NCBI RefSeq assembly: GCF_002864685.1
Contig: NZ_NMQZ01000005.1
Coordinates: 1-64,000, forward strand
Length of the DNA: 64,000 bases
Direction: 5' to 3'
Origin: Alloalcanivorax mobilis
GTDB lineage: Bacteria > Pseudomonadota > Gammaproteobacteria > Pseudomonadales > Alcanivoracaceae
The notes beneath the pieces were generated by a model. That model did no database searches. It was not told where the DNA came from and was given only the letters and a program-made list of their open reading frames with translations. This document shows, in pieces, positions 1 through 64,000 of this stretch. Position 1 is the stretch's first letter; the number at the start of each line of letters is the position of its first letter. A program made the translations under genes and the position numbers.

Positions 1-40
1 CGGGCACGGCCTCGCCGGACACCGAAGCCTCTGCCGCGCC

Positions 41-68
41 TGTATCCTGCATCCTGAACCCTGTATCC
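41..68. repeat. Heptameric tandem array (TGTATCC type), right arm
   Basis: Four consecutive 7-bp units (TGTATCC, TGCATCC, TGAACCC, TGTATCC) lie just past the 3' end of the CoA-transferase gene. The unit order resembles the right arm at 47589-47616. Bases 1-40 (CGGGCACGGC, then GCCGG, then GCCGCG) look like the spacer of a two-armed element; the spacer at 55052-55092 has the same three blocks. The left arm would lie outside the window. Confidence 0.7.
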
Positions 69-72
69 ATTA

Positions 73-1263
73 TCAACGCGCGTTAAGGCCCAATTCCGCG
101 AGGATTTCGTCGTTGTGCTCGCCGATGCCGGGCGGTGGGCGGCGCAGACTGCCGGGCGTGCCCAGCAGGCTGATTGGCGCGGCGGACACCAGGCCCGGCG
201 TGGCCATGCCGGGGATCGCCATTTCCTGCAGTTGGCCGGTGGCCAGCACCTGCGGATGTTGCAGGGTTTCGCTGGGCGAGAGCACCGGCGCCGCCGGGAT
301 GCCGGCTTCACACAGGCGCTCGACCAGGGCGTCGCGCTCCTGTTGCAGACACCACTCAGCGAGCGGTTCGAGCATGGCCATTTCGTGCACCACGCGGGAT
401 TCGTCGGTGTCGAAGCGCGGGTCTTCCAGCCACTCGGGGTAACCGGCCAGCCGGGCCAGCCGCTCGAACAGGGTCGGGCCGACGGTCTGCATCACCAGCC
501 AGCCGCCGTCGCGGGCTTCAAACAGATTATTGGGTGCCGAGCCCAGGCCGCGGTTGCCGCAGGGCTGGCGGTCACGCTGAACGGTGGCCTGCTCGATCAG
601 GGTCGGGGCATTGGCGGACAGCGCCGAGCGCAACAGGGCGCCGCGCACCTCCTGGCCGCGCCCGCTGCGTTGCCGTTCGAACAGCGCCAGCACCGCGCCG
701 AAGGCGGCGTTGCTGGCGGTCAGATGATCCACCCAGTTGACCTGGGCGCGGCGGGGCGTGCCGTTCTCGCCGGTCAGCCAGGCGCCGCCGGTCATCACCT
801 GGCCGACGCCGTCGAACCCCGGCCGCGTGTGCCAGGGGCCCTGGTCGCCGTAGGCGGTCAGGTTGATCAGGATGATGTCTTCGCGCAGTGCGCGCAGGGT
901 GTCGTAATCCAAGCCCATTTTTTTCAGGGTCGCCGGTGGCAGGTTGGCGATCACGATGTCGGCGCTGGCGATCAGCCGGCGGGTGGCGGCGCGGCCGGTG
1001 TCCGATTTCGGGTCCAGGGCCAGCGAGCGCTTGTTGCGGTTCATCTGCATGAACAGGGCGCCGGTGCCGTCCTGGGCGATCGGCATCAGAAAACGGTCTT
1101 CGCCGCCTTCCGGGCGCTCCACGCGGATCACGTCGGCGCCGAATTCCGCCAGCAGGGCGGCGCAAAAAGGCCCGGCGATATAGCGGCCGAAATCGAGCAC
1201 GCGAATGCCGCTCAGCGGCCCTTCAGGGTTGGCCGGCGCGCTCGCCGGGGCGGAATCTGACAT
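73..1263 (-). CDS. CaiB/BaiF family CoA-transferase (family III)
   Basis: A 396-residue family III CoA-transferase, expected to move CoA between acyl-CoA and a free acid in the cytoplasm. The N-terminal Rossmann-like part (about 18-45, GIRVLDFGRYIAGP) and the NRNKRSLALD motif (75-84) are typical. Asp179 in the VDHLTASNAAFG segment is at the place of the family's catalytic aspartate, and the GRGQEV signature follows. It starts with ATG and has the usual length (about 400). It is divergent from a TetR gene, and a TetR-type palindrome lies between them. The substrate cannot be read from sequence. The next-door nitronate monooxygenase and acyl-CoA ligase suggest a role in degrading an unusual carboxylic acid (inference). 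Confidence 0.9.
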   Translation of the reverse strand: MSDSAPASAPANPEGPLSGIRVLDFGRYIAGPFCAALLAEFGADVIRVERPEGGEDRFLMPIAQDGTGALFMQMNRNKRSLALDPKSDTGRAATRRLIASADIVIANLPPATLKKMGLDYDTLRALREDIILINLTAYGDQGPWHTRPGFDGVGQVMTGGAWLTGENGTPRRAQVNWVDHLTASNAAFGAVLALFERQRSGRGQEVRGALLRSALSANAPTLIEQATVQRDRQPCGNRGLGSAPNNLFEARDGGWLVMQTVGPTLFERLARLAGYPEWLEDPRFDTDESRVVHEMAMLEPLAEWCLQQERDALVERLCEAGIPAAPVLSPSETLQHPQVLATGQLQEMAIPGMATPGLVSAAPISLLGTPGSLRRPPPGIGEHNDEILAELGLNAR

Positions 1264-1322
1264 GGTTCTCTCCCGTTTCTTGTCGTGATTGGCCAGAATG
1301 ACTTCTTAGGGAGCTTAAAACA

Positions 1323-1335
1323 TTTACACTATAAA
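1323..1335. promoter_or_regulatory. Putative TetR operator in the divergent promoter region
   Basis: TTTACACTATAAA is an imperfect palindrome (TTTAC-N3-ATAAA) in the AT-rich gap between the divergent CoA-transferase and TetR genes. The reverse complement contains GTGTAAAT, which recurs exactly in the palindrome at 2055-2067 upstream of the nitronate monooxygenase. A shared word upstream of both flanking units is what an autoregulating TetR repressor would need. The assignment to the adjacent regulator is inference. Confidence 0.5.
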
Positions 1336-1396
1336 TTATTCATCATAATCGCGGTTTCCCGGTTCCGGGAATCCGCTGCTCTGGAGAGGCATCACG

Positions 1397-2017
1397 GTGG
1401 CCAAGAAGCCCAAAACGGATCAGGAAGTCGCCGAGTTCCGCGCCCGCGTTTGCGACGCCGCCACCCGCTTGTTCACCGAGCGCGGCCCGCAGAACGTGAC
1501 CATGCGTCAGCTCGCCGCCGAGGTGGGGGTCAGCGCGATGACGCCTTATCGCTACTCCCGCGACAAGGATGAGATCCTCGCCACCGTGCGCGCCGTCGCC
1601 TACAACAAGTTCGCCTCGTCGCTGGAGCGGGCGGTCAAACGGGCGCCGGACATTCGCGCCAAGGGGCGCTCCGTGGGAGACGCCTACGTGCGTTTCGCCA
1701 AGCGTTATCCGGCCACCTACCAACTGATGTTCGCCTTCACCCAGCCCGACGAAGAGCGTTTCCCCGAGCTGGTGAAAGCCAACGTCCGCGCCCAGGAAAC
1801 CATGGTCGGCTATGTGCGCTTGATGATCGAAGAGGGGTTGCTCAGCGGCGACGCCCAATTGATTGGCTATATGTTTTGGGCCACTTTGCACGGCATCGTG
1901 GTGCTGGAGCTGGCCGGCCGTCTGGATCGGGGCATCGACGCCCGCACCCTGCGGGAAAAGATCATGCGTACGCTCTACGCGGGCATGCAGACTTCACCAC
2001 CCAGTTTGAGCGCTTAG
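1397..2017 (+). CDS. TetR/AcrR family transcriptional regulator
   Basis: A 206-residue one-component regulator. The N-terminal helix-turn-helix runs from about 34 to 57 (VTMRQLAAEVGVSAMTPYRY), and the C-terminal ligand domain resembles the WHG-type TetR C-terminus. The start is GTG at 1397, with a GGAGAGG ribosome-binding site 8 bases upstream. It sits between the divergent CoA-transferase and the downstream nitronate monooxygenase/acyl-CoA ligase pair, each preceded by a related 13-bp palindrome. It therefore probably represses both units until an acyl-CoA or related ligand binds. The ligand is unknown. Confidence 0.92.
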   Translation: MAKKPKTDQEVAEFRARVCDAATRLFTERGPQNVTMRQLAAEVGVSAMTPYRYSRDKDEILATVRAVAYNKFASSLERAVKRAPDIRAKGRSVGDAYVRFAKRYPATYQLMFAFTQPDEERFPELVKANVRAQETMVGYVRLMIEEGLLSGDAQLIGYMFWATLHGIVVLELAGRLDRGIDARTLREKIMRTLYAGMQTSPPSLSA

Positions 2018-2054
2018 GTCAACCGAATCGGCGGTCCGACTTGATCTTTTAAAA

Positions 2055-2067
2055 TATACGGTGTAAA
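2055..2067. promoter_or_regulatory. Putative TetR operator upstream of nitronate monooxygenase
   Basis: TATACGGTGTAAA is an imperfect palindrome (TATAC-GGT-GTAAA) in the AT-rich stretch after the TetR stop codon. It shares the 8-mer GTGTAAAT with the reverse complement of the site at 1323-1335. Its place about 120 bases before the ATG of the next gene fits an operator in that gene's promoter. Confidence 0.5.
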
Positions 2068-2184
2068 TCTTTAGCCCGGAAACGCGCTACCGTGGCGTTG
2101 CCCGGGCCCGCTAAAGGGCCAACCACCAGACACCCTGAACGTTGGCGGCCGCGAGCCGCCGGCGCTGTATGCAAGGACACGACT

Positions 2185-3153
2185 ATGTCTCTACCCGTGG
2201 AAATCACCCGCCGCCTGCGCCTGCCGGTGATGTGCTCACCGCTGTTTATCATCTCCAACCCGGATCTGGTGATCGCCCAGTGCAAGGCCGGCGTGATCGG
2301 CTCGTTCCCGTCGCTGAACGCGCGGCCGCTGTCGCAACTGGACGAGTGGCTGCATCGCATCACCGAGGAACTGGCGGCCTGGGATCGCGACCATCCGGAG
2401 CAGCCGTCGGCGCCGTTCGCGGTCAACCAGATCGTGCACAAGACCAACGACCGCCTGGAGCAGGACCTGGAGCTGTGCGGCAAATACAAGGTGCCGATGG
2501 TGATCACCTCCCTGGGCGCCCGCGAAGACCTCAACAAGGCGGTGCATGGCTGGGGCGGCCTGGTGATGCACGACGTGATCGACGACCGTTTCGGCCGCAA
2601 GGCGATCGAGAAGGGCGCCGACGGTTTGATCGCGGTGGCCGCCGGCGCCGGCGGCCACGCCGGGCGGCTGTCGCCGTTTGCTCTGATCCAGGAATTGCGG
2701 CAATGGTTCGACGGCCCGATCGCGCTGTCCGGTTCCATCGCCAATGGCCGTTCGATTCTGGCCGCCCAGGCGATGGGCGCGGACCTGGCTTACATCGGCT
2801 CGATGTTCATCGCCAGTGAAGAGGCCAATGCCGACGAAGGGTACAAACGGATGATCGTCGACAGCAACGCCTCGGATATTGTCTACAGCAACCTGTTCAC
2901 CGGCGTGCACGGTAACTACCTGGCGCCGTCGATCATCAATGCCGGCATGGACCCGGCCAATCTGCCGGAAAGCGATCCTTCGAAAATGAGCTTCGGCTCC
3001 GGCGGCAGCAGCAAGTCCAAGGCCTGGAAAGACATCTGGGGCTGCGGCCAGGGCATCGGCGTGGTCGATGAAGTGCGCCCGGCCGGTGAAGAGGTGGCGC
3101 GTCTGGCCCGCGAATATGAGCAGGCCCGCCAGGCATTGGGCGTGCCGGCATGA
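2185..3153 (+). CDS. Nitronate monooxygenase / 2-nitropropane dioxygenase-like FMN protein
   Basis: A 322-residue TIM-barrel flavoprotein of the nitronate monooxygenase (NPD) family. The N-terminal LPVMCSPLFIISNP (13-26), the phosphate-binding GAGGHAG loop (154-160) and the later GADLAYIGSMFIASEEA segment (198-214) are family hallmarks for FMN binding. I chose the ATG at 2185 because AAGGA lies 8 bases upstream; the reading frame is open for 31 more codons upstream but without such a site. The stop codon overlaps the next start (ATGA), so it is translationally coupled to the acyl-CoA ligase. Members of this family in CoA-linked clusters may act on substrates other than nitronates, so the reaction is uncertain. 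Confidence 0.9.
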   Translation: MSLPVEITRRLRLPVMCSPLFIISNPDLVIAQCKAGVIGSFPSLNARPLSQLDEWLHRITEELAAWDRDHPEQPSAPFAVNQIVHKTNDRLEQDLELCGKYKVPMVITSLGAREDLNKAVHGWGGLVMHDVIDDRFGRKAIEKGADGLIAVAAGAGGHAGRLSPFALIQELRQWFDGPIALSGSIANGRSILAAQAMGADLAYIGSMFIASEEANADEGYKRMIVDSNASDIVYSNLFTGVHGNYLAPSIINAGMDPANLPESDPSKMSFGSGGSSKSKAWKDIWGCGQGIGVVDEVRPAGEEVARLAREYEQARQALGVPA

Positions 3154-4679
3154 GCGGCGCGGCGCGTCTGATCGCTGGCGAGCGGGTGGTTGGCTTCGAT
3201 CAAGTCGGCGAAAACAGTGAACGGGCGGCCAGCGGGTTTCGCGGCCTGGGCATCGGCGAAGGCGACTGTGTGGCACTGTTTTTGCGCAACGACGTGGCCT
3301 TTTTCGAAGCCACCCAGGGCGCGCTGCTGGTGGGCGCCTACCCGGTGCCGATGAACTGGCACTCCACTCCGGACGAAGCCGGTTACATCCTCAACGACTG
3401 CCAGGCCAAGGCGCTATTGGTGCATCGGGATCTGCTGCCGCAGGTGGCCCCGGTGCTGCCGGCGGGGATCACCGTGCTGGTGGTGGAAACCCCGGCGGAA
3501 ATCGAACGGGCTTACCGTGCCGACATCTCGCCGGCGAATCCGCCCGGCGCGCACGATTGGCACGCCTGGCTGGCGCGCCAGCCGCGCATCGACAACCCGG
3601 TGCAGGCGACCCGCGCGGCGGTGATCTACACTTCCGGCACCACCGGCCGGCCCAAGGGTGTTAAGCGCCAGGCCGCCGCGCCGGACGCGCCCCCCACCGA
3701 CGCGGTGTTCGCCTATGGCTTTCAGGAGCCGCCGCCGTTCCGGGTGTTGATGAACGGGCCCATGTACCACTCCGCGCCCAACGGCTACGCGCGCCTGGCG
3801 GTGCAGCATGGCGCCGACATCGTGTTGCAAGCGCGTTTCGACGCGGAAGAAATGCTGGCGCTGATCGAGCGCCATCGCATTACCCACATGCACATCGTGC
3901 CGACCATGTTCGTGCGCCTGCTGCGGTTGCCGGAAGCGGTGCGCCAGCGTTACGACGTTTCCTCCCTGCGCTTCGTGGTGCACGGCGCCGCGCCCTGCCC
4001 GCCGCACGTCAAGCGCGCGATGATCGATTGGTGGGGGCCGGTGATCAACGAGTATTACGGCTCCACCGAAAGCGGTCTGGCGGCCTGGAACAACGCCGAG
4101 GACGCCCTGCTCAAACCCGGTACCGTGGGGCGCCGGCTGCCCGGCGCGGAGATTCATGTTTTCGCCGACGACGGCACCGAACTGGGCCCCGGCGAAACCG
4201 GCGAAATCTACCTGCGCTGTGGTGGCATGCCCGACTTCACCTACATCGGCCTGGAGGACAAGCGCGCGGAAATTTCCCGTGGTGAGTTGATCACGCTGGG
4301 CGACATGGGCTGGCTGGACGAAGACGGCTACCTGTTTTTGTGTGACCGCAAGCGCGACATGATCATCTCCGGCGGCGTCAATATTTACCCCGCCGAAATT
4401 GAAGCGGCACTGCTCGCTCTGGAGGGCATCAAGGACTGCGCGGTGTTCGGCATTCCCGACGAGGAATTCGGCGAAGCGATCTGCGCCTACCTGGAACCGA
4501 TGCCAGGCGCCGACCTGCAACCGGGACGCATCAAAGAAGAACTGGCCGGCACCTTGAGTCGCTTCAAAATCCCCCGCCATATTGAATTCGCCGAGCACTT
4601 GCCGCGCGAGGATTCCGGCAAGATTTTCAAACGCAAACTGCGCGAACCCTACTGGGCGGAATACAATCGGGGAGTCTGA
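3150..4679 (+). CDS. Acyl-CoA synthetase (AMP-dependent ligase)
   Basis: A 509-residue class I adenylate-forming enzyme that activates a carboxylic acid to its CoA thioester through an acyl-AMP. Visible motifs are the P-loop TSGTTGRPKG (161-170), YYGSTE (302-307), GDMGWLDEDGY with Asp385 for ribose contact, Arg400 in CDRKRD, and Lys491 in the C-terminal GKIFKRKL segment. It overlaps the nitronate monooxygenase by ATGA and likely supplies the CoA thioester used in this TetR-controlled cluster. The final codon and stop (GTC TGA) lie inside the first unit of a heptamer array, so the array has grown into the coding end. Confidence 0.93.
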   Translation: MSGAARLIAGERVVGFDQVGENSERAASGFRGLGIGEGDCVALFLRNDVAFFEATQGALLVGAYPVPMNWHSTPDEAGYILNDCQAKALLVHRDLLPQVAPVLPAGITVLVVETPAEIERAYRADISPANPPGAHDWHAWLARQPRIDNPVQATRAAVIYTSGTTGRPKGVKRQAAAPDAPPTDAVFAYGFQEPPPFRVLMNGPMYHSAPNGYARLAVQHGADIVLQARFDAEEMLALIERHRITHMHIVPTMFVRLLRLPEAVRQRYDVSSLRFVVHGAAPCPPHVKRAMIDWWGPVINEYYGSTESGLAAWNNAEDALLKPGTVGRRLPGAEIHVFADDGTELGPGETGEIYLRCGGMPDFTYIGLEDKRAEISRGELITLGDMGWLDEDGYLFLCDRKRDMIISGGVNIYPAEIEAALLALEGIKDCAVFGIPDEEFGEAICAYLEPMPGADLQPGRIKEELAGTLSRFKIPRHIEFAEHLPREDSGKIFKRKLREPYWAEYNRGV

Positions 4680-4722
4680 CGTCTGACGTCTGACGTCGGA
4701 CGCCGGACGCCGGACGCCGGAC
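4674..4722. repeat. Heptameric tandem array (GTCTGAC/GCCGGAC)
   Basis: Seven direct 7-bp units: GTCTGAC three times, GTCGGAC once, GCCGGAC three times. A decayed GCTAAAC follows. The acyl-CoA ligase stop codon (4677-4679) falls inside the first unit. One more isolated GTCTGAC occurs at 4753-4759. No inverted partner arm is evident. The rest of the 207-base gap to 4887 shows no gene. Confidence 0.85.
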
Positions 4723-4886
4723 GCTAAACCCAGCACGGTGGATCGGCGGTTCGTCTGACCTCCGGCCCTCTTGTGCAACAACGCAAGACCGGGGCCCAAT
4801 TCATGTCTTCCGGAGCGTCAAGCGTGCCCGGCAAGGGCGGACAACGCCCCCTGTCGTGGCCACGGTAATTGTCCTAGCATGGGGTC

Positions 4887-5786
4887 ATGGACGTTCCCCC
4901 GATCACGGTGTTCGGCGGCTCCGGTTTCCTTGGCCGCAGGCTGGTGGCGACGCTGCTGGCGGCGGGCGAACCGGTGCGGCTGGTGGCCCGCCATCCGGAC
5001 GCCGTGCACTTCAACGATGAAACCCGCCTGCAGCGGGTGAGCGCCGACATTGCCGACGAGACGGCGGTGGCCCAGGCGGTGGCCGGTAGCCGCGCGGTGA
5101 TCAACGCGGTGTCCCTATATGTGGAGCGCGCCGGTCAGACCTTTGACGCCGTGCATGTACGGGGCGCGGCGCGCGTCGCCCGGGCGGTGCGCCACGCCGC
5201 CGTGCCCCGCCTGCTGCATCTCTCTGGAATCGGCGCTGACCCGGCCTCTCCCTCTGCGTATGTGCGTGCCCGCGCCCAAGGCGAGCAGGCGGTGCGCGGC
5301 GAGTTTCAACCCGCCACCCTGATCCGGCCGGCGGCGTTGTTTGGCGCCGACGACGCGCTGTTGGCGTCGCTGGCGATGGTGACCCGCCTGCCGGTGGTAC
5401 CGCTGTTTGGCCGAGGCGACACCCGCTTGCAGCCGGTCTGGGTGGAAGACGTCGCCCGTGGCCTGGCGATCCTGGCGTGCCGCAAGGCCGCGCCGGCTCC
5501 GCTTTACGAACTGGGCGGTGGCGCCGTTTATCGCTACCGGGATCTGCAGCGGCGAGTGCTGACGCACCTGCGGCGGCGCCGGCCACTGATACCGGTGCCG
5601 TTCCCGTTGTGGCATGGGCTGGCCGCCGGGCTGGGCCTGTTGCCAAGCCCGCCACTGACCCGCGACCAGGTTTATCTGCTGCAATACGACAACATCGCCG
5701 CGCCCGACATGCCCTCTTTCGACGAATTGGGTATTCTGCCGCGCAGCGTGGGCGAGGCTCTACCCGAGTGCTTGCCGATCCGTTAA
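4887..5786 (+). CDS. NAD(P)H-binding protein, NDUFA9-like atypical SDR
   Basis: A 299-residue atypical short-chain dehydrogenase. It opens with a Rossmann nucleotide-binding loop, FGGSGFLGRRLV (about 6-17), followed by a basic VARHPD segment. The overall pattern matches the complex I NDUFA9-like family of NAD(P)-binding proteins. No classical YxxxK active site stands out, so it may bind a dinucleotide without a standard dehydrogenase reaction. The start is ATG at 4887 with only a weak GGGG upstream. It ends 18 bases before cobU on the same strand and may be cotranscribed with it, but nothing links it to cobalamin. Confidence 0.8.
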   Translation: MDVPPITVFGGSGFLGRRLVATLLAAGEPVRLVARHPDAVHFNDETRLQRVSADIADETAVAQAVAGSRAVINAVSLYVERAGQTFDAVHVRGAARVARAVRHAAVPRLLHLSGIGADPASPSAYVRARAQGEQAVRGEFQPATLIRPAALFGADDALLASLAMVTRLPVVPLFGRGDTRLQPVWVEDVARGLAILACRKAAPAPLYELGGGAVYRYRDLQRRVLTHLRRRRPLIPVPFPLWHGLAAGLGLLPSPPLTRDQVYLLQYDNIAAPDMPSFDELGILPRSVGEALPECLPIR

Positions 5787-5804
5787 CGGCGACAGGAGCG
5801 GGCC

Positions 5805-6314
5805 ATGGCACACACTCTGATTCTCGGCGGCATCCGCTCCGGCAAAAGTGCCCAGGCGGAGCAGGTGGCCCGGCAAAGCGGCGGCGCGGTGGTGTACGTG
5901 GCCACCGCCACCGCCGGTGACCTGGAAATGGCGGAGCGCATCCGCCAACACCGCCAGCGCCGGCCGGCGCGTTGGAGCCTGGTGGAAGAGCCCTTGGCGC
6001 TGGGCCGGGTGCTGCGCGATCACCGCGCTCAATACCCCTGTCTGCTGATCGATTGCATGAGCCTGTGGCTCAGTAACCTGCTGCACGCCGGCGACGAGAC
6101 AATGGCGCGGGAACGGGCGGACTTTCAGCACGCCCTGGACGATTACCCCGGCCCGGTGGTGATCGTCAGCAACGAAGTCGGCCTCGGCACCATCGGCATG
6201 GACCCGCTCACTCGTCGCTTCACCGACCAGCTCGGCTGGCTCAACCAGGCCCTGGCCGCGCACTGCCAACAGGTGATTCTGGTCGCCGCTGGATTGCCGT
6301 TGGTGTTGAAATAA
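5805..6314 (+). CDS. cobU: Adenosylcobinamide kinase / adenosylcobinamide-phosphate guanylyltransferase
   Basis: A 169-residue bifunctional enzyme that phosphorylates adenosylcobinamide and then transfers GMP to give adenosylcobinamide-GDP, the nucleotide-loop step of B12 assembly. The P-loop GGIRSGKS is at 8-15. His49, in RIRQHR, is at the position of the guanylylated histidine of Salmonella CobU, and the CLLIDCMSLWLSNLL segment is characteristic. An ACAGGAG site precedes the ATG. It is separate from the other cob genes, convergent with opgD, and followed by a heptamer element. Confidence 0.95.
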   Translation: MAHTLILGGIRSGKSAQAEQVARQSGGAVVYVATATAGDLEMAERIRQHRQRRPARWSLVEEPLALGRVLRDHRAQYPCLLIDCMSLWLSNLLHAGDETMARERADFQHALDDYPGPVVIVSNEVGLGTIGMDPLTRRFTDQLGWLNQALAAHCQQVILVAAGLPLVLK

Positions 6315-6319
6315 GGGCG

Positions 6320-6382
6320 GCAAGCTTCAAGCCGCAAGCTCCAAACACACTACGTTGCTCCGCTTGCAGCTCCCTGCTCCCC
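6320..6382. repeat. Inverted heptameric element (GCAAGCT/GCTTGCA type)
   Basis: Left arm 6320-6340 (GCAAGCT, TCAAGCC, GCAAGCT) and right arm 6362-6382 (GCTTGCA, GCTCCCT, GCTCCCC) are roughly complementary around a 21-base spacer containing CTACGT. It fills the gap between the convergent cobU and opgD genes, so it may terminate both. The same type occurs at 43667-43743 and 56960-57036. Confidence 0.75.
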
Positions 6383-6398
6383 ACGTCGGTACTCCGAG

Positions 6399-8024
6399 TC
6401 AATCCGGATTGTGCAGCGCGCGCTGATCCATGGGCGGTGGCGACCACTGATAAATCCAGGTTTCGGTAAGTGGTGCGCCGGTGTCGGTGCGTTTCAGGTA
6501 CAGGCGCAGGTCGATGGGCGTCAGGTCGTCGTCCGGGGGCACCACGTCGAACAGGGCGCGGTAGCCGTTGATGGCGTGCAGGGGCCGCGCGGAGGTGATT
6601 TCCACGCGGCCGGCGGAGTGGCTGATCACCGGCACCACTTCCACGCCGGCCTTATTGAGCGGCAGCGGCGCGCCGCTGAAATCCACCGCGAAGCGCCAAC
6701 TGAAATGGTCGCGGCGCTGGCCGATGACGCCACCCAGGCCGGTGCGGGTGGCCACGCAGCGGGCCAGGGGCGGCGACTGGGGCGGTCGGGCGCCCCAGTG
6801 CAGCCGGTAGGCGAACAGCAATTCTTCGCCCGGCCGCACCGGCTTCTCCGGGTTCCAGAACGCCACCACGTTGTCGAAGGTTTCGTCGCGGGTGGGGATC
6901 TCCACCAGTTGCACGGCGCCGCGCCCCCAGCCTGATCGAGGCTCCACCCAGACCCCGGGACGGCGATCATAGAAGGCGCCGTCGTCCTGGTAGTGGTCGA
7001 AATTCTGGTCCCGTTGCAGCAGCCCGAACCCGCGCGGGTTGTCGTCGGCGAAAGCATTGACGCGCAACCGTGGCGGGTTGCTGAGCGGCCGCCAGATCCA
7101 TTCGCCGTTGCCGGTGTGCAGGGCCAGCCCATCGCAATCGTGGATTTCCGGGCGCCAGTCCCAGCCGGCGTCGCGGTCGTTTTCGCCGACCAGGTACATG
7201 CTGGTCAGCGGCGCCACGCCGAGCCGTTCGATGGCGGTGCGTGGGTAGAGGGCGCTGTCCACGTCCATGCGCAGAGTTTCGCCCCGGCCATCGATGACAA
7301 AACGGTAGGCGCCGGTGACGCTGGGCGAGTCGAGCAGGGCATGCAGGGTAAGGCGCGGTTCCGATTGCAGCGGGTGCTCGAACCAGAAACGGGTGAACTC
7401 GGGAAACTCTTCCGGGCGCGGCAGGCCGGTGTCCACCGCCAGGCCCCGGGCGGACAGACCATATTGCTTCGATGCGCCCACCGCGCGGAAATAGCTGGCG
7501 CCCAGAAAGGCGGCGATGTCGCGCTGCCAGTCGCCGCGCGGGTGCAGGCGAAAGCCGGCGAAGCCCAGGCCGTCGGGCAGCCGCCCGGCATCGACGCCGG
7601 CGCCGTCGAACCGGAACAAGCGAGGGCGGTAGGGAATCGGGCGGGCGACGCCGTCGCTCACCTCGAACATCTTCACCGGCGTGGTGAAGTGCAGGCCGAG
7701 GTGGAAAAATTGCAGGCGGAAAGGGGTGTCCGGGTCGTCCGCCCAAAGGGCCTGATCGCTGTCGTAGCGGATTGCCTGGTACTGATCCCAGGTCAGATCG
7801 CGGATCGATTCCGGCAGCGCCATGCGCGGCGAGCGGTAATCCTGGCCGCACAGGTGCCGGGCCTCGCCTTTCAACCAAGCGTAATCGAACCGTTGCCCGG
7901 GGCCGCGCGGCGTCAGCCTGGAGGCGCGGGCGGCCTGATTCAGGGCCAACGCCAGGGTTGGAGAAAAGGCCAGCATACCGCCGCTGGCGCGGGCCAGCGC
8001 CCGCAGAAAATCCCGCCGTCTCAT
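6399..8024 (-). CDS. opgD: Periplasmic glucan biosynthesis protein, MdoG/OpgD family
   Basis: A 541-residue periplasmic protein of the MdoG/OpgG/OpgD family, which shapes the backbone of osmoregulated periplasmic glucans. The N-terminus MRRRDFLRALARA followed by a hydrophobic stretch is a twin-arginine signal. Tat export separates OpgD from the Sec-exported OpgG, hence the symbol. Family segments such as FDYAWLKGEARHL and the DRDAGWDWRPE region are visible, and the length is standard. It lies 30 bases downstream of cobS on the same strand, so it is probably read through from cobT-cobC-cobS. A glucan gene in a B12 operon is unexpected. No opgH glucosyltransferase is in the window. Confidence 0.9.
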   Translation of the reverse strand: MRRRDFLRALARASGGMLAFSPTLALALNQAARASRLTPRGPGQRFDYAWLKGEARHLCGQDYRSPRMALPESIRDLTWDQYQAIRYDSDQALWADDPDTPFRLQFFHLGLHFTTPVKMFEVSDGVARPIPYRPRLFRFDGAGVDAGRLPDGLGFAGFRLHPRGDWQRDIAAFLGASYFRAVGASKQYGLSARGLAVDTGLPRPEEFPEFTRFWFEHPLQSEPRLTLHALLDSPSVTGAYRFVIDGRGETLRMDVDSALYPRTAIERLGVAPLTSMYLVGENDRDAGWDWRPEIHDCDGLALHTGNGEWIWRPLSNPPRLRVNAFADDNPRGFGLLQRDQNFDHYQDDGAFYDRRPGVWVEPRSGWGRGAVQLVEIPTRDETFDNVVAFWNPEKPVRPGEELLFAYRLHWGARPPQSPPLARCVATRTGLGGVIGQRRDHFSWRFAVDFSGAPLPLNKAGVEVVPVISHSAGRVEITSARPLHAINGYRALFDVVPPDDDLTPIDLRLYLKRTDTGAPLTETWIYQWSPPPMDQRALHNPD

Positions 8025-8054
8025 GTCCGAGCTCCCGTGCCCGATACGCTATGC

Positions 8055-8819
8055 CTATACCGTGTACAGCACCGCCGCCAGCAAGGCGGCCAGCTCCACC
8101 GTTTCCACCAGGGCGCCGGCGGTGTCGCCGGTGAAGCCGCCCAGCCGGCGGCGCATCAGGGTGACGCCGGCGGCGCACACCAGTGCCGTGGCCACCAGCA
8201 TCGCCAACCCGGCGGCGCCAGCCAGTAGCGGCGGCGCCAGGGCCGCCAGGGTCACCGTCAGGGTCACCGCCGCGCGCGGCAAATGGCGGGCGCCGGCACT
8301 GCCCAGGCCCTGTTCGCGGGCGTAGGGCAGCGCCATGAACAGCCACGCCGCCGCCGCCCGGCCCAGTAACGGCGCCAGCCCGATGGCGGTGAGCGCGCCC
8401 AGGTCGAGCAGACCATTGAGCACCACCCACTTGCCCAGCAACACCAACACCAGGCTGACCACGCCGGCGGGGCCACAGGCCGGGTCCTTCATGATCTTCA
8501 AGGTGCGCTCGCGGTCGCCCTGGCCGCCCAGCCAGGCATCGGCGCTGTCGGCCAGGCCGTCCAGGTGCAGGGCGCCGGTGAGGCCCACCCAGAGAATCAA
8601 CAGCAGCAACGCCAACGGCCCGTGGGGCAGCCCCAGCCAGAAGCCGAGCATCGCCAGCGCCACCAGCAGAGCGCCAATCAGCAACCCCACCAGCGGGTAG
8701 GCGGCCACCGCTTCGCCGTGTTCGTGTTCCTGGGGCGGCGGCGCCAACCGCACCGGCAGCCGGGTGAGCAGCGCCAGCGCTAGCAGCAGTCCCCGATGGC
8801 GAACCCGAAAGCGCTTCAT
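8055..8819 (-). CDS. cobS: Adenosylcobinamide-GDP ribazoletransferase (cobalamin synthase)
   Basis: A 254-residue integral membrane enzyme joining adenosylcobinamide-GDP and alpha-ribazole(-phosphate), the last step of B12 assembly. The HLDGLADSAD motif (85-94), the KIMKDPACGPAG segment and the C-terminal GDTAGA motif identify it; several hydrophobic helices cover the rest. I chose the ATG at 8819 because it overlaps the cobC stop as ATGA, giving a coupled cobT-cobC-cobS order. The longer open frame upstream is only the shadow of cobC. Confidence 0.95.
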   Translation of the reverse strand: MKRFRVRHRGLLLALALLTRLPVRLAPPPQEHEHGEAVAAYPLVGLLIGALLVALAMLGFWLGLPHGPLALLLLILWVGLTGALHLDGLADSADAWLGGQGDRERTLKIMKDPACGPAGVVSLVLVLLGKWVVLNGLLDLGALTAIGLAPLLGRAAAAWLFMALPYAREQGLGSAGARHLPRAAVTLTVTLAALAPPLLAGAAGLAMLVATALVCAAGVTLMRRRLGGFTGDTAGALVETVELAALLAAVLYTV

Positions 8820-9427
8820 GGCAGCACTCCGTGATGGACCAGGCTGATCAGGCGGCCGTGGTCGGTGTCGTCGATGCGCAACCGGCTGCGCCCGGCGTAG
8901 GGCACCACCAGGCTGGCCATGGCGTGGGCCGGTGGCAGGCGCAGCGCGTCGGCCAGCACCATGCGGATCATGCCGCTGTGGCCCACCAGCAACACGCGCT
9001 GGCCGCTCAGCGTGGCGCTCCAGTGGCGCCAGGCGTCGCGTACCCGGCGATAAAAGTCGCCGAGGTTTTCGCCATTGGGCGGCGGGTGTCGTTCGCCGTC
9101 GGCCCAGAACGCGGCCAACCGTTCGCCGTCGTCGCGTTGCAGAGCCTCCAGGGTATGGCCTTCCCAGTCGCCAAAGGAAATTTCCTTGAGGTCCGGTTCC
9201 ACGTGCAGAGGGCACTGCCGGCGGGTGGAGATCTCTTCGGCGAAGGCCCGACAACGGCTCAATGGCGAGCTGAGCACCGCGTCCCACTGATCGTCGGCGC
9301 GGATAGCGGCGCGCATCTGCGCCCAGCCGGTGTCGCTGAGCGGGTCATCCAGATGGCCCCGGTAACGGCGTCCACCTTGCGGTTCGCCGTGGCGAATCAG
9401 ATCGAACCAGGTGGTGGCGTGGGTCAT
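8816..9427 (-). CDS. cobC: Alpha-ribazole phosphatase, histidine phosphatase family
   Basis: A 203-residue phosphoglycerate-mutase-like phosphatase that removes the 5'-phosphate of alpha-ribazole phosphate or of the cobalamin phosphate product. The LIRHGE motif holds the phospho-accepting His13, SSPLSRCRAFAE (53-64) is typical, and the second catalytic histidine is His150 in VGHSG. The ATG overlaps the cobT stop (TAATG), and its own stop overlaps the cobS start, so all three are coupled. Histidine phosphatases are broad; the position between cobT and cobS is what supports CobC. Confidence 0.92.
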   Translation of the reverse strand: MTHATTWFDLIRHGEPQGGRRYRGHLDDPLSDTGWAQMRAAIRADDQWDAVLSSPLSRCRAFAEEISTRRQCPLHVEPDLKEISFGDWEGHTLEALQRDDGERLAAFWADGERHPPPNGENLGDFYRRVRDAWRHWSATLSGQRVLLVGHSGMIRMVLADALRLPPAHAMASLVVPYAGRSRLRIDDTDHGRLISLVHHGVLP

Positions 9428-10500
9428 TAAGGGGCGTCTCCGGCGGCGGGGTGTGATTCGCTGACGCCGGCCTCGGCGAACGAGGCCATGCCATTGTGCA
9501 AGGCGCAGGCGGCGCGCAGCAGCGACACCGCCACGGCGGCGCCGCTGCCTTCGCCGAGGCGCATGCCCAGATCCAACAGGGGCTGCGCTTGCAGAGCGCG
9601 CAGCACCCGGGCGTGGCCGGGCTCGGCGGATTGGTGACCGAAATGCAGCCAGGCGAGCAGGTCCGGTTGCATTCGCACCGCCGCCAGGGCCGCCACCGAA
9701 ACGATGAAACCGTCCACCAGGATCGGTAACCGGCGGGCCGCGCCGCCGAGTAGAAAACCGGCCAGGGCGGCGATCTCGAACCCGCCCAGGGAGGCCAGCA
9801 CCGTCAGCGGTTCGCGCGATTCGCCGTGGCGCGCCAGGGCCGTTTCCAGCACCTGGATCTTGTGGCGCAGCCCGTCGTCGCCCAGGCCGGTGCCCCGGCC
9901 CGCCAGCCGCTCGGCCGGTTCGGCCAGCAGCGCGCACGCCACGGCGGCGGCGCTGGTGGTATTGCCAATGCCCATCTCGCCGCCGATCAGCAACTGCGCG
10001 CCACCCTCGGCGGCACGCCCGGCGGCGCGATCACCGGCGGCCAGCGCCGCCTGCAACTGCGCATGGCTCATGGCCGGCCCGCGCGCCAGATTGGCGGTGC
10101 CCGCGGCGATCCGTTCATCGACCACGCCCTGGCTGGTGGGCGGCGGGGTGGCCGTGCCCAGATTGATCACTTCCAGCTCGGCGCCGAGGTGGCGGGCCAT
10201 CACGCTGATGGCGGCGCCACCGGCGACGAAATTGGCGATCATCTGGCCGGTGACCGCCTGGGGAAACGCCGACACCCGTTCGGCGCAAACGCCGTGATCG
10301 GCGGCGAACACGGCGATCCGAACGCGCTCCAGTGACGGCCGCTCACAGGCCTGTTGCGCGCACAGCGTGATCGCCAGTTGCTCCAACCGGCCCAGCGAGC
10401 CAGGCGGTTTGGTGAGGCCATCCTGACGCTGTCGCGCCTGGGCGAGATGATTCTGGTCTAGGGCGGGAATCGGGGTTTGCCAAAGCGGCGTATCGGTCAC
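9427..10500 (-). CDS. cobT: Nicotinate-nucleotide-dimethylbenzimidazole phosphoribosyltransferase
   Basis: A 357-residue enzyme activating the lower ligand base to alpha-ribazole phosphate, using nicotinate mononucleotide. FAADHGV (65-71), the GEMGIGNTTSAAA loop (174-186) and Glu317 in LGEGSGAA, the catalytic base position in Salmonella CobT, are all present. The start is GTG at 10500. It heads the minus-strand unit cobT-cobC-cobS-opgD, divergent from cbiB. No cobalamin riboswitch is visible in its upstream region. Confidence 0.95.
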   Translation of the reverse strand: MTDTPLWQTPIPALDQNHLAQARQRQDGLTKPPGSLGRLEQLAITLCAQQACERPSLERVRIAVFAADHGVCAERVSAFPQAVTGQMIANFVAGGAAISVMARHLGAELEVINLGTATPPPTSQGVVDERIAAGTANLARGPAMSHAQLQAALAAGDRAAGRAAEGGAQLLIGGEMGIGNTTSAAAVACALLAEPAERLAGRGTGLGDDGLRHKIQVLETALARHGESREPLTVLASLGGFEIAALAGFLLGGAARRLPILVDGFIVSVAALAAVRMQPDLLAWLHFGHQSAEPGHARVLRALQAQPLLDLGMRLGEGSGAAVAVSLLRAACALHNGMASFAEAGVSESHPAAGDAP

Positions 10501-10771
10501 GGTGGGGTATCCAGAGCAGCGGTGAACAGCCCGGCGAATGCTCCGCCGCGGGGCCGGGCTCTGTCAAGGTGGAACGGTCAAGGCGGGGAGGGTCAAGGCG
10601 GGCCCGGGCACGGCGCGCGTTTGCCGCTGGGAGTGACTTCGTCGCTCGTTTAGACTGCCGTCGACAAACCGTCCGCGAGCGTGGCCGGGCTGAATGCTGG
10701 CGGCGCACACGCTTCGCCGGCAACCGGGAAATCCAGGGGGGGATTGATAGGCTCCCCGGAGAAAGGAAGGC
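10501..10771. promoter_or_regulatory. Divergent promoter region between cobT and cbiB
   Basis: A 271-base gap between divergent genes that must hold both promoters. Three direct copies of TCAAGGYGG start at 10564, 10578 and 10593, spaced 14-15 bases. No B12 box (a motif like AGCCNGGAGACC) or other riboswitch core is present. I cannot pick reliable -10/-35 elements. Confidence 0.4.
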
Positions 10772-11716
10772 ATGGCTTTGATGTCCGCGACAGCGATCTG
10801 CGTGATCGCGGTGCTTATGGACCTGCGCTTTGGTGAGCCGCGCCGCGCGCATCCGCTGGTGTTGTTTGGTGCCTGGGCGCAGCGGCTCGAACAACGCTGG
10901 AACCGCGCCAACGGCGGCGGGCTTCTGGACGGCGCCCTGGCGGTGCTGGTGCTGTGCGCGCCGCCGGTGTTGCTGGCGGCGCTGGCCCAGGCGTGGTCGC
11001 CGGTGTGGCTGTTGTGGCCGCTGCAGGCGCTGGTGCTGTGGCTGGTAATCGCGCCGCGCAGCCTGACCGAACACGCCCGCGCCGTGGCGTTGCCTCTGGC
11101 CGCCGGTGATCTGCCGGCGGCGCGCCAGGCGGTGGCGCGTCTGGTCAGCCGCGATACCGGCGAGCTGGATGCCACCGGGGTGGCGACGGCGGCCACCGAA
11201 TCGGTGCTCGAGAACGGCGCCGACGCGCTGTTCGCCAGCCTGTTCTGGTTTTTGGTCGCCGGTTTGCCGGGCGTGGTGGCGCACCGGATGGTGAACACCC
11301 TGGACGCCATGTGGGGGTATCGCACCGCCCGCTTCGAACGTTTCGGCAAAGCCGCGGCCCGGCTCGACGATCTGCTCAACTGGATTCCGGCCCGGCTCAC
11401 CGCGCTGGGCTACGCGCTGGCCGGGCGCTTCTGGCCGGCGCTGCGCTGCTGGCGCCGCCAGGCGCGCCAGTGGCAAAGCCCCAACGCCGGGCCGGTGATG
11501 GCGGCCGGCGCCGGTGCCTTGGGTGTCAGCCTGGGCGGCGCCGCCCCCTACCATGGCCGGCGCAAGGAGCGGCCGATTCTGGGCGAGGGGCCGCCGGCCG
11601 GCGCCGACAGCATCGAGGCCGCCGTGGTGCTGATGCGCCGGGCCCTGTTGCTGTGGTTGCTGGTGGCGATGATCGGCGTGCTGCTGGTGCTCACCGCCAG
11701 CGCGATGACGCTGTGA
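10772..11716 (+). CDS. cbiB: Adenosylcobinamide-phosphate synthase
   Basis: A 314-residue membrane protein that attaches the aminopropanol(-phosphate) arm to adenosylcobyric acid, giving adenosylcobinamide (phosphate). CbiB/CobD family features are the N-terminal D[16 protein letters not shown] pattern (17-33), the [17 protein letters not shown] segment around 145-165, and several hydrophobic helices. AAGGAAGG lies right before the ATG. Its stop overlaps the GTG start of the decarboxylase that makes its substrate, aminopropanol phosphate. Named cbiB here to avoid confusion with Salmonella CobD. Confidence 0.94.
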
Positions 11717-12723
11717 GCGCGGACTGGTTCGCCGAGCACGGCGGCGGCGTGCGTGCCGCCGCCGACCGCTGGGGGCGGCCGCCGGAGGATTGGCTGGACC
11801 TGTCCACCGGCATTAATCCGCACGGCTGGCCGGTGCCGGCCCTGGCGCCCGACGTGTGGCGGCGCCTGCCCGAACCGGACGATGGCCTGGAGGATCTGGC
11901 GCGCGCCTGGGCTGGCGCGCCAGCCACCGCCGGTTGCCTGATGCTGCCCGGCACCCAGGCGGCGATTCAAAGTCTGCCCGGGTTGCGCGCTCCGGGTACG
12001 GTGGCGGTGCCCTATCCGGGGTACGGCGAGCACGCGCGCCGCTGGCGCGACGCCGGCCACACGGTGGTGGCGATGAGCGCGCACCGGCTGCCGGCGCTGG
12101 CCGAGCAAGTGGATGCACTGGTGTGGGTTCAACCCAACAATCCCACCGGCGAATGGCTGCCCCGGGCCGCGTTACTGGACGCACGCCAGCGGCTGGCCGC
12201 GCGCGGCGGCTGGTTGATTGTCGATGAAGCGTTTCTGGACGACCCCGACTTGAGTCTGGCGCCGTATTGCGGCGAGCCCGGGTTGTTGGTGTTGCGCTCG
12301 CTGGGCAAGACCTTCGGCCTGGCCGGGGTCAGGGCCGGGGCGCTGTTGGGGCCGCCGGCGCTGTGCTTGGCGTTGAGCGAGAAGCTCGGCCCCTGGGCGA
12401 TGAGCGGCCCGGCGCGGGCGGTGGCGGCGTTGGCCCTGGCGGATCAGGCCTGGCAGCGGGGTAACCGGCGCCGGCTGGCGATCAGCCGCGAGCGGCTGCA
12501 GGCTCTGCTTGAGCGCCACCGCTTGCCCGCCGCCGGGCACACCGATCTGTTTGTGTATTGCCGCACGCCCCGGGCGCGCCGGATCGCCGATCACCTGGCC
12601 CGCCAGGCGATTCTGGTGCGCGGTTTCGATGATCCGCCGGCGCTGCGTTTCGGGTTGCCGGGCGAAGAGAGCGAGTGGCGGCGCCTGGAACGGGCGCTGG
12701 CGGATTCGCCAAGCCTTTATTGA
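11713..12723 (+). CDS. cobD: Threonine-phosphate decarboxylase (PLP-dependent)
   Basis: A 336-residue fold-type I PLP enzyme that decarboxylates L-threonine O-3-phosphate to aminopropanol phosphate for the B12 nucleotide loop (CobD of Salmonella, called CobC in Pseudomonas). [11 protein letters not shown] (30-40), NNPTGEW with Asn142-143, Asp171 in IVDEAF, and the Schiff-base Lys199 in [11 protein letters not shown] are clear. I chose the GTG at 11713, which overlaps the cbiB stop as GTGA and gives a family-typical length. The open frame continues far upstream only as a shadow of cbiB. The cobalamin riboswitch region follows. Confidence 0.93.
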
Positions 12724-12754
12724 CCAACCCCTCTCCGCTTGCTACTTTCGCGCC

Positions 12755-12955
12755 ACTTTCAGGTGACCGCGCCCGTCAAGGCGTGGTTTAAACGGGAAGT
12801 TGGTGTGAAACCAACGCTGCCCCCGCAACGGTGATTGAGTGAACCGCGATCCGCGAACCGGGATGACACCGGTCGCAGCCACTGTGTCGACGACACGGGA
12901 AGGTGGTCGCTGGAGGAAGTGATTTCCGCTCATTAGCCCGGATACCGGCCAGAAA
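12755..12955 (+). promoter_or_regulatory. Cobalamin (AdoCbl) riboswitch
   Basis: All core blocks of the cobalamin riboswitch occur in order: TTTAAACGGGAA then GGTGTGAAACC (12788-12812), GCTGCCCCCGCAACGGT (12815-12831), GCCACTG (12878-12884), and the B12 box AGCCCGGATACCGGCC (12935-12950). About 140 bases, enough for an expression platform, separate it from the btuB ATG. It should repress btuB and the coupled btuFCD genes when adenosylcobalamin is plentiful. It is the only such element in the window. Confidence 0.96.
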
Positions 12956-13089
12956 GGAACACCAGGCGTTGCGGCGGGCAACGGCGGGGTGGGCCGGACT
13001 CTCTTCTTCGTTCCCGATACCTCCCTGCGTGACCGCCGCGGCTATCACCATTTGCCGTGCGGGTGAGCGCGGCCAAGGGAACGACACTC

Positions 13090-14952
13090 ATGTTATTGAA
13101 ACCTTTCGCCATGGCCGGCGGCGCTGTGGCCATCGGCTTGCTGTCTCTGGGGGCGCAAGCGCAAACCGAACCATCATCTTCAAGTGCATCGAGCGATGAG
13201 CCGCCGCGACTGGCGTTCAATCTCGATCCGGTGGTGGTGACCCCGACTCTCACCAGCCAGACCAGTGAAGCCTCGATGACCTCGGTCACGGTGATCGACG
13301 AGCAACAACTGCGCGAACAGCAACCCACCCAATTCACCGATGTGCTGCTCGGCCAGCCGGGCGTCGATGTGGTCGGTAACGGTGGCTTCGGCAAGACCAC
13401 CAGTGTTTATATGCGCGGCACCGGCAGCAGCTCCACCTTGTTGCTGGTGGACGGCGTGCGGTTACGCTCAGCCACCGCCGGCAGCCCCTCCTGGCAGTTC
13501 CTGCCGCCATCGCTGATCGACCGCGTGGAAATCGTGCGCGGCCCGCGCGCCAGCCTGTACGGTGCCGATGCCCTGGGCGGGGTGGTGCAAGTGTTCACCC
13601 CCAACGGCGAACGGCCCGGCGGCTGGATCGAACTGGGCGGCGGTTCGTTCGGCTCCCAGGAAGTGGGCGCCGGCTTCGCCACCGAGCAGAACGGCACCCG
13701 GCTGTCGGTGGGTGTGGATCGCTTCCGCACCGCCGGCTCCGAAATTCGGGAACACAGTGAGGATCGCGGCTACGACAACACCTCCGGCGTTGCCCGGCTC
13801 AGCCACCGTTTCGACAACGGCGGTGAGATTGGCGTGTCTGGCCTGCGCGCTCAAGGCAACACCGAATTCGAAGGCAGTACCCCGGCCCAGGACACCAACA
13901 CCGATTACGTCATGCAGGTGGCGTCGGTGTATGCCGATATGCCGCTGACCGACGCCTGGGTCAGCCGGTTGCAGATCAGCGAAGCGAAGGATCAGAACGA
14001 AAACTACACCGACGGCGTCAACGACAGCGTATTCGACACCCGCACCCGCATCGTCCATTGGCGCAACACGTTCGCGTTCGGCGCCCATCAGTTCGTGGCC
14101 GGAGCGGAGTTTCTGCGCGATCAGATCGACAGCAGTACCGCCTATCTGGAAGACCGCCGTGATAACAGCGCGGCCTTCGTTCAGGCACTGCTGAACTTTG
14201 GCCCCGCCGATGTGCAGACCAGCGTGCGCTACGACGACAACGAAGCCTTTGGCGGTAAAACCACCGGGGCGTTGGCCCTTGGCTATAAGCTCGACGCCCA
14301 CCACCGGCTGCGCGCCAGTTATGCGAGCGCATTCCGGGCTCCGACCTTCAACGATCTCTACTACCCGGGGTTTGGCAATGAAGCGCTCGATCCGGAGAGT
14401 TCGCGCAGCGGCGAGCTTGGCGCCCGTGGTCAGTACCAGAACTGGTTCTGGGATCTGGCGTTGTTCCAGACCGACGTCGACGACCTGATCGATTACGCCA
14501 CCCGTGACGGCCGCTACGCACCGTACAACGTCAACGAGGCGCGCATCCGTGGCGCCGAGTTGTCCGCTGGCGTGGAGCTGGATCAATGGCGGCTGGTGGC
14601 GGCGGTGACCGCGCTGGACCCCCGCGACAAGGAAACCGACAATGTGCTCCAACGCCGTGCCACGCGCAGCCTGCGCCTGGACCTGGATCGCACGCTCGGC
14701 GACGTCACTCTGGGCGGTTCGGCGATTTTTCAGAATCATCGGTATAACGACGCCGCCAACGATCAGCGGCTGCCTGGTTATGGCATGCTCAACCTGCGCG
14801 CCGGCTGGCGGTTCGCGCCGGGCTGGTCGACCCGCTTCACGGTCAGGAATCTTTTTGATCGGCAATACACCACCAGCCGTAACTTCAGCGGCTGGGATTA
14901 TCTGAACCCCGGCCGGGCAATGTTTCTGAGCCTGCGTTACGACACTCGCTAG
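13090..14952 (+). CDS. btuB: TonB-dependent vitamin B12 outer-membrane receptor
   Basis: A 620-residue outer-membrane receptor importing cobalamin with TonB energy. A signal peptide (about 1-24, ending AQA) is followed by a TonB box, DPVVVTPT (46-53), the plug domain with YMRGTGSSS and VEIVRGPRASLYG, and a beta-barrel. I chose the ATG at 13090, which follows AAGGGA; 11 upstream codons are open but give a worse signal peptide. The riboswitch directly upstream supports BtuB over a siderophore receptor. The C-terminus is YDTR, not the usual terminal Phe/Trp of outer-membrane barrels. Confidence 0.95.
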   Translation: MLLKPFAMAGGAVAIGLLSLGAQAQTEPSSSSASSDEPPRLAFNLDPVVVTPTLTSQTSEASMTSVTVIDEQQLREQQPTQFTDVLLGQPGVDVVGNGGFGKTTSVYMRGTGSSSTLLLVDGVRLRSATAGSPSWQFLPPSLIDRVEIVRGPRASLYGADALGGVVQVFTPNGERPGGWIELGGGSFGSQEVGAGFATEQNGTRLSVGVDRFRTAGSEIREHSEDRGYDNTSGVARLSHRFDNGGEIGVSGLRAQGNTEFEGSTPAQDTNTDYVMQVASVYADMPLTDAWVSRLQISEAKDQNENYTDGVNDSVFDTRTRIVHWRNTFAFGAHQFVAGAEFLRDQIDSSTAYLEDRRDNSAAFVQALLNFGPADVQTSVRYDDNEAFGGKTTGALALGYKLDAHHRLRASYASAFRAPTFNDLYYPGFGNEALDPESSRSGELGARGQYQNWFWDLALFQTDVDDLIDYATRDGRYAPYNVNEARIRGAELSAGVELDQWRLVAAVTALDPRDKETDNVLQRRATRSLRLDLDRTLGDVTLGGSAIFQNHRYNDAANDQRLPGYGMLNLRAGWRFAPGWSTRFTVRNLFDRQYTTSRNFSGWDYLNPGRAMFLSLRYDTR

Positions 14953-14993
14953 AGCCTATCCGGCACCCAAGGAGCGTCATTATAAGGAGCGCC

Positions 14994-15899
14994 ATGATTC
15001 GGCCTGTTCATTTCCGTTGTTGTGTCGGGCTGGCGCTCACCGTGCTGGCCATGGCGGTATGCGCCGAACCGGCCGCGCCAGCGCGCTGCGTCACCGACGA
15101 CGCCGCCCGTGAGGTGTGTCTGGCGCAGCCGGCGCAGCGCATCGTGTCGTTGTCACCGGGGGCCACCGAGTTGCTGTTCGACGCCGGCGCCGGCGAGCGG
15201 GTGGTAGGCGCCGTGGGCTTCAGCGATTTCCCCGAGGCGGCCAAGAAAATTCCCCGGGTGGGCAGTTACAAGCGGCTCGACCTGGAGCGCATTCTGGCGC
15301 TTAAGCCGGATCTGATCATCGCCTGGCGCAGCGGCAATCCGCGCGCCCAGACCGAGCGCTTGGAAAGCCTCGGACAAACCCTGTACTACAGCGAGCCGCG
15401 CCGCTTTGATGACGTGGCGAGCACGCTGCAGCGTTTCGCCACGCTGGCCGGCAGCGAAGCGGTGGGCGGCGTCCGGGCGCAGCGGTTTCGCGACGGCATC
15501 GACGCGCTCGCCAAACGCTACCGGGACGCCGCGCCGGTATCGGTGTTCTATGAGGTCTGGGAAGAGCCGCTGATGACGGTGAACGGCGAGCACTTGATCA
15601 GCCAGGTGATCGAGCTGTGTGGGGGCCGCAATGTGTTCGCCGATCTGCCCGCGCTGACCCCGCGTATCGGTCGGGAAGCGGTGCTGGACGCGGACCCGGA
15701 GGCGATTGTCGCCGGCGGCATGGGCGAGGAAAACCCGGCCTGGCTGAAGCCCTGGCGTAAATTCGCGTCGCTCACCGCGGTGCGCCGGGACACTCTGTTC
15801 TTCGTGCCGCCGTCCACCTTGCAACGGCCGACACCGCGCCTGTTGGACGGCGCGCAACGGCTGTGCGGGCAACTGGAGAGCGCCCGTGGCCGGCGCTGA
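14994..15899 (+). CDS. btuF: Periplasmic cobalamin-binding protein
   Basis: A 301-residue class III periplasmic binding protein with a Sec signal (about 1-24, AVCA then EPA) and a BtuF-type two-lobe fold. QRIVSLSPGATELLFDAGAG starts the first lobe, with GFSDFPEAAKKIPRVG after it; both are typical of BtuF/FecB-like proteins. It delivers B12 to BtuCD. Its last 14 bases overlap btuC, showing coupled translation in the riboswitch-controlled operon. Confidence 0.93.
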   Translation: MIRPVHFRCCVGLALTVLAMAVCAEPAAPARCVTDDAAREVCLAQPAQRIVSLSPGATELLFDAGAGERVVGAVGFSDFPEAAKKIPRVGSYKRLDLERILALKPDLIIAWRSGNPRAQTERLESLGQTLYYSEPRRFDDVASTLQRFATLAGSEAVGGVRAQRFRDGIDALAKRYRDAAPVSVFYEVWEEPLMTVNGEHLISQVIELCGGRNVFADLPALTPRIGREAVLDADPEAIVAGGMGEENPAWLKPWRKFASLTAVRRDTLFFVPPSTLQRPTPRLLDGAQRLCGQLESARGRR

Positions 15900-16878
15900 G
15901 CCGCGCGCGCCGCGCTTTCCCTGGCCGGCGCTGGCGTTGCTGGCGCTGGCCGGGCTGGCCACGCTGGCGGTGTCGGTGGCGGTGGGCAGCGTGGCGATGT
16001 CGCCCGGGCAATTGTGGGGCGCGCTCACCGGCGGCGGCAGCGGCCTGCACCACGATCTGATTTTTACCCTGCGCGGCCCGCGCGCGCTCAGCGCCTTCGC
16101 CACCGGCGGCCTGCTGGCCCTGGCCGGCGGCCTGATGCAGGTGCTGTTGCGCAATCCCCTGGCCGACCCTTACGTGCTCGGGCTGTCCGGCGGCGCGGCG
16201 GTGGGCGCGCTGGGCGCCATGCTGGCCGGCGCCGGCACCGCGCTGGTGTCGGGCTCGGCGTTCGCTGGCGCCCTGGTGTCGACCTTGCTGGTGTTCGGCC
16301 TGGCCCATGGCGTCGGCGGTTGGACCCCGACCCGATTACTGCTCACCGGTGTGGTGGTGGCGGCGGGTTGGGGCGCGGTGGTCACCTTTCTGCTTACCCT
16401 GGGGCCGGCGGAGCGCCTGCCCGGCATGCTCTACTGGCTGATGGGCGACCTCACCTACGCCGGCAACCCCGGCCTGCCCTGGGCGGTGCTGGTGGTGGTT
16501 TGCCTGCTCACCGTGCCGGCCGGCCGCAGCCTCAATGTGCTGGCGCGCGGCCCGTTGCAGGCGGCCGCTCTGGGTGTTTCGGTCAAACCTCTGGAGGCAC
16601 TGGTGTATGTGCTCGCCAGCCTGCTCACCGCGGTGGCGGTGACCACCGCCGGCAGCGTTGGCTTCGTCGGCCTGGTGGTGCCGCATCTGTTGCGTCTGGT
16701 GCTGGGCAACGACCAGCGCGTGATCCTGCCCGCCTGCGTACTGGGCGGCGGCGCGCTGTTGACTCTGGCGGACACCCTGGCGCGCACCCTGATGGCCCCA
16801 CAGCAGTTGCCGGTGGGGGTGATCACCGCGCTGCTCGGCGTGCCCTGCTTCCTGTATCTGCTGTACCGGAGCCGCTGA
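15886..16878 (+). CDS. btuC: Vitamin B12 ABC transporter permease
   Basis: A 330-residue FecCD/BtuC-family permease with about ten hydrophobic helices. LRGPRALSAFATGGLLALAG (about 59-78), the NPLADPYVLGLSGGA segment and the late GFVGLVVPHLLR motif are standard for the family. The GTG start at 15886 lies inside the btuF end with GGAGAG upstream. The stop overlaps the btuD start (TGATG). With BtuD it forms the inner-membrane importer fed by BtuF. Confidence 0.94.
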   Translation: MAGAEPRAPRFPWPALALLALAGLATLAVSVAVGSVAMSPGQLWGALTGGGSGLHHDLIFTLRGPRALSAFATGGLLALAGGLMQVLLRNPLADPYVLGLSGGAAVGALGAMLAGAGTALVSGSAFAGALVSTLLVFGLAHGVGGWTPTRLLLTGVVVAAGWGAVVTFLLTLGPAERLPGMLYWLMGDLTYAGNPGLPWAVLVVVCLLTVPAGRSLNVLARGPLQAAALGVSVKPLEALVYVLASLLTAVAVTTAGSVGFVGLVVPHLLRLVLGNDQRVILPACVLGGGALLTLADTLARTLMAPQQLPVGVITALLGVPCFLYLLYRSR

Positions 16879-17693
16879 TGAGCGTGCTGGAGGCCCGTGA
16901 CCTGATCATCGATGTGCCCGGCCGGGCCAGTGGCGCGGCGCTCAATCTGAGCATCGAGCCGGGCCAGCGCTGGGCCGTGTTGGGCCCCAATGGCGCCGGC
17001 AAAACCACCCTGCTGCACACCCTGGCCGGGTTGCGCGCGCCCCGCGCCGGGCAGGTGTTGTTTGAGGGGCGTCGGGTGGATGATTGGCGGCGGCGAGCGT
17101 TGGCGCAGCGGCTGGCGGTGGTGTTCCAGGAACGCCAGGATGGCTTCCCGGCCACGGTGCTGGAAACCGCGTTGATCGGGCGCCACCCCTGGCTGGCGCC
17201 GTGGCGCACCGAGAGCGCTGAAGATCTGGCGCTGGCCCGCGACGCCCTGGCGCGTCTTGATCTGAGCGCGTTGTCGGCGCGCCTGGTGAGTACGCTTTCC
17301 GGTGGTGAACGGCAACGGGTGGCGATCGCCACCGCGCTCACGCAAACACCGTCGGTCTGGCTGGCCGATGAGCCCACCAACCATTTGGATTTGCACCACC
17401 AGGTGGCGGTGATGCGGCTGCTGGCGGAGCAGGCCGGCCAGGGCCGCTCGGTCTTGATGTGCCTGCACGATCTGAATCTGGCGGCGCGCTGGTGCGACCA
17501 GGTGTTGTTGCTGTATCCGGACGGCCGGCTGTGTCATGGCCCGGCCGCCACCATGCTGGTGCCCGAGGCACTGGAGCGGCTGTACGGGCAACCTCTGGCG
17601 GTGGCCGAGGTGGACGGCGCTCCGGTGTTCGTACCGGTGCGGACGAAGCCGGCCGGCGCCGGTTCCACGGATTTTTGCAAAGGTGATGACTAG
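16878..17693 (+). CDS. btuD: Vitamin B12 ABC transporter ATP-binding protein
   Basis: A 271-residue ABC ATPase energising BtuC. Walker A GPNGAGKT (36-43), the Q-loop near FQERQD (83-88), the signature LSGGERQR (140-147) and Walker B WLADEPTNHLD (161-171) are intact. The ATG overlaps the btuC stop. The TAG stop is the first three bases of a 269-bp palindromic repeat that separates this gene from cobO, so the original 3' end may have been altered by that insertion. Confidence 0.95.
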   Translation: MSVLEARDLIIDVPGRASGAALNLSIEPGQRWAVLGPNGAGKTTLLHTLAGLRAPRAGQVLFEGRRVDDWRRRALAQRLAVVFQERQDGFPATVLETALIGRHPWLAPWRTESAEDLALARDALARLDLSALSARLVSTLSGGERQRVAIATALTQTPSVWLADEPTNHLDLHHQVAVMRLLAEQAGQGRSVLMCLHDLNLAARWCDQVLLLYPDGRLCHGPAATMLVPEALERLYGQPLAVAEVDGAPVFVPVRTKPAGAGSTDFCKGDD

Positions 17694-17959
17694 GGCCTGT
17701 TCACACTCATTTTGATGGTCGCGCCGGAGGCCATTTTCGCGCAAGACAAGGCGCGGTGAGCGCGATGTGGCCCGCCACATAAGCGAGCCGCAACGCGGGA
17801 TTACGCGAAAACGGCCCCGGCTCTTCGGGTTGCGCCCCAAAGCGGGCCAGGCGGTGTTGCTCGTCGTTCATTTAGTATGCTAAACCTCTCTCCTCGCGCC
17901 TTGCCTGGCCCGCTTTGGGGCGGCAACGTGACCATCTAAATTAGTGTGAACAGGCCCTA
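17691..17959. mobile_element. MITE-like palindromic element between btuD and cobO
   Basis: A 269-bp element with terminal inverted repeats: TAGGGCCTGTTCACACT at 17691-17707 matches exactly, inverted, at 17943-17959. The match extends imperfectly to about 30 bp (two mismatches) through GATGGTC. Inside is a second inverted repeat (CGCCCCAAAGCGGGCCAGGC and its complement) around TTTAGTATGCTAAA. It encodes no transposase. TA at both ends may be a target duplication. The left end supplies the btuD stop codon, and the right end touches the cobO start codon. The family is not recognised. Confidence 0.8.
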
Positions 17960-18571
17960 ATGCGAGACGACGTCAAGACCCCGCAGCGCCATGCCGAGCG
18001 GATGGCCAAGAAGCAAAAAATCATGCAGGAGCGCATCGCCCGCGCCCAGAACGACCAGGGTGTGCTGCTGGTGCTGACCGGGCCGGGCAAGGGCAAGAGC
18101 AGCTCCGGTTTTGGCATGGCGGCAAGAGCCCTGGGCCACGGCATGAAAGTGGGCGTGGTGCAATTTATCAAAGGGGCTTTCAGCACCGGCGAGGAAGCGT
18201 TTTTCCGTCATCTGCCCAACGTGGATTACCACGTCATGGGCGAGGGCTACACCTGGGACACCCAGGACCGCGAACGGGACGTGGCCGCCGCCGAAGCGGC
18301 CTGGGAGATCGCCCGCGCGATGCTGCGCGACCCGGCCTATCAGCTGGTCTTGCTGGATGAACTGAACATCGCGCTGCGCTACGACTATCTGGACCTGGAC
18401 ACCGTGCTCGACGACCTGCAAGCGCGCCCGGACCTGCAACACGCCGTGGTCACCGGCCGCTACGCCCCCAAACCGCTGATCGAACTGGCCGACACCGTCA
18501 CTGAGATGAAGGTGGTCAAGCATGCGTTCAAGGATCTTGGCGTGCGGGCGCAGAAGGGGGTGGAGTTGTGA
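17960..18571 (+). CDS. cobO: Corrinoid adenosyltransferase (CobA/CobO/BtuR type)
   Basis: A 203-residue ATP:cob(I)alamin adenosyltransferase, which adds the 5'-deoxyadenosyl upper ligand. The unusual P-loop GPGKGKSS (41-48), the VGVVQFIKGAF segment, LLDELNIALRYDYLD and GRYAPKPLIELADTVTEM are diagnostic. The ATG at 17960 abuts the MITE-like element, leaving no clear Shine-Dalgarno; internal ATGs at residues 15 and 22 are alternatives that would still keep the P-loop. A heptamer element follows, isolating the gene from cobQ. Confidence 0.93.
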   Translation: MRDDVKTPQRHAERMAKKQKIMQERIARAQNDQGVLLVLTGPGKGKSSSGFGMAARALGHGMKVGVVQFIKGAFSTGEEAFFRHLPNVDYHVMGEGYTWDTQDRERDVAAAEAAWEIARAMLRDPAYQLVLLDELNIALRYDYLDLDTVLDDLQARPDLQHAVVTGRYAPKPLIELADTVTEMKVVKHAFKDLGVRAQKGVEL

Positions 18572-18578
18572 GGGGCGA

Positions 18579-18780
18579 GTTGAAAGTTAAAAGTTAAAAG
18601 TTAAAACGCGGTCAGGCCCTGCCGGCTGGAAACGGTAGCAACCGCGCTTCGTGGTGCTGGAGAATTTGTCTGGGTGCTTCGTGCCGACCGGTGACACCAC
18701 GCGTCTAGTCGCGCCTACCCCACTTTTAGTTCTTCATAGTGCTTCGACCGCGTTTCAACTTTTAACTTTCAACTTGTAAC
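18579..18780. repeat. Inverted heptameric element (GTTAAAA type) between cobO and cobQ
   Basis: Left arm 18579-18613: GTTGAAA, three GTTAAAA, then CGCGGTC. Right arm 18746-18780: GACCGCG, TTTCAAC, TTTTAAC, TTTCAAC, TTGTAAC. The arms are complementary over 35 bases in exact 7-bp register with few mismatches, around a 132-base spacer with no gene. The right arm ends only 9 bases before the cobQ ATG, where no ribosome-binding site is visible. Confidence 0.88.
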
Positions 18781-18789
18781 TGATTCTCC

Positions 18790-20238
18790 ATGACTTCTTT
18801 GATGATCCAAGGCACCACCTCCGACGCGGGCAAAAGCACCGTGGTGGCGGCGTTGTGCCGGTGGTTGGCGCGGCGCGGGGTGGCGGTGGCGCCGTTCAAG
18901 CCGCAGAACATGGCGTTGAACAGCGCGGTGACGGTGGACGGCGGTGAGATCGGCCGCTCTACCGCGTTGCAGGCGCTGGCCTGCGGGCTGGCGCCGCACA
19001 GCGACATGAACCCGGTGCTGCTCAAGCCGCAGAGTGATCGCGGCGCGCAGGTGATCGTGCGCGGCCAGGTGCTGGGTAACATGGAGGCGCTTGCCTATCA
19101 CGATTACAAGCGCACCGCCCGGGCGGCGGTGATGGACGCCTGGCGGGATCTCTCCAGCCGTTACGACGTGATCATCGCTGAAGGCGCCGGCAGCCCGGCG
19201 GAGATCAATCTGCGCGAGAACGACATCGCCAACATGGGCTTCGCGGAAGCCGCCGATTGCCCGGTGTTGCTGGTGGGCGACATCGACCGGGGTGGCGTGT
19301 TCGCGCAACTGGTGGGCACTCTGGCGCTGCTTTCGGACAGCGAACAGGCGCGCGTTCAGGGTTTTATCATCAACCGCTTTCGCGGTGATCCTGCGTTGCT
19401 GGACAGCGGCCTGCACTGGCTGGAACAGCGCACCGGCAAGCCGGTGTTCGGCGTGTTGCCCTACTTGCAGGGGTTGTTGCTGGACGCCGAGGACGCGGTG
19501 GCCGGCGGCGGTGAGCACCGCGCCGGGGCCCTGCGCGTGGCGGTGCCGGTGTTGCCGCGCATCAGCAATCACAACGACTTTGATCCGTTGCGTTTGCACC
19601 CCGGCGTGGAGTTGCTGCTGGTCGGGCCGGACCGGCCGATCCCGGCGGCGGACGTGATCGTGCTGCCGGGCAGCAAACACAGCCGCGCCGACCTCGCCTG
19701 GCTGCGCCAACAGGGCTGGGACCGGGCGATTGTCCGCCATTTACGCTACGGCGGCCGGGTGCTGGGCATTTGCGGTGGCTTTCAGATGCTGGGGCGCGCG
19801 ATTCACGATCCCCAGGGCCTGGAAGGCGAGGCCGGCAGCAGCGCCGGGCTGGGCCTGCTGGACATGGAAACCACCCTGGTGCCGGGCAAACAACTGCGCC
19901 GGGTGAACGCCCGCCTGCAACCCGGCGGCGAGACCGTGCACGGTTACGAGATCCACAATGGCGTGACCACCGGCGCGGCGCTGGCGCGCCCGCTGTTTCA
20001 CATCGACGGCCGCGCCGATGGCGCGATCAGTGACGACGGCCAGGTGCTGGGCGGTTACCCGCACGGCCTGTTCGACCAGCCCGACGCCTGCGATGCCCTG
20101 CTCGCCCGGCTCGGCGCGCAGTCCGCCGAAGCGCTGGATTACGCGGCCCACCGGGAATCACAACTGGATCGCCTGGCGGACATGATCGACGCGCACCTTG
20201 ACCGTGCCCTGCTGGACCAGGCGCTCGGCCTGGGCTGA
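18790..20238 (+). CDS. cobQ: Cobyric acid synthase (glutamine-hydrolysing)
   Basis: A 482-residue amidotransferase (CobQ/CbiP) that amidates four side chains of adenosylcobyrinic diamide. An N-terminal dethiobiotin-synthetase-like ATPase ([13 protein letters not shown], 6-18) is joined to a C-terminal class I glutaminase with Cys328 in [10 protein letters not shown] and His389 in YEIHNG. Length is typical. The ATG at 18790 sits 9 bases after a heptamer arm with no ribosome-binding site; ATG at 18802 is an alternative. It is convergent with an MFS gene, and GCCGCCGG/CCGGCGGC at 20242-20263 could form a shared hairpin. Confidence 0.95.
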
Positions 20239-20251
20239 ACCGCCGCCGGCG

Positions 20252-21445
20252 TTACCCGGCGGCTTCGCTGTTCCGGTCGGCCTGGCGGCCGGCCAGACGT
20301 GGTGACAGCAGTACGATCACCGCGCCGCTGAGCAGGGACGCACCGCCGAGTTGGAAGATCAGCCCGCTGTTGTCGGCGTGGGCGTACAGCGCCGCCATCA
20401 GATAGGCGGAGCCGGCCTGGGCCAGGGCGAACAGGGCGGTGGCGCGCCCCCAGGCGAGGGTCTGGTGATCCGGTGACACCAGTTCGCCAATACGGCCGGC
20501 GGTGGTCGCCACCATGCCGGGGATCATGGCGCCAACCACGAACGACGACACGCTGATGGCGGCCAGGCCGGGCACCAGCGCCGGCAGCAGCACGGCGCTG
20601 CCTTTCAGTGTCAGAGCGGTGACCAGGGTGCGGTGCCAGCCGACGCGGCGGGCCAGCGCACCGACCAGAAAGGGCCCGGCGATGGCGCCCAGCGCGAACG
20701 TGCCCCACTGCAGGGCGGCGGCGAAGGTGGTGAAACCGCGCTGGCGCTCCAGGTAGTCCACCCAGAACACGGTGTGCGGCACGAAGCCCACCGCATCCAG
20801 GGAATAACCCAGATACACCAGCGCCAGCAGCAGGCCCGCGCCCTGGGCCGGCGCCGTCGGCTGCTGAGCGGCGCTGGGCGGTGCTGGCCAGCGCACCCAG
20901 ATCAACCAGATCGCCGGCAGGCACACCAGCGCCAGGCCGGCCCAGGCGAACGCCAGCCCCTGTTGGATCAGCGCGGGCACCAGCGTGGCGGACAGAAACA
21001 CGCCGATGCCGATGCCAGCGAACACCCAGGTGGTGCCCTTCTTGCGCTTGGATTCGGGCAACTGGCGGGCGATCAGCGACGGCGCCACCACCATCAGAAA
21101 GGCGCCGGTGGCGCCGGCCACGAAGCGCCACAGGGTGAACCACCATACCGGGCCAGCCCAGGCATTGGCGGCGAAGCCGATGCCGATCAACAGCGCCGAG
21201 CCCTTGATCACCGGCCCGGCGCCCAGCCAGCGGGCGGCGCGGCTGGCGAGCAGCGCACCGAACAAATAGCCGAGCAGGTTGGCGGCGCCCACATAGCCGG
21301 CGTCCGCCTGGCTCAGCCAGCCCGCTTCGATCAGCCCCGGCAGCAGGGCCGCGTAGGCGAAACGGCCCAGGCCGACGCCAACCAGGGTGGCGGCGGCGCC
21401 CATCACAATCAGACGGCCGGCGGAGAGAGGGCGGGGAGCGGTCAT
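20252..21445 (-). CDS. MFS transporter, YbfB/YjiJ family
   Basis: A 397-residue major facilitator protein with about 12 hydrophobic helices. The N-terminal GVGLGRFAYAALLPGL segment (about 23-38) is typical of the YbfB/YjiJ subgroup of uncharacterised MFS carriers. It is divergent from a LysR gene, which probably regulates it, and convergent with cobQ. The substrate is unknown. Its position next to the B12 region is not evidence for corrinoid transport. Confidence 0.88.
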   Translation of the reverse strand: MTAPRPLSAGRLIVMGAAATLVGVGLGRFAYAALLPGLIEAGWLSQADAGYVGAANLLGYLFGALLASRAARWLGAGPVIKGSALLIGIGFAANAWAGPVWWFTLWRFVAGATGAFLMVVAPSLIARQLPESKRKKGTTWVFAGIGIGVFLSATLVPALIQQGLAFAWAGLALVCLPAIWLIWVRWPAPPSAAQQPTAPAQGAGLLLALVYLGYSLDAVGFVPHTVFWVDYLERQRGFTTFAAALQWGTFALGAIAGPFLVGALARRVGWHRTLVTALTLKGSAVLLPALVPGLAAISVSSFVVGAMIPGMVATTAGRIGELVSPDHQTLAWGRATALFALAQAGSAYLMAALYAHADNSGLIFQLGGASLLSGAVIVLLSPRLAGRQADRNSEAAG

Positions 21446-21493
21446 GAGCGGTCCTTGCTGAGGATCAGGGCGGCAGTAAAACAGAGTGCTTTT

Positions 21494-21508
21494 ATCACTG
21501 GAAATGAT
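21494..21508. promoter_or_regulatory. Putative LysR-type operator
   Basis: ATCACTGGAAATGAT in the 106-base gap between the divergent MFS and LysR genes has ATCA/TGAT dyad ends and fits the T-N11-A form of LysR-family sites. It is the only dyad of this form that I noticed in the gap. Assignment to the neighbouring LysR regulator is inference. Confidence 0.4.
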
Positions 21509-21551
21509 TTTTTAAGATGCCGTCTATCGATATTTGAAATAGGGCCTCGTC

Positions 21552-22436
21552 ATGTTGATTCGCTCTCTGGAAATGTTCACCGCGGTGGTGGAGACCGGCA
21601 GCTTCAGCGCCGCCGCCGAGCGCTTGCATACCGTGCAATCCAACGTCACCGCGCACATCAAAAAACTGGAAGCGGAGCTGGAGGTCTCCCTGCTTAGCCG
21701 GCGCACGCCGGTGGCACCGACCCCCGCCGGCCATCAATTGCTCGATTATGCGCGCCGTATCGGCGCCCTGCATGCCCAGGCGCGTGCCTGCTTCCGTGCC
21801 GATGGCGAGCCCGCCGGCGAACTGCGGCTGGGCAGCATGGAAACCACCGCCGCGGTGCACTTGCCGCGTTTGCTGACCACCTTCGCGCGCCGCTGGCCGT
21901 CGATCGCCGTGCACCTGCGCACCGGCACCAGCGCCGAACTGATCGAGGCGCTGCGCGCCGGCCAGCTGGACGCGGCGTTTCTCGCCGTGGAAGGCGAAGA
22001 GGGGGACGATTTGCTGATGAAACCGGTGTTCGAGGAGCGCCTGGTGCTGGTCAGCGGCCGCCCTTTACAGGGCGGGCTGCCGGACCGCCAGACCCTTTCG
22101 CGCACGCCCTTTCTGGCCTTCCGGCAGGGCTGCGGTTACCGGCAGACGGTGGAAATGCTGCTGGCCGGGCAGCGCGCGCCGGCACCGCGCATTCACGAAT
22201 TCGGCAGCCTGGATGCGATTGTCGGCTGCGTGGCGGCGGGCATGGGCGTGGCGGTGTTGCCGGAATCCGCCGTTGGCCAGTACCGCCAGCGCTTTCAATT
22301 GCACATCGCCGAGTTGCCGGATGATCTGGCGCGGGTGACCACGGTGATCGCCAGCACCCCGAAGGGCACCTGGAGCCGGGCGCTGGCGGTGTTCATGGAA
22401 GGGGAGTGGATGCCAGAGGCGCGGAGCGTCGCGTGA
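21552..22436 (+). CDS. LysR family transcriptional regulator
   Basis: A 294-residue LysR-type regulator. The winged helix-turn-helix covers about residues 3-62 (FTAVVETGSFSAAAERLHT, then NVTAHIKKLE), followed by a periplasmic-binding-like effector domain beginning near GELRLGSMETTAA. It is divergent from the YbfB/YjiJ MFS gene, the common arrangement for a LysR and its target. The inducer is not predictable. The downstream lipase is 432 bases away and likely independent. Confidence 0.92.
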   Translation: MLIRSLEMFTAVVETGSFSAAAERLHTVQSNVTAHIKKLEAELEVSLLSRRTPVAPTPAGHQLLDYARRIGALHAQARACFRADGEPAGELRLGSMETTAAVHLPRLLTTFARRWPSIAVHLRTGTSAELIEALRAGQLDAAFLAVEGEEGDDLLMKPVFEERLVLVSGRPLQGGLPDRQTLSRTPFLAFRQGCGYRQTVEMLLAGQRAPAPRIHEFGSLDAIVGCVAAGMGVAVLPESAVGQYRQRFQLHIAELPDDLARVTTVIASTPKGTWSRALAVFMEGEWMPEARSVA

Positions 22437-22868
22437 CCGCCCGGTCGTGTGCGCCGTGACAGCGAAAGTGGCGCTAAAGAATCCAGGCGGCGTCTGAAAA
22501 ACAGGCTTTTTTTCAAAAAAAAGCGCCACTCAAAAAGTAAAATGATGGCTGAGAACGCGACTTTTTCAGAGGTAAACGCTTCGTTTAAGGCGTGAATTTT
22601 TAACTTTTTCAAAGAGTTATGTGTTTTTTTGAAAAAATGCGTAGCTGTCGCGCGACACGGGGCAAATGTTTAGACTGATCCGTACTTCGGAGCGGGGCCG
22701 GGCATCAGGCCGAGCGGTGCGGAGGCGGGCGCGGACCAGGCGTTGTCGTGGCCGAATCCGCGACGTCGGCGTGCCTCCGTATTCCGATGCGATGTCTCCA
22801 CCATGCCGGCACGCTGGCGTGGCCACGGAGCCGCCCATAACGAACAACATCAATAATCTGGGAACGTC
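22437..22868. other. Gene-free gap before the lipase
   Basis: I see no gene in these 432 bases. The first half is notably AT-rich (22490-22640, with runs of A and T) against the GC-rich surroundings. It contains a 9-bp inverted repeat (AGTGGCGCT at 22467-22475, AGCGCCACT at 22522-22530) that may end the LysR transcript. The second half presumably holds the lipase promoter; the ATG at 22869 is preceded by GGGAACG. Confidence 0.6.
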
Positions 22869-25289
22869 ATGAATAAATCATTGATTACTCTGGCCATTCT
22901 GGCGGCCGCGGGCCTGAGCGCGTGCGGCGGCGGTGGCGACAACGACCCGGTGGCGCCCGCTGCCCGCATCAGCTACGACCCGGCCGGCGGTGTTCTGCCG
23001 ATTCCCAACGATTTGCTGAAGAGCGGCACCACCGATGGCACGCTGAACATTCCCGGCGCCGACGAGACCAACCCGTTCGATCCCCAGGGCGTGCTCTCCA
23101 GCCTGGACGGTTGGTCGGTGAGCACGCCGTTCACCATCGACCTGGACGTGCCGGCCAACACCAGCCTTCCGCAGGGCTCGATCCAACAGGCCAACGGCGT
23201 GGTGTTGCTGGAAGTGACCGCCGGCGGCGGCAGCGACTGCCCGGATCTGTCACCGATCGCCGCCTGCCAGCTCAGCGATACCCTCACCTACGGCAGCGAC
23301 TATGTGGCCAGCTTCTCCGGTGACAGCATCGCGGTGGTTCCGCTCAAGCCGCTGAAGGCGAAGACCTCCTATGTGATCGCCACCACCACCGCGCTGCAGG
23401 ACACCCAAGGCAATCCGGTGCTCGGCGACAGCACCTACAATCTGCTCAAGCAGAACGCCGCCGGCGGCGAGCCGGGCAGCTCCGAGGCCACCTTGCAGCA
23501 GGCGGTGAACAGCTACGAAGGCCTGCTTGAGCAATCCGGCGTGGCCAAGAACACGGTCACTTATTCCGGCCTGTTCACCACCGAGAGCACCATTGATGTG
23601 CTGGCCGGCGCCAAGCTGGCGTTGCTGGGCGCGCTCGGCAACCAGGTGCTGAGCCTCAGCACGCCGGTGGACACCGGCCTCACCGCCGCCCAACTGCTGA
23701 TTGCCCAGGGCGCCATCGAAGCCGGTTCACCGGCGGCGCAACTGGCCTCCGCCGCCAAGGTCTATCAGGCGCAACTGACACTGCCCTATTTCCTCGACTT
23801 CCCGACCCCGGCCAAGATCGGCAACGGCGAGTGCGACCCGCAGAATCTGGCCACCGCGTGCCCGGCCATCTCGTCCCGTTGGATCGCGGCGGGCGACAGC
23901 CCGGCGGCGGTCTTGCTGGCGTTGCAGGAGGGCCGGCTGAGCCAGTCCAACTATGGCCAGCAGGCGGCGAACCAGGGTATTGATCCCAGTGCCGCGCTCG
24001 CCGACCCGAGCTTGCTGATCGGCGCCAGCTTCACCGATGACCAAGGCGACAGCGTTGACCCCAACCGCTTTATGACCCAGTTCAACCCGGTGCCGGCGGT
24101 GCAATCGGTGCAGACCGTGGACGTGCTGATCACCGTCCCTGACGCCACCATCGCGAACGCGATTCGCGCGCAAATGGGGCTCGACCCGCTCACCGAGGGG
24201 CCGGTTGGCTGGCCGGTGACGGTGTATGGCCACGGCATCACCTCCTACAAGGAAACCGGCCTGGCGATCGCCGGCACCCTGGCGGCGCAAGGCCAGGCGA
24301 TGGTCGCCATCGACCTGCCCATGCACGGCAGCCGGGGCATCGATGTGGACGGCAACGACGTCATCGACATCTCCGCCACCAGCGGCGGCCCCAACGCACC
24401 GGTGGTCGCCAGCGACGTGAGCCTGTACGCCAACCTGGCCAGCCTGGCCACGGTGCGCGATAACCTGCGCGAAAGCGTGATCGACCAGCTCGCCCTGCGC
24501 GTGGCGCTGGCTTCCGCCACCGTCCCCGGCGGCGAACTGGATGGCAGCAGCGCCCGTTATCTCGGCGTGTCGCTGGGCTCCATTGTCGGCGTGCAGGCGG
24601 TGGCGGTGGGCAACACGCCGACCCTGAACCCGGAAGACGGCAGCGATGTGTCCGGCCTGTTCCAGTTCAATGCCGCCGGTCTGTCGGTGCCCGGCGCCGG
24701 TCTCGCAGGGGTGTTCGCGTTCTCGCCGGCGTTCGCCGATACGGTGCGCGCGGGCCTGGTGGAATCCGCCACCTTCCAGGCGGCGCTCGCCGACGCCAAC
24801 ACCAACAACCTGCAGCCCGGCGACGCCGGCTACGACGATCTGGTGGCGGCGGTCTACGAAGCGTTCCTGCCGCAGTTCGTGTTCGCCGCCCAGACCATCG
24901 TCGACGCCGCTGATCCGATCGCCTATGGCGCCACTCTGACCGCCAACACGCCGGCGGTGCTGGTGCATGAAGTGGTGGGCGACGGCAGCCCCGATAACCC
25001 GGGCGACCAGGTGATCCCCAACAGCAATGCCGAATTCGGCGCGCCGTTGTCCGGCACCGAGCCGTTGATCGCCGCCATGGGCCTGGACCCGATCGTCGCC
25101 ACCGTGGCCAATGCGCAAGGCGTGAGCGGTGTGGCGCGCTTTAACGCCGGCGCCCACAGCTCCCTGCTGGACCCCAGCGTGGACGCCACCGTGACCACCG
25201 AAATGCAAACGCAGATGGGCAGCTTCCTGGGCAGCGACGGTACGCTGATTCAGGTGCAGACTCCGGATGTGCTGATCGGGGCGAATTGA
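22869..25289 (+). CDS. Outer-membrane lipoprotein lipase, VolA/Pla-1/cef family
   Basis: An 806-residue lipoprotein. The lipobox GLSAC puts the lipidated cysteine at 19, followed by a Gly/Asp linker. The N-terminal region resembles the Pla-1/cef extracellular lipase family (DPAGGVLPIPNDLL, then NPFDPQGVLSSLDGWS). A C-terminal alpha/beta-hydrolase domain has the oxyanion YGHGI segment (453-457) and a GVSLG nucleophile elbow with Ser568; a late histidine, as in NAGAHSSLLDP, likely completes the triad. Family members are surface lysophospholipases or lipases that free host or environmental fatty acids. It is transcribed alone. Confidence 0.87.
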   Translation: MNKSLITLAILAAAGLSACGGGGDNDPVAPAARISYDPAGGVLPIPNDLLKSGTTDGTLNIPGADETNPFDPQGVLSSLDGWSVSTPFTIDLDVPANTSLPQGSIQQANGVVLLEVTAGGGSDCPDLSPIAACQLSDTLTYGSDYVASFSGDSIAVVPLKPLKAKTSYVIATTTALQDTQGNPVLGDSTYNLLKQNAAGGEPGSSEATLQQAVNSYEGLLEQSGVAKNTVTYSGLFTTESTIDVLAGAKLALLGALGNQVLSLSTPVDTGLTAAQLLIAQGAIEAGSPAAQLASAAKVYQAQLTLPYFLDFPTPAKIGNGECDPQNLATACPAISSRWIAAGDSPAAVLLALQEGRLSQSNYGQQAANQGIDPSAALADPSLLIGASFTDDQGDSVDPNRFMTQFNPVPAVQSVQTVDVLITVPDATIANAIRAQMGLDPLTEGPVGWPVTVYGHGITSYKETGLAIAGTLAAQGQAMVAIDLPMHGSRGIDVDGNDVIDISATSGGPNAPVVASDVSLYANLASLATVRDNLRESVIDQLALRVALASATVPGGELDGSSARYLGVSLGSIVGVQAVAVGNTPTLNPEDGSDVSGLFQFNAAGLSVPGAGLAGVFAFSPAFADTVRAGLVESATFQAALADANTNNLQPGDAGYDDLVAAVYEAFLPQFVFAAQTIVDAADPIAYGATLTANTPAVLVHEVVGDGSPDNPGDQVIPNSNAEFGAPLSGTEPLIAAMGLDPIVATVANAQGVSGVARFNAGAHSSLLDPSVDATVTTEMQTQMGSFLGSDGTLIQVQTPDVLIGAN

Positions 25290-25330
25290 GGGGTTGTTTG
25301 ATCTCAGCGGTTTAACGCAAAAGACATAAA

Positions 25331-25410
25331 CCGCCGCTGGCACGGCCTGCTCCTACGGAAAAACAGCTACCGGCAACGGAGCCGCGTGGGAGCAGGCCGT
25401 GCCAGCGACG
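25331..25410. repeat. REP doublet (REPIN-like) after the lipase
   Basis: A 19-bp perfect inverted repeat (left arm 25335-25353, right arm 25389-25407, GGAGCAGGCCGTGCCAGCG). Read outward, the arms are two REP sequences with GTAG and GTGG heads, as in Pseudomonas-type REPs. The 35-base loop completes a typical REPIN. No REP-associated transposase is in the window. Confidence 0.72.
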
Positions 25411-25498
25411 TCTTTTGGGTCGAATGGCACCGCGCTTTTGCTCTGAAGCAGCGTGGTTTTGGCTGTCCCCACGCCTGTTTCCTGCTTCTCTTCACCAT

Positions 25499-25527
25499 CA
25501 AAAAAGCCACCCGAAGGTGGCTTTTTT
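25499..25527. terminator. Bidirectional rho-independent terminator
   Basis: GCCACC-CGAA-GGTGGC (25506-25521) is flanked by A6 on the left and T6 on the right, so it works as an intrinsic terminator in both directions. It lies between the convergent lipase and slyD-like genes. Confidence 0.9.
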
Positions 25528-25545
25528 GATGGGCCTGAAACGCGC

Positions 25546-26034
25546 TTAGTGCTCGTGGCCGTCGGGGCCGTGCACGTGGCCGTGTTCCTGCTCTTCGTCG
25601 GTGGCGTCACGCACTTCGGTGATCTCCACGTTGAAGTTGAGGGTTTCACCGGCCAGCGGGTGGTTGCCATCCACGGTCACCTGGTCGCCTTCCACCGCGG
25701 TGATGGTGAAGATGCGCGGGCCGGCTTCAGTTTGCGCCTGGAATTGCATGCCCGGCTGCAGGTTGTCGTCGGCGCCTTCGAAGGCGGAGGTGGGCACCTG
25801 CTGGATCAGGCCTTCGTGGCGTTCGCCATAGCCCTCTTCGGGGGCAACGGTGACCTCAAGCTTGGCGCCGGCTTCCTGGCCGGCAAGCGCGCTCTCCAGG
25901 CCGGGCACGATGTTGCCGTGGCCATGCAGATAGGTCAGCGGCTCTTCACGCTGATGGGATGAATCGATGGTCTCGCCGGCTGCGTTGGTCAGGGTGTAGT
26001 GGAACGCCACTACCTTGTTGTCAGCAATTTGCAT
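25546..26034 (-). CDS. slyD: FKBP-type peptidyl-prolyl isomerase, SlyD-like
   Basis: A 162-residue prolyl isomerase and metallochaperone of the SlyD type. The FKBP half-motifs YLHGHGNIVPGLE (35-47) and VDGNHPLAGETLNF (about 121-134) flank the inserted chaperone flap. The acidic His-rich C-terminus (HGHVHGPDGHEH) can bind nickel or other divalent metals. Length is between E. coli SlyD (196) and shorter FkpB-like proteins, and the His tail favours SlyD. It is monocistronic, with an intrinsic terminator behind it. Confidence 0.88.
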   Translation of the reverse strand: MQIADNKVVAFHYTLTNAAGETIDSSHQREEPLTYLHGHGNIVPGLESALAGQEAGAKLEVTVAPEEGYGERHEGLIQQVPTSAFEGADDNLQPGMQFQAQTEAGPRIFTITAVEGDQVTVDGNHPLAGETLNFNVEITEVRDATDEEQEHGHVHGPDGHEH

Positions 26035-26201
26035 GAGGGCCCTATTCGGGTTGATGAATGGCCGACGCCAGCGGTCCTGCCGACGTCCAGTTGCCCGCTA
26101 TGGTAACAGCCCGCCGACGGCCTTGACCAACCGGCGCGCCGGGCGCCGCCGCGGGCATCGCGTCGCTGGCGCCTCAGCGCGCGCCTTGCTACCGTCTGTG
26201 T

Positions 26202-27188
26202 ATGTTGCAGGATCGTTTTGGACGCACGATTGACTACGTACGGCTGTCGGTGACCGACCGCTGTGATTTTCGCTGTGTCTATTGCATGGCCGAAGAGATG
26301 ACCTTCGTGCCCCGCGCCAGGGTGTTGAGCCTGGAGGAGCTGGCGCGGCTGGGTCGCGTTCTGGTGTCCCAGGGGGTGCGTCGGATCCGCCTCACCGGCG
26401 GCGAGCCGCTGGTGCGCAAGAATCTGCTTTGGCTGGCGCAACAGCTGGGTGGTTTGCCGGGCCTGGATGAGCTCACCCTGACCACCAATGGCGCGCGCCT
26501 GGCCGACCAGGCCGGGGCGCTGCGCGCGGCCGGCGTGCGCCGCGTCAATATCAGCCTGGACTCACTGGATGCGGAGCGCTTCCGGGCGCTCACCCGGACC
26601 GGCCGGCTCAGCGACGTGCTGACCGGCATCGACGCGGCGTGCCAGGCCGGGTTCGAGCGTATTCGCCTGAACAGCGTGATTCTGCGGGGCCGCAACGACG
26701 ACGAAGTCGCTGACCTCACCGCCTTCGCCCTGGAGCGCGGCCTGGACATCGCCTTTATCGAGGAAATGCCCCTCGGCGAGATCGGCGAGCACAGCCGCGC
26801 GGACGCCTTTGTTTCGTCCGTGGAGCTGCGCGAGCGGCTGGCCGGGCGCTACTCGCTGGTGCCGCTGGCGGCGGAAACCGCCGGGCCGTCACGTTACTGG
26901 CGGGCGAGCGGCTATCCGGCCAGCCGCATCGGCTTTATTTCTCCGCACTCACACAACTTCTGCCACCTGTGCAACCGGGTGCGGGTGACCGCCGAGGGCC
27001 GCCTGCTGTTGTGTCTGGGCCAGGAGCACAGTGTTGATTTGCGGGCGGTGATGCGCGCGCACCCGGAGCATGACGCTCCCCTGATCGCGGCGTTGCATCA
27101 GGGCATGGAGATCAAGCCCGAGCGCCACCACTTCGACCTGGCGGACGGCGAGCAGGTGGTGCGCTTCATGAACATGACCGGCGGTTGA
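26202..27188 (+). CDS. moaA: GTP 3',8-cyclase (molybdenum cofactor biosynthesis protein A)
   Basis: A 328-residue radical SAM enzyme, the first step of molybdopterin synthesis. The N-terminal cluster is C21-x3-C25-x2-C28, followed by the TGGEPL motif (65-70). The C-terminal GTP-binding cluster is Cys254, Cys257 and Cys271. The conserved C-terminal Gly-Gly tail (MTGG) is intact. ATG at 26202 has no strong ribosome-binding site. No other moa genes are adjacent. Confidence 0.95.
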
Positions 27189-27290
27189 CCCTGCCCGCGC
27201 AAGGGGCACGCCAGGTCTGTTAATATTTGAGACCAAATTCCACGTGGCAGCGCCCGCCGAGTGCGGCATCATGTGCCCGGATTCCGATAC

Positions 27291-27318
27291 AGCCGATAGC
27301 CGATAGCCAATAGTCGAC
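27291..27318. repeat. Heptameric tandem array (AGCCGAT type)
   Basis: Four 7-bp units (AGCCGAT, AGCCGAT, AGCCAAT, AGTCGAC) in the moaA-can gap, ending exactly where the AAGGGAG ribosome-binding site of can begins. No inverted arm is visible. It must lie in the can leader or promoter. Confidence 0.75.
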
Positions 27319-27331
27319 AAGGGAGTGCCCA

Positions 27332-27970
27332 GTGAAAACCCTTCCCGAACTCTTTGACAACAACGAAGAGTGGCGCCACCGCATTGAACGCGAACACCCG
27401 GGTTTCTTCGAGAAACTGGTGGGTCAGCAGCAACCGAAATTATTGTGGATTGGCTGCGCCGATTCACGGGTGCCGGCCAACGAGATCGTCGGGCTGATGC
27501 CGGGCGAGTTGTTCGTGCACCGCAATGTGGCCAATCTGGTCAATCACACCGACCTCAACCTGCTGTCGGTGCTCCAGTTCGGCGTCGATGTGCTGCAGGT
27601 GGAGCACATCATGGTGGTCGGCCACTACGGTTGCGGCGGTGTGCGCGCCGCCATGGAAGATGAGCCCCATGGCCTGATCGACAATTGGCTGCGCCAGGTG
27701 CGCGAGCTGTATCTGCGCAACCGGAAATCGCTGGGCGAACTGCCCGACGAACAGGCGCGCGTGGACCGCATGTGCGAACTGAACGTGGAGCGCCAACTGG
27801 TCAACGTGGCCAACACCACCATCGTCCAGGAAGCCTGGCGGCGCGGCCAGAAGCTGAACGTGCACGGCTGGATTTATTCGATCGCCGACGGTCACCTCAG
27901 TGACCTGAAGCTGGGCGTGCAGAGCAATCAGGAACTGCGTCAGCTGGAAGCGGACAGTTACAGCGTTTAA
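27332..27970 (+). CDS. can: Beta-class carbonic anhydrase
   Basis: A 212-residue beta-carbonic anhydrase interconverting carbon dioxide and bicarbonate. The zinc ligands Cys42, Asp44 (CADSR, with Arg46 as its partner), His98 and Cys101 (VVGHYGCGG) are at the same residue numbers as in E. coli Can. The start is GTG at 27332 with AAGGGAG 7 bases upstream. Heptamer arrays of two types flank it. Convergent with copB. Confidence 0.95.
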   Translation: MKTLPELFDNNEEWRHRIEREHPGFFEKLVGQQQPKLLWIGCADSRVPANEIVGLMPGELFVHRNVANLVNHTDLNLLSVLQFGVDVLQVEHIMVVGHYGCGGVRAAMEDEPHGLIDNWLRQVRELYLRNRKSLGELPDEQARVDRMCELNVERQLVNVANTTIVQEAWRRGQKLNVHGWIYSIADGHLSDLKLGVQSNQELRQLEADSYSV

Positions 27971-27977
27971 AAAGACG

Positions 27978-28073
27978 GTTTTCAGTGTTCAGTTTTCAGT
28001 TTTCAGGGAAAAGCCAGAATTTACTGAACACTGAACACTGAACACTGAACACTGAACACTGAACACTGAACAC
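27978..28073. repeat. Inverted heptameric element (TGAACAC type), copy 1
   Basis: Left arm 27978-28005 (GTTTTCA, GTGTTCA, GTTTTCA, GTTTTCA), spacer with GGGAAAAGC, right arm 28025-28073 of seven perfect TGAACAC units, followed by TTTT. It fills the gap between convergent can and copB and may terminate both. A second copy with the same spacer start is at 31109-31183, on the other side of the copper genes. Confidence 0.9.
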
Positions 28074-28078
28074 TTTTA

Positions 28079-28795
28079 TTAGAACCAGATCCTGAACCCG
28101 GCCACCAGCGTGGTCTGTTCCACTTCGCCGCCGCGTTCGCGGGTGAAGCCGGCGGTGTCACCGAATTGCCGTTGCCAGTGCAGGCCGATGTAGGGGGCGA
28201 ATTCGCGCCGTATTTCATAGCGCAGCCGCAGGCCCAGCTCGATGTCCGTCAGGCCGGCACCGACGCCCAGGTCGGTGTCCTCCTTACCGTAGAGATTGGT
28301 CTCTATTTCCGGGGCCAGGATCAGCCGTTGGGTCAGCAGCAGATCGTACTCCGCTTCCAGGCGCAGATTGCTGAGCCCCCGTTCCCCGATAAAAAGATCA
28401 AGGCTGGTTTCGAACCAATAGGGCGCCAGGCCCTGCAGGCCGACGCTGGCCCAATCCCGGTTGGGATGGTCCGGCTGCCAGTCGCGGCGGGCACCGAGCT
28501 TCCAGTCCCAGAAAGGCGAGAAGGCGTGGCTCCAGGCGGCGCGGGTCTCGAAACTTTCGGTTTCCCCTCCGTGCTCCATCAGGCGCTCGCCTTCACTGGC
28601 CAGATACAGTTTGTTGATGTCGCCGCCGTACCAGGCGCTGGCGTCCCAGGCGCCGACCATGCCCTGATCCGCGTCACGAACCTCAAGCTGATCAATCAGC
28701 ACGCGGGTGAACCGGGGTTCGGTTTTGTCCATGGCATGAACGGGTAGGGCGATTAGCGTGGTGACCGCGGTGGCAAGCATGAGTCCGATTTTCAT
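28079..28795 (-). CDS. copB: Copper resistance outer-membrane protein B
   Basis: A 238-residue CopB-type outer-membrane protein. It has a signal peptide (about 1-20, PVHA), a beta-barrel of alternating residues and a C-terminal phenylalanine (FRIWF), a normal barrel end. Unlike many CopB proteins it lacks an N-terminal Met/His-rich extension. I chose the ATG at 28795: GGGAGG precedes it and it overlaps the copA stop as ATGA. It acts with CopA in periplasmic copper sequestration or export. Confidence 0.9.
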   Translation of the reverse strand: MKIGLMLATAVTTLIALPVHAMDKTEPRFTRVLIDQLEVRDADQGMVGAWDASAWYGGDINKLYLASEGERLMEHGGETESFETRAAWSHAFSPFWDWKLGARRDWQPDHPNRDWASVGLQGLAPYWFETSLDLFIGERGLSNLRLEAEYDLLLTQRLILAPEIETNLYGKEDTDLGVGAGLTDIELGLRLRYEIRREFAPYIGLHWQRQFGDTAGFTRERGGEVEQTTLVAGFRIWF

Positions 28796-30645
28796 CCGTT
28801 TGCCTCCCCGTGCGTGGCCGCTTTGACTACCCGCACTTCGCGGAACATGCCGGCCTCCATGTGATACAGCAAATGGCAGTGGTAAGCCCAGCCGCCCTCG
28901 GCGTCGGCGCGTACCAGATAGCTGAGTTTCTCGCCGGGTTTGACGGTGATGGTGTGCTTGCGCAACAGCTTGCCATGGCCGACCTCCAGGTCGCTCCACA
29001 TGCCGTGCAAGTGGATCGGGTGGGTCATCATGGTGTCGTTGACCAGGGTGATTCTGACGCGCTCGCCGAGATACAGCTCAAGCGGCACCGAATCAGCGAA
29101 CTTGATGCCGTTAAAGCTCCACATGTAGCGCTCCATGTTGCCGGTCAGGTGCAAGACGATTTCGCGATCGGCGGTGAGGCTGTCCGGCGCGCCGCCGGCG
29201 GTTTCCAGGTCGGCGTAGGTGAGCACTTTCCAATCCCGCTCGCGTAAGCCGAAGCCGGGGTCATCAAGCATCGCCTGGGGCTGGTGGGCGCGCATGTCCA
29301 CCCCGGGGCCATGCTCGGACCGCGCGTGTTGATCGACGCTGCTCCGTGGTGGCAGGTCCGGGTTGTGCGCGTCGGTGGCGAACGGCACCGAGCGTGGCGC
29401 CTGGCCAGAATGCATTTCGTGCATGCCGTTGTGATCCATGCTGGCCATGGCGTGATGGTCGCTTTCCATCGTCGTCATCTGGCCGTGGTCCATACCGTCC
29501 ATACCGTCCATACCGTCCATACCGGCCATGCCCATGTCCCGGGGCGTCAACGGTGTGGGGGCGTCCATGGCGGGCACGGCGGCGCTCAACGCCGGGTTTG
29601 GCGTTAACGTGCCGCGCGCAAAACCGGAGCGGTCGATGCTTTGCGCGAACAGGGTGTAGGCCCGGTTTTCGGTGGGCGTGACGATCACATCCAGGGTCTC
29701 CGCCACGCCCAGGCGACACTCGTGGAAGCGCACCGGCGCCACCGGCTGGCCGTCCATCGCCACCACGGTCATGTCCAGGCCGGGAATGCGGATGTCGAAG
29801 AACGTCATGGCGCTGCTGTTGATAAACCGCAGCTTGATCCGCTCACCGGGCTGGAACAGGGCGGTCCAGTTGCCATTGGGGGTATGGCCGTTGGTCAGGT
29901 AGGTGTAGGTGTAGCCGGTGACGTCCGCCAGATCGCGGCTGCTCATGCGCATGCGGTTCCACATGCGCCGGTCCTGCAGGGTTTGCGCTACGCCCTTTTC
30001 GCGGAAGTCGCGCAATGTGTCGAACACGGTGCGCTCATTGAAGTTGTAATAATCGCTGAGTTTTTTCAGCGTGGCGTAAAGGTGGTCCGGGTCTTCATCG
30101 GTCCAGTCGGACAGCACCACCACATAGTCCCGGTCCACCGGGTCGGGCTGCTCGGGGTCAATCACCAGGGCCCCATAGAGGCCGCGTTGCTCCTGGAAGC
30201 CGGAGTGGCTGTGGTACCAGTAGGTGCCGCTTTGCACCACCGGGAACCGGTAGGTGAAGGTTTCACCGGGGGCGATGCCGGCGAAGGAAATGCCGGGCAC
30301 GCCGTCCATCTGGAACGGCAACAGAATGCCGTGCCAATGGATCGATGTGGTGTGGGCCAGGTGGTTGGTGACCGCCAGGGTAACGGTGTCGCCCTGGCGC
30401 CAGCGCAGAGTCGGAGCGGGCAGGGTGCCGTTGACGGTAACGGCGTTGGCGCGCCGGCCGGTGAGGTTCACTCCGGTATTGCCAATCGTGAGGGCGAAAT
30501 GGCGGCCGCTGAGTTCGGGGGCACCGGTCTGGCTCTGAGTGGCCAGCAGTTGCCGGGGCGAGAGGCCCAGGCCGAGCGCGGCGCCGCCCAGGGCGATGCC
30601 CTGCACGAAACGCCGCCGCGCCGTGGAAATCGGAAACGAGTCCAT
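28792..30645 (-). CDS. copA: Copper resistance multicopper oxidase
   Basis: A 617-residue periplasmic multicopper oxidase of the CopA/PcoA type, which oxidises Cu(I) and binds copper. A Tat signal (ARRRFVQG, 9-16) is followed by copper-site motifs HWHG (103-106) and HSH (145-147), then HPIHLHGMWSDL and HCHLLYHMEAGM near the C-terminus. A Met/His-rich insert (371-412, MDGM repeats) adds copper-binding capacity. I start at ATG 30645, 7 bases after AGGAG, not the in-frame TTG two codons earlier. It is coupled to copB and lies downstream of a small His/Cys-rich gene. Confidence 0.95.
   Translation of the reverse strand: MDSFPISTARRRFVQGIALGGAALGLGLSPRQLLATQSQTGAPELSGRHFALTIGNTGVNLTGRRANAVTVNGTLPAPTLRWRQGDTVTLAVTNHLAHTTSIHWHGILLPFQMDGVPGISFAGIAPGETFTYRFPVVQSGTYWYHSHSGFQEQRGLYGALVIDPEQPDPVDRDYVVVLSDWTDEDPDHLYATLKKLSDYYNFNERTVFDTLRDFREKGVAQTLQDRRMWNRMRMSSRDLADVTGYTYTYLTNGHTPNGNWTALFQPGERIKLRFINSSAMTFFDIRIPGLDMTVVAMDGQPVAPVRFHECRLGVAETLDVIVTPTENRAYTLFAQSIDRSGFARGTLTPNPALSAAVPAMDAPTPLTPRDMGMAGMDGMDGMDGMDHGQMTTMESDHHAMASMDHNGMHEMHSGQAPRSVPFATDAHNPDLPPRSSVDQHARSEHGPGVDMRAHQPQAMLDDPGFGLRERDWKVLTYADLETAGGAPDSLTADREIVLHLTGNMERYMWSFNGIKFADSVPLELYLGERVRITLVNDTMMTHPIHLHGMWSDLEVGHGKLLRKHTITVKPGEKLSYLVRADAEGGWAYHCHLLYHMEAGMFREVRVVKAATHGEANG
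29491..29526. repeat. 9-bp coding tandem repeat in copA
   Basis: CATACCGTC occurs three times in a row, followed by CATACCGGC. On the minus strand this codes repeating Met-Asp-Gly in the copper-binding insert of CopA. Because the unit is 9 bp, gain or loss of units would keep the frame. Confidence 0.85.
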
Positions 30646-30711
30646 GATCAAACTCCTGATCGGATATCGATGTGCGTCAGTGGATTAGGTCTGTAAAGAA
30701 ACGCGCGAACG

Positions 30712-31056
30712 TCAGGAGGTGGGAGGGCGCCAGGGGCTGGTGGAGAAACCGGTGAGAGGGAGACCGGGAAGGCTTATGACCGGGGTGGCGGGTGGAGCCG
30801 GGGCGGTGGCCATGGCCGCGTCGCTGAGCAGGGCGCCGGCCTGGCACGCCTGCGGGCAATGGCAGGCGTTGGCGCTGGCATTGGCATGCTGACAAAGATC
30901 GACAGCGTGGGACCGGTGCCCGACATCCGCACCGTGGCAGGGCATGGCCGGCCCGCCAGAGTGCATCGCCCGCGCCGGGCCGGGCACCAACAGGCTCCAC
31001 GCCATGATCAGCACGGTAATGAAAAGAAAATGGCGATGACGCGGGGACGGGGCCAT
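30712..31056 (-). CDS. Small secreted His/Cys-rich protein of the copper operon
   Basis: A 114-residue protein with a hydrophobic N-terminus (about 9-29, FLFITVLIMAWSLLVPGPARA) that looks like a signal peptide. A stretch rich in His, Cys and Met follows (MPCHG, DLCQHAN, CHCPQACQ). The end is Pro-rich (SPWRPPTS). I know no firm family name, though small DUF2946-like proteins occur beside copA elsewhere. It ends 66 bases before copA on the same strand, so a periplasmic copper-binding role is likely. The start is uncertain because no ribosome-binding site precedes the ATG at 31056. Confidence 0.65.
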   Translation of the reverse strand: MAPSPRHRHFLFITVLIMAWSLLVPGPARAMHSGGPAMPCHGADVGHRSHAVDLCQHANASANACHCPQACQAGALLSDAAMATAPAPPATPVISLPGLPLTGFSTSPWRPPTS

Positions 31057-31062
31057 AGGGTA

Positions 31063-31094
31063 AGCATGGAACCCTGGGGTAGCCCGGGGGTCAA
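31063..31094 (-). promoter_or_regulatory. Possible MerR-family (CueR-like) copper promoter
   Basis: Read on the minus strand, TTGACC (31094-31089) overlaps a 21-bp dyad ACCC...GGGT (31071-31091). A weak CATGCT -10 candidate follows after a long 20-base spacer. This layout matches MerR-family metal promoters, where the regulator corrects the over-long spacer. The -10 is poor, and the predicted start would leave almost no leader before the ATG at 31056. Confidence 0.35.
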
Positions 31095-31108
31095 GGGGGG
31101 CGTAGGGA

Positions 31109-31183
31109 GTTTTCAGTGTTCAGTGTTCAGTTTTCAGGGAAAAGCGGAACCTTACTGAACACTGAACACTGAACACTGAACAC
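31109..31183. repeat. Inverted heptameric element (TGAACAC type), copy 2
   Basis: Left arm 31109-31136 (GTTTTCA, GTGTTCA, GTGTTCA, GTTTTCA), spacer starting GGGAAAAGC, right arm 31156-31183 (four perfect TGAACAC). It is homologous to 27978-28073 in arms and spacer. It lies upstream of the copper operon and at the 3' end of the hydrolase gene. Confidence 0.9.
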
Positions 31184-31188
31184 TGCCC

Positions 31189-31737
31189 CTATCCCGCCAG
31201 TGCTTGGGGGGCGCTGCGTTGGGCCAGCAGCCAGCGCAGGTCGTCGAGCCCCTGGCGCCACTCGCCGACGCCGGCGGCGGTGTTGATGTGGCCCAGGTCG
31301 CCGCCGTTTCGGAACGCGGCGCCCCAGCGGCGCGCGAGAGCACGGGTTTCATCGATGTCCATCCACGGATCACTGGTGCTGGCGATGATCCGGGCCGGTA
31401 CCGGCAGCGGGTCTGGCCGGTCGCCGGGGCGAGTATCCGCGTCGGGCCAGGCCGGCGCCACCAGCAGCAGGCCGGCGACCCGATCCGGGTGGCGCCGCAC
31501 CCAGGCGGCGGCGGCGATGCAACCGAAGCTGTGGGCGATCAGCACGGCGGGTTCTTCCAGATCATGGTTGGCGTGTTCGATGGCGTCTTGCCAGGCGTCC
31601 AGGTCGGCGCACTCCCAGCTCTCCAGTTCAATGCGGCGCAGCCAGGGCATATGGGCTTGCCAGAGGCTCTGCCAGTGCCCTTCATCGCTGCCGTACAGGC
31701 CGGGAATCAGAATCCCTTCGAACGGAACGGGTGCCAT
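31189..31737 (-). CDS. RBBP9/YdeN family serine hydrolase
   Basis: A 182-residue alpha/beta hydrolase of the RBBP9/YdeN type. The oxyanion region is near IPGLYGSDEGHWQ (11-23). The nucleophile Ser70 is in the atypical elbow AHSFGC, and an Asp in ASTSDPWMD and His in GDLGHINTAAG complete the triad. I chose the ATG at 31737, with GGAGAG upstream, over an upstream in-frame start that runs through a 10-bp repeat. The natural substrate is unknown. Confidence 0.85.
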   Translation of the reverse strand: MAPVPFEGILIPGLYGSDEGHWQSLWQAHMPWLRRIELESWECADLDAWQDAIEHANHDLEEPAVLIAHSFGCIAAAAWVRRHPDRVAGLLLVAPAWPDADTRPGDRPDPLPVPARIIASTSDPWMDIDETRALARRWGAAFRNGGDLGHINTAAGVGEWRQGLDDLRWLLAQRSAPQALAG

Positions 31738-31749
31738 GGTGGTGCTCTC

Positions 31750-31781
31750 CTTTGCTGGCCTTTGCTGGCCTTTGCCGGCCT
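31750..31781. repeat. 10-bp tandem repeat upstream of the hydrolase
   Basis: Three units of CTTTGCTGGC (the last CTTTGCCGGC) lie 13 bases upstream of the hydrolase ATG. The rest of the gap to 31980 shows no gene. Confidence 0.8.
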
Positions 31782-31979
31782 TATTCAACGGCGGGTAGTC
31801 AGACGCTGGCGCACTTTACTCACTGGGGCGTGAGAATCGCGCGACAGCATAGCCGTGCATTGCACAGGCGCCGAGCTTACCCGCCGATCTTTATGGCTTT
31901 TTTACCAAGCCGGGTCGCGATGATGACAATTCACCCGGGCCCGTCATGCGCAGCCCGCCGATTTGGCCTGCCCCCGGGC

Positions 31980-32789
31980 TCAGGGGAACGCGCCGCGCCG
32001 CCAGGTGGGGCCGCTCAGGTTGGCGGTCGGCGGTGCCACCCGGTCCGCCTGCACATGGGTCAGCGCCAACGCCTGGGCGTCGTCACACGTCACCCCTATG
32101 AGCAAACGCTGTGCCACCTTTTGCCGTTGCGCCTGATCGAGCACCCGGTCGCGGTCGTCGGGGCGTTGGCCCAGGGCCGGTGCCAGCTTCACCATGTCCG
32201 GTTGGATGGCCCGCCAGATCGCCGGGCGCGCCGGCGCCGCCAGATGGTCCAGAGCGATGCGATAGCCATGCTGGCGGTAACTGGCCACCGCCCGGGCCAG
32301 GTCCGCCGGGTCCAGGCTGGCGTCGTGACGGATCTCCAGCATCACTTGCTCGGGCTGCAGGCCGCATTGGCGCAGGATGCGCTCGAACGCGAGGCCATGA
32401 TCCCCGCGCACGCTGGCCAGATGACGAGGGTGAATGTTGAGCCCGAGCAGGCCGCCGCTGTTGGGCTGCAGCAGGAAGTTCAGCGCGTGCACGGTGCGGC
32501 ACAGGCGATCCAGATAGACAAACTCTTCGCCGGTGGTGGGCAGCATAAAGGCGGCGGACGGGCTCAAGGCGCCGGCGCGCCCTTCGACGGTCAGCAAGGC
32601 TTCGTGGCCGTAGGGCTGATCCGGGTGCAACGGCAGCAGCGGCTGAAACCGGGTGCCCAGGCGTAGCCCGGCGTAGTCGGCACTGACCCGGCCCCGGTCC
32701 ATGCGCAGTGCCTGCTCGGGGGCGATGTGGGCGCCGTACTGGCGGCGCTGCTCCTGATTGAAGTAGTGCAACAGCTCGGTGAGCGGCAT
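31980..32789 (-). CDS. Degenerate EAL-domain protein
   Basis: A 269-residue single-domain EAL protein. Cyclic di-GMP phosphodiesterase motifs can be lined up but several are broken. HEALL keeps the EAL glutamate, LNIHPRHL keeps the Asn, and MLEIRHDASL keeps a Glu. However, the DDFG metal loop reads ALDHLAAP, and the late EGVE motif reads IGVTCDD. It is therefore probably a catalytically dead binding or interaction protein (inference). GGGAGG precedes the ATG. It is divergent from the sulfate porin operon; in Pseudomonas aeruginosa a GGDEF/EAL gene also adjoins the sbp-cysTWA cluster. Confidence 0.82.
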   Translation of the reverse strand: MPLTELLHYFNQEQRRQYGAHIAPEQALRMDRGRVSADYAGLRLGTRFQPLLPLHPDQPYGHEALLTVEGRAGALSPSAAFMLPTTGEEFVYLDRLCRTVHALNFLLQPNSGGLLGLNIHPRHLASVRGDHGLAFERILRQCGLQPEQVMLEIRHDASLDPADLARAVASYRQHGYRIALDHLAAPARPAIWRAIQPDMVKLAPALGQRPDDRDRVLDQAQRQKVAQRLLIGVTCDDAQALALTHVQADRVAPPTANLSGPTWRRGAFP

Positions 32790-32988
32790 GACGGCCTCCC
32801 GGAAAATGAATGCGGGAGGCAGAATAGCGCTGGCTTCATATACTTAAAAAGAATAATTCAATAGAAATATATTACTTTTGGGTCTTTTGGGATCCCTATT
32901 AGGATTTGTCATCGCCGGCGTTTTCGGCGGGCCCACCCGGCAGCGGGAGGCCGATCAATAATGCTTACCGCTGTCTGGAGAACAGGAA
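32790..32988. promoter_or_regulatory. AT-rich divergent promoter region of the sulfate operon
   Basis: The 199 bases between the EAL gene and the porin contain a strongly AT-rich core (32838-32881, including TTAAAAAGAATAATTCAATAG). Such tracts are usual for CysB-activated sulfur promoters. No exact CysB consensus can be defined from one sequence. A GGAGAACAGG site precedes the porin ATG. Confidence 0.5.
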
Positions 32989-34014
32989 ATGACGAATAGA
33001 AACGCGCTTGGCAAGGCGTTGATCTGGGGGCCGTCCCTGGCGTTGATCGGGGCCTGGCCTCTGACCGCCGCCGCGGTGCCAAGTGTCTACGGCAAGATTA
33101 ATGTGTCGCTGGAAAACATCGACTTCGAGGGGGCCAGCCTGGCCGGCCCGCGCACCGTGGACCAGTGGGAACTGAACTCGAACGCGTCGCGGTTGGGTGT
33201 GAAAGGGGACTTCGATCTGGAAGTCGGTGATTTGAAGGCGATTTACCTGCTGGAATACGGCATCGACGTGGACGGCGACGACGACGAAACCTTCACCAAA
33301 CGGAATCTCTACGCCGGCCTCGAGGGCGGCTTCGGCACCCTGATCGCCGGTAACATCGACAGCCCTCTGAAATCCGCCGAAGGCAAGGTGGATCAGTTCA
33401 ACGATCTGTACGCCGATATCGACAACTTTCTTGGCGGCCAGACCCGCAACAGCAACAGCGTGCAGTACATCAGCCCCAAGTGGTTCGGTGGCCTGACCGT
33501 GCACGGTGCCTTTTCGCCGGGCGAGCAGGACGACGTGGACGACGATGGCGAACCCGACGATGGCCTGGCGGACACCGTGTCCGCGGCGCTCACCTGGGAA
33601 CGGGACGGCCTATACGCGGCACTGGCCTACGAAAAGGATCAGGCGGCGCGTCGCTCGGTGGATGGCATTGTGCGCGCGGATCTGCTGCGCGCGGTGACCA
33701 GCTATCGGTGGGGTGCGCTGGAACTGGGCGCGCTCTACCAGCAGGCCAAGGACGCCGCGTCCGGCAGCGACCTGGAAGACCGGGGCTATCTGCTCAGCGC
33801 CGCCTGGCACCTGGATGAGCGCATCACCCTGAAAGTTCAGGGCGGAGAAAACCGCGGCGAAGAGAGCGACGAAACACTCTCGCTGTGGGCGCTGGGGGCG
33901 GACTACCGGCTGGCCAGGAACGCCACCGCGTTCGTTTATCTTTCCCAGCTCGAACGGGATCAGGCCGGCAGCGAGGACCATGCCGCCGGCACCGGTCTGA
34001 TCTATAAATTCTAG
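32989..34014 (+). CDS. Outer-membrane porin of the sulfate-uptake operon
   Basis: A 341-residue general porin (Gram-negative porin, OmpC-like superfamily). It has a signal peptide of about 29 residues, an SVYGKINVSLENID first strand, an acidic loop (EQDDVDDDGEPDDG) and a C-terminal phenylalanine (LIYKF). It is followed by oscA, sbp and cysTWA on the same strand, so it probably supplies sulfate or other sulfur anions to the periplasm under sulfur starvation. The anion role comes from context only. Confidence 0.88.
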   Translation: MTNRNALGKALIWGPSLALIGAWPLTAAAVPSVYGKINVSLENIDFEGASLAGPRTVDQWELNSNASRLGVKGDFDLEVGDLKAIYLLEYGIDVDGDDDETFTKRNLYAGLEGGFGTLIAGNIDSPLKSAEGKVDQFNDLYADIDNFLGGQTRNSNSVQYISPKWFGGLTVHGAFSPGEQDDVDDDGEPDDGLADTVSAALTWERDGLYAALAYEKDQAARRSVDGIVRADLLRAVTSYRWGALELGALYQQAKDAASGSDLEDRGYLLSAAWHLDERITLKVQGGENRGEESDETLSLWALGADYRLARNATAFVYLSQLERDQAGSEDHAAGTGLIYKF

Positions 34015-34040
34015 GGACAACGTTAAGGAGTGACACGACC

Positions 34041-34214
34041 ATGAGCCAACCCTCTTCTCACCGCCCATCGGCGCCGGAAGAACTTGATCTGGCCGGGCTG
34101 GTGACGTCACTGGTGAAGGACCTGCGCTTTGGCGCCGTGGAGATCATCGTCCACGAAGGCCGCGTGGTGCAGGTGGAACGCAAGGAAAAATACCGCTTCG
34201 ACAAGCAGCGCTAA
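34041..34214 (+). CDS. oscA: OscA / YezD-like small protein (DUF2292)
   Basis: A 57-residue protein, easy to miss because of its size. ATG at 34041 follows AAGGAG. The core LRFGAVEIIVHEGRVVQVERKEK is the DUF2292 (YezD) signature. Its position between the sulfate porin and sbp matches oscA upstream of sbp in Pseudomonas, where oscA is linked to organosulfur use and chromate resistance. The molecular function is unknown. It is highly charged and lacks a signal or membrane segment, so it is cytoplasmic. Confidence 0.9.
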   Translation: MSQPSSHRPSAPEELDLAGLVTSLVKDLRFGAVEIIVHEGRVVQVERKEKYRFDKQR

Positions 34215-34299
34215 GCGCTGCTGTTGAGCGTCGCGAAAAAAGGCTGACCGGACCGCCGGAGGTCTCCGAATCATTGGTAACACGATTGGAGGCTATGCC

Positions 34300-35301
34300 A
34301 TGAACTGGAAAACATTGATCGCCGCCACCGCCCTGGGGCTGGTGGTCTCCACCCCGGCGCTGGCGGCGCGGGAAATTCTCAACGTTTCCTACGACCCGAC
34401 CCGGGAACTGTACGAGCAATTCAACAAGGAATTCGTCAAACATTGGAAGGCGGAAACCGGTGAGCCGCTCACCGTGCGGCAGTCCCACGGCGGCGCCGGC
34501 AAACAGACCCGGGCGGTGATCGACGGGCTGGAAGCCGACGTGGTCACCCTGGCGCTGGCCTACGACATCGACGCCATCTCGGAAAAGACCGGCAAGCTGC
34601 CCAAGGACTGGCAAAAACGCCTGCCGCACAACAGTGCGCCGTACACCTCGACCATCGTGTTCCTGGTGCGCAAGGGCAACCCCAAGGGCCTGCACGACTG
34701 GGACGATCTGATCAAACCCGGGGTCGAAGTGATTACCCCCAACCCCAAGACCTCCGGTGGCGCCCGTTGGAACTATCTGGCCGCCTGGGCGTTCGCGCAA
34801 GACAAGTACGGCTCCGAAGAAAAAGCCAAGGATTACATCACCAAGCTGTTCAAACAGGTGCCGGTGCTGGATTCCGGCGCCCGTGGTTCGACCACCACCT
34901 TCGTGCAACGCGGCATTGGCGATGTACTGCTGGCGTGGGAAAACGAAGCGTTGCTGGCGATCAATGAGCTGGGCAAAGGCGACTTCGAGATTGTCGTGCC
35001 GTCGGTGTCGATTCTTGCCGAACCGCCGGTGACGCTGGTGGACAAGAACGCGCAAAAACACGGCACCACCGACGTCGCCAAGGCGTACCTGGAATACTTG
35101 TATACCCCGGTGGGGCAGGAGATCGCGGCGAAGAATTATTACCGGCCCACCGATCCCAAGATTGCGAAGAAGTACGCCGACGCCTTTCCGGACGTCAACC
35201 TGATCACCGTGGACGACGTTTTTGGTGGCTGGCAAAAAGCCCAGAAGACCCACTTCAACGACGGTGGTGTGTTCGATCAGATCTATAAGCCCAGCGAGTA
35301 G
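34300..35301 (+). CDS. sbp: Sulfate-binding periplasmic protein
   Basis: A 333-residue sulfate/thiosulfate-binding protein. The signal peptide ends STPALA (about residue 22), and the mature protein begins [16 protein letters not shown]. The sulfate-contacting segments [12 protein letters not shown] and [14 protein letters not shown] are standard for Sbp/CysP. It feeds CysTWA, whose genes follow after 5 bases. Sbp and CysP cannot be separated by sequence alone here; the neighbours are the same for both. Confidence 0.94.
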
Positions 35302-35306
35302 AGCCG

Positions 35307-36134
35307 ATGATGTCGAGAAACCGAGTCATACCCGGCTTCGGGTTGTCCTTGGGCTACGCCACGCTGTACACCAGCCTGATCGTGTTCATCCCCCTGGCGG
35401 CTCTGGCCGCCGAGGGGATCTCGCTGGGCGGCGAGCGGTTCTGGGCGGTGGTCAGCCATCCCCAGGCGGTGGCCAGTTACACACTGAGCTTTGGCGCCGC
35501 CCTGACGGCGGCGCTGATTAACCTGGTGTTCGGGCTGCTGGTGGCCTGGGTGCTGGTGCGTTACTCGTTTCCCGGCAAACGCATCGCCGACGCCCTGGTG
35601 GACCTGCCGTTCGCGTTGCCCACCGCGGTGGCGGGCATCGCGCTGACCGCCTTGTACGGGCGCAACGGCTGGTTTGGCGGGCCGCTGGAAGCACTGGGTT
35701 TGAAGATCGCCTACGCACCGGCCGGCATCGTGGTGGCGCTCACGTTTATCGGCTTGCCGTTCGTGGTGCGCACCGTGCAACCGGTGCTGGCCGGGTTGGA
35801 GCGGGAACTGGAAGAAGCCGCCGCCAGCCTCGGCGCCGACCGCTGGCAAACCTTTCGGCGGGTGCTGCTGCCGGCGCTGGTGCCGGCGTTGCTGACCGGC
35901 TTCGCGCTGGCCTTCGCCCGCGCCGTGGGCGAATACGGTTCGGTGGTGTTCATCAGTGGCAACATGCCGTACCGCACCGAAATCACCCCTCTGCTGATCT
36001 ACAGCAAGCTGGAGCAATACGACTACGCCGGTGCCTCGGCACTGGGCGTCATGATGTTGCTGTTTTCGTTCCTGCTGCTGCTGGCGATCAACGCCCTGCA
36101 GTATTGGAGCCTGCGCCGGCAGGGGGGAGGTTGA
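35307..36134 (+). CDS. cysT: Sulfate ABC transporter permease CysT
   Basis: A 275-residue inner-membrane permease with six hydrophobic helices. The EAA loop ELEEAAASLGADRWQTFRR lies at about 168-186. An N-terminal PGFGLSLGYATLYTSL segment is typical of CysT (CysU). Two adjacent ATGs (35307, 35310) are possible starts. It is one base from cysW, so translation is probably coupled. Confidence 0.94.
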   Translation: MMSRNRVIPGFGLSLGYATLYTSLIVFIPLAALAAEGISLGGERFWAVVSHPQAVASYTLSFGAALTAALINLVFGLLVAWVLVRYSFPGKRIADALVDLPFALPTAVAGIALTALYGRNGWFGGPLEALGLKIAYAPAGIVVALTFIGLPFVVRTVQPVLAGLERELEEAAASLGADRWQTFRRVLLPALVPALLTGFALAFARAVGEYGSVVFISGNMPYRTEITPLLIYSKLEQYDYAGASALGVMMLLFSFLLLLAINALQYWSLRRQGGG

Positions 36135-36135
36135 G

Positions 36136-37053
36136 ATGAGTGATTCGGGGGTTGCCAATGCCGTCGCGCCGGCCTTCACCGCCGCCGCCGTCAGCCGGCG
36201 CGCGGTGGGCGAAGGCGCGTGGCTTCGCTGGGCACTGACCGGCCTGGCGCTGTTGTTCCTGGCGGTGTTTCTGGTGGTACCGCTGGTGCTGGTGTTCCGC
36301 GAGGCATTTTCCAAAGGCTGGGACGTGTACCTGGCCGCGTTGACCGAGCCGGACGCCTGGCATGCGATCAAGCTGACGCTGATCGCCGCCGCCATCGCGG
36401 TGCCGCTGAACGTGATCTTTGGCATCGCCGCCGCCTGGGGCATCAGCAAATTCCGGTTCCGTGGCAAGCAGGTGCTGATCACGCTGATCGATCTGCCGTT
36501 CGCGGTGTCGCCGGTGATCGCTGGTCTTATCTATGTGCTGGTGTTCGGCAGCCGGGGCTGGTTGGGGCCGTGGCTGGAGGCGCACGATCTGTCGATCATC
36601 TACGCGGTGCCCGGCATCGTGCTGGCCACCATTTTCGTTACCTTCCCGTTCGTTGCCCGCGAACTGATTCCGCTGATGCAGGAGCAGGGCGTGAGCCACG
36701 AAGAGGCGGCACTGACGCTGGGCGCCAGCGGTTGGCAAACCTTCCGGCGCGTCACCTTGCCGTCGATCAAATGGGGTTTGTTGTACGGCGTGATTCTTTG
36801 CAACGCGCGGGCAATGGGCGAGTTCGGCGCGGTCAGCGTGGTGTCCGGGCACATTCGCGGCAAGACCAACACGCTGCCGTTGCACGTGGAAATTCTCTAC
36901 AACGAATATCAGTTCGCGGCGGCGTTCGCGGTGGCATCACTGCTGGCGCTGCTGGCGGTGGTCACCCTGGTGGCCAAATCGGCGCTGGAATTCAAACATC
37001 AAAGGGACCGGGAGCGCTCCGCACGCGCGGCCACCCGCCAGGAGGAATTATGA
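36136..37053 (+). CDS. cysW: Sulfate ABC transporter permease CysW
   Basis: A 305-residue partner permease with six helices and the EAA loop [18 protein letters not shown], plus the conserved [20 protein letters not shown] region of CysW. It pairs with CysT in the membrane. The stop overlaps the cysA start as ATGA. Confidence 0.95.
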
Positions 37054-38111
37054 GCATTCAGGTGCGCGATCTGAATAAATCGTTCGGACAATTCAAAGCG
37101 CTGGATAACGTCTCTTTGCAATTCAACAGCGGCGAGCTGGTGGCGTTGTTGGGCCCTTCCGGCTGCGGCAAGACCACCTTGCTGCGCATCATCGCCGGGC
37201 TCGAATTCGCCGACAGCGGCGCGGTGCTGTTCTCCGGCCGTGACGCCACCGCCACCCATGTGCGCGAGCGCAGCGTGGGTTTTGTGTTTCAGCACTATGC
37301 GCTGTTCCGGCACATGAGCGTGTACGACAACGTGGCGTTCGGTTTGACGGTGCGCCCGCGCCGCAATCGGCCGGACAAGCAGGAGATCGCCGAGCGGGTG
37401 CACAAGCTGCTGGAACTGGTGCAACTGGACTGGCTGGCGGACCGCTATCCGGATCAGCTCTCCGGTGGCCAGCGCCAGCGCATCGCCCTGGCCCGGGCGT
37501 TGGCGGTGGAGCCGCGTGTGCTGCTGCTCGATGAGCCTTTTGGCGCGCTCGACGCACGCGTGCGCAAGGACCTGCGAAGCTGGCTGCGCCGGCTCCACGA
37601 CGAACTGCACGTGACCTCGATCTTCGTCACCCATGACCAGGAAGAGGCCATGGAAGTCGCCGACCGTATTGTCGTCATCAACCGGGGTCGCATTGAACAA
37701 GTGGGTACCCCCCGCGAGATTTATAACGCGCCGGCAACGCCGTTCGTGTACGGCTTTATCGGCGACGCCAACCGGCTCTCCGGCCGCGCCGCCGGCGGTT
37801 GGGCGGAGCTCGCCGGGCTGCGCGTGCCGGCCCCGGATTTCGCCCAGAGCGAACCGCGCGCGGTGACTGGCTACATTCGCCCCCACGACATCGAACTCAG
37901 TGGCGGCGGTGAGGGCGATGGTCTGGCGGCGCGGGTGGAAAGCGTCGCCCAGGTGGGCGCCTCGCTGCGGGTCAGCGTGCGCTCGCCGGAGCAGGCGCAA
38001 TCCCTGCAGGTGGAGCTTCCGCACAGCGGCGGGCAGTGGCCATTCGAAGTGGGTGACGCGGTGCGCGCGCGCCCGCGCGCGGCGCGCGTGTTCGCCGACG
38101 CGCCGGTGTAA
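37050..38111 (+). CDS. cysA: Sulfate/thiosulfate ABC transporter ATP-binding protein
   Basis: A 353-residue ABC ATPase with a C-terminal TOBE-like regulatory domain. Walker A GPSGCGKT (35-42), signature LSGGQRQR (137-144), Walker [12 protein letters not shown] (158-168) and the [12 protein letters not shown] switch region are intact. I start at ATG 37050 after GGAGGAAT. It ends the operon porin-oscA-sbp-cysT-cysW-cysA. Confidence 0.96.
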
Positions 38112-38169
38112 GCGGCGTTTATCTGACTATCGGCCCGGGGGGGCGAATGATATGGGGCGGAAAGTAGAT

Positions 38170-38190
38170 TTAATTCCTATTCGCAATCAA
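38170..38190. promoter_or_regulatory. Weak Fur-box-like site before the DUF3649-PepSY operon
   Basis: Read on the minus strand, TTGATTGCGAATAGGAATTAA resembles degenerate Fur boxes of the GCGAATNNNAATTA kind. It lies about 65 bases before the DUF3649 ATG. The downstream genes are of an iron-linked type. The match is weak. Confidence 0.35.
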
Positions 38191-38252
38191 GTATCGTTCT
38201 CGCCTGAATAAAGCCACCGATCAACGGGCCCCCGCGCCCGGGATACCACGCC

Positions 38253-38549
38253 ATGACCAGCGCCACCGTATTTCGCCGACAGATCGTCTCGCGCACCGCT
38301 GCCGCCTTGCTGGGCGGCTATGTGTTCGCCTGGGGGTTCATCGCCCTGGGGGTGGCGGGGATGTTTGCCGTGGGCATGTCGTTTCACGACGCCGAGCATC
38401 TGTTTTCGATGCTGGCGTTGCTGCTGTATCTGGGGGTGTTCCTGTGGAGTTTCGCGGCCCGTGAAATGCGGCAGGTATGGCTGGTGCTGGTGGGCGGTGG
38501 CGCGCTGATGACGGCGCTGGCGTCACTGATTCAGCACGCACTGGTGTAA
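38253..38549 (+). CDS. DUF3649 small membrane protein
   Basis: A 98-residue protein with three hydrophobic helices (about 16-42, 48-66, 72-92). It matches the DUF3649 pattern found upstream of PepSY and DUF3325 genes near TonB-dependent iron systems. The same three-gene order is present here. Role unknown; iron uptake is suggested by family context only. Confidence 0.8.
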   Translation: MTSATVFRRQIVSRTAAALLGGYVFAWGFIALGVAGMFAVGMSFHDAEHLFSMLALLLYLGVFLWSFAAREMRQVWLVLVGGGALMTALASLIQHALV

Positions 38550-38571
38550 ACGGCGGCAAGGAGAACAGAGC

Positions 38572-40245
38572 ATGTTTCAGAATTTTCGTCTTGCCATGGC
38601 GTGGGTGCACACCTGGTTCGGGCTGGTGCTCGGCTTTGTGTTGATGGTGGTGTTTTTCTTCGGCTCGCTGTCGGTGTTTGATCGGGAGATCGACCGTTGG
38701 GCGATCCCCGAATCCCGTTTCGAGCCGCAGCCGATGCCCTCGTTCGACCGCATCCTGAAGCCGGTGTTCGAGAGCATGCAGCCCAGCCCGGAGAGCGTGG
38801 CCGCGATGCGCCCGCGCGTGGATGGCCCGATGCCCGAGCACTTCGACACGCCGGTGCGCTGGGGCGCCTACACCACCCACCGGGACCCGGTGCTGGGGGT
38901 GTTCGCCGGTTATCAGGTGCCCAACGCCAAGGACCCGGAAGAGCTGGTGTGGGGCAACCGCACCATCGATCCACGCACCGGCGAATCGCTGCCGGACGAT
39001 CATCTGAAGATCGGCAGCCAGTTTTTCTATCCGCTGCATTACAGCCTCAATTTTCATTGGAAGGATCTGGGTTACTGGATCGTTGGCCTGGCGGCGCTGA
39101 TCATGCTGGTGGCGCTGGTCAGTGGGGTGGTCATGCACCGCAAGCTGTTTCGTGAGCTGTTCACGTTCCGGCCCGGGAAAAGCAGCCAGCGGCGCATTCT
39201 GGACCTGCACAATCTCACCGGCGTGGTGGCGCTGCCGTTTCATTTCATGTTCGCGTTCACCGGGCTGGTGATCTTCGCTGGGATGTATTTTCCGGTGACC
39301 CATACGCAGCTTGAGCCGTTGCACGATCTGCACGAAATCATCGAGGCCGAGGAAACCGGGTTACCCCATGAACGCGCCGGCGTGGCCGCGCCAATTGCCT
39401 CGGTGGACGCGATGGTGGCCGAAGCGCAGCGCCGCTGGGCATCGAAAGACATGGCCGGCGACGTCGGTTTTCTGGCGGTGCAGCATGTGGGCGACGCCAA
39501 CAGCTACGTGAGCGGCTATCGCGCTGGCACCGACCGCATCGCGCTTACCGGCGAGGGCATTCACTTCAACGGCTCCACCGGCGAGGTGATTCGCGAAGAC
39601 CCGGTGCCCTCGGCGGTGGAGAACATCGGCGAGTTCCTGACCGGCCTGCATTTGCAGCATTTTCGCCATTGGTTGCTGCGCTGGTTGTATGTGCTGGGCG
39701 GGCTGGCCGGGTGCGTGTGCATCGCCACCGGTTTCCTGTTCTTCGTTAAAAAGCGCAAACGCCAGCATGCCCAGAAGGGTGTCAGTGGCGCGCGCACGGT
39801 GGAAGCGCTGGCGGTGACCACCGTCACCGGCATGCTGATCGCCACGCTGGGCATTCTGATCGCCAACCGCCTGCTGCCGGCCAATCTGCCGGCGCGCGGC
39901 GATTGGGAACAGTATTGTTTCTGGGCTGTGTGGGCACTGGCGATGGCGCACGCCTTCTGGCGCTCGGGGCCGGTCAGCGCGGTGCGCACGGCGCCGGCTT
40001 GGATTGAGCAATGCCGGGCGGTTGCCGTTTTGGCGGTGAGCGCCGTCGCACTCAACTGGATCACCACCGGGGACCATCTGTGGCGCACTTTAAGCGCCGG
40101 CTACTGGCCGGTGGCCGGCGTTGATCTGGCGCTGCTGGGCAGCGCCGTGCTGGCGCTGTGGGCGGCTCGCCAACTCAAGCGCCGTGACCGGCGCGCGGCG
40201 CGCGCCGCCGACGAGAGCGCCGCCGGTGAGGTGGTTCATGCCTGA
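38572..40245 (+). CDS. PepSY-associated transmembrane protein
   Basis: A 557-residue inner-membrane protein of the PepSY-TM family. It has an N-terminal helix (AWVHTWFGLVLGFVLMVVFFFGSLSVFDREID), a periplasmic PepSY region, helices near 180-200 and 220-245, and further C-terminal helices. Such proteins are thought to reduce or process ferric siderophores at the inner membrane. AAGGAGAACAGAGC precedes the ATG. It overlaps the DUF3325 gene by 8 bases. Confidence 0.9.
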   Translation: MFQNFRLAMAWVHTWFGLVLGFVLMVVFFFGSLSVFDREIDRWAIPESRFEPQPMPSFDRILKPVFESMQPSPESVAAMRPRVDGPMPEHFDTPVRWGAYTTHRDPVLGVFAGYQVPNAKDPEELVWGNRTIDPRTGESLPDDHLKIGSQFFYPLHYSLNFHWKDLGYWIVGLAALIMLVALVSGVVMHRKLFRELFTFRPGKSSQRRILDLHNLTGVVALPFHFMFAFTGLVIFAGMYFPVTHTQLEPLHDLHEIIEAEETGLPHERAGVAAPIASVDAMVAEAQRRWASKDMAGDVGFLAVQHVGDANSYVSGYRAGTDRIALTGEGIHFNGSTGEVIREDPVPSAVENIGEFLTGLHLQHFRHWLLRWLYVLGGLAGCVCIATGFLFFVKKRKRQHAQKGVSGARTVEALAVTTVTGMLIATLGILIANRLLPANLPARGDWEQYCFWAVWALAMAHAFWRSGPVSAVRTAPAWIEQCRAVAVLAVSAVALNWITTGDHLWRTLSAGYWPVAGVDLALLGSAVLALWAARQLKRRDRRAARAADESAAGEVVHA

Positions 40246-40567
40246 TAATCTGATGTTACTGATGGCCTTGCTGAGCAACGTGGTGGGCATGGGCTGGTTG
40301 GCCCTGGCCATGGAAGTGCACTGGAAACAGGTGCGCGGCAGGACGCCACGGGGCAACAGCACGGTGCTGGGCCTGCGCGCGCTGGGTGCGCTGGCACTGA
40401 CGGTGTCGCTGGTGCTGTGCCTGAAGGTCGACCACCCCAGCATGGCCGCGCTGGTGTGGGTGATGGCTCTGGCCGGCGCGGCATTGGTGATCGCGTTTAC
40501 CCTGGCGTGGCGCGCCCAATGGCTGGCGATTCTGCTGGCACGCCGACCGGCCCGCGCCCGCGTCTGA
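40238..40567 (+). CDS. DUF3325 small membrane protein
   Basis: A 109-residue protein with three hydrophobic helices, starting at the ATG inside the PepSY gene end (8-base overlap). Position and pattern (MALLSNVVGMGWLALAMEVHW) match DUF3325, the usual third member of this operon. Function unknown. Confidence 0.82.
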   Translation: MPDNLMLLMALLSNVVGMGWLALAMEVHWKQVRGRTPRGNSTVLGLRALGALALTVSLVLCLKVDHPSMAALVWVMALAGAALVIAFTLAWRAQWLAILLARRPARARV

Positions 40568-40584
40568 GCGGGGCGGGCGTGAAC

Positions 40585-41367
40585 TCAGCGGCGCACGCCG
40601 CTGGCGTTCAGATGGCTGCCGCCGTCCACCAACAAGGCTTCGCCGGTGCTCAGGTCGCCACCGATAATCAAACCCAGCACCGCCATCGCCACGGTTTCCG
40701 GTGAGGCGGCGTCGTTGAGCGCGGCGCCGGCTTTGGTTTTCTCCAGCAGGGCGGCGTAGGCCTCCTTGCCCAAGCCGTTTTCCAGCCACTCCCCTTGCAC
40801 GAAGCCCGGACAAATAGCGTTCACGCGAATCTGCGGCCCCAGCACCCGGGCCAGGGATTTGGTCATGGTCAGCAGCGCGCCCTTGGAGGCAGCGTAGGCA
40901 ATGGAACTGCCGACCCCGGCGAGGCCGGCGATGGACGCCATGTTGACCAGGTGGGCGGTGCCCGCCTCGCGCATCGGCGCTTCGGCGGCGCGCGCCATCT
41001 GATAGGCGCCCACGGTGTTGACGCTGTAAATATCCAGGAAATCCTGTTTGCTCAGGCCGTCCAGATCATGGTGCGCGCAGAAGCGGGTGGTGCCGGCGTT
41101 GTTGATCAGAATGTCCAGGCGGCCAAAGGCCTCCATGGTGGCCGCCACCAGGGCGCGGCAGTCGGCGTCTTCAGCGACGTTGGCTTTGACCACCAGGGTC
41201 TTCACGCCCAGGGCTTCGCACTCCGTGGCCACCGCGCGGGCGCCTTCTTCATTGCGGCTGTAGTTGATCACCACGTGGCAACCCTGCTCAGCGAACAGGC
41301 GCGCGATGGCGGCGCCAATGCCCGACGAGGAGCCGGTGATGATGGCGACGGCGTCTTTTATTTTCAT
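40585..41367 (-). CDS. Short-chain dehydrogenase/reductase
   Basis: A 260-residue classical SDR of the FabG-like group. The cofactor loop TGSSSGIG (11-18), NNAG (89-92), catalytic Ser145, Tyr158 and Lys162 (YAASK), and the CPGFVQGEW segment are present. I chose the ATG at 41367, after AGGAAC, over an upstream in-frame start seven codons earlier. The Arg39 region (NYSRNEEGA) suggests NADPH. Substrate unknown. Convergent with DUF3325 and unrelated to the iron genes. Confidence 0.9.
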   Translation of the reverse strand: MKIKDAVAIITGSSSGIGAAIARLFAEQGCHVVINYSRNEEGARAVATECEALGVKTLVVKANVAEDADCRALVAATMEAFGRLDILINNAGTTRFCAHHDLDGLSKQDFLDIYSVNTVGAYQMARAAEAPMREAGTAHLVNMASIAGLAGVGSSIAYAASKGALLTMTKSLARVLGPQIRVNAICPGFVQGEWLENGLGKEAYAALLEKTKAGAALNDAASPETVAMAVLGLIIGGDLSTGEALLVDGGSHLNASGVRR

Positions 41368-41559
41368 GGGGGTTCCTGAAGGTGGCAAAGGATGAAGGTG
41401 GCGAAGGTCGAAACCCCGACGCTACCACAAGCGCTGAAGCAGCGGGCAGCCCGAGACCGGCAAAAGGTGTATCCGAATGTGGCGGGCGAGAAAGCGCGCG
41501 ACATAAATCCGCGGCCACGCGCATCCCCTTGCTGCACCGTGTTGTTGTTTTTCTCTTAA

Positions 41560-41580
41560 CTTGCAGCTTGCAGCTTGCAG
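41560..41580. repeat. Heptameric tandem array (CTTGCAG type)
   Basis: Three perfect CTTGCAG units near the 3' end of the minus-strand DUF6231 gene, in a 246-base gap without genes. It is the same word as in the GCTTGCA-type inverted elements, but no left arm is evident. Confidence 0.8.
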
Positions 41581-41613
41581 CGCGTCGCGCCTAAGCGCGC
41601 GCCGCGAAGCGCT

Positions 41614-42132
41614 TTACCACCAGTATTTGCCCCAATGCTCCGGGTTGGCCCAGAAGCGCGGGTTGTTCCAACTGCGTTGGAAATTGTAGGTGACCAGGTC
41701 GTAGCTGTAGAGATCCAGCGCGCGGTTGTCTTCGGCGAAATGGCCTTCTTCGCGGCAGCCCAGCGCCAGAAAACCATTGTGTGGCCAGCGCAGCTTTTCC
41801 GGAGCCAGGCGTGGTTGATAGACCACCACCATGGAGTCGGTGTGCAGGTTGCGCAGCAGGCCAAGCAAGGCCTCGCCGTCCTGACGGCTCATGTATTCAA
41901 GCTGATCAGCGACGATCGCCATGTCCACCCGGTCAATGCGGTCCAGTGCCGGGAACGGGTTTTGTTCCTGGATGTGGGTCAGCTGGCACTGATGATCCGC
42001 GCACCAGTGCTCCGCCAGTGGCACCGGGTTCAGGCTCAGGGTCAGCAGGGTTTTGGGTTGATGGCTGTCAAGAATCGCCGCCAGTTTTTCCTGGGGCGTA
42101 CGGATGGCTTCGGGTGTGATGGCTGTATTCAT
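41614..42132 (-). CDS. DUF6231 family protein
   Basis: A 172-residue protein with a methyltransferase-like fold pattern (TLLTLSLNP, then DMAIVADQLEYMSRQDGEALLGLLRNL). The C-terminus RFWANPEHWGKYWW is the hallmark I associate with DUF6231 of pseudomonads and relatives. No SAM-binding GxGxG is visible, so methyltransferase activity is doubtful. I start at ATG 42132; an earlier in-frame start would add 18 residues. Function unknown. Confidence 0.82.
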   Translation of the reverse strand: MNTAITPEAIRTPQEKLAAILDSHQPKTLLTLSLNPVPLAEHWCADHQCQLTHIQEQNPFPALDRIDRVDMAIVADQLEYMSRQDGEALLGLLRNLHTDSMVVVYQPRLAPEKLRWPHNGFLALGCREEGHFAEDNRALDLYSYDLVTYNFQRSWNNPRFWANPEHWGKYWW

Positions 42133-42266
42133 GGCTTCGAGTCTAAGGGCATCCGTGGGCAAGCTCCAGCGCCGGGCGGCGCTCAAGGAGCGGGAAAGGC
42201 GTCACGGACGTTAAAAGTTGTTTGACGGGCAGCGATAAGAGGGTTGACGGGGATCAGGAAGCATGT

Positions 42267-42281
42267 TGATAATGATTCTCA
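42267..42281. promoter_or_regulatory. Fur box upstream of hemP
   Basis: TGATAATGATTCTCA differs at one base from the 7-1-7 Fur consensus TGATAAT-G-ATTATCA. It lies 22 bases upstream of the hemP ATG, where Fur-Fe(II) would block transcription. It marks hemP and the next gene as iron-starvation genes. Confidence 0.88.
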
Positions 42282-42302
42282 ACCACATTTAAGGAGGCGC
42301 TC

Positions 42303-42488
42303 ATGTCCCAAGTCATCCATGCTCCAAAAGCCGCGGCCCCCGCTCAACGCCGCATCGCCATCGCCGGTGACAGCAGCGTCGCCAGCCGGGCCTTGCTCAA
42401 CCGTGACGGTAAGCTGTGGATCGAACACGGCGGTGAACGCTATTTGCTGCGCCGCACCGCCAACGACCGCCTGATCCTGACCAAGTAG
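42303..42488 (+). CDS. hemP: Hemin uptake protein HemP
   Basis: A 61-residue HemP/HmuP family protein. The C-terminal half (RALLNRDGKLWIEHGGERYLLRRTANDRLILTK) is the conserved core: S-x-x-L-x-x-x-x-x-x-x-I-x-H-x-G-x-x-Y-x-L-R-x-T. Members help expression of haem uptake systems in a Fur-regulated way. AAGGAGGCGC precedes the ATG, and a near-perfect Fur box lies upstream. Confidence 0.93.
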   Translation: MSQVIHAPKAAAPAQRRIAIAGDSSVASRALLNRDGKLWIEHGGERYLLRRTANDRLILTK

Positions 42489-42582
42489 CGCCCCGCAATC
42501 ACCGTTCTCCCTGACCGTGGAAAGCCCGCCGCCGCCAGCTGCCCACACCCTGGATTTCCGTCTTAGTGCAAGGAGGCCTTCC

Positions 42583-43575
42583 ATGACGGTCACCGCCCTC
42601 GTTCCCCCCGCTCCCGTTTCATCGTCATCCATGCTGCGCCAATGCCGTGCGTCCCTCGGCGACCGGGTGCTGCGTCTCCAGGACGAACCGCCGGCGATTC
42701 TCAAGGGGCTTTATCGCCTGGGAGCGCTGGTGGTGACCACTTTTGCTCCCGGCGCGCGGGTGTCGCAATCGATGCGTTACCCGGCCCTGGTGGACGACGA
42801 CTGGAGCCTGGAATGTCGGGGCGAACAGTGCCGGCTCAGCCATCATCTGGATATGAGCCAATGGCAATCGGTGATGGCGGTGCTGGCGCCGGTGGCGGAC
42901 CTGGCCCCTCGCAGCCTGTTGTTTTTCGACCGTTTCGGGCAGCCGCTTCAACAGATGGCGGTGGCTCCGGAGAGCGGTGGCCTGGCGTTCGAGGAACTGG
43001 TGTGCGCCATGCTGCACCCGGATCAGCGCCATCTCGGGCAAACGTTCAGCCCGCGCCGGGCGACGCGCGCACCGGGCCTGCTGGTCAGTGAAATGGAGCG
43101 GCTCTGGTCGCACGGCGACGACGACAGTTTTCGCGCCCTATTGCGCCAGCTTGATGACCGCCGCGAGGTGCTCTACCAGGCGGTGCGCGACAAATTCGCC
43201 TGCCCGGCGCGATTGGAGACGGTGCCCGCCTTGCTGGCCACCGCCAGCCAGCGCGGCGAAGCGCTCACCGTTTGCACCGGCAACGCCGGCGTGCGCCTGT
43301 GCCTGACCGCCCCCTGGTCGGCGCCACGCTGGCAGGGCGGCCAGTGCCATCTGGCCCACAACGGCGTGCTGATGTCGCTGGACATGGGCCGCGTCGCCAG
43401 CGTCTGGCGCCTGCGCCGGCCCGGCCCGGGCCGCGTGGTCACCGCGCTCGAGGCGCTGGATGTGGAAGGCCGCTGGTTGTGGACCCTGTCCGCCGGCGAC
43501 GACGAAGAACGCTGGCTGGCGCTGCTCAGCGACAGCCTGATCCGCGAAGGCCGGCCGGGGATGTTGATGGCGTGA
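42583..43575 (+). CDS. Divergent HmuS/HemS-like haem utilisation protein
   Basis: A 330-residue cytoplasmic protein. The C-terminal end (SLDMGRVASVWRLRRP, then VVTALEALDVEGRWLWTLSAG, then WLALLSDSL) matches the second repeat of the HemS/HmuS/ChuS haem-handling family. The first half (LLFFDRFGQPLQQMAV) matches the first repeat. The sequence is divergent, so haem degradation is not certain. I chose the ATG at 42583 after AAGGAGG. Its place 94 bases after hemP supports a haem role. No TonB-dependent haem receptor or ABC genes follow. Confidence 0.72.
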   Translation: MTVTALVPPAPVSSSSMLRQCRASLGDRVLRLQDEPPAILKGLYRLGALVVTTFAPGARVSQSMRYPALVDDDWSLECRGEQCRLSHHLDMSQWQSVMAVLAPVADLAPRSLLFFDRFGQPLQQMAVAPESGGLAFEELVCAMLHPDQRHLGQTFSPRRATRAPGLLVSEMERLWSHGDDDSFRALLRQLDDRREVLYQAVRDKFACPARLETVPALLATASQRGEALTVCTGNAGVRLCLTAPWSAPRWQGGQCHLAHNGVLMSLDMGRVASVWRLRRPGPGRVVTALEALDVEGRWLWTLSAGDDEERWLALLSDSLIREGRPGMLMA

Positions 43576-43666
43576 CGCCGCGGGGCGGCGGGCACGGGAG
43601 AATAGGGGGCAGTTTGAAAAGAACAGCTATGCCATGCCGTCGATAAAGCCGCGCTCCGTGGAGAAG

Positions 43667-43792
43667 GGCAAGCAAGCTGCAAGTGCGACTACGTGCCCTC
43701 AGCCTACGGCTTTTTGGCTTGCGGCTTGCGGCTTGTAGCTTGCCTGCCCCTCCTCCACCGACACGCAGAAGCATCTGACCCGGCACGGCCTC
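43667..43792. repeat. Inverted heptameric element (GGCTTGC type) with conserved tail
   Basis: Left arm 43667-43687 (GGCAAGC, AAGCTGC, AAGTGCG), spacer with CTACGTG and CCTACGG, right arm 43716-43743 (GGCTTGC, GGCTTGC, GGCTTGT, AGCTTGC). A tail, CGCAGAAGCATCTG then GGCACGGCC (43764-43792), also follows the element at 56960-57036, so the two are homologous beyond the heptamers. It lies between the convergent hmuS-like and yqcC genes. Confidence 0.85.
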
Positions 43793-43808
43793 TCTGTATC
43801 CTCGCAAT

Positions 43809-44126
43809 TCAAAAATGCCCGTCGAATTCGCGGATCAAACCGATCAACTCGTTGGTGGGCTGTTGCAGCCCGCGCAGGGCTTCTTCGGCGAGCGGGGCCA
43901 CGTCGCATTGCGCGGGCAGCGGGTGGTCCGCTTCCAGCAGGGCGCGGAAGCGGGCGATGAACACCCACTGCAGCCATTGGCTGAAATTCATGGTGTCGGC
44001 GAAGAACGGCGTGGCGCTTTCGAACGCTTGCGGTTCCGGGGGCAAGGTTTCCCACAGGTCCAGACGTTGCAGTTCGTCTTGCATGTCGTCGAGCAGGCGG
44101 GTGAGGTGCAGGCGGGTATCAGTCAT
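43809..44126 (-). CDS. yqcC: YqcC family protein
   Basis: A 105-residue helical protein. WETLPPEPQAFESATPFFADTM and FSQWLQWVFIARFRALLE are the conserved YqcC-like core. The start overlaps the end of the HAD gene by 8 bases, so the two are coupled. Function unknown. Confidence 0.85.
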   Translation of the reverse strand: MTDTRLHLTRLLDDMQDELQRLDLWETLPPEPQAFESATPFFADTMNFSQWLQWVFIARFRALLEADHPLPAQCDVAPLAEEALRGLQQPTNELIGLIREFDGHF

Positions 44127-44826
44127 CGAAAAGAGGCAACAAGTCGGTCAGTTCGCGCAGATGGTGGATGTGATGCTCCGGTCTGTCCAGGTCTTGCGGC
44201 CAGGACAGGTCGATCAGGTTGGCCCAGACCGAATGGAAACCGTGCCGGCGCGCGGCGTCCACGTCTTCCACCGGGTGATCGCCCACGTGCAGCGCCTGGT
44301 GCGGCTTAACGCCGGCGGTGCGCAGGGCGGCGTGGAACATATCCGGTTCGGGTTTGCGTATGCCGATGCTCTCGGCGGAGTGGTGAAACGCAAACAACTC
44401 GGCGATACCAATCTGCTTGAGGTCCGCGTTGCCATTGCTGAGCGCCCCGAGGGTGTAGCTGTCGGTGAGCGTTTCCAGCACTTCCAGGGCGCCGGGGAAG
44501 AAGGTCACCCGGTTGCGCGCTTCGTGGAACACCAGGAAGGCATCGGCGGCGATGTGGCGTGCCTCGCGCTCTTCGAAGCCGCCGTCGATAAAGGCGAAGG
44601 CCATGGCGTCGCGGCGCAGTTCGGTGAGGTTGTTCAGGTAAGCCGGGCGCTCGCGCACCAAGCGGTCACGCACCGCGCGCACCCGCTCGGCGGTGAGGGC
44701 GCTGGCGGCGTCGGGGTGGCGTTCGGCGATCCAGTCGCTGCAGGTACGTTCCGCCTGGCGGATCACCTCGTCCACGGGCCACAGGGTATTGTCCAGGTCG
44801 AATGTGATGAGTCGAAGTCCGGTCAT
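44119..44826 (-). CDS. HAD-superfamily hydrolase, YigB-like
   Basis: A 235-residue HAD phosphatase. Motif I FDLDNTLW has nucleophile Asp10 and Asp12; motif II is in LGALSNGN; motif III Lys is in IRKPEPDMF; motif IV is HVGDHPVEDVDAA. The xerC-adjacent position matches E. coli yigB, whose product dephosphorylates FMN or the riboflavin pathway intermediate. I chose the ATG at 44826, because the extra upstream codons lack a ribosome-binding site. Confidence 0.88.
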   Translation of the reverse strand: MTGLRLITFDLDNTLWPVDEVIRQAERTCSDWIAERHPDAASALTAERVRAVRDRLVRERPAYLNNLTELRRDAMAFAFIDGGFEEREARHIAADAFLVFHEARNRVTFFPGALEVLETLTDSYTLGALSNGNADLKQIGIAELFAFHHSAESIGIRKPEPDMFHAALRTAGVKPHQALHVGDHPVEDVDAARRHGFHSVWANLIDLSWPQDLDRPEHHIHHLRELTDLLPLFDD

Positions 44827-44887
44827 GCTGGCATCATAGCGGTGATCGGCGGGGCGAGGAATCCTCCGTTGAGCACGATGTGAGGGC

Positions 44888-45781
44888 TTACTCATCGTCC
44901 TCTTTTCGTTGCGCCCGGGGGTGGGCGCCGTCGTAGATCCGGGCCAGGTGCTGAAAATCCAGGTGGGTATACACCTGGGTGGTGCTCAGATTGGCGTGGC
45001 CCAGCAGTTCCTGCACGGCGCGCAGGTCGCCGGAGGATTCAAGCAGGTGGGTGGCGAACGAATGGCGCAGCTTGTGCGGGTGCAGGTGATCTTCCAGGCC
45101 GCGCGTCAGGGCGCTGCGTTTAAGGCGCTGCTGCACGCTCGATGGTGAAATGCGCCGGCCCCGCTGGCTCACGAACAGGGCCGGCTGGTCCGGATCGGCG
45201 ACCAGCGCCGGGCGCGCCTTGAGCCACTGGCGCAACGCCGCCTGGGCCGGCTTCCCCATCGGTACCCGGCGGGTCTTGTTGCCCTTGCCGGTGACCGTGA
45301 CGCGGCCTTCGACCAGGTCGGCGTCGTTCAGATTCAGCCCGATCAACTCCGCCAGACGCAGCCCGCAGGCGTACAGCAATTCCAGCATGGCCTGATCACG
45401 CAACGCCAGGGGGCCTTCGCCGGTGGGGCTGTCGAGCAGGTGGGTCACCTGGTCCGCGTCCAGTGCTTTGGGCAGCCGTTTGCCGCTTTTCGGCGCGCGG
45501 ATATCCAACGCCGGGTTGTCGCGCGCCTGGCCTTCGCGAATCAGAAAACCGTAAAAGGTGCGCAGGGTGGACAGCAGCCGCTGGATGCTGCGCCCGCCCA
45601 GGCCCTCGCGGTGCAGGCGCGCGACCAGCGCGCGAACGTCGTGGCCGGTGGTGGCGGACCAGGGGCGGGGCAGATGCGGCGCGGCCCGTTCCAGGTCGCG
45701 CCGGTAATGGTTCACGGTGTGGGGGGAGAGCCGCCGCTCGCTGGCCAGGTGGCGCACGAAGGCGGCGATGGCGTCGTCCAC
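44888..45781 (-). CDS. xerC: Tyrosine recombinase XerC
   Basis: A 297-residue tyrosine recombinase that resolves chromosome dimers at dif together with XerD. The catalytic set is complete: Arg142 (CGLRLAEL), Lys166 (TGKGNK), His236 and Arg239 (HPHKLRH), His262 (LGHANL) and Tyr271 (QVYTH). The start is uncertain: GTG at 45781, three bases past the DUF484 stop, gives the normal length. It is the housekeeping XerC by context (dapF-DUF484-xerC), not an element integrase. Confidence 0.95.
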   Translation of the reverse strand: MDDAIAAFVRHLASERRLSPHTVNHYRRDLERAAPHLPRPWSATTGHDVRALVARLHREGLGGRSIQRLLSTLRTFYGFLIREGQARDNPALDIRAPKSGKRLPKALDADQVTHLLDSPTGEGPLALRDQAMLELLYACGLRLAELIGLNLNDADLVEGRVTVTGKGNKTRRVPMGKPAQAALRQWLKARPALVADPDQPALFVSQRGRRISPSSVQQRLKRSALTRGLEDHLHPHKLRHSFATHLLESSGDLRAVQELLGHANLSTTQVYTHLDFQHLARIYDGAHPRAQRKEDDE

Positions 45782-45783
45782 GG

Positions 45784-46497
45784 TCAGGCGCGCTGCGCCT
45801 GGCGGCTGCTGCTGGTGCGGCCCACTTCCACCAGGCGGCGGCTGAGCACCTCGCCAATGTGGGTGATGAACAACGTGCCCATGGAGCTGCGGAAGTGCAT
45901 GGCGTCGCGGCTGCCGATGGCGAGCACGCCGAGGCGGCCGTTGTGGTCCAGCGGCACCATGGCGGCGGAGTGAATCGGCTCCGCCTGGTCCAGAAACAGC
46001 GCTTCCAGCTCTTCCTTGCGCAGCACACCGCACAGCGCCTTGCCGGTGCGCAGCAACGGCGCCAGGGCGCTGGGCAGCTCCTCGCCATCGACAAAACGCA
46101 CCTGCTTGCGCACCTCGCCGAGCAGGGGCATTTCGCGATCGTGCAGCAACAACGCCACCGCGTCGCAACGGAACTCTTCTTCCAGGCTGCGCAGCAACTG
46201 GCGGAACAGCTTGTCGCTGGTGCGTGCCTCCAGCAAGGACAGCGTCAGGCGGCGGGTGTGTTCAAACAGTTTGTCGTTCTCGCGGGCCACGTCGATCAGG
46301 CCGTTGAGGCGCTCGCGCAGTTCCTGATTGCGCTCGCGCAGGATCGCCGCCTGGCGCTCCAGCAGCGACACCGCTGGCCCGCGCGGATCGGGCAGGCGCA
46401 TCAGCTCCAGCAGCTCGGGGCGGTGCTGGAAGAATTCCGGGTGATCGCGCAGATAGGCGGCCACCTGATCGGGTCCGGCTTGCTTGTCGTCCGTCAT
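45784..46497 (-). CDS. DUF484 family protein (GAF-like)
   Basis: A 237-residue protein of the DUF484 family that always accompanies dapF and xerC. An N-terminal helical part ([26 protein letters not shown]) is followed by a GAF-like domain ([16 protein letters not shown]). Function unknown. The start overlaps the dapF stop as ATGA. Confidence 0.92.
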
Positions 46498-47369
46498 TCA
46501 GCGGCTCCTTCGCCCGGGGTCGTCAGTTGCACCTGGATTTCGCCATCATAGACACGGCTGGCCGGGCCTGTCATCCGCACACCGCCTTCGCCGGCGTAAT
46601 GCACCTGCAGGCTGCCGCCGGGCAGATGCACGGTCACGGTGCTGTCCAGAAAGCCACGCCGCTGGCCGCACAGCACCGCCGCGCAGGCGCCCGACCCGCA
46701 GGCCAGTGTCTCGCCGGCGCCCCGTTCGAACACCCGCAGGCGGATTTCGCTGCGCAAAACGATCTGCATAAAGCCCACGTTAACGCGCTCGGGGAACTGC
46801 TCGTGGCGCTCCAGCAGCGGCCCGACCGTGGCCACCGGGGCGGAATCCACGTTTTCCACCAGCATCACGCAGTGCGGATTGCCGAGCCCCACCGCCGCCA
46901 CTTCATAGGCGTTTTGCCCGGCCACCAGCAGGTAGGTGTCGGCCTGTTGTTTGGCGATCATCGGGATGTCCGCCGGCGCCCATTGGGGCGCGCCCATGTC
47001 CACGGTCACCAGGCCGTCGTCGGTGACCCGCAGCAGCATGCGCCCGGCGCGCGTCTCCACGGTGATCTCGTGCTTGTCGGTGAGGCCCTGATCGCGCACG
47101 AAGCGGGCGAAACAGCGCGCGCCGTTGCCGCACTGGCTTACTTCGGAGCCGTCGGCATTGAAAATCCGGTAACGGAAATCGACGCCGTCATGACGGCTGG
47201 GCTGCACCACCAGCATCTGATCAAAACCGACCCCGAAGTGGCGATCACCCAGCCGCCGCAGCTCCGCCTCGGGCAGCGGCGGCCCGTCCTCGGGCAGGGG
47301 CTGGCGAATGCCATCCACCACCAGGAAGTCATTGCCGAGGCCGTGCATTTTGGTGAACTGGAGTTTCAT
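46494..47369 (-). CDS. dapF: Diaminopimelate epimerase
   Basis: A 291-residue epimerase converting LL- to meso-diaminopimelate for lysine and peptidoglycan. The two active-site cysteines are Cys80 (SQCGNGARC) and Cys224 ([10 protein letters not shown]). [15 protein letters not shown] is the standard N-terminus. In related bacteria it directly follows lysA; here rlmJ and two heptamer elements separate them. Confidence 0.96.
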
Positions 47370-47425
47370 CGAACCGGTTCCGGGGAAGGTCTGCGGTGAA
47401 GGTATTGTAGGGGGAACCGGGGGCG

Positions 47426-47616
47426 GGATACAGGATTCAGGATACAGGATTCAGGATTCAGGATTCAGCGCGGGCGAAGTTCTGGCGTACGGGAAGGCCA
47501 TGCCCGCGCGCCCGGCGCAGACGGAGGCCACGACCCCAGCGCCACCGCGCGGCTGTGAGCGCTTCGGCGGCTCCGGCCTTTCCCGCGCTGAATCCTGTAT
47601 CCTGCATCCTGTATCG
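47426..47616. repeat. Inverted heptameric element (GGATTCA type)
   Basis: Left arm 47426-47467: six units (GGATACA, GGATTCA, GGATACA, three GGATTCA) followed by GCGCGGG. Right arm, preceded by CCCGCGC: TGAATCC, TGTATCC, TGCATCC, TGTATCG (47589-47616). The 114-base spacer has no convincing gene. It lies between the dapF start and the divergent rlmJ, so it occupies the promoter region of both. Confidence 0.88.
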
Positions 47617-47674
47617 ATATCGCCCCATTCCGCAGCTCGTTTACAATGCCTGCTCCCACTCTTTCGGATGCCCC

Positions 47675-48511
47675 ATGCTCTCTTACCGCCATTCCTACCA
47701 CGCCGGCAATTTCGCCGATGTGCTCAAGCATCTGGTTCAGATCGCGATTCTGGATTACCTGCAGTTCAAGGATAAGCCGCTGGTGGTGCACGACACCCAC
47801 GGCGGCGCCGGGTTGTATGAAGTGGCCTCGGAGCACATGCAGAAGACCGGTGAATATCAGGATGGGGTGGGCCGTTTATACGGCCGGCAGACCGGTGTGG
47901 AGGTGATCGACCGCTATCTGGATCTGATCGCCGGCTTCAACGACGGTGGGCCGTTGCGCCGCTACCCGGGCTCACCGGCGATCAGCGCGGAACTGCTGCG
48001 TGAGCAAGACCGGCTGCAGATCACCGAACTGCACAACAGCGATTACCCGGTGCTGGCGGCCCTGTTCGAGGGCGACGAGCGCATCCGGGTGTTCCATGAC
48101 GACGCCAACCGGGGGCTGAAATCGCTGCTGCCGGCGGCGCACAAGCGCGGCCTGGTGCTGGTGGACCCCTCCTATGAACTGGAGGGTGACGAAGCGCATA
48201 CCCTGGCCGGTCTGGTCGAGGGCCTGCGCCGCTTCAACACCGGCTGCTTCGCGATCTGGTACCCGGTGATCGGCCGGCGCCGCGCGGACGCCTACGCCGA
48301 GCGCCTGGTGGCGCTCGGCACCCGGGCACTGCGCCTGGAACTGAACGTGCGCCAACCGGGCAGCGCCCACGGCATGACCGGCTCGGGCATGGTGGTGATC
48401 AACCCGCCCTGGGGGCTGGACAAGAAAATGGAAACCGCCCTGCCGGTGTTGCACAAGGCGCTGGCGCAAGGCGGCGGGGGTTGGATGGTGAAAGGGTATG
48501 GGGAGGAGTAA
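47675..48511 (+). CDS. rlmJ: 23S rRNA (adenine(2030)-N6)-methyltransferase
   Basis: A 278-residue RlmJ-family enzyme methylating A2030 of 23S rRNA. The N-terminus LSYRHSYHAGNFADVLKH and the catalytic loop are characteristic. The loop reads VDPSYELEG, a DPSYE form of the DPPYE motif. I chose the ATG at 47675; the longer frame runs back into the heptamer element. It lies on the opposite strand inside the lysA-dapF block, with heptamer elements on both sides. Confidence 0.92.
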   Translation: MLSYRHSYHAGNFADVLKHLVQIAILDYLQFKDKPLVVHDTHGGAGLYEVASEHMQKTGEYQDGVGRLYGRQTGVEVIDRYLDLIAGFNDGGPLRRYPGSPAISAELLREQDRLQITELHNSDYPVLAALFEGDERIRVFHDDANRGLKSLLPAAHKRGLVLVDPSYELEGDEAHTLAGLVEGLRRFNTGCFAIWYPVIGRRRADAYAERLVALGTRALRLELNVRQPGSAHGMTGSGMVVINPPWGLDKKMETALPVLHKALAQGGGGWMVKGYGEE

Positions 48512-48521
48512 CAAGGAGAAA

Positions 48522-48617
48522 GTTAAAAGTTAAAAGTTGAAGGGGCGTTGCCAATCGGCTTGTACGTATCCGGCGTGCTTCTTTCAACTTTTAACCTTCA
48601 ACTTTCAACTTTTTTTT
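48522..48617. repeat. Inverted heptameric element (GTTAAAA type) with T-tract
   Basis: Left arm 48522-48542 (GTTAAAA, GTTAAAA, GTTGAAG), 39-base spacer, right arm 48582-48609 (TTTCAAC, TTTTAAC, CTTCAAC, TTTCAAC), then T8. The stem plus T-run could end rlmJ transcription. It fills the convergent rlmJ-lysA gap. Same type as 18579-18780 and 55031-55113. Confidence 0.88.
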
Positions 48618-48621
48618 GTTG

Positions 48622-49863
48622 CTAGGGAATCAACGATTCCAGTTTCAGTTGTTCCTCGATGGTTTCGCGGGCGCGCACCAGGAACGCCTGATCGCCGTCC
48701 ACCATGACTTCGGCGGCGCGGTTGCGGCTGTTGTAGTTGCTGGCCATGGCGAAGCCGTAGGCGCCGGCGGAGCGCACCGCCAGCAGGTCGCCGGGCTCCA
48801 GGGCCAGGGCGCGGTCCTTGCCGAGGAAGTCGCCGGTTTCGCACACCGGGCCGACGATGTCCCAATCGCGGCAGTCCGCTTCATGGGGCGTGACCGGCAC
48901 GATCTCCTGCCAGGCGGCGTACAGGCTGGGCCGCAGCAGATCGTTCATGGCCCCGTCGACGATGGCGAAATTGCGGTGTTCGGTGGGCTTGAGATAGAGC
49001 ACCTTGGTGAGCAGAACGCCGGCGTTGGCGGCGATCGAACGGCCCGGCTCAATGTGCACCGGCAGGTCGCCGGGAATGTGCTTGAGCAGGGCGGCCACGT
49101 AATCCGCCGGCGCCGGCGGTGCTTCGTCGCGGTAAGTCACGCCCAGACCACCGCCCAGGTCCAGGTGCTGGATCTCGATGCCCAGGCCCTGCAGTTCGTC
49201 GAGCAGCTTGAGCACCCGCTCCAGGGCATCCTCGAAGGGATCAAGCCGGGTCAGCTGGCTGCCGATGTGGCAGTCGATGCCGATAATGCGGATGTGCGGC
49301 AACTCGGCGCCACGCTGGTACAGCGCCGGCGCCTTTTTGATGTCGACGCCGAACTTGTTTTCTTTCAGGCCGGTGGAAATGTACGGGTGGGTCTGGGCGT
49401 CCACGTCCGGGTTAACGCGAATCGACACCGGCGCCTGCATCGACAATTCACCGGCCACCAGATTCAGTAATTCCAGCTCGGCGGCGGACTCCACGTTGAA
49501 GCAATGAATGCCTGCCTTGAGCGCTTCCGCCATTTCGCCGGCGGTCTTGCCCACTCCGGAGAACACGATTTTGTCCGGTGCGCCGCCAGCGCGCAGCACC
49601 CGCTCCAGCTCTCCGCCGGAGACGATATCAAAGCCGGCGCCGGCGCGCGCCAGCACATTCAAAACCGCCAGATTGCTGTTCGCCTTGACCGCGTAGCAGA
49701 CCCGGTGCGGGTGATCGCCAAAGGCCTCGTCGAACGCACGATAGTGCTGTTCCAGCGCGGCCCGGGAATAGACGTACAACGGCGTGTCGAAACGCTCCGC
49801 CAGCAACGCCAGGGGCAGCTCTTCGGCGTGCAGTTCGCCACCGCGGTAGGGGAAGGGGTCCAT
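48622..49863 (-). CDS. lysA: Diaminopimelate decarboxylase
   Basis: A 413-residue PLP enzyme of the alanine-racemase fold making lysine from meso-diaminopimelate. The PLP lysine is Lys60 in [10 protein letters not shown] Gly-rich phosphate site lies in LDLGGGLGV, and the second-subunit cysteine is in GPVCETGDF. It starts one base after the lptM stop, so lptM and lysA are coupled. Confidence 0.96.
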
Positions 49864-49864
49864 A

Positions 49865-50029
49865 TCAATCCTGATCCGAGTCGTCGTTATCGTCTTCCCG
49901 ATCCGCTGCCGGGGTGGCCTGTTGCGTTGGCGGGGCCGCCTTGGCCGGCTCCTTGGGCGCGAAATACAGTGGCCCCTTCTGGCCGCAACCGGCCAGCAGT
50001 GCCAGTGTTAGCAAGCAAACTACACGCAT
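49865..50029 (-). CDS. lptM: LPS translocon maturation chaperone LptM (YifL)
   Basis: A 54-residue lipoprotein too short for most scans. The lipobox LLAGC gives Cys15 as the lipidated residue, followed at once by the LptM core GQKGPLYFAP. The rest is an acidic tail. LptM binds the LptDE translocon and helps LptD disulfide maturation. It lies one base upstream of lysA, the conserved place. Confidence 0.92.
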   Translation of the reverse strand: MRVVCLLTLALLAGCGQKGPLYFAPKEPAKAAPPTQQATPAADREDDNDDSDQD

Positions 50030-50209
50030 TGAACACCCTCCAACGGGAACAGGTCCGAGAGCGGGCAGTATAGCGGTTTCTCCGCCGGCCGACGATGCGC
50101 GCGGCTGGCTCTTCGCGGCGCGGCGGACTACTATCCGTGGTACACGCGGGCGTTCCATCGGAGCGCCCTTTTTTTGCCTGCCCGGGTACCGGGCATTGTG
50201 GAGAAAATC

Positions 50210-50608
50210 ATGTTGCCGCCGCCGATTACCGTATCGAGCCTGGATGTCAGCCGCCTGGAACCGCTGTTGGAGAAACTTGCCGACGACGCCAGCGCCGACC
50301 TTGAGGAGGAACTGCTGCGCGCCACCGTAGTGGCGCCGGCGGCGGTGCCGGCGAACGTGGTGACGATGAACTCCCGGGTCCGCTGCCGGGAGCAATCCAG
50401 TGGCCGGGAATGGGCGGTGACGCTGGTCTACCCGCGCGACATCGGGCGGCCCGATTGTGTTTCGGTGCTGGCGCCGGTGGGCGCGGCGCTGCTGGGATTG
50501 TCGGTGGGGCAGAGCATCGACTGGCCGGGGCCGAACGGGCGCACCCTGCGCTTGAGCATTCTGGAGATCGAGTACCAGCCTGAAGCGGCTGGCGATTTCG
50601 ATTTGTGA
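50210..50608 (+). CDS. rnk: Regulator of nucleoside diphosphate kinase
   Basis: A 132-residue Rnk-family protein with an N-terminal coiled-coil-like part and a C-terminal GreA/GreB-like domain (VSVLAPVGAALLGLSVGQSIDWPGPNG). Rnk binds RNA polymerase without Gre-type cleavage activity. I chose the ATG at 50210 after GGAGAAAATC; the frame is open for 12 further codons upstream. A perfect 13-bp hairpin follows. Confidence 0.92.
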   Translation: MLPPPITVSSLDVSRLEPLLEKLADDASADLEEELLRATVVAPAAVPANVVTMNSRVRCREQSSGREWAVTLVYPRDIGRPDCVSVLAPVGAALLGLSVGQSIDWPGPNGRTLRLSILEIEYQPEAAGDFDL

Positions 50609-50627
50609 AACCGCACAGCAGGTAAAC

Positions 50628-50659
50628 ACTCACACCGCTCGTTTCGGAGCGGTGTGAGT
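50628..50659. terminator. Hairpin after rnk
   Basis: ACTCACACCGCTC and its perfect complement (50647-50659) around a GTTTCG loop. The T-tract is short, so it may be a weak intrinsic terminator. It lies between convergent rnk and the next gene. Confidence 0.6.
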
Positions 50660-50688
50660 TGAGTGTCCCGTGTTTGTCACCGTGTTTG

Positions 50689-51330
50689 TCAGGCTTCCCG
50701 GATCGCGGCCAGATCCTTGTTCAAGCGGGTGCGCACCAGCGCGGCGACCAGTTCCGGGAAGCGTCTTTGTGATACCAGTCGGGCCAGATCGTCGGCGCGG
50801 CTGGGCAGGTCAAGCTCCCCGGCGGTCTTCAGCGCCGCCTGATCGGCATAGGGATAGAACTCCGGCCAGACGGTTTGCACCTCGCGTAAAAAAATACCCG
50901 CTCCGGTGGCGCCGATTCCCTTGAACCGCTGCAAGGCCCGGCGCGCCGCTTGCGGATCGCCATCGGCCTCGGCGCGCAGCTTGCGCAGGTCGCCGGCGTA
51001 GCGAGTCATCAGGGCGTCGGTGACTTCCTCCAACTGGCTGGCGGTTTTTTCATCAACGCGCGCATAGCCGGATTCATTGAGTGTCCGGGTGCGTTGCGTC
51101 CAGGTGCTTTCACGCATTTTACGCGGACTTTTCCAGCCGGCTTTGGCCAGCGCCCGGGCGCCGCTCATCGCGACGCTGGCCTGAACCGGCGCGCTGGTCA
51201 GCAGCGACAGGCACAAAAGCTGAAACAATGGGGAAGGCGTATTGCGTTCCAGCGGGGCGCCCAGCTCCGCGGCGAAGGTGCGGCCGTGGCGATGAAGAAG
51301 AGCCTGAACGCGTTGTGATTGCGTGGACAT
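50689..51330 (-). CDS. HhH-GPD-like (endonuclease III fold) protein
   Basis: A 213-residue helical protein. LQRFKGIGATGAGIFLREVQ is a helix-hairpin-helix followed by an Asp-containing PYADQAALKTA segment, as in HhH-GPD base-excision enzymes. The catalytic lysine of endonuclease III is not evident and there is no Fe-S cysteine cluster. It may be an inactive or unusual family member. I chose the ATG at 51330, after GGAGG, over an upstream in-frame start. Function unknown. Confidence 0.6.
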   Translation of the reverse strand: MSTQSQRVQALLHRHGRTFAAELGAPLERNTPSPLFQLLCLSLLTSAPVQASVAMSGARALAKAGWKSPRKMRESTWTQRTRTLNESGYARVDEKTASQLEEVTDALMTRYAGDLRKLRAEADGDPQAARRALQRFKGIGATGAGIFLREVQTVWPEFYPYADQAALKTAGELDLPSRADDLARLVSQRRFPELVAALVRTRLNKDLAAIREA

Positions 51331-51443
51331 AAGGCCTCCGGATGTTGTCGAGAAACCTGACCAGAATAGAACCGTGGCCAAGCGGATTCCGGCACCAGCG
51401 GTGGATTTTTACAGTCGTTGATGGAGCGGACCTCGACCGACGA

Positions 51444-52730
51444 TCAGGGCAGGATCAGCACCGCCCGGAAATCGTTGACGTTGGTGCCGGTGGCGCCGCT
51501 GACCAGGTCATCGCCCAGGGTGGCGAAGAATGGGTGGGCATCGTTGTTGTGCAGGGCGCCGCGTGGGTCGAGGCCGGCTTGGTGGGCGCGCTCCAGGGTG
51601 GTGGGTGTCCACAGGGCGCCAGCGGTCGATGCGCCGCCATCAATGCCGTCGGTGTCGGCGAACAGGGCATGAATGCCGGCGTGTTCGGTGAGCGCCAGGC
51701 CAAAGCCGAGCAGGGCTTCCACGTTGCGCCCGCCGACGCCCTCACCGCGCACGGTGACGGTGGTCTCGCCGCCGCTGAGCAGCACACAGGGGGCCGGCAG
51801 CGGCTGGCCGTGGCGGCGTACCTGGGTGGCGATGCCGGCCATCACCCGGCCCAGTTCACGGGCCTCGCCTTCCAGTGCGTCGCCCAGGATCAGCGGCGTG
51901 ATGCCGGCGGCGCGGGCGGCGTCCGCCGCCGCTTCAAGCGCGTGCTGGGCACTGGCGATGATGCGCGTCTGGCCGCCGGCCAGCCGCGCATCGCCCGGTT
52001 TCAAGGTTTCCCCACGGCCGCTTTTCAGATGGGCACGCAATGAAGAGGGCACCTCGATGGCATACCGGTCGATGATGGCCAGGGCCTCGTCGCAGGTGGT
52101 GGGATCGCCCACGGTGGGTCCGGAGGCGATCTCCCAGGGGCGGTCGCCAGGCACATCGGAAATCAACAGGGTGGTGACGGCGGCGGGGTGGCACGCCGCC
52201 GCCAGGTGGCCGCCCTTGATCGCGGAAAGATGGCGGCGCACCGTGTTGATCTCGCCGATGGTGGCGCCGCTGCGCAACAGCGCCCGGCCCAGGGTTTGTT
52301 TGTCGTCCAGGGTCAGTCCCGGTGCCGGCAGCGGCAGCAACGACGAGCCGCCGCCGGAGATCAGCGCGATCACCTGATCATCGGCGGTGAGGCCGGCCAC
52401 CTTTTCCAGCATGCGCCGCGCCGCTCGTTCACCGGCTTCGTCCGGCACCGGGTGGGCCGCTTCCAGCACCTCGATGAATCGGGTCGGCACCGCCTGACCG
52501 TAAGCGGTCACCACCAGGCCGCTCAGTGTCTCCGAGGCGCTGCGCCCGTGTTGCTCCAGCCAGTGTTTTTCCAGCACCGCCGCCATCCGCGCCGCCGCCT
52601 TGCCGGCGCCGATCACCACCGTGCGCCCAGCGGCGGGTTCGGGCAGGTGCGCGGGCAGGCAACGCTCCGGCAGCGCCGCCGCCACGGCGGCGTCGAACAG
52701 GCTTTTCAGAAAGGCTTTGGGGTTGTCCAT
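51444..52730 (-). CDS. Glycerate 2-kinase (GckA/TtuD, MOFRL family)
   Basis: A 428-residue glycerate kinase of the DUF4147-MOFRL type, phosphorylating glycerate at position 2. The N-terminal VVIGAGKAAARMA (41-53) and ALISGGGSSLLPLP are substrate/nucleotide loops. The MOFRL domain begins near CVLLSGGETTVTVRGEGVGGRNVEA and includes DTDGIDG. I chose the ATG at 52730 over an upstream TTG. The tandem array lies directly upstream, so the promoter must be inside or beyond it. Confidence 0.9.
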   Translation of the reverse strand: MDNPKAFLKSLFDAAVAAALPERCLPAHLPEPAAGRTVVIGAGKAAARMAAVLEKHWLEQHGRSASETLSGLVVTAYGQAVPTRFIEVLEAAHPVPDEAGERAARRMLEKVAGLTADDQVIALISGGGSSLLPLPAPGLTLDDKQTLGRALLRSGATIGEINTVRRHLSAIKGGHLAAACHPAAVTTLLISDVPGDRPWEIASGPTVGDPTTCDEALAIIDRYAIEVPSSLRAHLKSGRGETLKPGDARLAGGQTRIIASAQHALEAAADAARAAGITPLILGDALEGEARELGRVMAGIATQVRRHGQPLPAPCVLLSGGETTVTVRGEGVGGRNVEALLGFGLALTEHAGIHALFADTDGIDGGASTAGALWTPTTLERAHQAGLDPRGALHNNDAHPFFATLGDDLVSGATGTNVNDFRAVLILP

Positions 52731-52821
52731 GAAGGGCAATTAAGCACAGTGGCGCGGGGTTGCACAGGGGGTTGCTTTCTTTCCCTCCCCCTCCCCCTCC
52801 CCCTCTCCCTGTCCCTCTCCC

Positions 52822-53539
52822 TCGAGGGGAGAGGGGACGCTCCAGGAGGGTGTGTACAAGACCGGGCCGGTTGGGGAATCTCCGGCCTCTCCGGCAGGCC
52901 CATTCCGCTTTGAGGGGAGAGGGGACGCGCCAGGAGGGTTTGTACAAGACTGGGTCGGTTGGAAAGTCTCCGCCCTCTCCAGCCGGCCCCTTCCGCGTTG
53001 AGGGGAGAAGGGACGCGCCAGGAGGGTTTGTACAAGACTGGGTCGGTTGGAAAGTCTCCGGCCTCTCCAGCCGGCCCCTTCCGCGTTGAGGGGAGAAGGG
53101 ACGCGCCAGGAGGGTGTGTACAAGACCGGGCCGGTTGGAGAGTCTCCGGCCTCTCCAGCCGGCCCCTTCCGCCTTGAGGGGAGAGGGGACGCGCCTGGAG
53201 GTGTGTACAAGACCGGGCCGGTTGGAGAGTCTCCGGCCTCTCCAGCCGGTCCCTTCCGCCTTGAGGGGAGAGGGGACGCGCCTGGAGGTGTGTACAAGAC
53301 CGGGCCGGTTGGAGAGTCTCCGGCCTCTCCAGCCGGTCCCTTCCGCCTTGAGGGGAGAGGGGACGCGCCTGGAGGTGTGTACAAGACCGGGCCGGTTGGA
53401 GAGTCTCCGGCCTCTCCAGCCGGTCCCTTCCGCCCTCGCGGGGAGAAGGGACGCGCCAGGAGGGTTTGTACAAGACTGGGTCGGTTGGAAAGTCTCCGGC
53501 CTCTCCAGCCGGCCCCTTCCGCTTTGAGGGGAGAGGGGT
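52822..53539. repeat. Eight-unit tandem repeat array (87-89 bp units)
   Basis: The anchor GTACAAG recurs at 52854, 52942, 53030, 53118, 53205, 53292, 53379 and 53468 (spacings 88, 88, 88, 87, 87, 87, 89). Each unit holds a hairpin of about 14 bp (GGCCGGTTGGAGAG and CTCTCCAGCCGGCC around TCTCCGGC), then CCTTCCGCYTTGAGGGGAGAGG and GACGCGCC. Units 5-7 are nearly identical; unit 1 is the most divergent. It fills the gap between argH and glycerate kinase. Long open frames in it are repeat artefacts. Confidence 0.92.
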
Positions 53540-53551
53540 AAAAACAGCCGC

Positions 53552-54943
53552 TCAGCCGGCCAGCAACTCGCGCCCGCGCTTTACCGCCGCGCGCACCTGA
53601 TCCGGGGCGGTGCCGCCGATGTGGTTGCGGGCGCTGACCGAGCCTTCCAGGGTCAGCACTTCGAACACGTCGTCGTCGATCTGGTCGCTGAATTGGCGCA
53701 ACTCGGAAATCGACATGTCGCCGAGGTCCTTTTTCTTTTCCACGCCGTAGGCCACCGCCTTGCCGACGATCTCGTGGGAGTCACGGAAGGCGATGCCCTT
53801 GCGCACCAGGTAATCGGCCAGGTCGGTGGCGGTGGCGAAGCCGCGGCGGGCCGCTTCGCGCATGACTTCCCGGTTGGGTTCCAGGGCCGGGATCATGTCG
53901 GCGAAGGCGCGCAGGCAGCCGGCCAGGGTATCGACCGCGTCGAACAGCGGTTCCTTGTCTTCCTGGTTGTCCTTGTTGTAGGCGAGCGGTTGGCTTTTCA
54001 TCAGGGTCAGCAGGCTGATCAGGTGGCCATTCAGCCGCCCGGTCTTGCCGCGCACCAGTTCCGGTACGTCCGGGTTTTTCTTCTGCGGCATGATCGAGCT
54101 GCCGGTGCAGAAACGGTCTGGCAGGTCGATAAAGTTGAATTGGGCGCTGGTCCACAGCACCAGTTCTTCACTGATGCGCGACATGTGCGTGCCGCACAAC
54201 GCCGCCAGGGCGCAGAACTCAATGGCGAAATCCCGATCACCGACCGCGTCCAGGGAGTTTTCGCAGACGCCGTCGAAACCGAGCAGTTCGCAGGTGCGCT
54301 GACGGTTGATCGGATAGGTGGTGCCGGCCAGGGCGGCGGCGCCCAGCGGCATGCGGTTGACCCGCTTGCGGCAGTCGGCGAGCCGTTCCCGGTCGCGCTT
54401 GAGCATCTCGAACCAGGCCAGCAGATGATGGCCGAAGGTGACCGGCTGGGCGGTCTGCAGATGGGTGAAGCCGGGCATGATGGTGGCCGCTTCGCGCTCG
54501 GCCAGATCCAGCAGACCGGTCATCAGGCGCAGCATTTCGGTGCCGATCAGGTCGATCTCGTCGCGCAGCCACAGGCGGATGTCGGTGGCCACCTGATCGT
54601 TGCGCGAGCGGCCGGTGTGCAGCTTCTTGCCGGTGATGCCGATTTTGTCGGTAAGCCGAGCCTCGATGTTCATGTGCACGTCTTCCAGGGCCACCGACCA
54701 CTGGAACTCGCCGGCTTCGATCTCGGCGCGGATTTCGTCCAGCCCCTGAACAATGGCGTCGCGCTCGTCATCGGTGAGCACGCCCACTTCGGCGAGCATG
54801 GTGGCGTGGGCCTGGGAGCCCTGGATGTCCTGCCGATACATGCGCTGGTCGAAGGCGACGCTGGCGGTGAACGCCTGCACGAAGGCATCGGTGGACTCAC
54901 TGAAGCGGCCGCCCCAGAGTTTGTTTTGCTGCTGGTCACTCAT
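53552..54943 (-). CDS. argH: Argininosuccinate lyase
   Basis: A 463-residue lyase splitting argininosuccinate to arginine and fumarate. The superfamily signature [11 protein letters not shown] (281-291) and HLQTAQP with His161 are intact. I chose the ATG at 54943 ([14 protein letters not shown]); a GTG four codons upstream is possible. Its 3' end is 13 bases from the tandem array. Confidence 0.96.
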
Positions 54944-55030
54944 CTTGCTGCTCACGTCCGGCACTGAAATAGACAGGGCGCGCAGTATAGCACCGGCGGG
55001 CGGTGGTATCGTAGGCAAACCCAGGAGCAA

Positions 55031-55113
55031 GTTTAAAGTTACAAGTGACAAGCGCGGGCACGGCCGTGCCGGCGGCAGGGCTGGTCGCCGCGTTTTAACT
55101 TTTAACTTTAAAC
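55031..55113. repeat. Inverted heptameric element (GTTAAAA type)
   Basis: Left arm 55031-55051 (GTTTAAA, GTTACAA, GTGACAA), spacer GCGCGGGCACGGCCG through GCCGCG, right arm 55093-55113 (TTTTAAC, TTTTAAC, TTTAAAC). Located in the divergent argH-algZ region. Its spacer resembles bases 1-40 of the window, although the arms there are of another heptamer type. Confidence 0.85.
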
Positions 55114-55158
55114 TTCCCGTCGGCATGCCGGCTTCGTACCCGACAAATAAGAGCAACC

Positions 55159-56235
55159 ATGACCGAGCCAAGCCAAAACGCTTTCTTGCCCGACCTGTGC
55201 GCCACCCGCGCGGTATTGGTGCTGGTGGTGGTGTGCGAGCTGATGGCGATTGTGATGGCGCTGGTGGGCAGTTACTACGCGCCGTTCAGTTTCGAACGGC
55301 TGGCGCTGACGTCACTGTTGATTCAGTGGATCGGCCTCACCTCGGCGGCGCTGGTGTGCCAGATGCGCGCGCGTTTCAACCGCTTGCCGGCGGCCTGGGC
55401 GGGGTTGGCGGTGGTCGGCGTTGTGGTGCTGGATACGCTGCTGTTCAGCGTGTTCGCGCGCCACCTTTTGGGGTGGATCTCCGGCAGTGGCGCCGGCGGT
55501 GCCTGGCACCGGGACGTGGTCGCCAATGTGCTGATCAGTGCCATTGTCGCCGGTCTGGTGATGCGCTACTTCTATGTGCAGGAGCAGCTCAAGCTCAAGG
55601 AACAGGCGGCGCTGAAATCACGGATCGAATCGCTGCAATCGCGCATCCGTCCGCATTTCCTGTTCAATTCAATGAATATCATCGCCACCTTGATCGCGGT
55701 CGATCCGGACGCCGCCGAACAGGCGGTGGAGGACCTTTCCCGATTGTTCCGCGCCAGCCTGAAGGAAGGCGCGGAACCGGTTTCGCTGGCCGAGGAACTG
55801 GCGCTGTGCGAGCGCTATGTGCGCATTGAGCAATTGCGCATGGGTGAGCGTTTGCGCTTGCAGTGGCACATTGAGGTGGACCCGGCGAGCGTGAGCGTGC
55901 CGCTTCTGACCTTGCAGCCGTTGCTGGAAAATGCGATTTATCATGGTATCCAGCCGCTTACTGAAGGCGGCCTGGTAACGGTGTCGGTGCGCGAAGCCGA
56001 CGGGCGTGTCAGTTTGCACGTCAGTAACCCAAAGCCGCCGGGAGGCAACCGGCATGAGGGCAATCGCATGGCGCTGGAAAACATCCGCCACCGCCTGGAG
56101 GCGATTCATGGCACCGCGGTGACCTTTCATTGCCGCGCCGAACAACAACAATTCGAAGTGCTGATCACCTGGCCGTTGGGACGGCGGGTGGACAAGGGGA
56201 GAAAGCCGGATGCGGATACTGGTATGCGACGATGA
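55159..56235 (+). CDS. algZ: Sensor histidine kinase AlgZ/FimS (LytS family)
   Basis: A 358-residue membrane sensor. About four N-terminal hydrophobic helices (17-40, 48-67, 80-100, 119-140) precede a His kinase region with [12 protein letters not shown], His166 being the usual phosphorylation site of this family. An ATPase N-box follows in [13 protein letters not shown]. It overlaps algR by 26 bases. In Pseudomonas the pair controls alginate and type IV pili. Confidence 0.92.
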
Positions 56236-56950
56236 AGCCCTGGCGCGGCTGCGGCTGCGGCGCCTGGTGGAACGTTTTCACATGGAGGTGGTGGGCGAGG
56301 CCAGCAATGGCCGGGAAGTGATTGAACAGGCCAGCCGTCTGAACCCGGATGTGGTGTTGATGGACATTCGCATGCCGGACATGGACGGCGTCGAGGCCGC
56401 CGCCCATCTGGACTTGCTCGACAGCCCGCCGGCGGTGATCTTCTGCACCGCCTACGAGGATCACGCCCTGCAAGCGTTCCGCGTGCACGCGGTGGATTAT
56501 CTGCTTAAACCGGTGGGCCGCGAGGATCTCAATCGCGCGCTGGAGAAGGCTCGCTCGCTGAACCGCCTGCAACTGGCGGAGATGACCCACAAACTGGCGG
56601 CGCACCGGCCGGAACGCCGCCGCCACCTGAGCGCCCGCACTCATCGGGGCTTGGAACTGGTGCCGGTGGAAGACGTGCGTTATTTCCAGGCCGACCAGAA
56701 ATACGTCGCCGCTCACCATCCCGGCGGGCATGTGTTGCTCGATGAACCGCTCAAGACCCTGGAAGGCGAATTCGGCGACCTGTTCGTGCGCATCCATCGC
56801 AGCACCCTGGCTTCGTTGCACTTTATCGAAAGCATGGAAACCTGTCGCCGGGGTGGCTACGAGGTGCATCTGCGCGGAGTGCGCAAGCCGCTCAGCGTCA
56901 GCCGCCGGCATATGCCCGGGCTGCGCCGGGCACTGGGACGGCGCGGCTAG
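56210..56950 (+). CDS. algR: Response regulator AlgR (LytTR type)
   Basis: A 246-residue response regulator. The receiver domain (1-120) has acidic DD at 7-8, phospho-acceptor Asp52 (LMDIRMPDMDG) and Lys at LLKPVG. The LytTR DNA-binding domain runs from about 140 to 240 (VEDVRYFQADQKYVAAH, then SVSRRHMPGLRRAL). It starts inside algZ and is upstream of hemC, as in pseudomonads. Confidence 0.94.
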   Translation: MRILVCDDEALARLRLRRLVERFHMEVVGEASNGREVIEQASRLNPDVVLMDIRMPDMDGVEAAAHLDLLDSPPAVIFCTAYEDHALQAFRVHAVDYLLKPVGREDLNRALEKARSLNRLQLAEMTHKLAAHRPERRRHLSARTHRGLELVPVEDVRYFQADQKYVAAHHPGGHVLLDEPLKTLEGEFGDLFVRIHRSTLASLHFIESMETCRRGGYEVHLRGVRKPLSVSRRHMPGLRRALGRRG

Positions 56951-56959
56951 GCCGGGGAA

Positions 56960-57069
56960 CAAGCTGCAAGGGCGGCTACGTAGACCCACCTTGCCGCCCA
57001 CGGCTTTTGGCTTGTAGCTTGAGGCTTGCAGCTTGCTTCTAGCGCAGAAGCATCTGTCACGGCATGGCC
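56960..57069. repeat. Inverted heptameric element (GGCTTGC type) with conserved tail
   Basis: Left arm 56960-56973 (CAAGCTG, CAAGGGC), spacer with GGCTACGTAG and CCCACGGC, right arm 57009-57036 (GGCTTGT, AGCTTGA, GGCTTGC, AGCTTGC). The tail CGCAGAAGCATCTG then GGCATGGCC (57043-57069) matches the tail at 43764-43792. It lies between algR and hemC. Confidence 0.85.
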
Positions 57070-57163
57070 TCCCCGTTCCCTGCAACCCGTTCCGTGTTCC
57101 CCCATCGGCCCGTCCGCCGCTTTCCGTTAGACTATGCCTCCCCATTCCAGCAAGGAGCTTGCC

Positions 57164-58099
57164 ATGCCCGCCGATATTCTGCGCATCGCCACCCGTTCCA
57201 GTCCTTTGGCGATCTGGCAGGCGGAGTACGTTCAACAGCGGCTGGAAGCGTTGCATCAGGGGCTGAGCGTGGAGCTGGTGCGGATCAAGACCCAGGGCGA
57301 CAAGATTCTCGATACGCCGTTGGCGAAGATCGGCGGCAAGGGCCTGTTCGTTAAGGAACTGGAAGAGGCGATGATGGACGGCCGCGCCGACATCGCGGTG
57401 CATTCCATGAAGGATGTGCCCATGGAGCTGCCCGAGGGCATGGCACTGCCGGTGATTTGCGAGCGCGAAGACCCCCGCGACGCCTTCGTGTCCAATCATC
57501 ACGACGCGCTGATGAGCCTGCCCCAGGGAGCCCGATTGGGCACCTCCAGCCTGCGCCGCCAGGCCCAGGCGCTGGCGCTGCGGCCGGATCTGCAGGTTGC
57601 CAGCCTGCGCGGTAACGTGCAGACCCGGCTGGGTAAACTGGACGACGGCCAGTTCGACGCCATTATCCTGGCCGCCGCCGGGCTGAAGCGGCTGCGGATG
57701 CAGGCACGAATCCGTTACGAAATGCCGCCGGAAGAACTGCTGCCGGCGGTGGGGCAGGGCGCCGTGGGCATTGAATGTCGGGCCGATGATGAGCGGGTGA
57801 GCGCGTTGCTGGCGCCGCTCAGCGACCCGCTCACCTGGGACCGGGTTACCGCCGAGCGGGCCATGAACCGGCGCCTGGAAGGCGGCTGCCAGGTGCCGAT
57901 CGCCGGGTTCGCGTTGCGCGAAGAGGGCGACACGCTGTGGCTGCGTGGCCTGGTGGCCAGCGAAGACGGCAAGACGGTGCTGCGCGCCGAGGCCCGGGCG
58001 CCGCGCGGCGAGGCGGCGGCCCTTGGCGTTGGCGTGGCCGAGGATCTGCTCGGCCAGGGCGCCGACCGCATTCTGCAGGCGCTTTACCAGCGCCCATGA
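57164..58099 (+). CDS. hemC: Porphobilinogen deaminase (hydroxymethylbilane synthase)
   Basis: A 311-residue enzyme joining four porphobilinogens. The dipyrromethane cofactor cysteine Cys242 (GGCQVP) and catalytic Asp84 (SMKDVP) are at the E. coli residue numbers. I chose the ATG at 57164 after CAAGGAGC. The stop overlaps hemD as ATGA. Confidence 0.96.
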
Positions 58100-58797
58100 G
58101 CCGGGTGCTGATTACCCGCCCGGATGGCCAGACCGAAGGCCTGGCAAGGCGCCTGCGTGAGGCCGGCCACCAGCCGCTGGTGAGTCCGGCGCTGTTGATC
58201 TCGCCGCTGCCGCTGGGCGACCCGGACCGCCGCCGGGTGTTGGATCTGGATCTCTACCACGCGGTGTTTTTCGTCAGCGCCAACGCCGCCGCCCACGGCG
58301 TGGCGGCGATCGCCGACCTGTGGCCGCAATGGCCGGTGGGCGTGCACTGGCTGGCGGTGGGCGAAGCCACCGCGGCGGTGCTCCGTGACGCCGGCCTGAC
58401 GCCGGAACTGCCGCAGCGGGGCTTTAACTCCGAGGCGGTGCTGGCGTTGCCTTGCCTGGCCGACGTCAACGAGCGGAACATTCTGATCTGCCGTGGCGAG
58501 AGCGGCCGCGACTGGCTGGCCGCGCGCCTGCGTGAGCGCGGCGCCCGGGTGGATGTGCTGCCCTGTTATCGGCGCCGCGCCAATCCGGGGTTTGCCTGGC
58601 CGGACGGCACCGGCACGGTGATGGTCACCAGTGTCGAGGGCTGGCTGGCCATGGCGGCCAGCGTGCCCGCCGACGCGCGGGTGATCGCCGCCGGCGAGCG
58701 GATCGCCGCGCGGGTGCGTGAAGCGCACCCCGGGCCGGTGGTGGTGGCCGCCAGCGCCCACGACATTGACATGGTCGCCGCCTTGCCGCCGCCATGA
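58096..58797 (+). CDS. hemD: Uroporphyrinogen-III synthase
   Basis: A 233-residue cyclising enzyme with the low-conservation HemD pattern: [19 protein letters not shown] at the N-terminus, [23 protein letters not shown] and VMVTSVEGW. The position after hemC with ATGA overlap confirms it. Its product leads to both haem and the corrin ring. Confidence 0.92.
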
Positions 58798-58973
58798 TGC
58801 GTTTAGGTTCATGCCGTGGCGGGTTGGCCATCGGGACCACGGTGCCCGGCGGGTTGTGCGGGCCTGATTGGCCACATCACTGTCGCCAGGTGTGATAACT
58901 CAAGTATCCTGTGCCTCACCGATGGGAACGACGGGCGCCTGGCGAGGCGCGGAGAAACAAAAAAGGAGACTCC

Positions 58974-59948
58974 ATGACGCCGCAAAGCCACCTTTCCCGC
59001 CAGCGGGGCGTGAGCCTCTGGCCGATCTTGATCGTGATTATCGTGGTTGCTGCCCTGGCCGTGGCCGGCTGGTGGGGCTGGCAGCAGTGGCTGCGCCTGG
59101 AGAGCGACCGCGCTGGCTTGAGCCGCGAGGTGTCCAGCCTGCGCGAGACTCTGGAGGATCAACAGCGCCGCCAGGCCTCGGCGATGGCCACGCTACGCGA
59201 TCAACAGGACCGTTTCGAGGCGAGCCTCGCCGAAGGGCGCGCCGCGATGACCGACATGAAGCAGGGTGGCCAGCGGCTGTGGCTGATCAACGAGGCGGAA
59301 TCCCTGGCCAGCCTGGCCAGCCAGCGGCTGCTGCTCACCGGTGACGCCGCCGCCGCCCGGCGCCTGCTCAAAGCCGCCGACGATACCCTGGCACGGCTGG
59401 ACGACCCCCAGGCGCTGCCCGCCCGCCGCGCCCTGGCGGTGGACATGGAAAAACTCAGCGGCGCGCTGCAGGTGGATGTCCAGGCCATGGTGTTGCGCCT
59501 TGGTGCCTTGCAGGCGCTGGTGCCGGAGCTGGCGGTGCCAGCGCGCGCCAATCCGCCGCAAAGCGACAGCGGCGCCGAAGGCCAGGGCGCCCCGTCCTGG
59601 TGGCACAGAATACTCGGCCATCTGCCGGTCAACGTGCGTCACTACGACGACAAAGTGCCCTTGCCGCTGACCGACACCCAGGCCTCTCTGGTGCGTTTGA
59701 CCCTGGACGCGAGCCTGCAGCAAGCGCAACTGGCGCTGATGCAGGGGCGCGCCGACGCCTATGAACAGGCCCTGGCCCAGGTGCGCGGCACGCTCACCCA
59801 GTGGTTCCCGGCGGATCAGGGCCGGGTGCGGCAGATGCGCAGCGCCATTGATGAACTGAACAGCAGCGACGTGCGCCAGGCGTTGCCGGAAATCGGCGCC
59901 GGGCTGGCGGCGGTTCGCGAGCTCAAGCGCAAGGAGGCCGGCCAATGA
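58974..59948 (+). CDS. hemX: HemX-like membrane protein
   Basis: A 324-residue inner-membrane protein with one N-terminal helix (about 16-36, WPILIVIIVVAALAVAGWW), a coiled-coil segment (about 42-80) and a helical periplasmic domain. Named for its place after hemD; a methyltransferase function once proposed for HemX is not supported here (no SAM motif). I chose the ATG at 58974 after AAAGGAG. Confidence 0.88.
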   Translation: MTPQSHLSRQRGVSLWPILIVIIVVAALAVAGWWGWQQWLRLESDRAGLSREVSSLRETLEDQQRRQASAMATLRDQQDRFEASLAEGRAAMTDMKQGGQRLWLINEAESLASLASQRLLLTGDAAAARRLLKAADDTLARLDDPQALPARRALAVDMEKLSGALQVDVQAMVLRLGALQALVPELAVPARANPPQSDSGAEGQGAPSWWHRILGHLPVNVRHYDDKVPLPLTDTQASLVRLTLDASLQQAQLALMQGRADAYEQALAQVRGTLTQWFPADQGRVRQMRSAIDELNSSDVRQALPEIGAGLAAVRELKRKEAGQ

Positions 59949-61183
59949 AAAAGGCCCTGCTGCTGATCGTGGTGGCGCTGCTGGCCGCCACCGCGCTGGG
60001 ACGCTGGATGGCCGCTGACTCCGGTTATGTGCTGGTGATCCGTGACAGCTGGCGCATGGAGACCACCCTGGGGTTCACTGTACTGCTGGCCCTGGTGCTG
60101 GCGGTGGCCCTGGTGGTATTGACCCTGCTCGGCAATCTGGCCTGGAACCTGGCCGAGCCGGTGCGCGCCACCCGCCGTTTCCGCCGCCGCCGCGCGTTGC
60201 GCCGGCTCAAGGCGGGCTTTATCCATCTGCTGGATGGTGATCTGGACAAGGCCGAGCGCATGCTGGGCGCCGCCGGTGAGCACGGTGACTGGCCGCTGGC
60301 GGCCTGGTTGCTGGCCGCCGAGTGCGCCCACGAGCGCGGTGACCGGGAAGCACTGGAAGGCTACCTGATGGAGGCCGCCGGTGAGCGCCGTGGCGAGCGC
60401 GTCAGTGGTTTGATGCGGGCGCGCTTCGCGCTGGAGGATGGCCGCCCGGACGAAGCGCGCGTGGTGCTGAAAAAGCTGGTCGAGCAGGCGCCGCGCAACC
60501 GGCGCATTCTGGCGCTGTACGCGGACGTGCTGGAGCGCCAGCGGCATTGGCGCGAGCTGTGCGAATTGCTGCCGGTATTGCGCCGCCACCTGGGTGACGC
60601 CGCGGTGGTGCGTCGGGAGCGGCGGGCCTGGCTGGCACGGGTGCAGGAGACCGCGCAGAAGCCGGGGTTCAACGACGCCGGCCAGCGCCTGGGCGAGCTG
60701 CAACAACTGTGGAAGAGCGTGCCCACGGCGTTGAAACAGGACCCGGCCATGGTGGCCCGTTACGCCGGCTTTGTGGCCCAGCTTGGCGATGGCCGCACCG
60801 CCCTGACCCTGGTGCGCGAGCAGCTGGCCCGCGACTGGGACGACCGCCTGCCGCCGGTATTGGAAGCCATCGATGACCGCTCCGCCGATGAGCTGCTGCA
60901 GCGGTTGGAGCAGTGGCTGGTGGAGCGCCCCGGCAATGCCGCGGTGCTGGTCACCGCCGGCCGGGTGGCCCTGAAAGCCCGCCTGTGGGGCAAGGCGCAG
61001 AGCTTTTTCGAGGCCGCCGCCAACTCCAGCCAGAGCGCCACCGCCCTGGCGGAATTATCGCGCCTGTATCTGGCGCTGGGCGATCACAGCAAGGCGGCCG
61101 CTACCCTGGAACGCCGGGTGCGCGATCTGGATGGCACCCTGCCGGCGCTGCCGCTGCCGGATAACGCCACCGCCAGTCGATGA
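59945..61183 (+). CDS. hemY: HemY-like TPR membrane protein
   Basis: A 412-residue protein with two N-terminal helices (about 4-22, 42-60) and a TPR-rich C-terminal domain. It overlaps hemX as ATGA and ends the hemCDXY operon. Its role in haem metabolism is indirect or unknown; it is not the protoporphyrinogen oxidase also called HemY in Gram-positives. Confidence 0.9.
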   Translation: MKKALLLIVVALLAATALGRWMAADSGYVLVIRDSWRMETTLGFTVLLALVLAVALVVLTLLGNLAWNLAEPVRATRRFRRRRALRRLKAGFIHLLDGDLDKAERMLGAAGEHGDWPLAAWLLAAECAHERGDREALEGYLMEAAGERRGERVSGLMRARFALEDGRPDEARVVLKKLVEQAPRNRRILALYADVLERQRHWRELCELLPVLRRHLGDAAVVRRERRAWLARVQETAQKPGFNDAGQRLGELQQLWKSVPTALKQDPAMVARYAGFVAQLGDGRTALTLVREQLARDWDDRLPPVLEAIDDRSADELLQRLEQWLVERPGNAAVLVTAGRVALKARLWGKAQSFFEAAANSSQSATALAELSRLYLALGDHSKAAATLERRVRDLDGTLPALPLPDNATASR

Positions 61184-61221
61184 TCGGGGCCGCCGCCCGC
61201 CAGGGGGGGTTCAGAGGTTCC

Positions 61222-61770
61222 TTAGCTTCCTGAGCCGTTGCTGGCGGCCACGCGGCGGGCGATTTGCCGTGCGACGTCAGCCCAGGCCGCGTCCAGTTGT
61301 GTGACCAACTCCTGATAGCCATCCTGCTTGAGCGGTCGCTGCACTTGAAACCGCTCACCGCTCTCGTGGCCGGTGCCGTCGCGGTACCACCAGCTTCCCT
61401 GCACCTGGGCCTGGCCATCGCCGCTGCCCTGAAAACGCACCACCTCCACCACCAGGCGGCCCGACGCCGGCAGCCCCTGCCCGGCCAGGTGCACCGCCAG
61501 GGCGCGCCGCAATTGCTCGGGCAGCGGGTCGGCCCAGCGATGCTGACGGGCGGCGTGCACCTCCACCGGCCCGGTCTGCACCATTACGCCATCCTGGTCC
61601 AGGTAGCTGGCCAGCCGCAGCTCGACCCGTGGCAGGCTGCCAGGCGCGGCGGCCTGGCCCGCGCCGGGCAACAGGTATTGATGCTCCGCCGGCACCGGAC
61701 TGGACAGGCAGCCGCCCAGAGCCAGGCTCAACAGAACGACGAGGGCGGCGGGGTGGTGGACGTTACTCAT
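61222..61770 (-). CDS. pqiC: Intermembrane transport lipoprotein PqiC
   Basis: A 182-residue lipoprotein with lipobox LALGGC, Cys21 being the lipidated residue, and the PqiC domain (RVELRLASYLDQDGVMVQ). It anchors the PqiB tunnel to the outer membrane. Its start overlaps the pqiB end by 8 bases. Confidence 0.9.
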   Translation of the reverse strand: MSNVHHPAALVVLLSLALGGCLSSPVPAEHQYLLPGAGQAAAPGSLPRVELRLASYLDQDGVMVQTGPVEVHAARQHRWADPLPEQLRRALAVHLAGQGLPASGRLVVEVVRFQGSGDGQAQVQGSWWYRDGTGHESGERFQVQRPLKQDGYQELVTQLDAAWADVARQIARRVAASNGSGS

Positions 61771-63409
61771 CGGCTTGGGCCTTCGGCAGGGGGTCGGCGT
61801 CGTGATCGCGGTCGAAGATCAGCGCATTGGGTTTGTCGCGCAGGGTGCGCACCAGCGGCTCGGCGTCGCGGATCAGGCGCTCCAACCGCTTCAGCGTGTC
61901 GGAGAGCTGCCCGTAGCCCTGGGAGCCGGGCGCCACGCCACCCAGGGTTTGCTGCAAGGCGTTGAGCGTTTGCTCCAGGCGCGCCGGCAATTGCGCGGTG
62001 GCCGGGTCGCCGAGCACTGCTTCCAGGCGCTCGGCGGCGTCGCCGAACTGGCGCAGGGTCGTTTCGGAGGCGGCCAGGTTGCGATCCAGTTTATTGGCGA
62101 TCTGCTCCAGGGGCAGGCTGTTGAGGGTGTTCATCAATTGGGTGATCTGACCTTCCAGTTGCGCCAGACCGCCCTGGGCGGTGGGGAACACCGGCACGTT
62201 CTGGAAGCGCCGGGCCACATAGTCATCGGCGTCGTCGTGGAAGTTGAGGTCCACGAACAGCGCACCGGTGAGCAGGTTGGCCGACTGCAGCGTGGCGCGC
62301 AGGCCGTGTTTGAACATGCGGTCCAGCCGTTGTTGCCAGTCGTCGAGCAGCGGTTCGGTGGTTTCCGTGACGCGTTGCGGTTCGATGCGGATCAATACCG
62401 GAATGGCGAAACGCGTCAAGGTGTCGGGCTGGTCGGCGGTGAAATGCCAGGGCACCTGCTCGACGGTGCCCACGCGCACGCCTCGGTATTCCACCGGCGC
62501 GCCGCGACGCAGGCCGCGCACCGTTTCCTCGACCATCATCACGTATTCGATGTATTGATCGAACAAACCACGCCGGGCAGATTCCTGGTCGGCATAGAGG
62601 GTGAACCGCGCATCGTTGGCGATCGGATCACCGGGGGCCACGCCGGCGTCCGGCACGCCAAAGGCGACGCCGCCGCCGAGCAGGGTTTCCAGCGATTGCA
62701 GATTGACGCGAAAGCCCTGCGCATCCAGTTCGAAGCCGACCCCGGAGACGCTCCAGAAGCGGGTGGTGTCGGTGACCAGCACGTCGTAGGGCTTTTCGAT
62801 GAAGATGCGGTGTTCGATGTGCTGGCTGGCGGCGTCGAACTCGGTGTTCACCACCCGGCCCACGGTGAGGTTGCGATAGGTGACCGGGTCGCCGGTGCTG
62901 ACGCTGTTGCCCGGCTCGCTGTCCAGGTTCAGGTACAGGCCGCGCGCGCCGGCCTCGGTGACCGGCGGTTGATCCTCAACGGCGAACTTGCGCTTCTCTT
63001 CCTTGCTTTTGCCCGGCTGCAACTCGATGTAGGCGCCGGAGAGCACCGTGCCCAGGCCACTGATGCCCTCGCGGCCGATGCGCGGCTTCACCACCCAGAA
63101 TTTGGAATCCTGGTTGAGCATGCGATCGCCGCCGGCTTGCAGGCGGGCGGTGACGATGGCGTGGGTCAGATCATCGGAAAGCGTCACCGACTCCACCTGC
63201 CCGACCTGCACGCTGCGGGTTTTAATCGCGGTCTTGCCGGCCTGGATGCCCTCCGCGTCCTTGAGGCGCAGGGTCACCGTGGGACCCTGGCCGGACAAGT
63301 GATCGAACACCAGCCACAGGCCGATCAGCAACGCGGCGAGCGGAATCAGCCACACCGGTGACAGGCGCGGCAGCCGCTCAGTGAGAGCGCGGGAAGAGGG
63401 TTGGGTCAT
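61763..63409 (-). CDS. pqiB: MCE-family protein PqiB
   Basis: A 548-residue MCE (MlaD-like) protein with an N-terminal helix (about 17-35) and three MCE domains (for example VQVGQVESVTLSD; YRNLTVGRVVNTEFD; YRGVRVGTVEQVPW), then a C-terminal coiled-coil. PqiB hexamers stack into a tube across the periplasm for lipid movement. It overlaps pqiA by 32 bases. Confidence 0.94.
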   Translation of the reverse strand: MTQPSSRALTERLPRLSPVWLIPLAALLIGLWLVFDHLSGQGPTVTLRLKDAEGIQAGKTAIKTRSVQVGQVESVTLSDDLTHAIVTARLQAGGDRMLNQDSKFWVVKPRIGREGISGLGTVLSGAYIELQPGKSKEEKRKFAVEDQPPVTEAGARGLYLNLDSEPGNSVSTGDPVTYRNLTVGRVVNTEFDAASQHIEHRIFIEKPYDVLVTDTTRFWSVSGVGFELDAQGFRVNLQSLETLLGGGVAFGVPDAGVAPGDPIANDARFTLYADQESARRGLFDQYIEYVMMVEETVRGLRRGAPVEYRGVRVGTVEQVPWHFTADQPDTLTRFAIPVLIRIEPQRVTETTEPLLDDWQQRLDRMFKHGLRATLQSANLLTGALFVDLNFHDDADDYVARRFQNVPVFPTAQGGLAQLEGQITQLMNTLNSLPLEQIANKLDRNLAASETTLRQFGDAAERLEAVLGDPATAQLPARLEQTLNALQQTLGGVAPGSQGYGQLSDTLKRLERLIRDAEPLVRTLRDKPNALIFDRDHDADPLPKAQADE

Positions 63410-64000
63410 GATTCCGCCGTTGTTGTTGGTCCCAGATCAACCGGGGGTCGAAACTCATTGCCGCCAGCATGGTGAGCACCACCACGCCGGCGAAGGCCAG
63501 GCCACCCGGGCCCGGCTGGATGGAAAGCAGATTGCCCAGCCGCACCAGCGCCACCACGATGGCGACCACGAACACGTCGATCATCGACCAGCGCCCGACC
63601 CACTCGGTGATCCGATACAGGCGCATTTGCGCGGCCATGTCCAGTTGCCGGTTCTGGCGGCTGGCCAGGCACAGCCAGCCCAACGCCATGATTTTGCCGA
63701 AGGGTATCAGAACACTGGCCACGAAGATCACCAGCGCAATGGGCCAATCGCCATGGCCAATAAACTGCAATACCCCGGAGATGATGGTCGAGGGCTGGGT
63801 GTTACCGAGGCTGGTGGTGACCATGATCGGCAATAAATGCGCCGGGAAACAGCACAGGATCGCGGCCACCAGCAGGGCGGTGGTGCGTTGCAGACTGTGC
63901 GGATGGCGGCGGTGCAAACGCGCCCCGCAGCGCTGGCAGGCGCGGCCGGCCTGGCGGGCCTGCAAATGGCCGCACTGTTCGCAGCCCACCAGCCCCTGGC
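63378..64000 (-). CDS. pqiA: PqiA-type membrane protein, 5' end beyond the window
   Basis: At least 203 residues of a PqiA domain: a CxxC-type zinc ribbon (CEQCG, CQRCG), then hydrophobic helices including FPAHLLPIM. It looks like the second PqiA module of a split pair, as in pseudomonads, and not the full about 410-residue fusion. The frame stays open to the window edge; GTG at 63989 is one possible start, but the true start may be outside. Confidence 0.85.
   Translation of the reverse strand, partial: QGLVGCEQCGHLQARQAGRACQRCGARLHRRHPHSLQRTTALLVAAILCCFPAHLLPIMVTTSLGNTQPSTIISGVLQFIGHGDWPIALVIFVASVLIPFGKIMALGWLCLASRQNRQLDMAAQMRLYRITEWVGRWSMIDVFVVAIVVALVRLGNLLSIQPGPGGLAFAGVVVLTMLAAMSFDPRLIWDQQQRRNHDPTLFPRSH

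Follow-up and report, generated by a model that had tools for sequence, protein, structure and literature searches.

Inverted heptamer arrays in Alloalcanivorax mobilis: candidate MITE- or REP-like elements with several repeat words around a shared core

Background

Arrays of tandem heptamers between bacterial genes are already in print. In two Xanthomonas genomes, Rehm et al. (2015, PMC4692102) counted 70 and 75 pairs of GGGAATC arrays in inverted orientation; they also cite several different heptamers within one Calothrix genome, and one Microcystis genome likewise holds several (PMC4679880). The excess of heptamers in bacteria has been ascribed to polymerase slippage, and in Xanthomonas to G-quadruplexes (PMC4692102). 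Because heptamer arrays and same-word inverted pairs were published earlier, the elements described here are a variant and not wholly new. MITEs, to which they are also compared below, are short non-coding elements that have terminal inverted repeats and occur at filled and empty sites.

We analysed a 64,000-nt stretch of Alloalcanivorax mobilis (GCF_002864685.1, contig NZ_NMQZ01000005.1, positions 1 to 64,000), hereafter the window. The initial annotation had noted thirteen sites with tandem 7-bp units and considered their inverted, multi-word form undescribed. Inverted pairs (Xanthomonas) and several words per genome (Calothrix, Microcystis) turned out to be published, whereas exchangeable words on one core were not found described in the literature searched.

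Heptamer elements in the window and the genome

The thirteen sites resolve into the following elements (window coordinates, no strand assigned, basis of the call in brackets).

1..68: element truncated at the contig start, with a remnant of the core (1-38) and an arm of GATNCAG type (39-68) (Tandem Repeats Finder, 39-68)
4674..4724: single GACGYCK array, no right arm seen (Tandem Repeats Finder)
6317..6375: degenerate inverted AAGCNNC arms (read from sequence)
18578..18781: AGTTRAA element with arms at 18578-18606 and 18753-18781 around spacer 18607-18752 (Tandem Repeats Finder)
27291..27317: single AGCCGAT array (Tandem Repeats Finder)
27978..28074: ACTGAAM element, arms 27978-28006 and 28023-28074 (Tandem Repeats Finder)
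31108..31185: ACTGAAM element, arms 31108-31137 and 31154-31185 (Tandem Repeats Finder)
41560..41581: single CTTGCAG array of the AAGCNNC family (Tandem Repeats Finder)
43667..43743: AAGCNNC element with a weak left arm and its right arm at 43716-43743 (sequence reading and Tandem Repeats Finder)
47426..47615: GATNCAG element with arms at 47426-47468 and 47588-47615 and its core at 47469-47508 (Tandem Repeats Finder and core match)
48519..48613: AGTTRAA element, first arm from 48519, second arm 48581-48612 (Tandem Repeats Finder)
55029..55115: AGTTRAA element whose left arm (55029-55052) is degenerate, followed by core 55053-55092 and a right arm at 55093-55115 (Tandem Repeats Finder, core searches)
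56960..57036: AAGCNNC element with a short left arm and its right arm at 57009-57036 (sequence reading and Tandem Repeats Finder)

Period-7 Tandem Repeats Finder rows lie at or inside the element for 12 of the 13 noted coordinates; at 6320 the degenerate AAGCNNC units were found by reading the sequence alone. The annotation's statement that most sites have two inverted arms holds for nine of them, clearly for six (18579, 27978, 31109, 47426, 48522, 55031) and with a short or weak left arm and a good right arm, as read from the sequence, for three (6320, 43667, 56960). It fails for the four one-armed sites at 41, 4674, 27291 and 41560, the first of which is cut off where the contig starts, at window base 1. 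The array at 4674..4724 is followed by TAAACCC, as are ACGCYRG elements elsewhere in the same genome. All six heptamer words stand (AGTTRAA, ACTGAAM, AAGCNNC, GATNCAG, GACGYCK and AGCCGAT).

Controls with shuffled sequence and with other periods both bear out the signal. The window has 12 exact lag-7 runs of at least 11, whereas 40 dinucleotide shuffles average 0.05 and never exceed 1; periods 5, 6, 8, 9 and 10 give 0, 2, 0, 2 and 1 such runs. Across 438 kb of the same genome, a sample that includes some stretches picked for holding ACTGAAC arrays, we counted 72 period-7 arrays and 0–5 each for periods 4, 5, 6, 8, 9, 10, 11 and 13; periods 12 and 15 gave 11 and 8, and the harmonic period 14 gave 51. 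The period-7 arrays fall in called gaps (70 of 72) or at contig ends where no gene was called (2), and none lies in a gene; intergenic arrays of periods 5, 6, 8, 9, 10, 12 and 15 number only 0–2 each in this sample. Neighbouring arrays are one word inverted in 26 of 29 pairs, and none is strongly direct. In other phyla, inverted pairs made up only 29 of 68 among the matches listed. The arrays are arms of dispersed elements, about 80–200 bp long in the window, whose spacers span 4–146 nt in the genome sample, slightly more than the 20–130 first given. The original observation of inverted intergenic elements with a period of seven is confirmed, and the period-7 excess matches heptameric intergenic simple repeats in general, the inverted pairing their Xanthomonas form.

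Arm length, words and a shared core

In sister species, arms consist of exactly four heptamers in 52 of 70 AGTTNAA and 36 of 39 GATNCAG cases, and four-unit AGTTNAA arms also predominate in this genome (20/28). The typical sister-species arm is four units, or 28 bp, rather than the three units (21 bp, about two helical turns) that the annotation had suggested might suit repeated protein contacts. This preference, familiar from Xanthomonas, does not extend to the longer and more variable ACTGAAN and GACGCNN arms of this genome, nor to sister-species AAGCNNC arms (exactly four units in only 3/12).

One 40-nt GC-rich core was found between AGTTRAA, GATNCAG or AGTKAAY arms and was recovered also by an arm-free search; in the profile search, three cores from L217 and L220 belonged to the training set and also appear among the matches. 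A second model, R1, is sequence-only because RNAalifold gave zero consensus pairs for the core. The 47426..47615 core matches at E 0.0038 (profile) and 9.8e-4 (R1), and the remnant at 1-38 at E 4.4 and 0.0047. Since one core sits within arms of different words, drift of a single sequence is insufficient, as the annotation had argued; AGTKAAY might have drifted from AGTTRAA, but GATNCAG is hardly explicable in that way. Several words can be written with a variable fourth base (GATNCAG, GCTNCAA, GTTRAAA, GAAMACT, and Xanthomonas GGGNATC, on the other strand GATNCCC), a suggestive common pattern in which rotation and strand were chosen by the analyst.

Partner arms of the same element show no co-variation in five word families (36, 4, 5, 18 and 7 elements; permutation p 0.46–0.98, with low power in the small families). 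These results bear on a first alternative, that the arrays are heptamer microsatellites produced by polymerase slippage favouring 7 nt and spread by ordinary recombination, with inverted arms arising by hairpin template switching and no dedicated enzyme. In print, the excess of heptamers has been explained by slippage at 7 nt (as cited in PMC4692102 and in PMC4679880), and such slippage would suit the long ACTGAAN and GACGCNN arrays, the word gradients within arrays of other phyla among the matches listed, and a difference of one heptamer in unit number between G004 and G010 at orthologous sites. However, two word families show four-unit arms instead of a broad length distribution, the same words recur at many loci, one core carries several words, and partner arms resemble each other no more than unrelated arms do, although likeness is predicted if one arm was copied from the other. 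We regard slippage as unlikely.

Position relative to genes

Elements occupy 18 of 31 convergent gaps, 23 of 127 tandem gaps and 5 of 52 divergent gaps, and in tandem gaps they lie a median of 7 bp past the upstream stop codon. This is REP/REPIN-like placement, near stop codons and scarce between divergent genes. The contrast is smaller in gaps of at least 200 bp (6/14, 14/49 and 3/22).

Such placement might reflect RNA hairpins selected at gene ends as bidirectional terminators or 3'-end protectors, and predicted hairpins were strong in 6/6 elements tested. Against this, the contrast weakens in long gaps, many orthologous gaps lack an element or contain different repeats, and the G003 copy at L239 sits after a ready-made intrinsic terminator. 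The partner arms also show no compensatory pairing of the kind sought for a selected hairpin, subject to the same low power in the small families. Such a role is improbable on this evidence. Rfam gave no gathering-score match on any element in the window and four further stretches, where a cobalamin riboswitch elsewhere was the sole match, and only sub-threshold miRNA families at ten loci.

Orthologous sites in sister species

Comparison of orthologous gaps, which the annotation had proposed, found them filled or empty between species, occupied by different words and in one case carrying an inverted spacer. The 18578..18781 site is filled in G001–G003 and empty in G011 and G012. The gap of 27978..28074 is just 18–47 bp in G001, G002, G003 and G011; the 48519..48613 element is missing from G004 and G010; and the 55029..55115 site is empty in G001, G004, G010, G011 and G012. 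An AGTTRAA element lies in the G003 gap orthologous to 43667..43743, and the gap of 56960..57036 holds an AGTKAAY element in G004 and G010 and none in G001, G002, G003, G011 and G012.

At 47426..47615, GATNCAG here, G002, G003 and G011 hold an AGTTRAA element. Whole-spacer homology between the two is non-significant outside the core motif (z 0.4–1.8, forward sense), so we do not claim a word change in place; independent insertions fit. Between G001 and G002 the flanks of one spacer are collinear, but the spacer itself matches as the reverse complement (106 of 111 positions), the only clear inversion among seven comparable sites. No target duplication was visible at the one clean filled/empty pair (G003/G001), the other sites being too diverged.

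Core matches with model R1 number 11–26 in G000–G003 and zero at E 0.01 in G005–G009 and G012. A G012 copy at L256 is nevertheless visible by eye. A first impression that sister species lack arrays was wrong, as arrays occur in stretches of G001, G002 (chosen by pattern hits), G004 and G006.

Search for a partner gene

The annotation had also suggested looking for a gene whose presence tracks the elements. None was found with PF01797 (RAYT), the one family tested, nor was a MITE parent with the same ends and a transposase seen by eye in 438 kb. PF01797 is present in 13/13 genus members, four of which lack the core.

If the elements were an atypical REP/REPIN family moved by a RAYT transposase of the host, this would account for the 3'-end placement, shared with REPs (PMC3733652), and for the missing target duplication at the G003/G001 pair. 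Other repeat pairs, presumably of REP-like type, fill the same gaps in sister species. Yet RAYT copy number does not track core number (G005–G008 have 3–5 PF01797 matches each and no core match), and 20 RAYT loci, of which 10 belong to the genus but none to this genome, had no core and no clear heptamer array within about 1.5 kb, one array being marginal. REPs are moreover described as 20–40 bp palindromes (PMC3733652). RAYT as driver is unsupported by these data, and we consider it highly improbable.

One arm (L041/L042) is interrupted by an insertion sequence whose cargo genes are MerR-, cation-efflux- and LspA-like, and which shows an apparent 8-bp target duplication. We take it to be ISL3/ISPpu12-like and read it as a passenger, not a driver.

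Proposed mechanism

The explanation we put first, at about even confidence, is a MITE/REP-like family whose arms are recognition sites in 7-bp units, read as duplex by a putative enzyme encoded elsewhere. The arrays would be the end arms of non-coding elements that are dispersed between genes and behave like MITEs or REPINs, each arm a tandem 7-bp word, typically in four copies, inverted around the GC-rich core or another spacer. A DNA-binding enzyme may read the heptamers, join both arms and then move or invert the DNA between them; different words would represent different specificities, and elements would persist just past stop codons where insertion costs little. The heptamer words have the look of interchangeable recognition tags in a mobile-DNA process, not of plain copying errors. 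Because partner arms do not co-vary, duplex recognition sites are preferred to hairpins, and this DNA–protein reading is favoured only indirectly.

Counted for the MITE/REP-like family are the strict intergenic period, the inverted pairs, the four-unit arms, the shared core, the filled and empty orthologous sites, the spacer inversion and the placement past stop codons. Counted against it are the failure of PF01797 to track the elements, the lack of a target duplication at the clean pair, the variable ACTGAAN/GACGCNN and AAGCNNC arms, inversion at a single site, the G004/G010 unit-number change and the minority of inverted pairs elsewhere. Taken together, four-unit arms free of G-tracts, a multi-word core and an inverted orthologous spacer point to a specific DNA transaction rather than to slippage or G-quadruplexes. 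The old statistical oddity of heptamer excess would thereby become a hunt for one enzyme, for which filled and empty sister-species sites are ready material.

A bolder version is an undescribed mobile-DNA system with kin in many phyla, in which an enzyme built on 7-bp modules uses terminal heptamer tetrads with exchangeable words and inverts the DNA between arms; we hold this to be doubtful. If true, one core could travel with different recognition words and the same enzyme would invert DNA between the arms.

Comparison with known systems

The TAACTGA direct repeats of Beggiatoaceae, cyanobacteria and Bacteroidetes are likewise intergenic heptamer arrays scattered over phyla (MacGregor 2015, PMC4679880). 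They differ in being one word, mostly upstream of start codons, with 1 inverted case in 170 sets, whereas the present arrays are inverted and lie past stop codons. Cyanobacterial STRR share several tandem heptanucleotides per genome (Calothrix, as cited in PMC4692102); an inverted core-bearing element was not found reported for them in the citing literature through which they were compared.

REPs and REPINs are palindromic, dispersed, near stop codons and preferentially in convergent gaps (Di Nocera 2013, PMC3733652), but the arms here are tandem heptamers and show no RAYT association. As in MITEs, terminal inverted repeats surround a non-coding centre in dispersed copies with filled and empty sites; unlike MITEs, the elements have arms built from exchangeable heptamers and show no target duplication at the one clean site, and no parent transposon was found.

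A close likeness is to the Xanthomonas GGGAATC repeats, which are also intergenic tandem heptamers with a four-unit preference, inverted pairs and scarcity between divergent genes (PMC4692102). In contrast to those G-rich heptamers, the AGTTRAA, GATNCAG and ACTGAAM units contain no run of three G, as read from the words, and two of the best four-unit families lack G-tracts. Xanthomonas has, in the source, one word and a G-quadruplex explanation; here there are several words and a core shared between them.

Reality and placement of the arrays

The heptamer pattern is genuine and strongly non-random. Twelve of the 13 heptamer sites listed in the initial annotation had period-7 TRF rows, the one at 6320 being visible by eye alone. 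The two controls it had proposed agreed: the window held 12 exact lag-7 runs of at least 11, against a mean of 0.05 in 40 dinucleotide shuffles, and the same count gave 0–3 for periods other than 7 and its multiples. Across 438 kb of this genome (the window and 20 further stretches), we found 72 period-7 arrays versus 0–5 for periods 4, 5, 6, 8, 9, 10, 11, and 13; periods 12 and 15 gave 11 and 8, and the harmonic period 14 gave 51. Array density in this sample is raised because some stretches were picked for ACTGAAC arrays. Genes were called by a simple codon-based method; relative to these, 70 of the 72 arrays lay in gaps and none in a gene, the other two being at contig ends where no gene was called. 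Three contig ends of this genome (C30, C41, and C45) fall inside heptamer elements, so copies are probably undercounted.

Among gaps of at least 60 bp, arrays occupied 18/31 convergent versus 23/127 tandem and 5/52 divergent gaps (Fisher p 2e-5 and 5e-6); the contrast was small in gaps of at least 200 bp (6/14, 14/49, and 3/22, respectively). Arrays in tandem gaps lay a median of 7 bp behind the stop codon of the upstream gene and 148 bp ahead of the downstream start. No Rfam family reached its gathering score over any element in the stretches scanned. Elsewhere in the window, a cobalamin riboswitch was detected at 12744-12967 (RF00174, 100.7 bits, E 1.2e-23), as was a tandem array of about eight copies of an 88-bp unit at 52820-53538 (93% matches).

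Arm architecture

The inverted arms described in the initial annotation were borne out: 26 of 29 neighbouring array pairs in the genome sample (at most 250 bp apart) shared one word in strongly inverted orientation, and no pair was strongly direct; when arrays were paired at random, 12.7% of draws were as similar in the inverted and 12.2% in the direct sense. Its spacer range of 20–130 bases proved a little narrow, as the 26 inverted pairs had spacers of 4–146 nt. Elements can also be nested, with AAGCNNC arms flanking AGTTRAA arms from outside (loci L039 and L041/L042, and sister species G002 in L209) or enclosing GATNCAG arms (G004).

Arms of exactly four units were frequent for some words, namely AGTTNAA (20/28 in this genome; 52/70 in sister species) and GATNCAG (3/5 and 36/39), where the sister-species sample covered arms of at least three units and, being drawn by similarity to window elements, is biased against very short arms but not long ones. 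For AAGCNNC, the fractions were 11/21 in this genome and 3/12 in sister species; the latter, together with the longer, more variable ACTGAAN and GACGCNN arms of this genome, counts against a general four-unit rule. In several ACTGAAM elements (window 27978 and 31109; L043, L045, and L048), one arm consisted chiefly of TTTTCAG and the opposite one of TGTTCAG, a single-position difference between the ends in each unit. An insertion sequence extending from L041 17655 into L042 (to ~1050) lies within an AGTTRAA arm; it has MerR-, cation-efflux-, and LspA-like genes and an apparent 8-bp target duplication.

One core beside several words

A profile of the GC-rich spacer core, built from 35 cores downstream of AGTTRAA arms in sister species, gave 17 matches (E<10) at 16 places in 1.54 Mb, three of the matches (in L217 and L220) belonging to the profile's own training set. 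Heptamer arrays adjoined 15 of the 16 places; at five the word was different or mixed, and GATNCAG arms accounted for three of the five. Matches in the window were as follows.

Window 1-38: core beside a GATNCAG-type arm, profile E 4.4
Window 47469-47509: core beside GATNCAG arms, profile E 0.0038

The core was also present in 8 of 20 GATNCAG loci from G001, G003, G004, and G010 (E<0.5; best 1.8e-6), two of the eight being orthologues. A second, sequence-only 40-nt model, made from 24 AGTTRAA elements without their arms, was run on 13 genus genomes with at most 150 candidates scored in each, so its counts are lower bounds: at least 94 matches in total, comprising at least 24 in this genome, 11 in G001, 23 in G002, 26 in G003, 4 in G004, 4 in G010, and 2 in G011, and none among the candidates scored in the remaining genomes. 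We inspected 49 of these loci, one of which lacked the core by profile; the other 48 represent 46 distinct places. An array adjoined the core at 47 of the 48, and one had none. The words were AGTTRAA at 34 (the opposite side sometimes bearing an AAGCNNC or degenerate array), GATNCAG at eight (seven distinct; two already among the 20 GATNCAG loci), AGTKAAY at two, ACGCYRG at one, and other or unassigned arrays at two. The core is not common to every word: the spacers of ACTGAAM elements and of most ACGCYRG elements are unlike it, being short or of a TAAACCC type.

Orthologous sites

Comparison of orthologous gaps, as the initial annotation had advised, revealed both presence and absence. Site 55031 carries an element in this genome, G002, and G003 but none in G001, G004, G010, G011, and G012; site 18579 was filled in this genome and G001–G003 and empty in G011 and G012 (G004 and G010 unresolved). 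The gap at 27978 measured 118 bp here versus 18–47 bp in G001, G002, G003, and G011, and was larger for other reasons in four further relatives compared.

Words also differed within shared gaps. At 47426, this genome has a GATNCAG element and G002, G003, and G011 an AGTTRAA element, with spacer likeness confined to the core motif. At 56960, the word is AAGCNNC in this genome but AGTKAAY in G004 and G010. At 43667, we found AAGCNNC here, AGTTRAA in G003, and REP-like pairs in G002 and G012. The L382 site holds GATNCAG in G003 and AGTTRAA in G002; REP-like pairs occupy it in G001, G011, and G012. We take these pairs to be REP-like, of the GTAGGAGCGG type. At sister-species loci L286, L289, L290, L294, L387, and L393, these same gaps carried REP-like pairs or long palindromic repeats rather than heptamer elements.

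Among seven comparable orthologous sites, one showed clear spacer inversion: at 18579, the spacers of G001 and G002 are reverse complements of each other at 106/111 positions, with collinear flanks, and the spacer of this genome is unrelated to either. Spacers were unrelated at one of the seven. A second inversion (L237 versus L240) is probable, and a third case is ambiguous because the core is nearly palindromic. One copy that G003 has and G001 lacks, at a site whose flanks are 95 and 98% identical between the two, shows no target duplication; G002 has a similar copy in that position, which points to a loss in G001.

Mechanism

Selected hairpin pairing or arm-to-arm copying should leave partner arms better matched than strangers. 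Strong hairpins were predicted in 6/6 elements tested (z -5.1 to -9.3). By permutation, partner arms were no better matched than strangers in any of five word families (n=36, 4, 5, 18, and 7 elements; p 0.57, 0.46, 0.86, 0.98, and 0.95, respectively), with low power in the small ones. Each arm instead follows its word apart from one or two positions that are free to vary, which is also how binding sites behave. Taken with the length of four units, the inversion of the arms, the dispersal of the elements, and the inverted spacer, this favours a role for the arms as duplex DNA sites recognised by a system akin to a mobile element. Such a putative system would read the arms as duplex DNA, a mechanism in which we have moderate confidence.

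The suggestion of a shared gene tracking the elements failed for the most obvious candidate, RAYT, the REP-associated transposase family PF01797, which had matches in 13/13 genus members, including G005–G008, where the model gave no core match. RAYT also gained no support as the mover: 20 RAYT loci, 10 from the genus and none from this genome, showed no core and one marginal array.

Breadth and comparison with published repeats

An exact 27-base ACTGAAM pattern matched at least 117 stretches. By record titles, the matches listed included Planctomycetota, Verrucomicrobiota, Bacteroidetes, Chloroflexi, and Acidobacteria among others, as well as a cyanobacterium, Clostridia, and Gammaproteobacteria. 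In 848 kb of the matches listed, there were 263 period-7 arrays versus 1–18 for periods 4, 5, 6, 8–11, and 13, although choosing stretches by a heptamer pattern already favours period 7. The 68 neighbouring pairs there comprised 29 in inverted orientation, 16 in direct orientation, and 23 in neither (random, 24% each), making inversion a tendency in these matches rather than a rule. A four-unit AGTTRAA-type pattern occurred in 10 of 390 genomes of the order, and this genus and family account for five of the 10. When the pattern was reversed as a control (ARTTGAA type), there were 54 matches in G214 and five in G107, genomes of the order where the forward pattern had none, which points to further heptamer words there. 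In G024, from another genus of the family, 60 kb (L010 and L065–L067) held nine period-7 arrays of other words such as GCTACGA, one of them in the gap orthologous to window 27978.

The inverted heptamer form had been thought undescribed, yet inverted GGGAATC pairs were already in print for Xanthomonas: the account by Rehm et al. 2015 (PMC4692102) gives a four-unit preference, 70 and 75 inverted pairs in two genomes, and few arrays where genes diverge, and cites the slippage proposal. TAACTGA arrays in several phyla, and mixed heptamers in Microcystis, appear in MacGregor 2015 (PMC4679880), and a Thiomargarita genome paper mentions TAACTGA briefly (PMC4853749). For exchangeable words around one core, nothing was found in literature lying largely outside subscription journals. 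REPs, which Di Nocera 2013 (PMC3733652) places at the 3' ends of genes, share that placement with the heptamer elements here.
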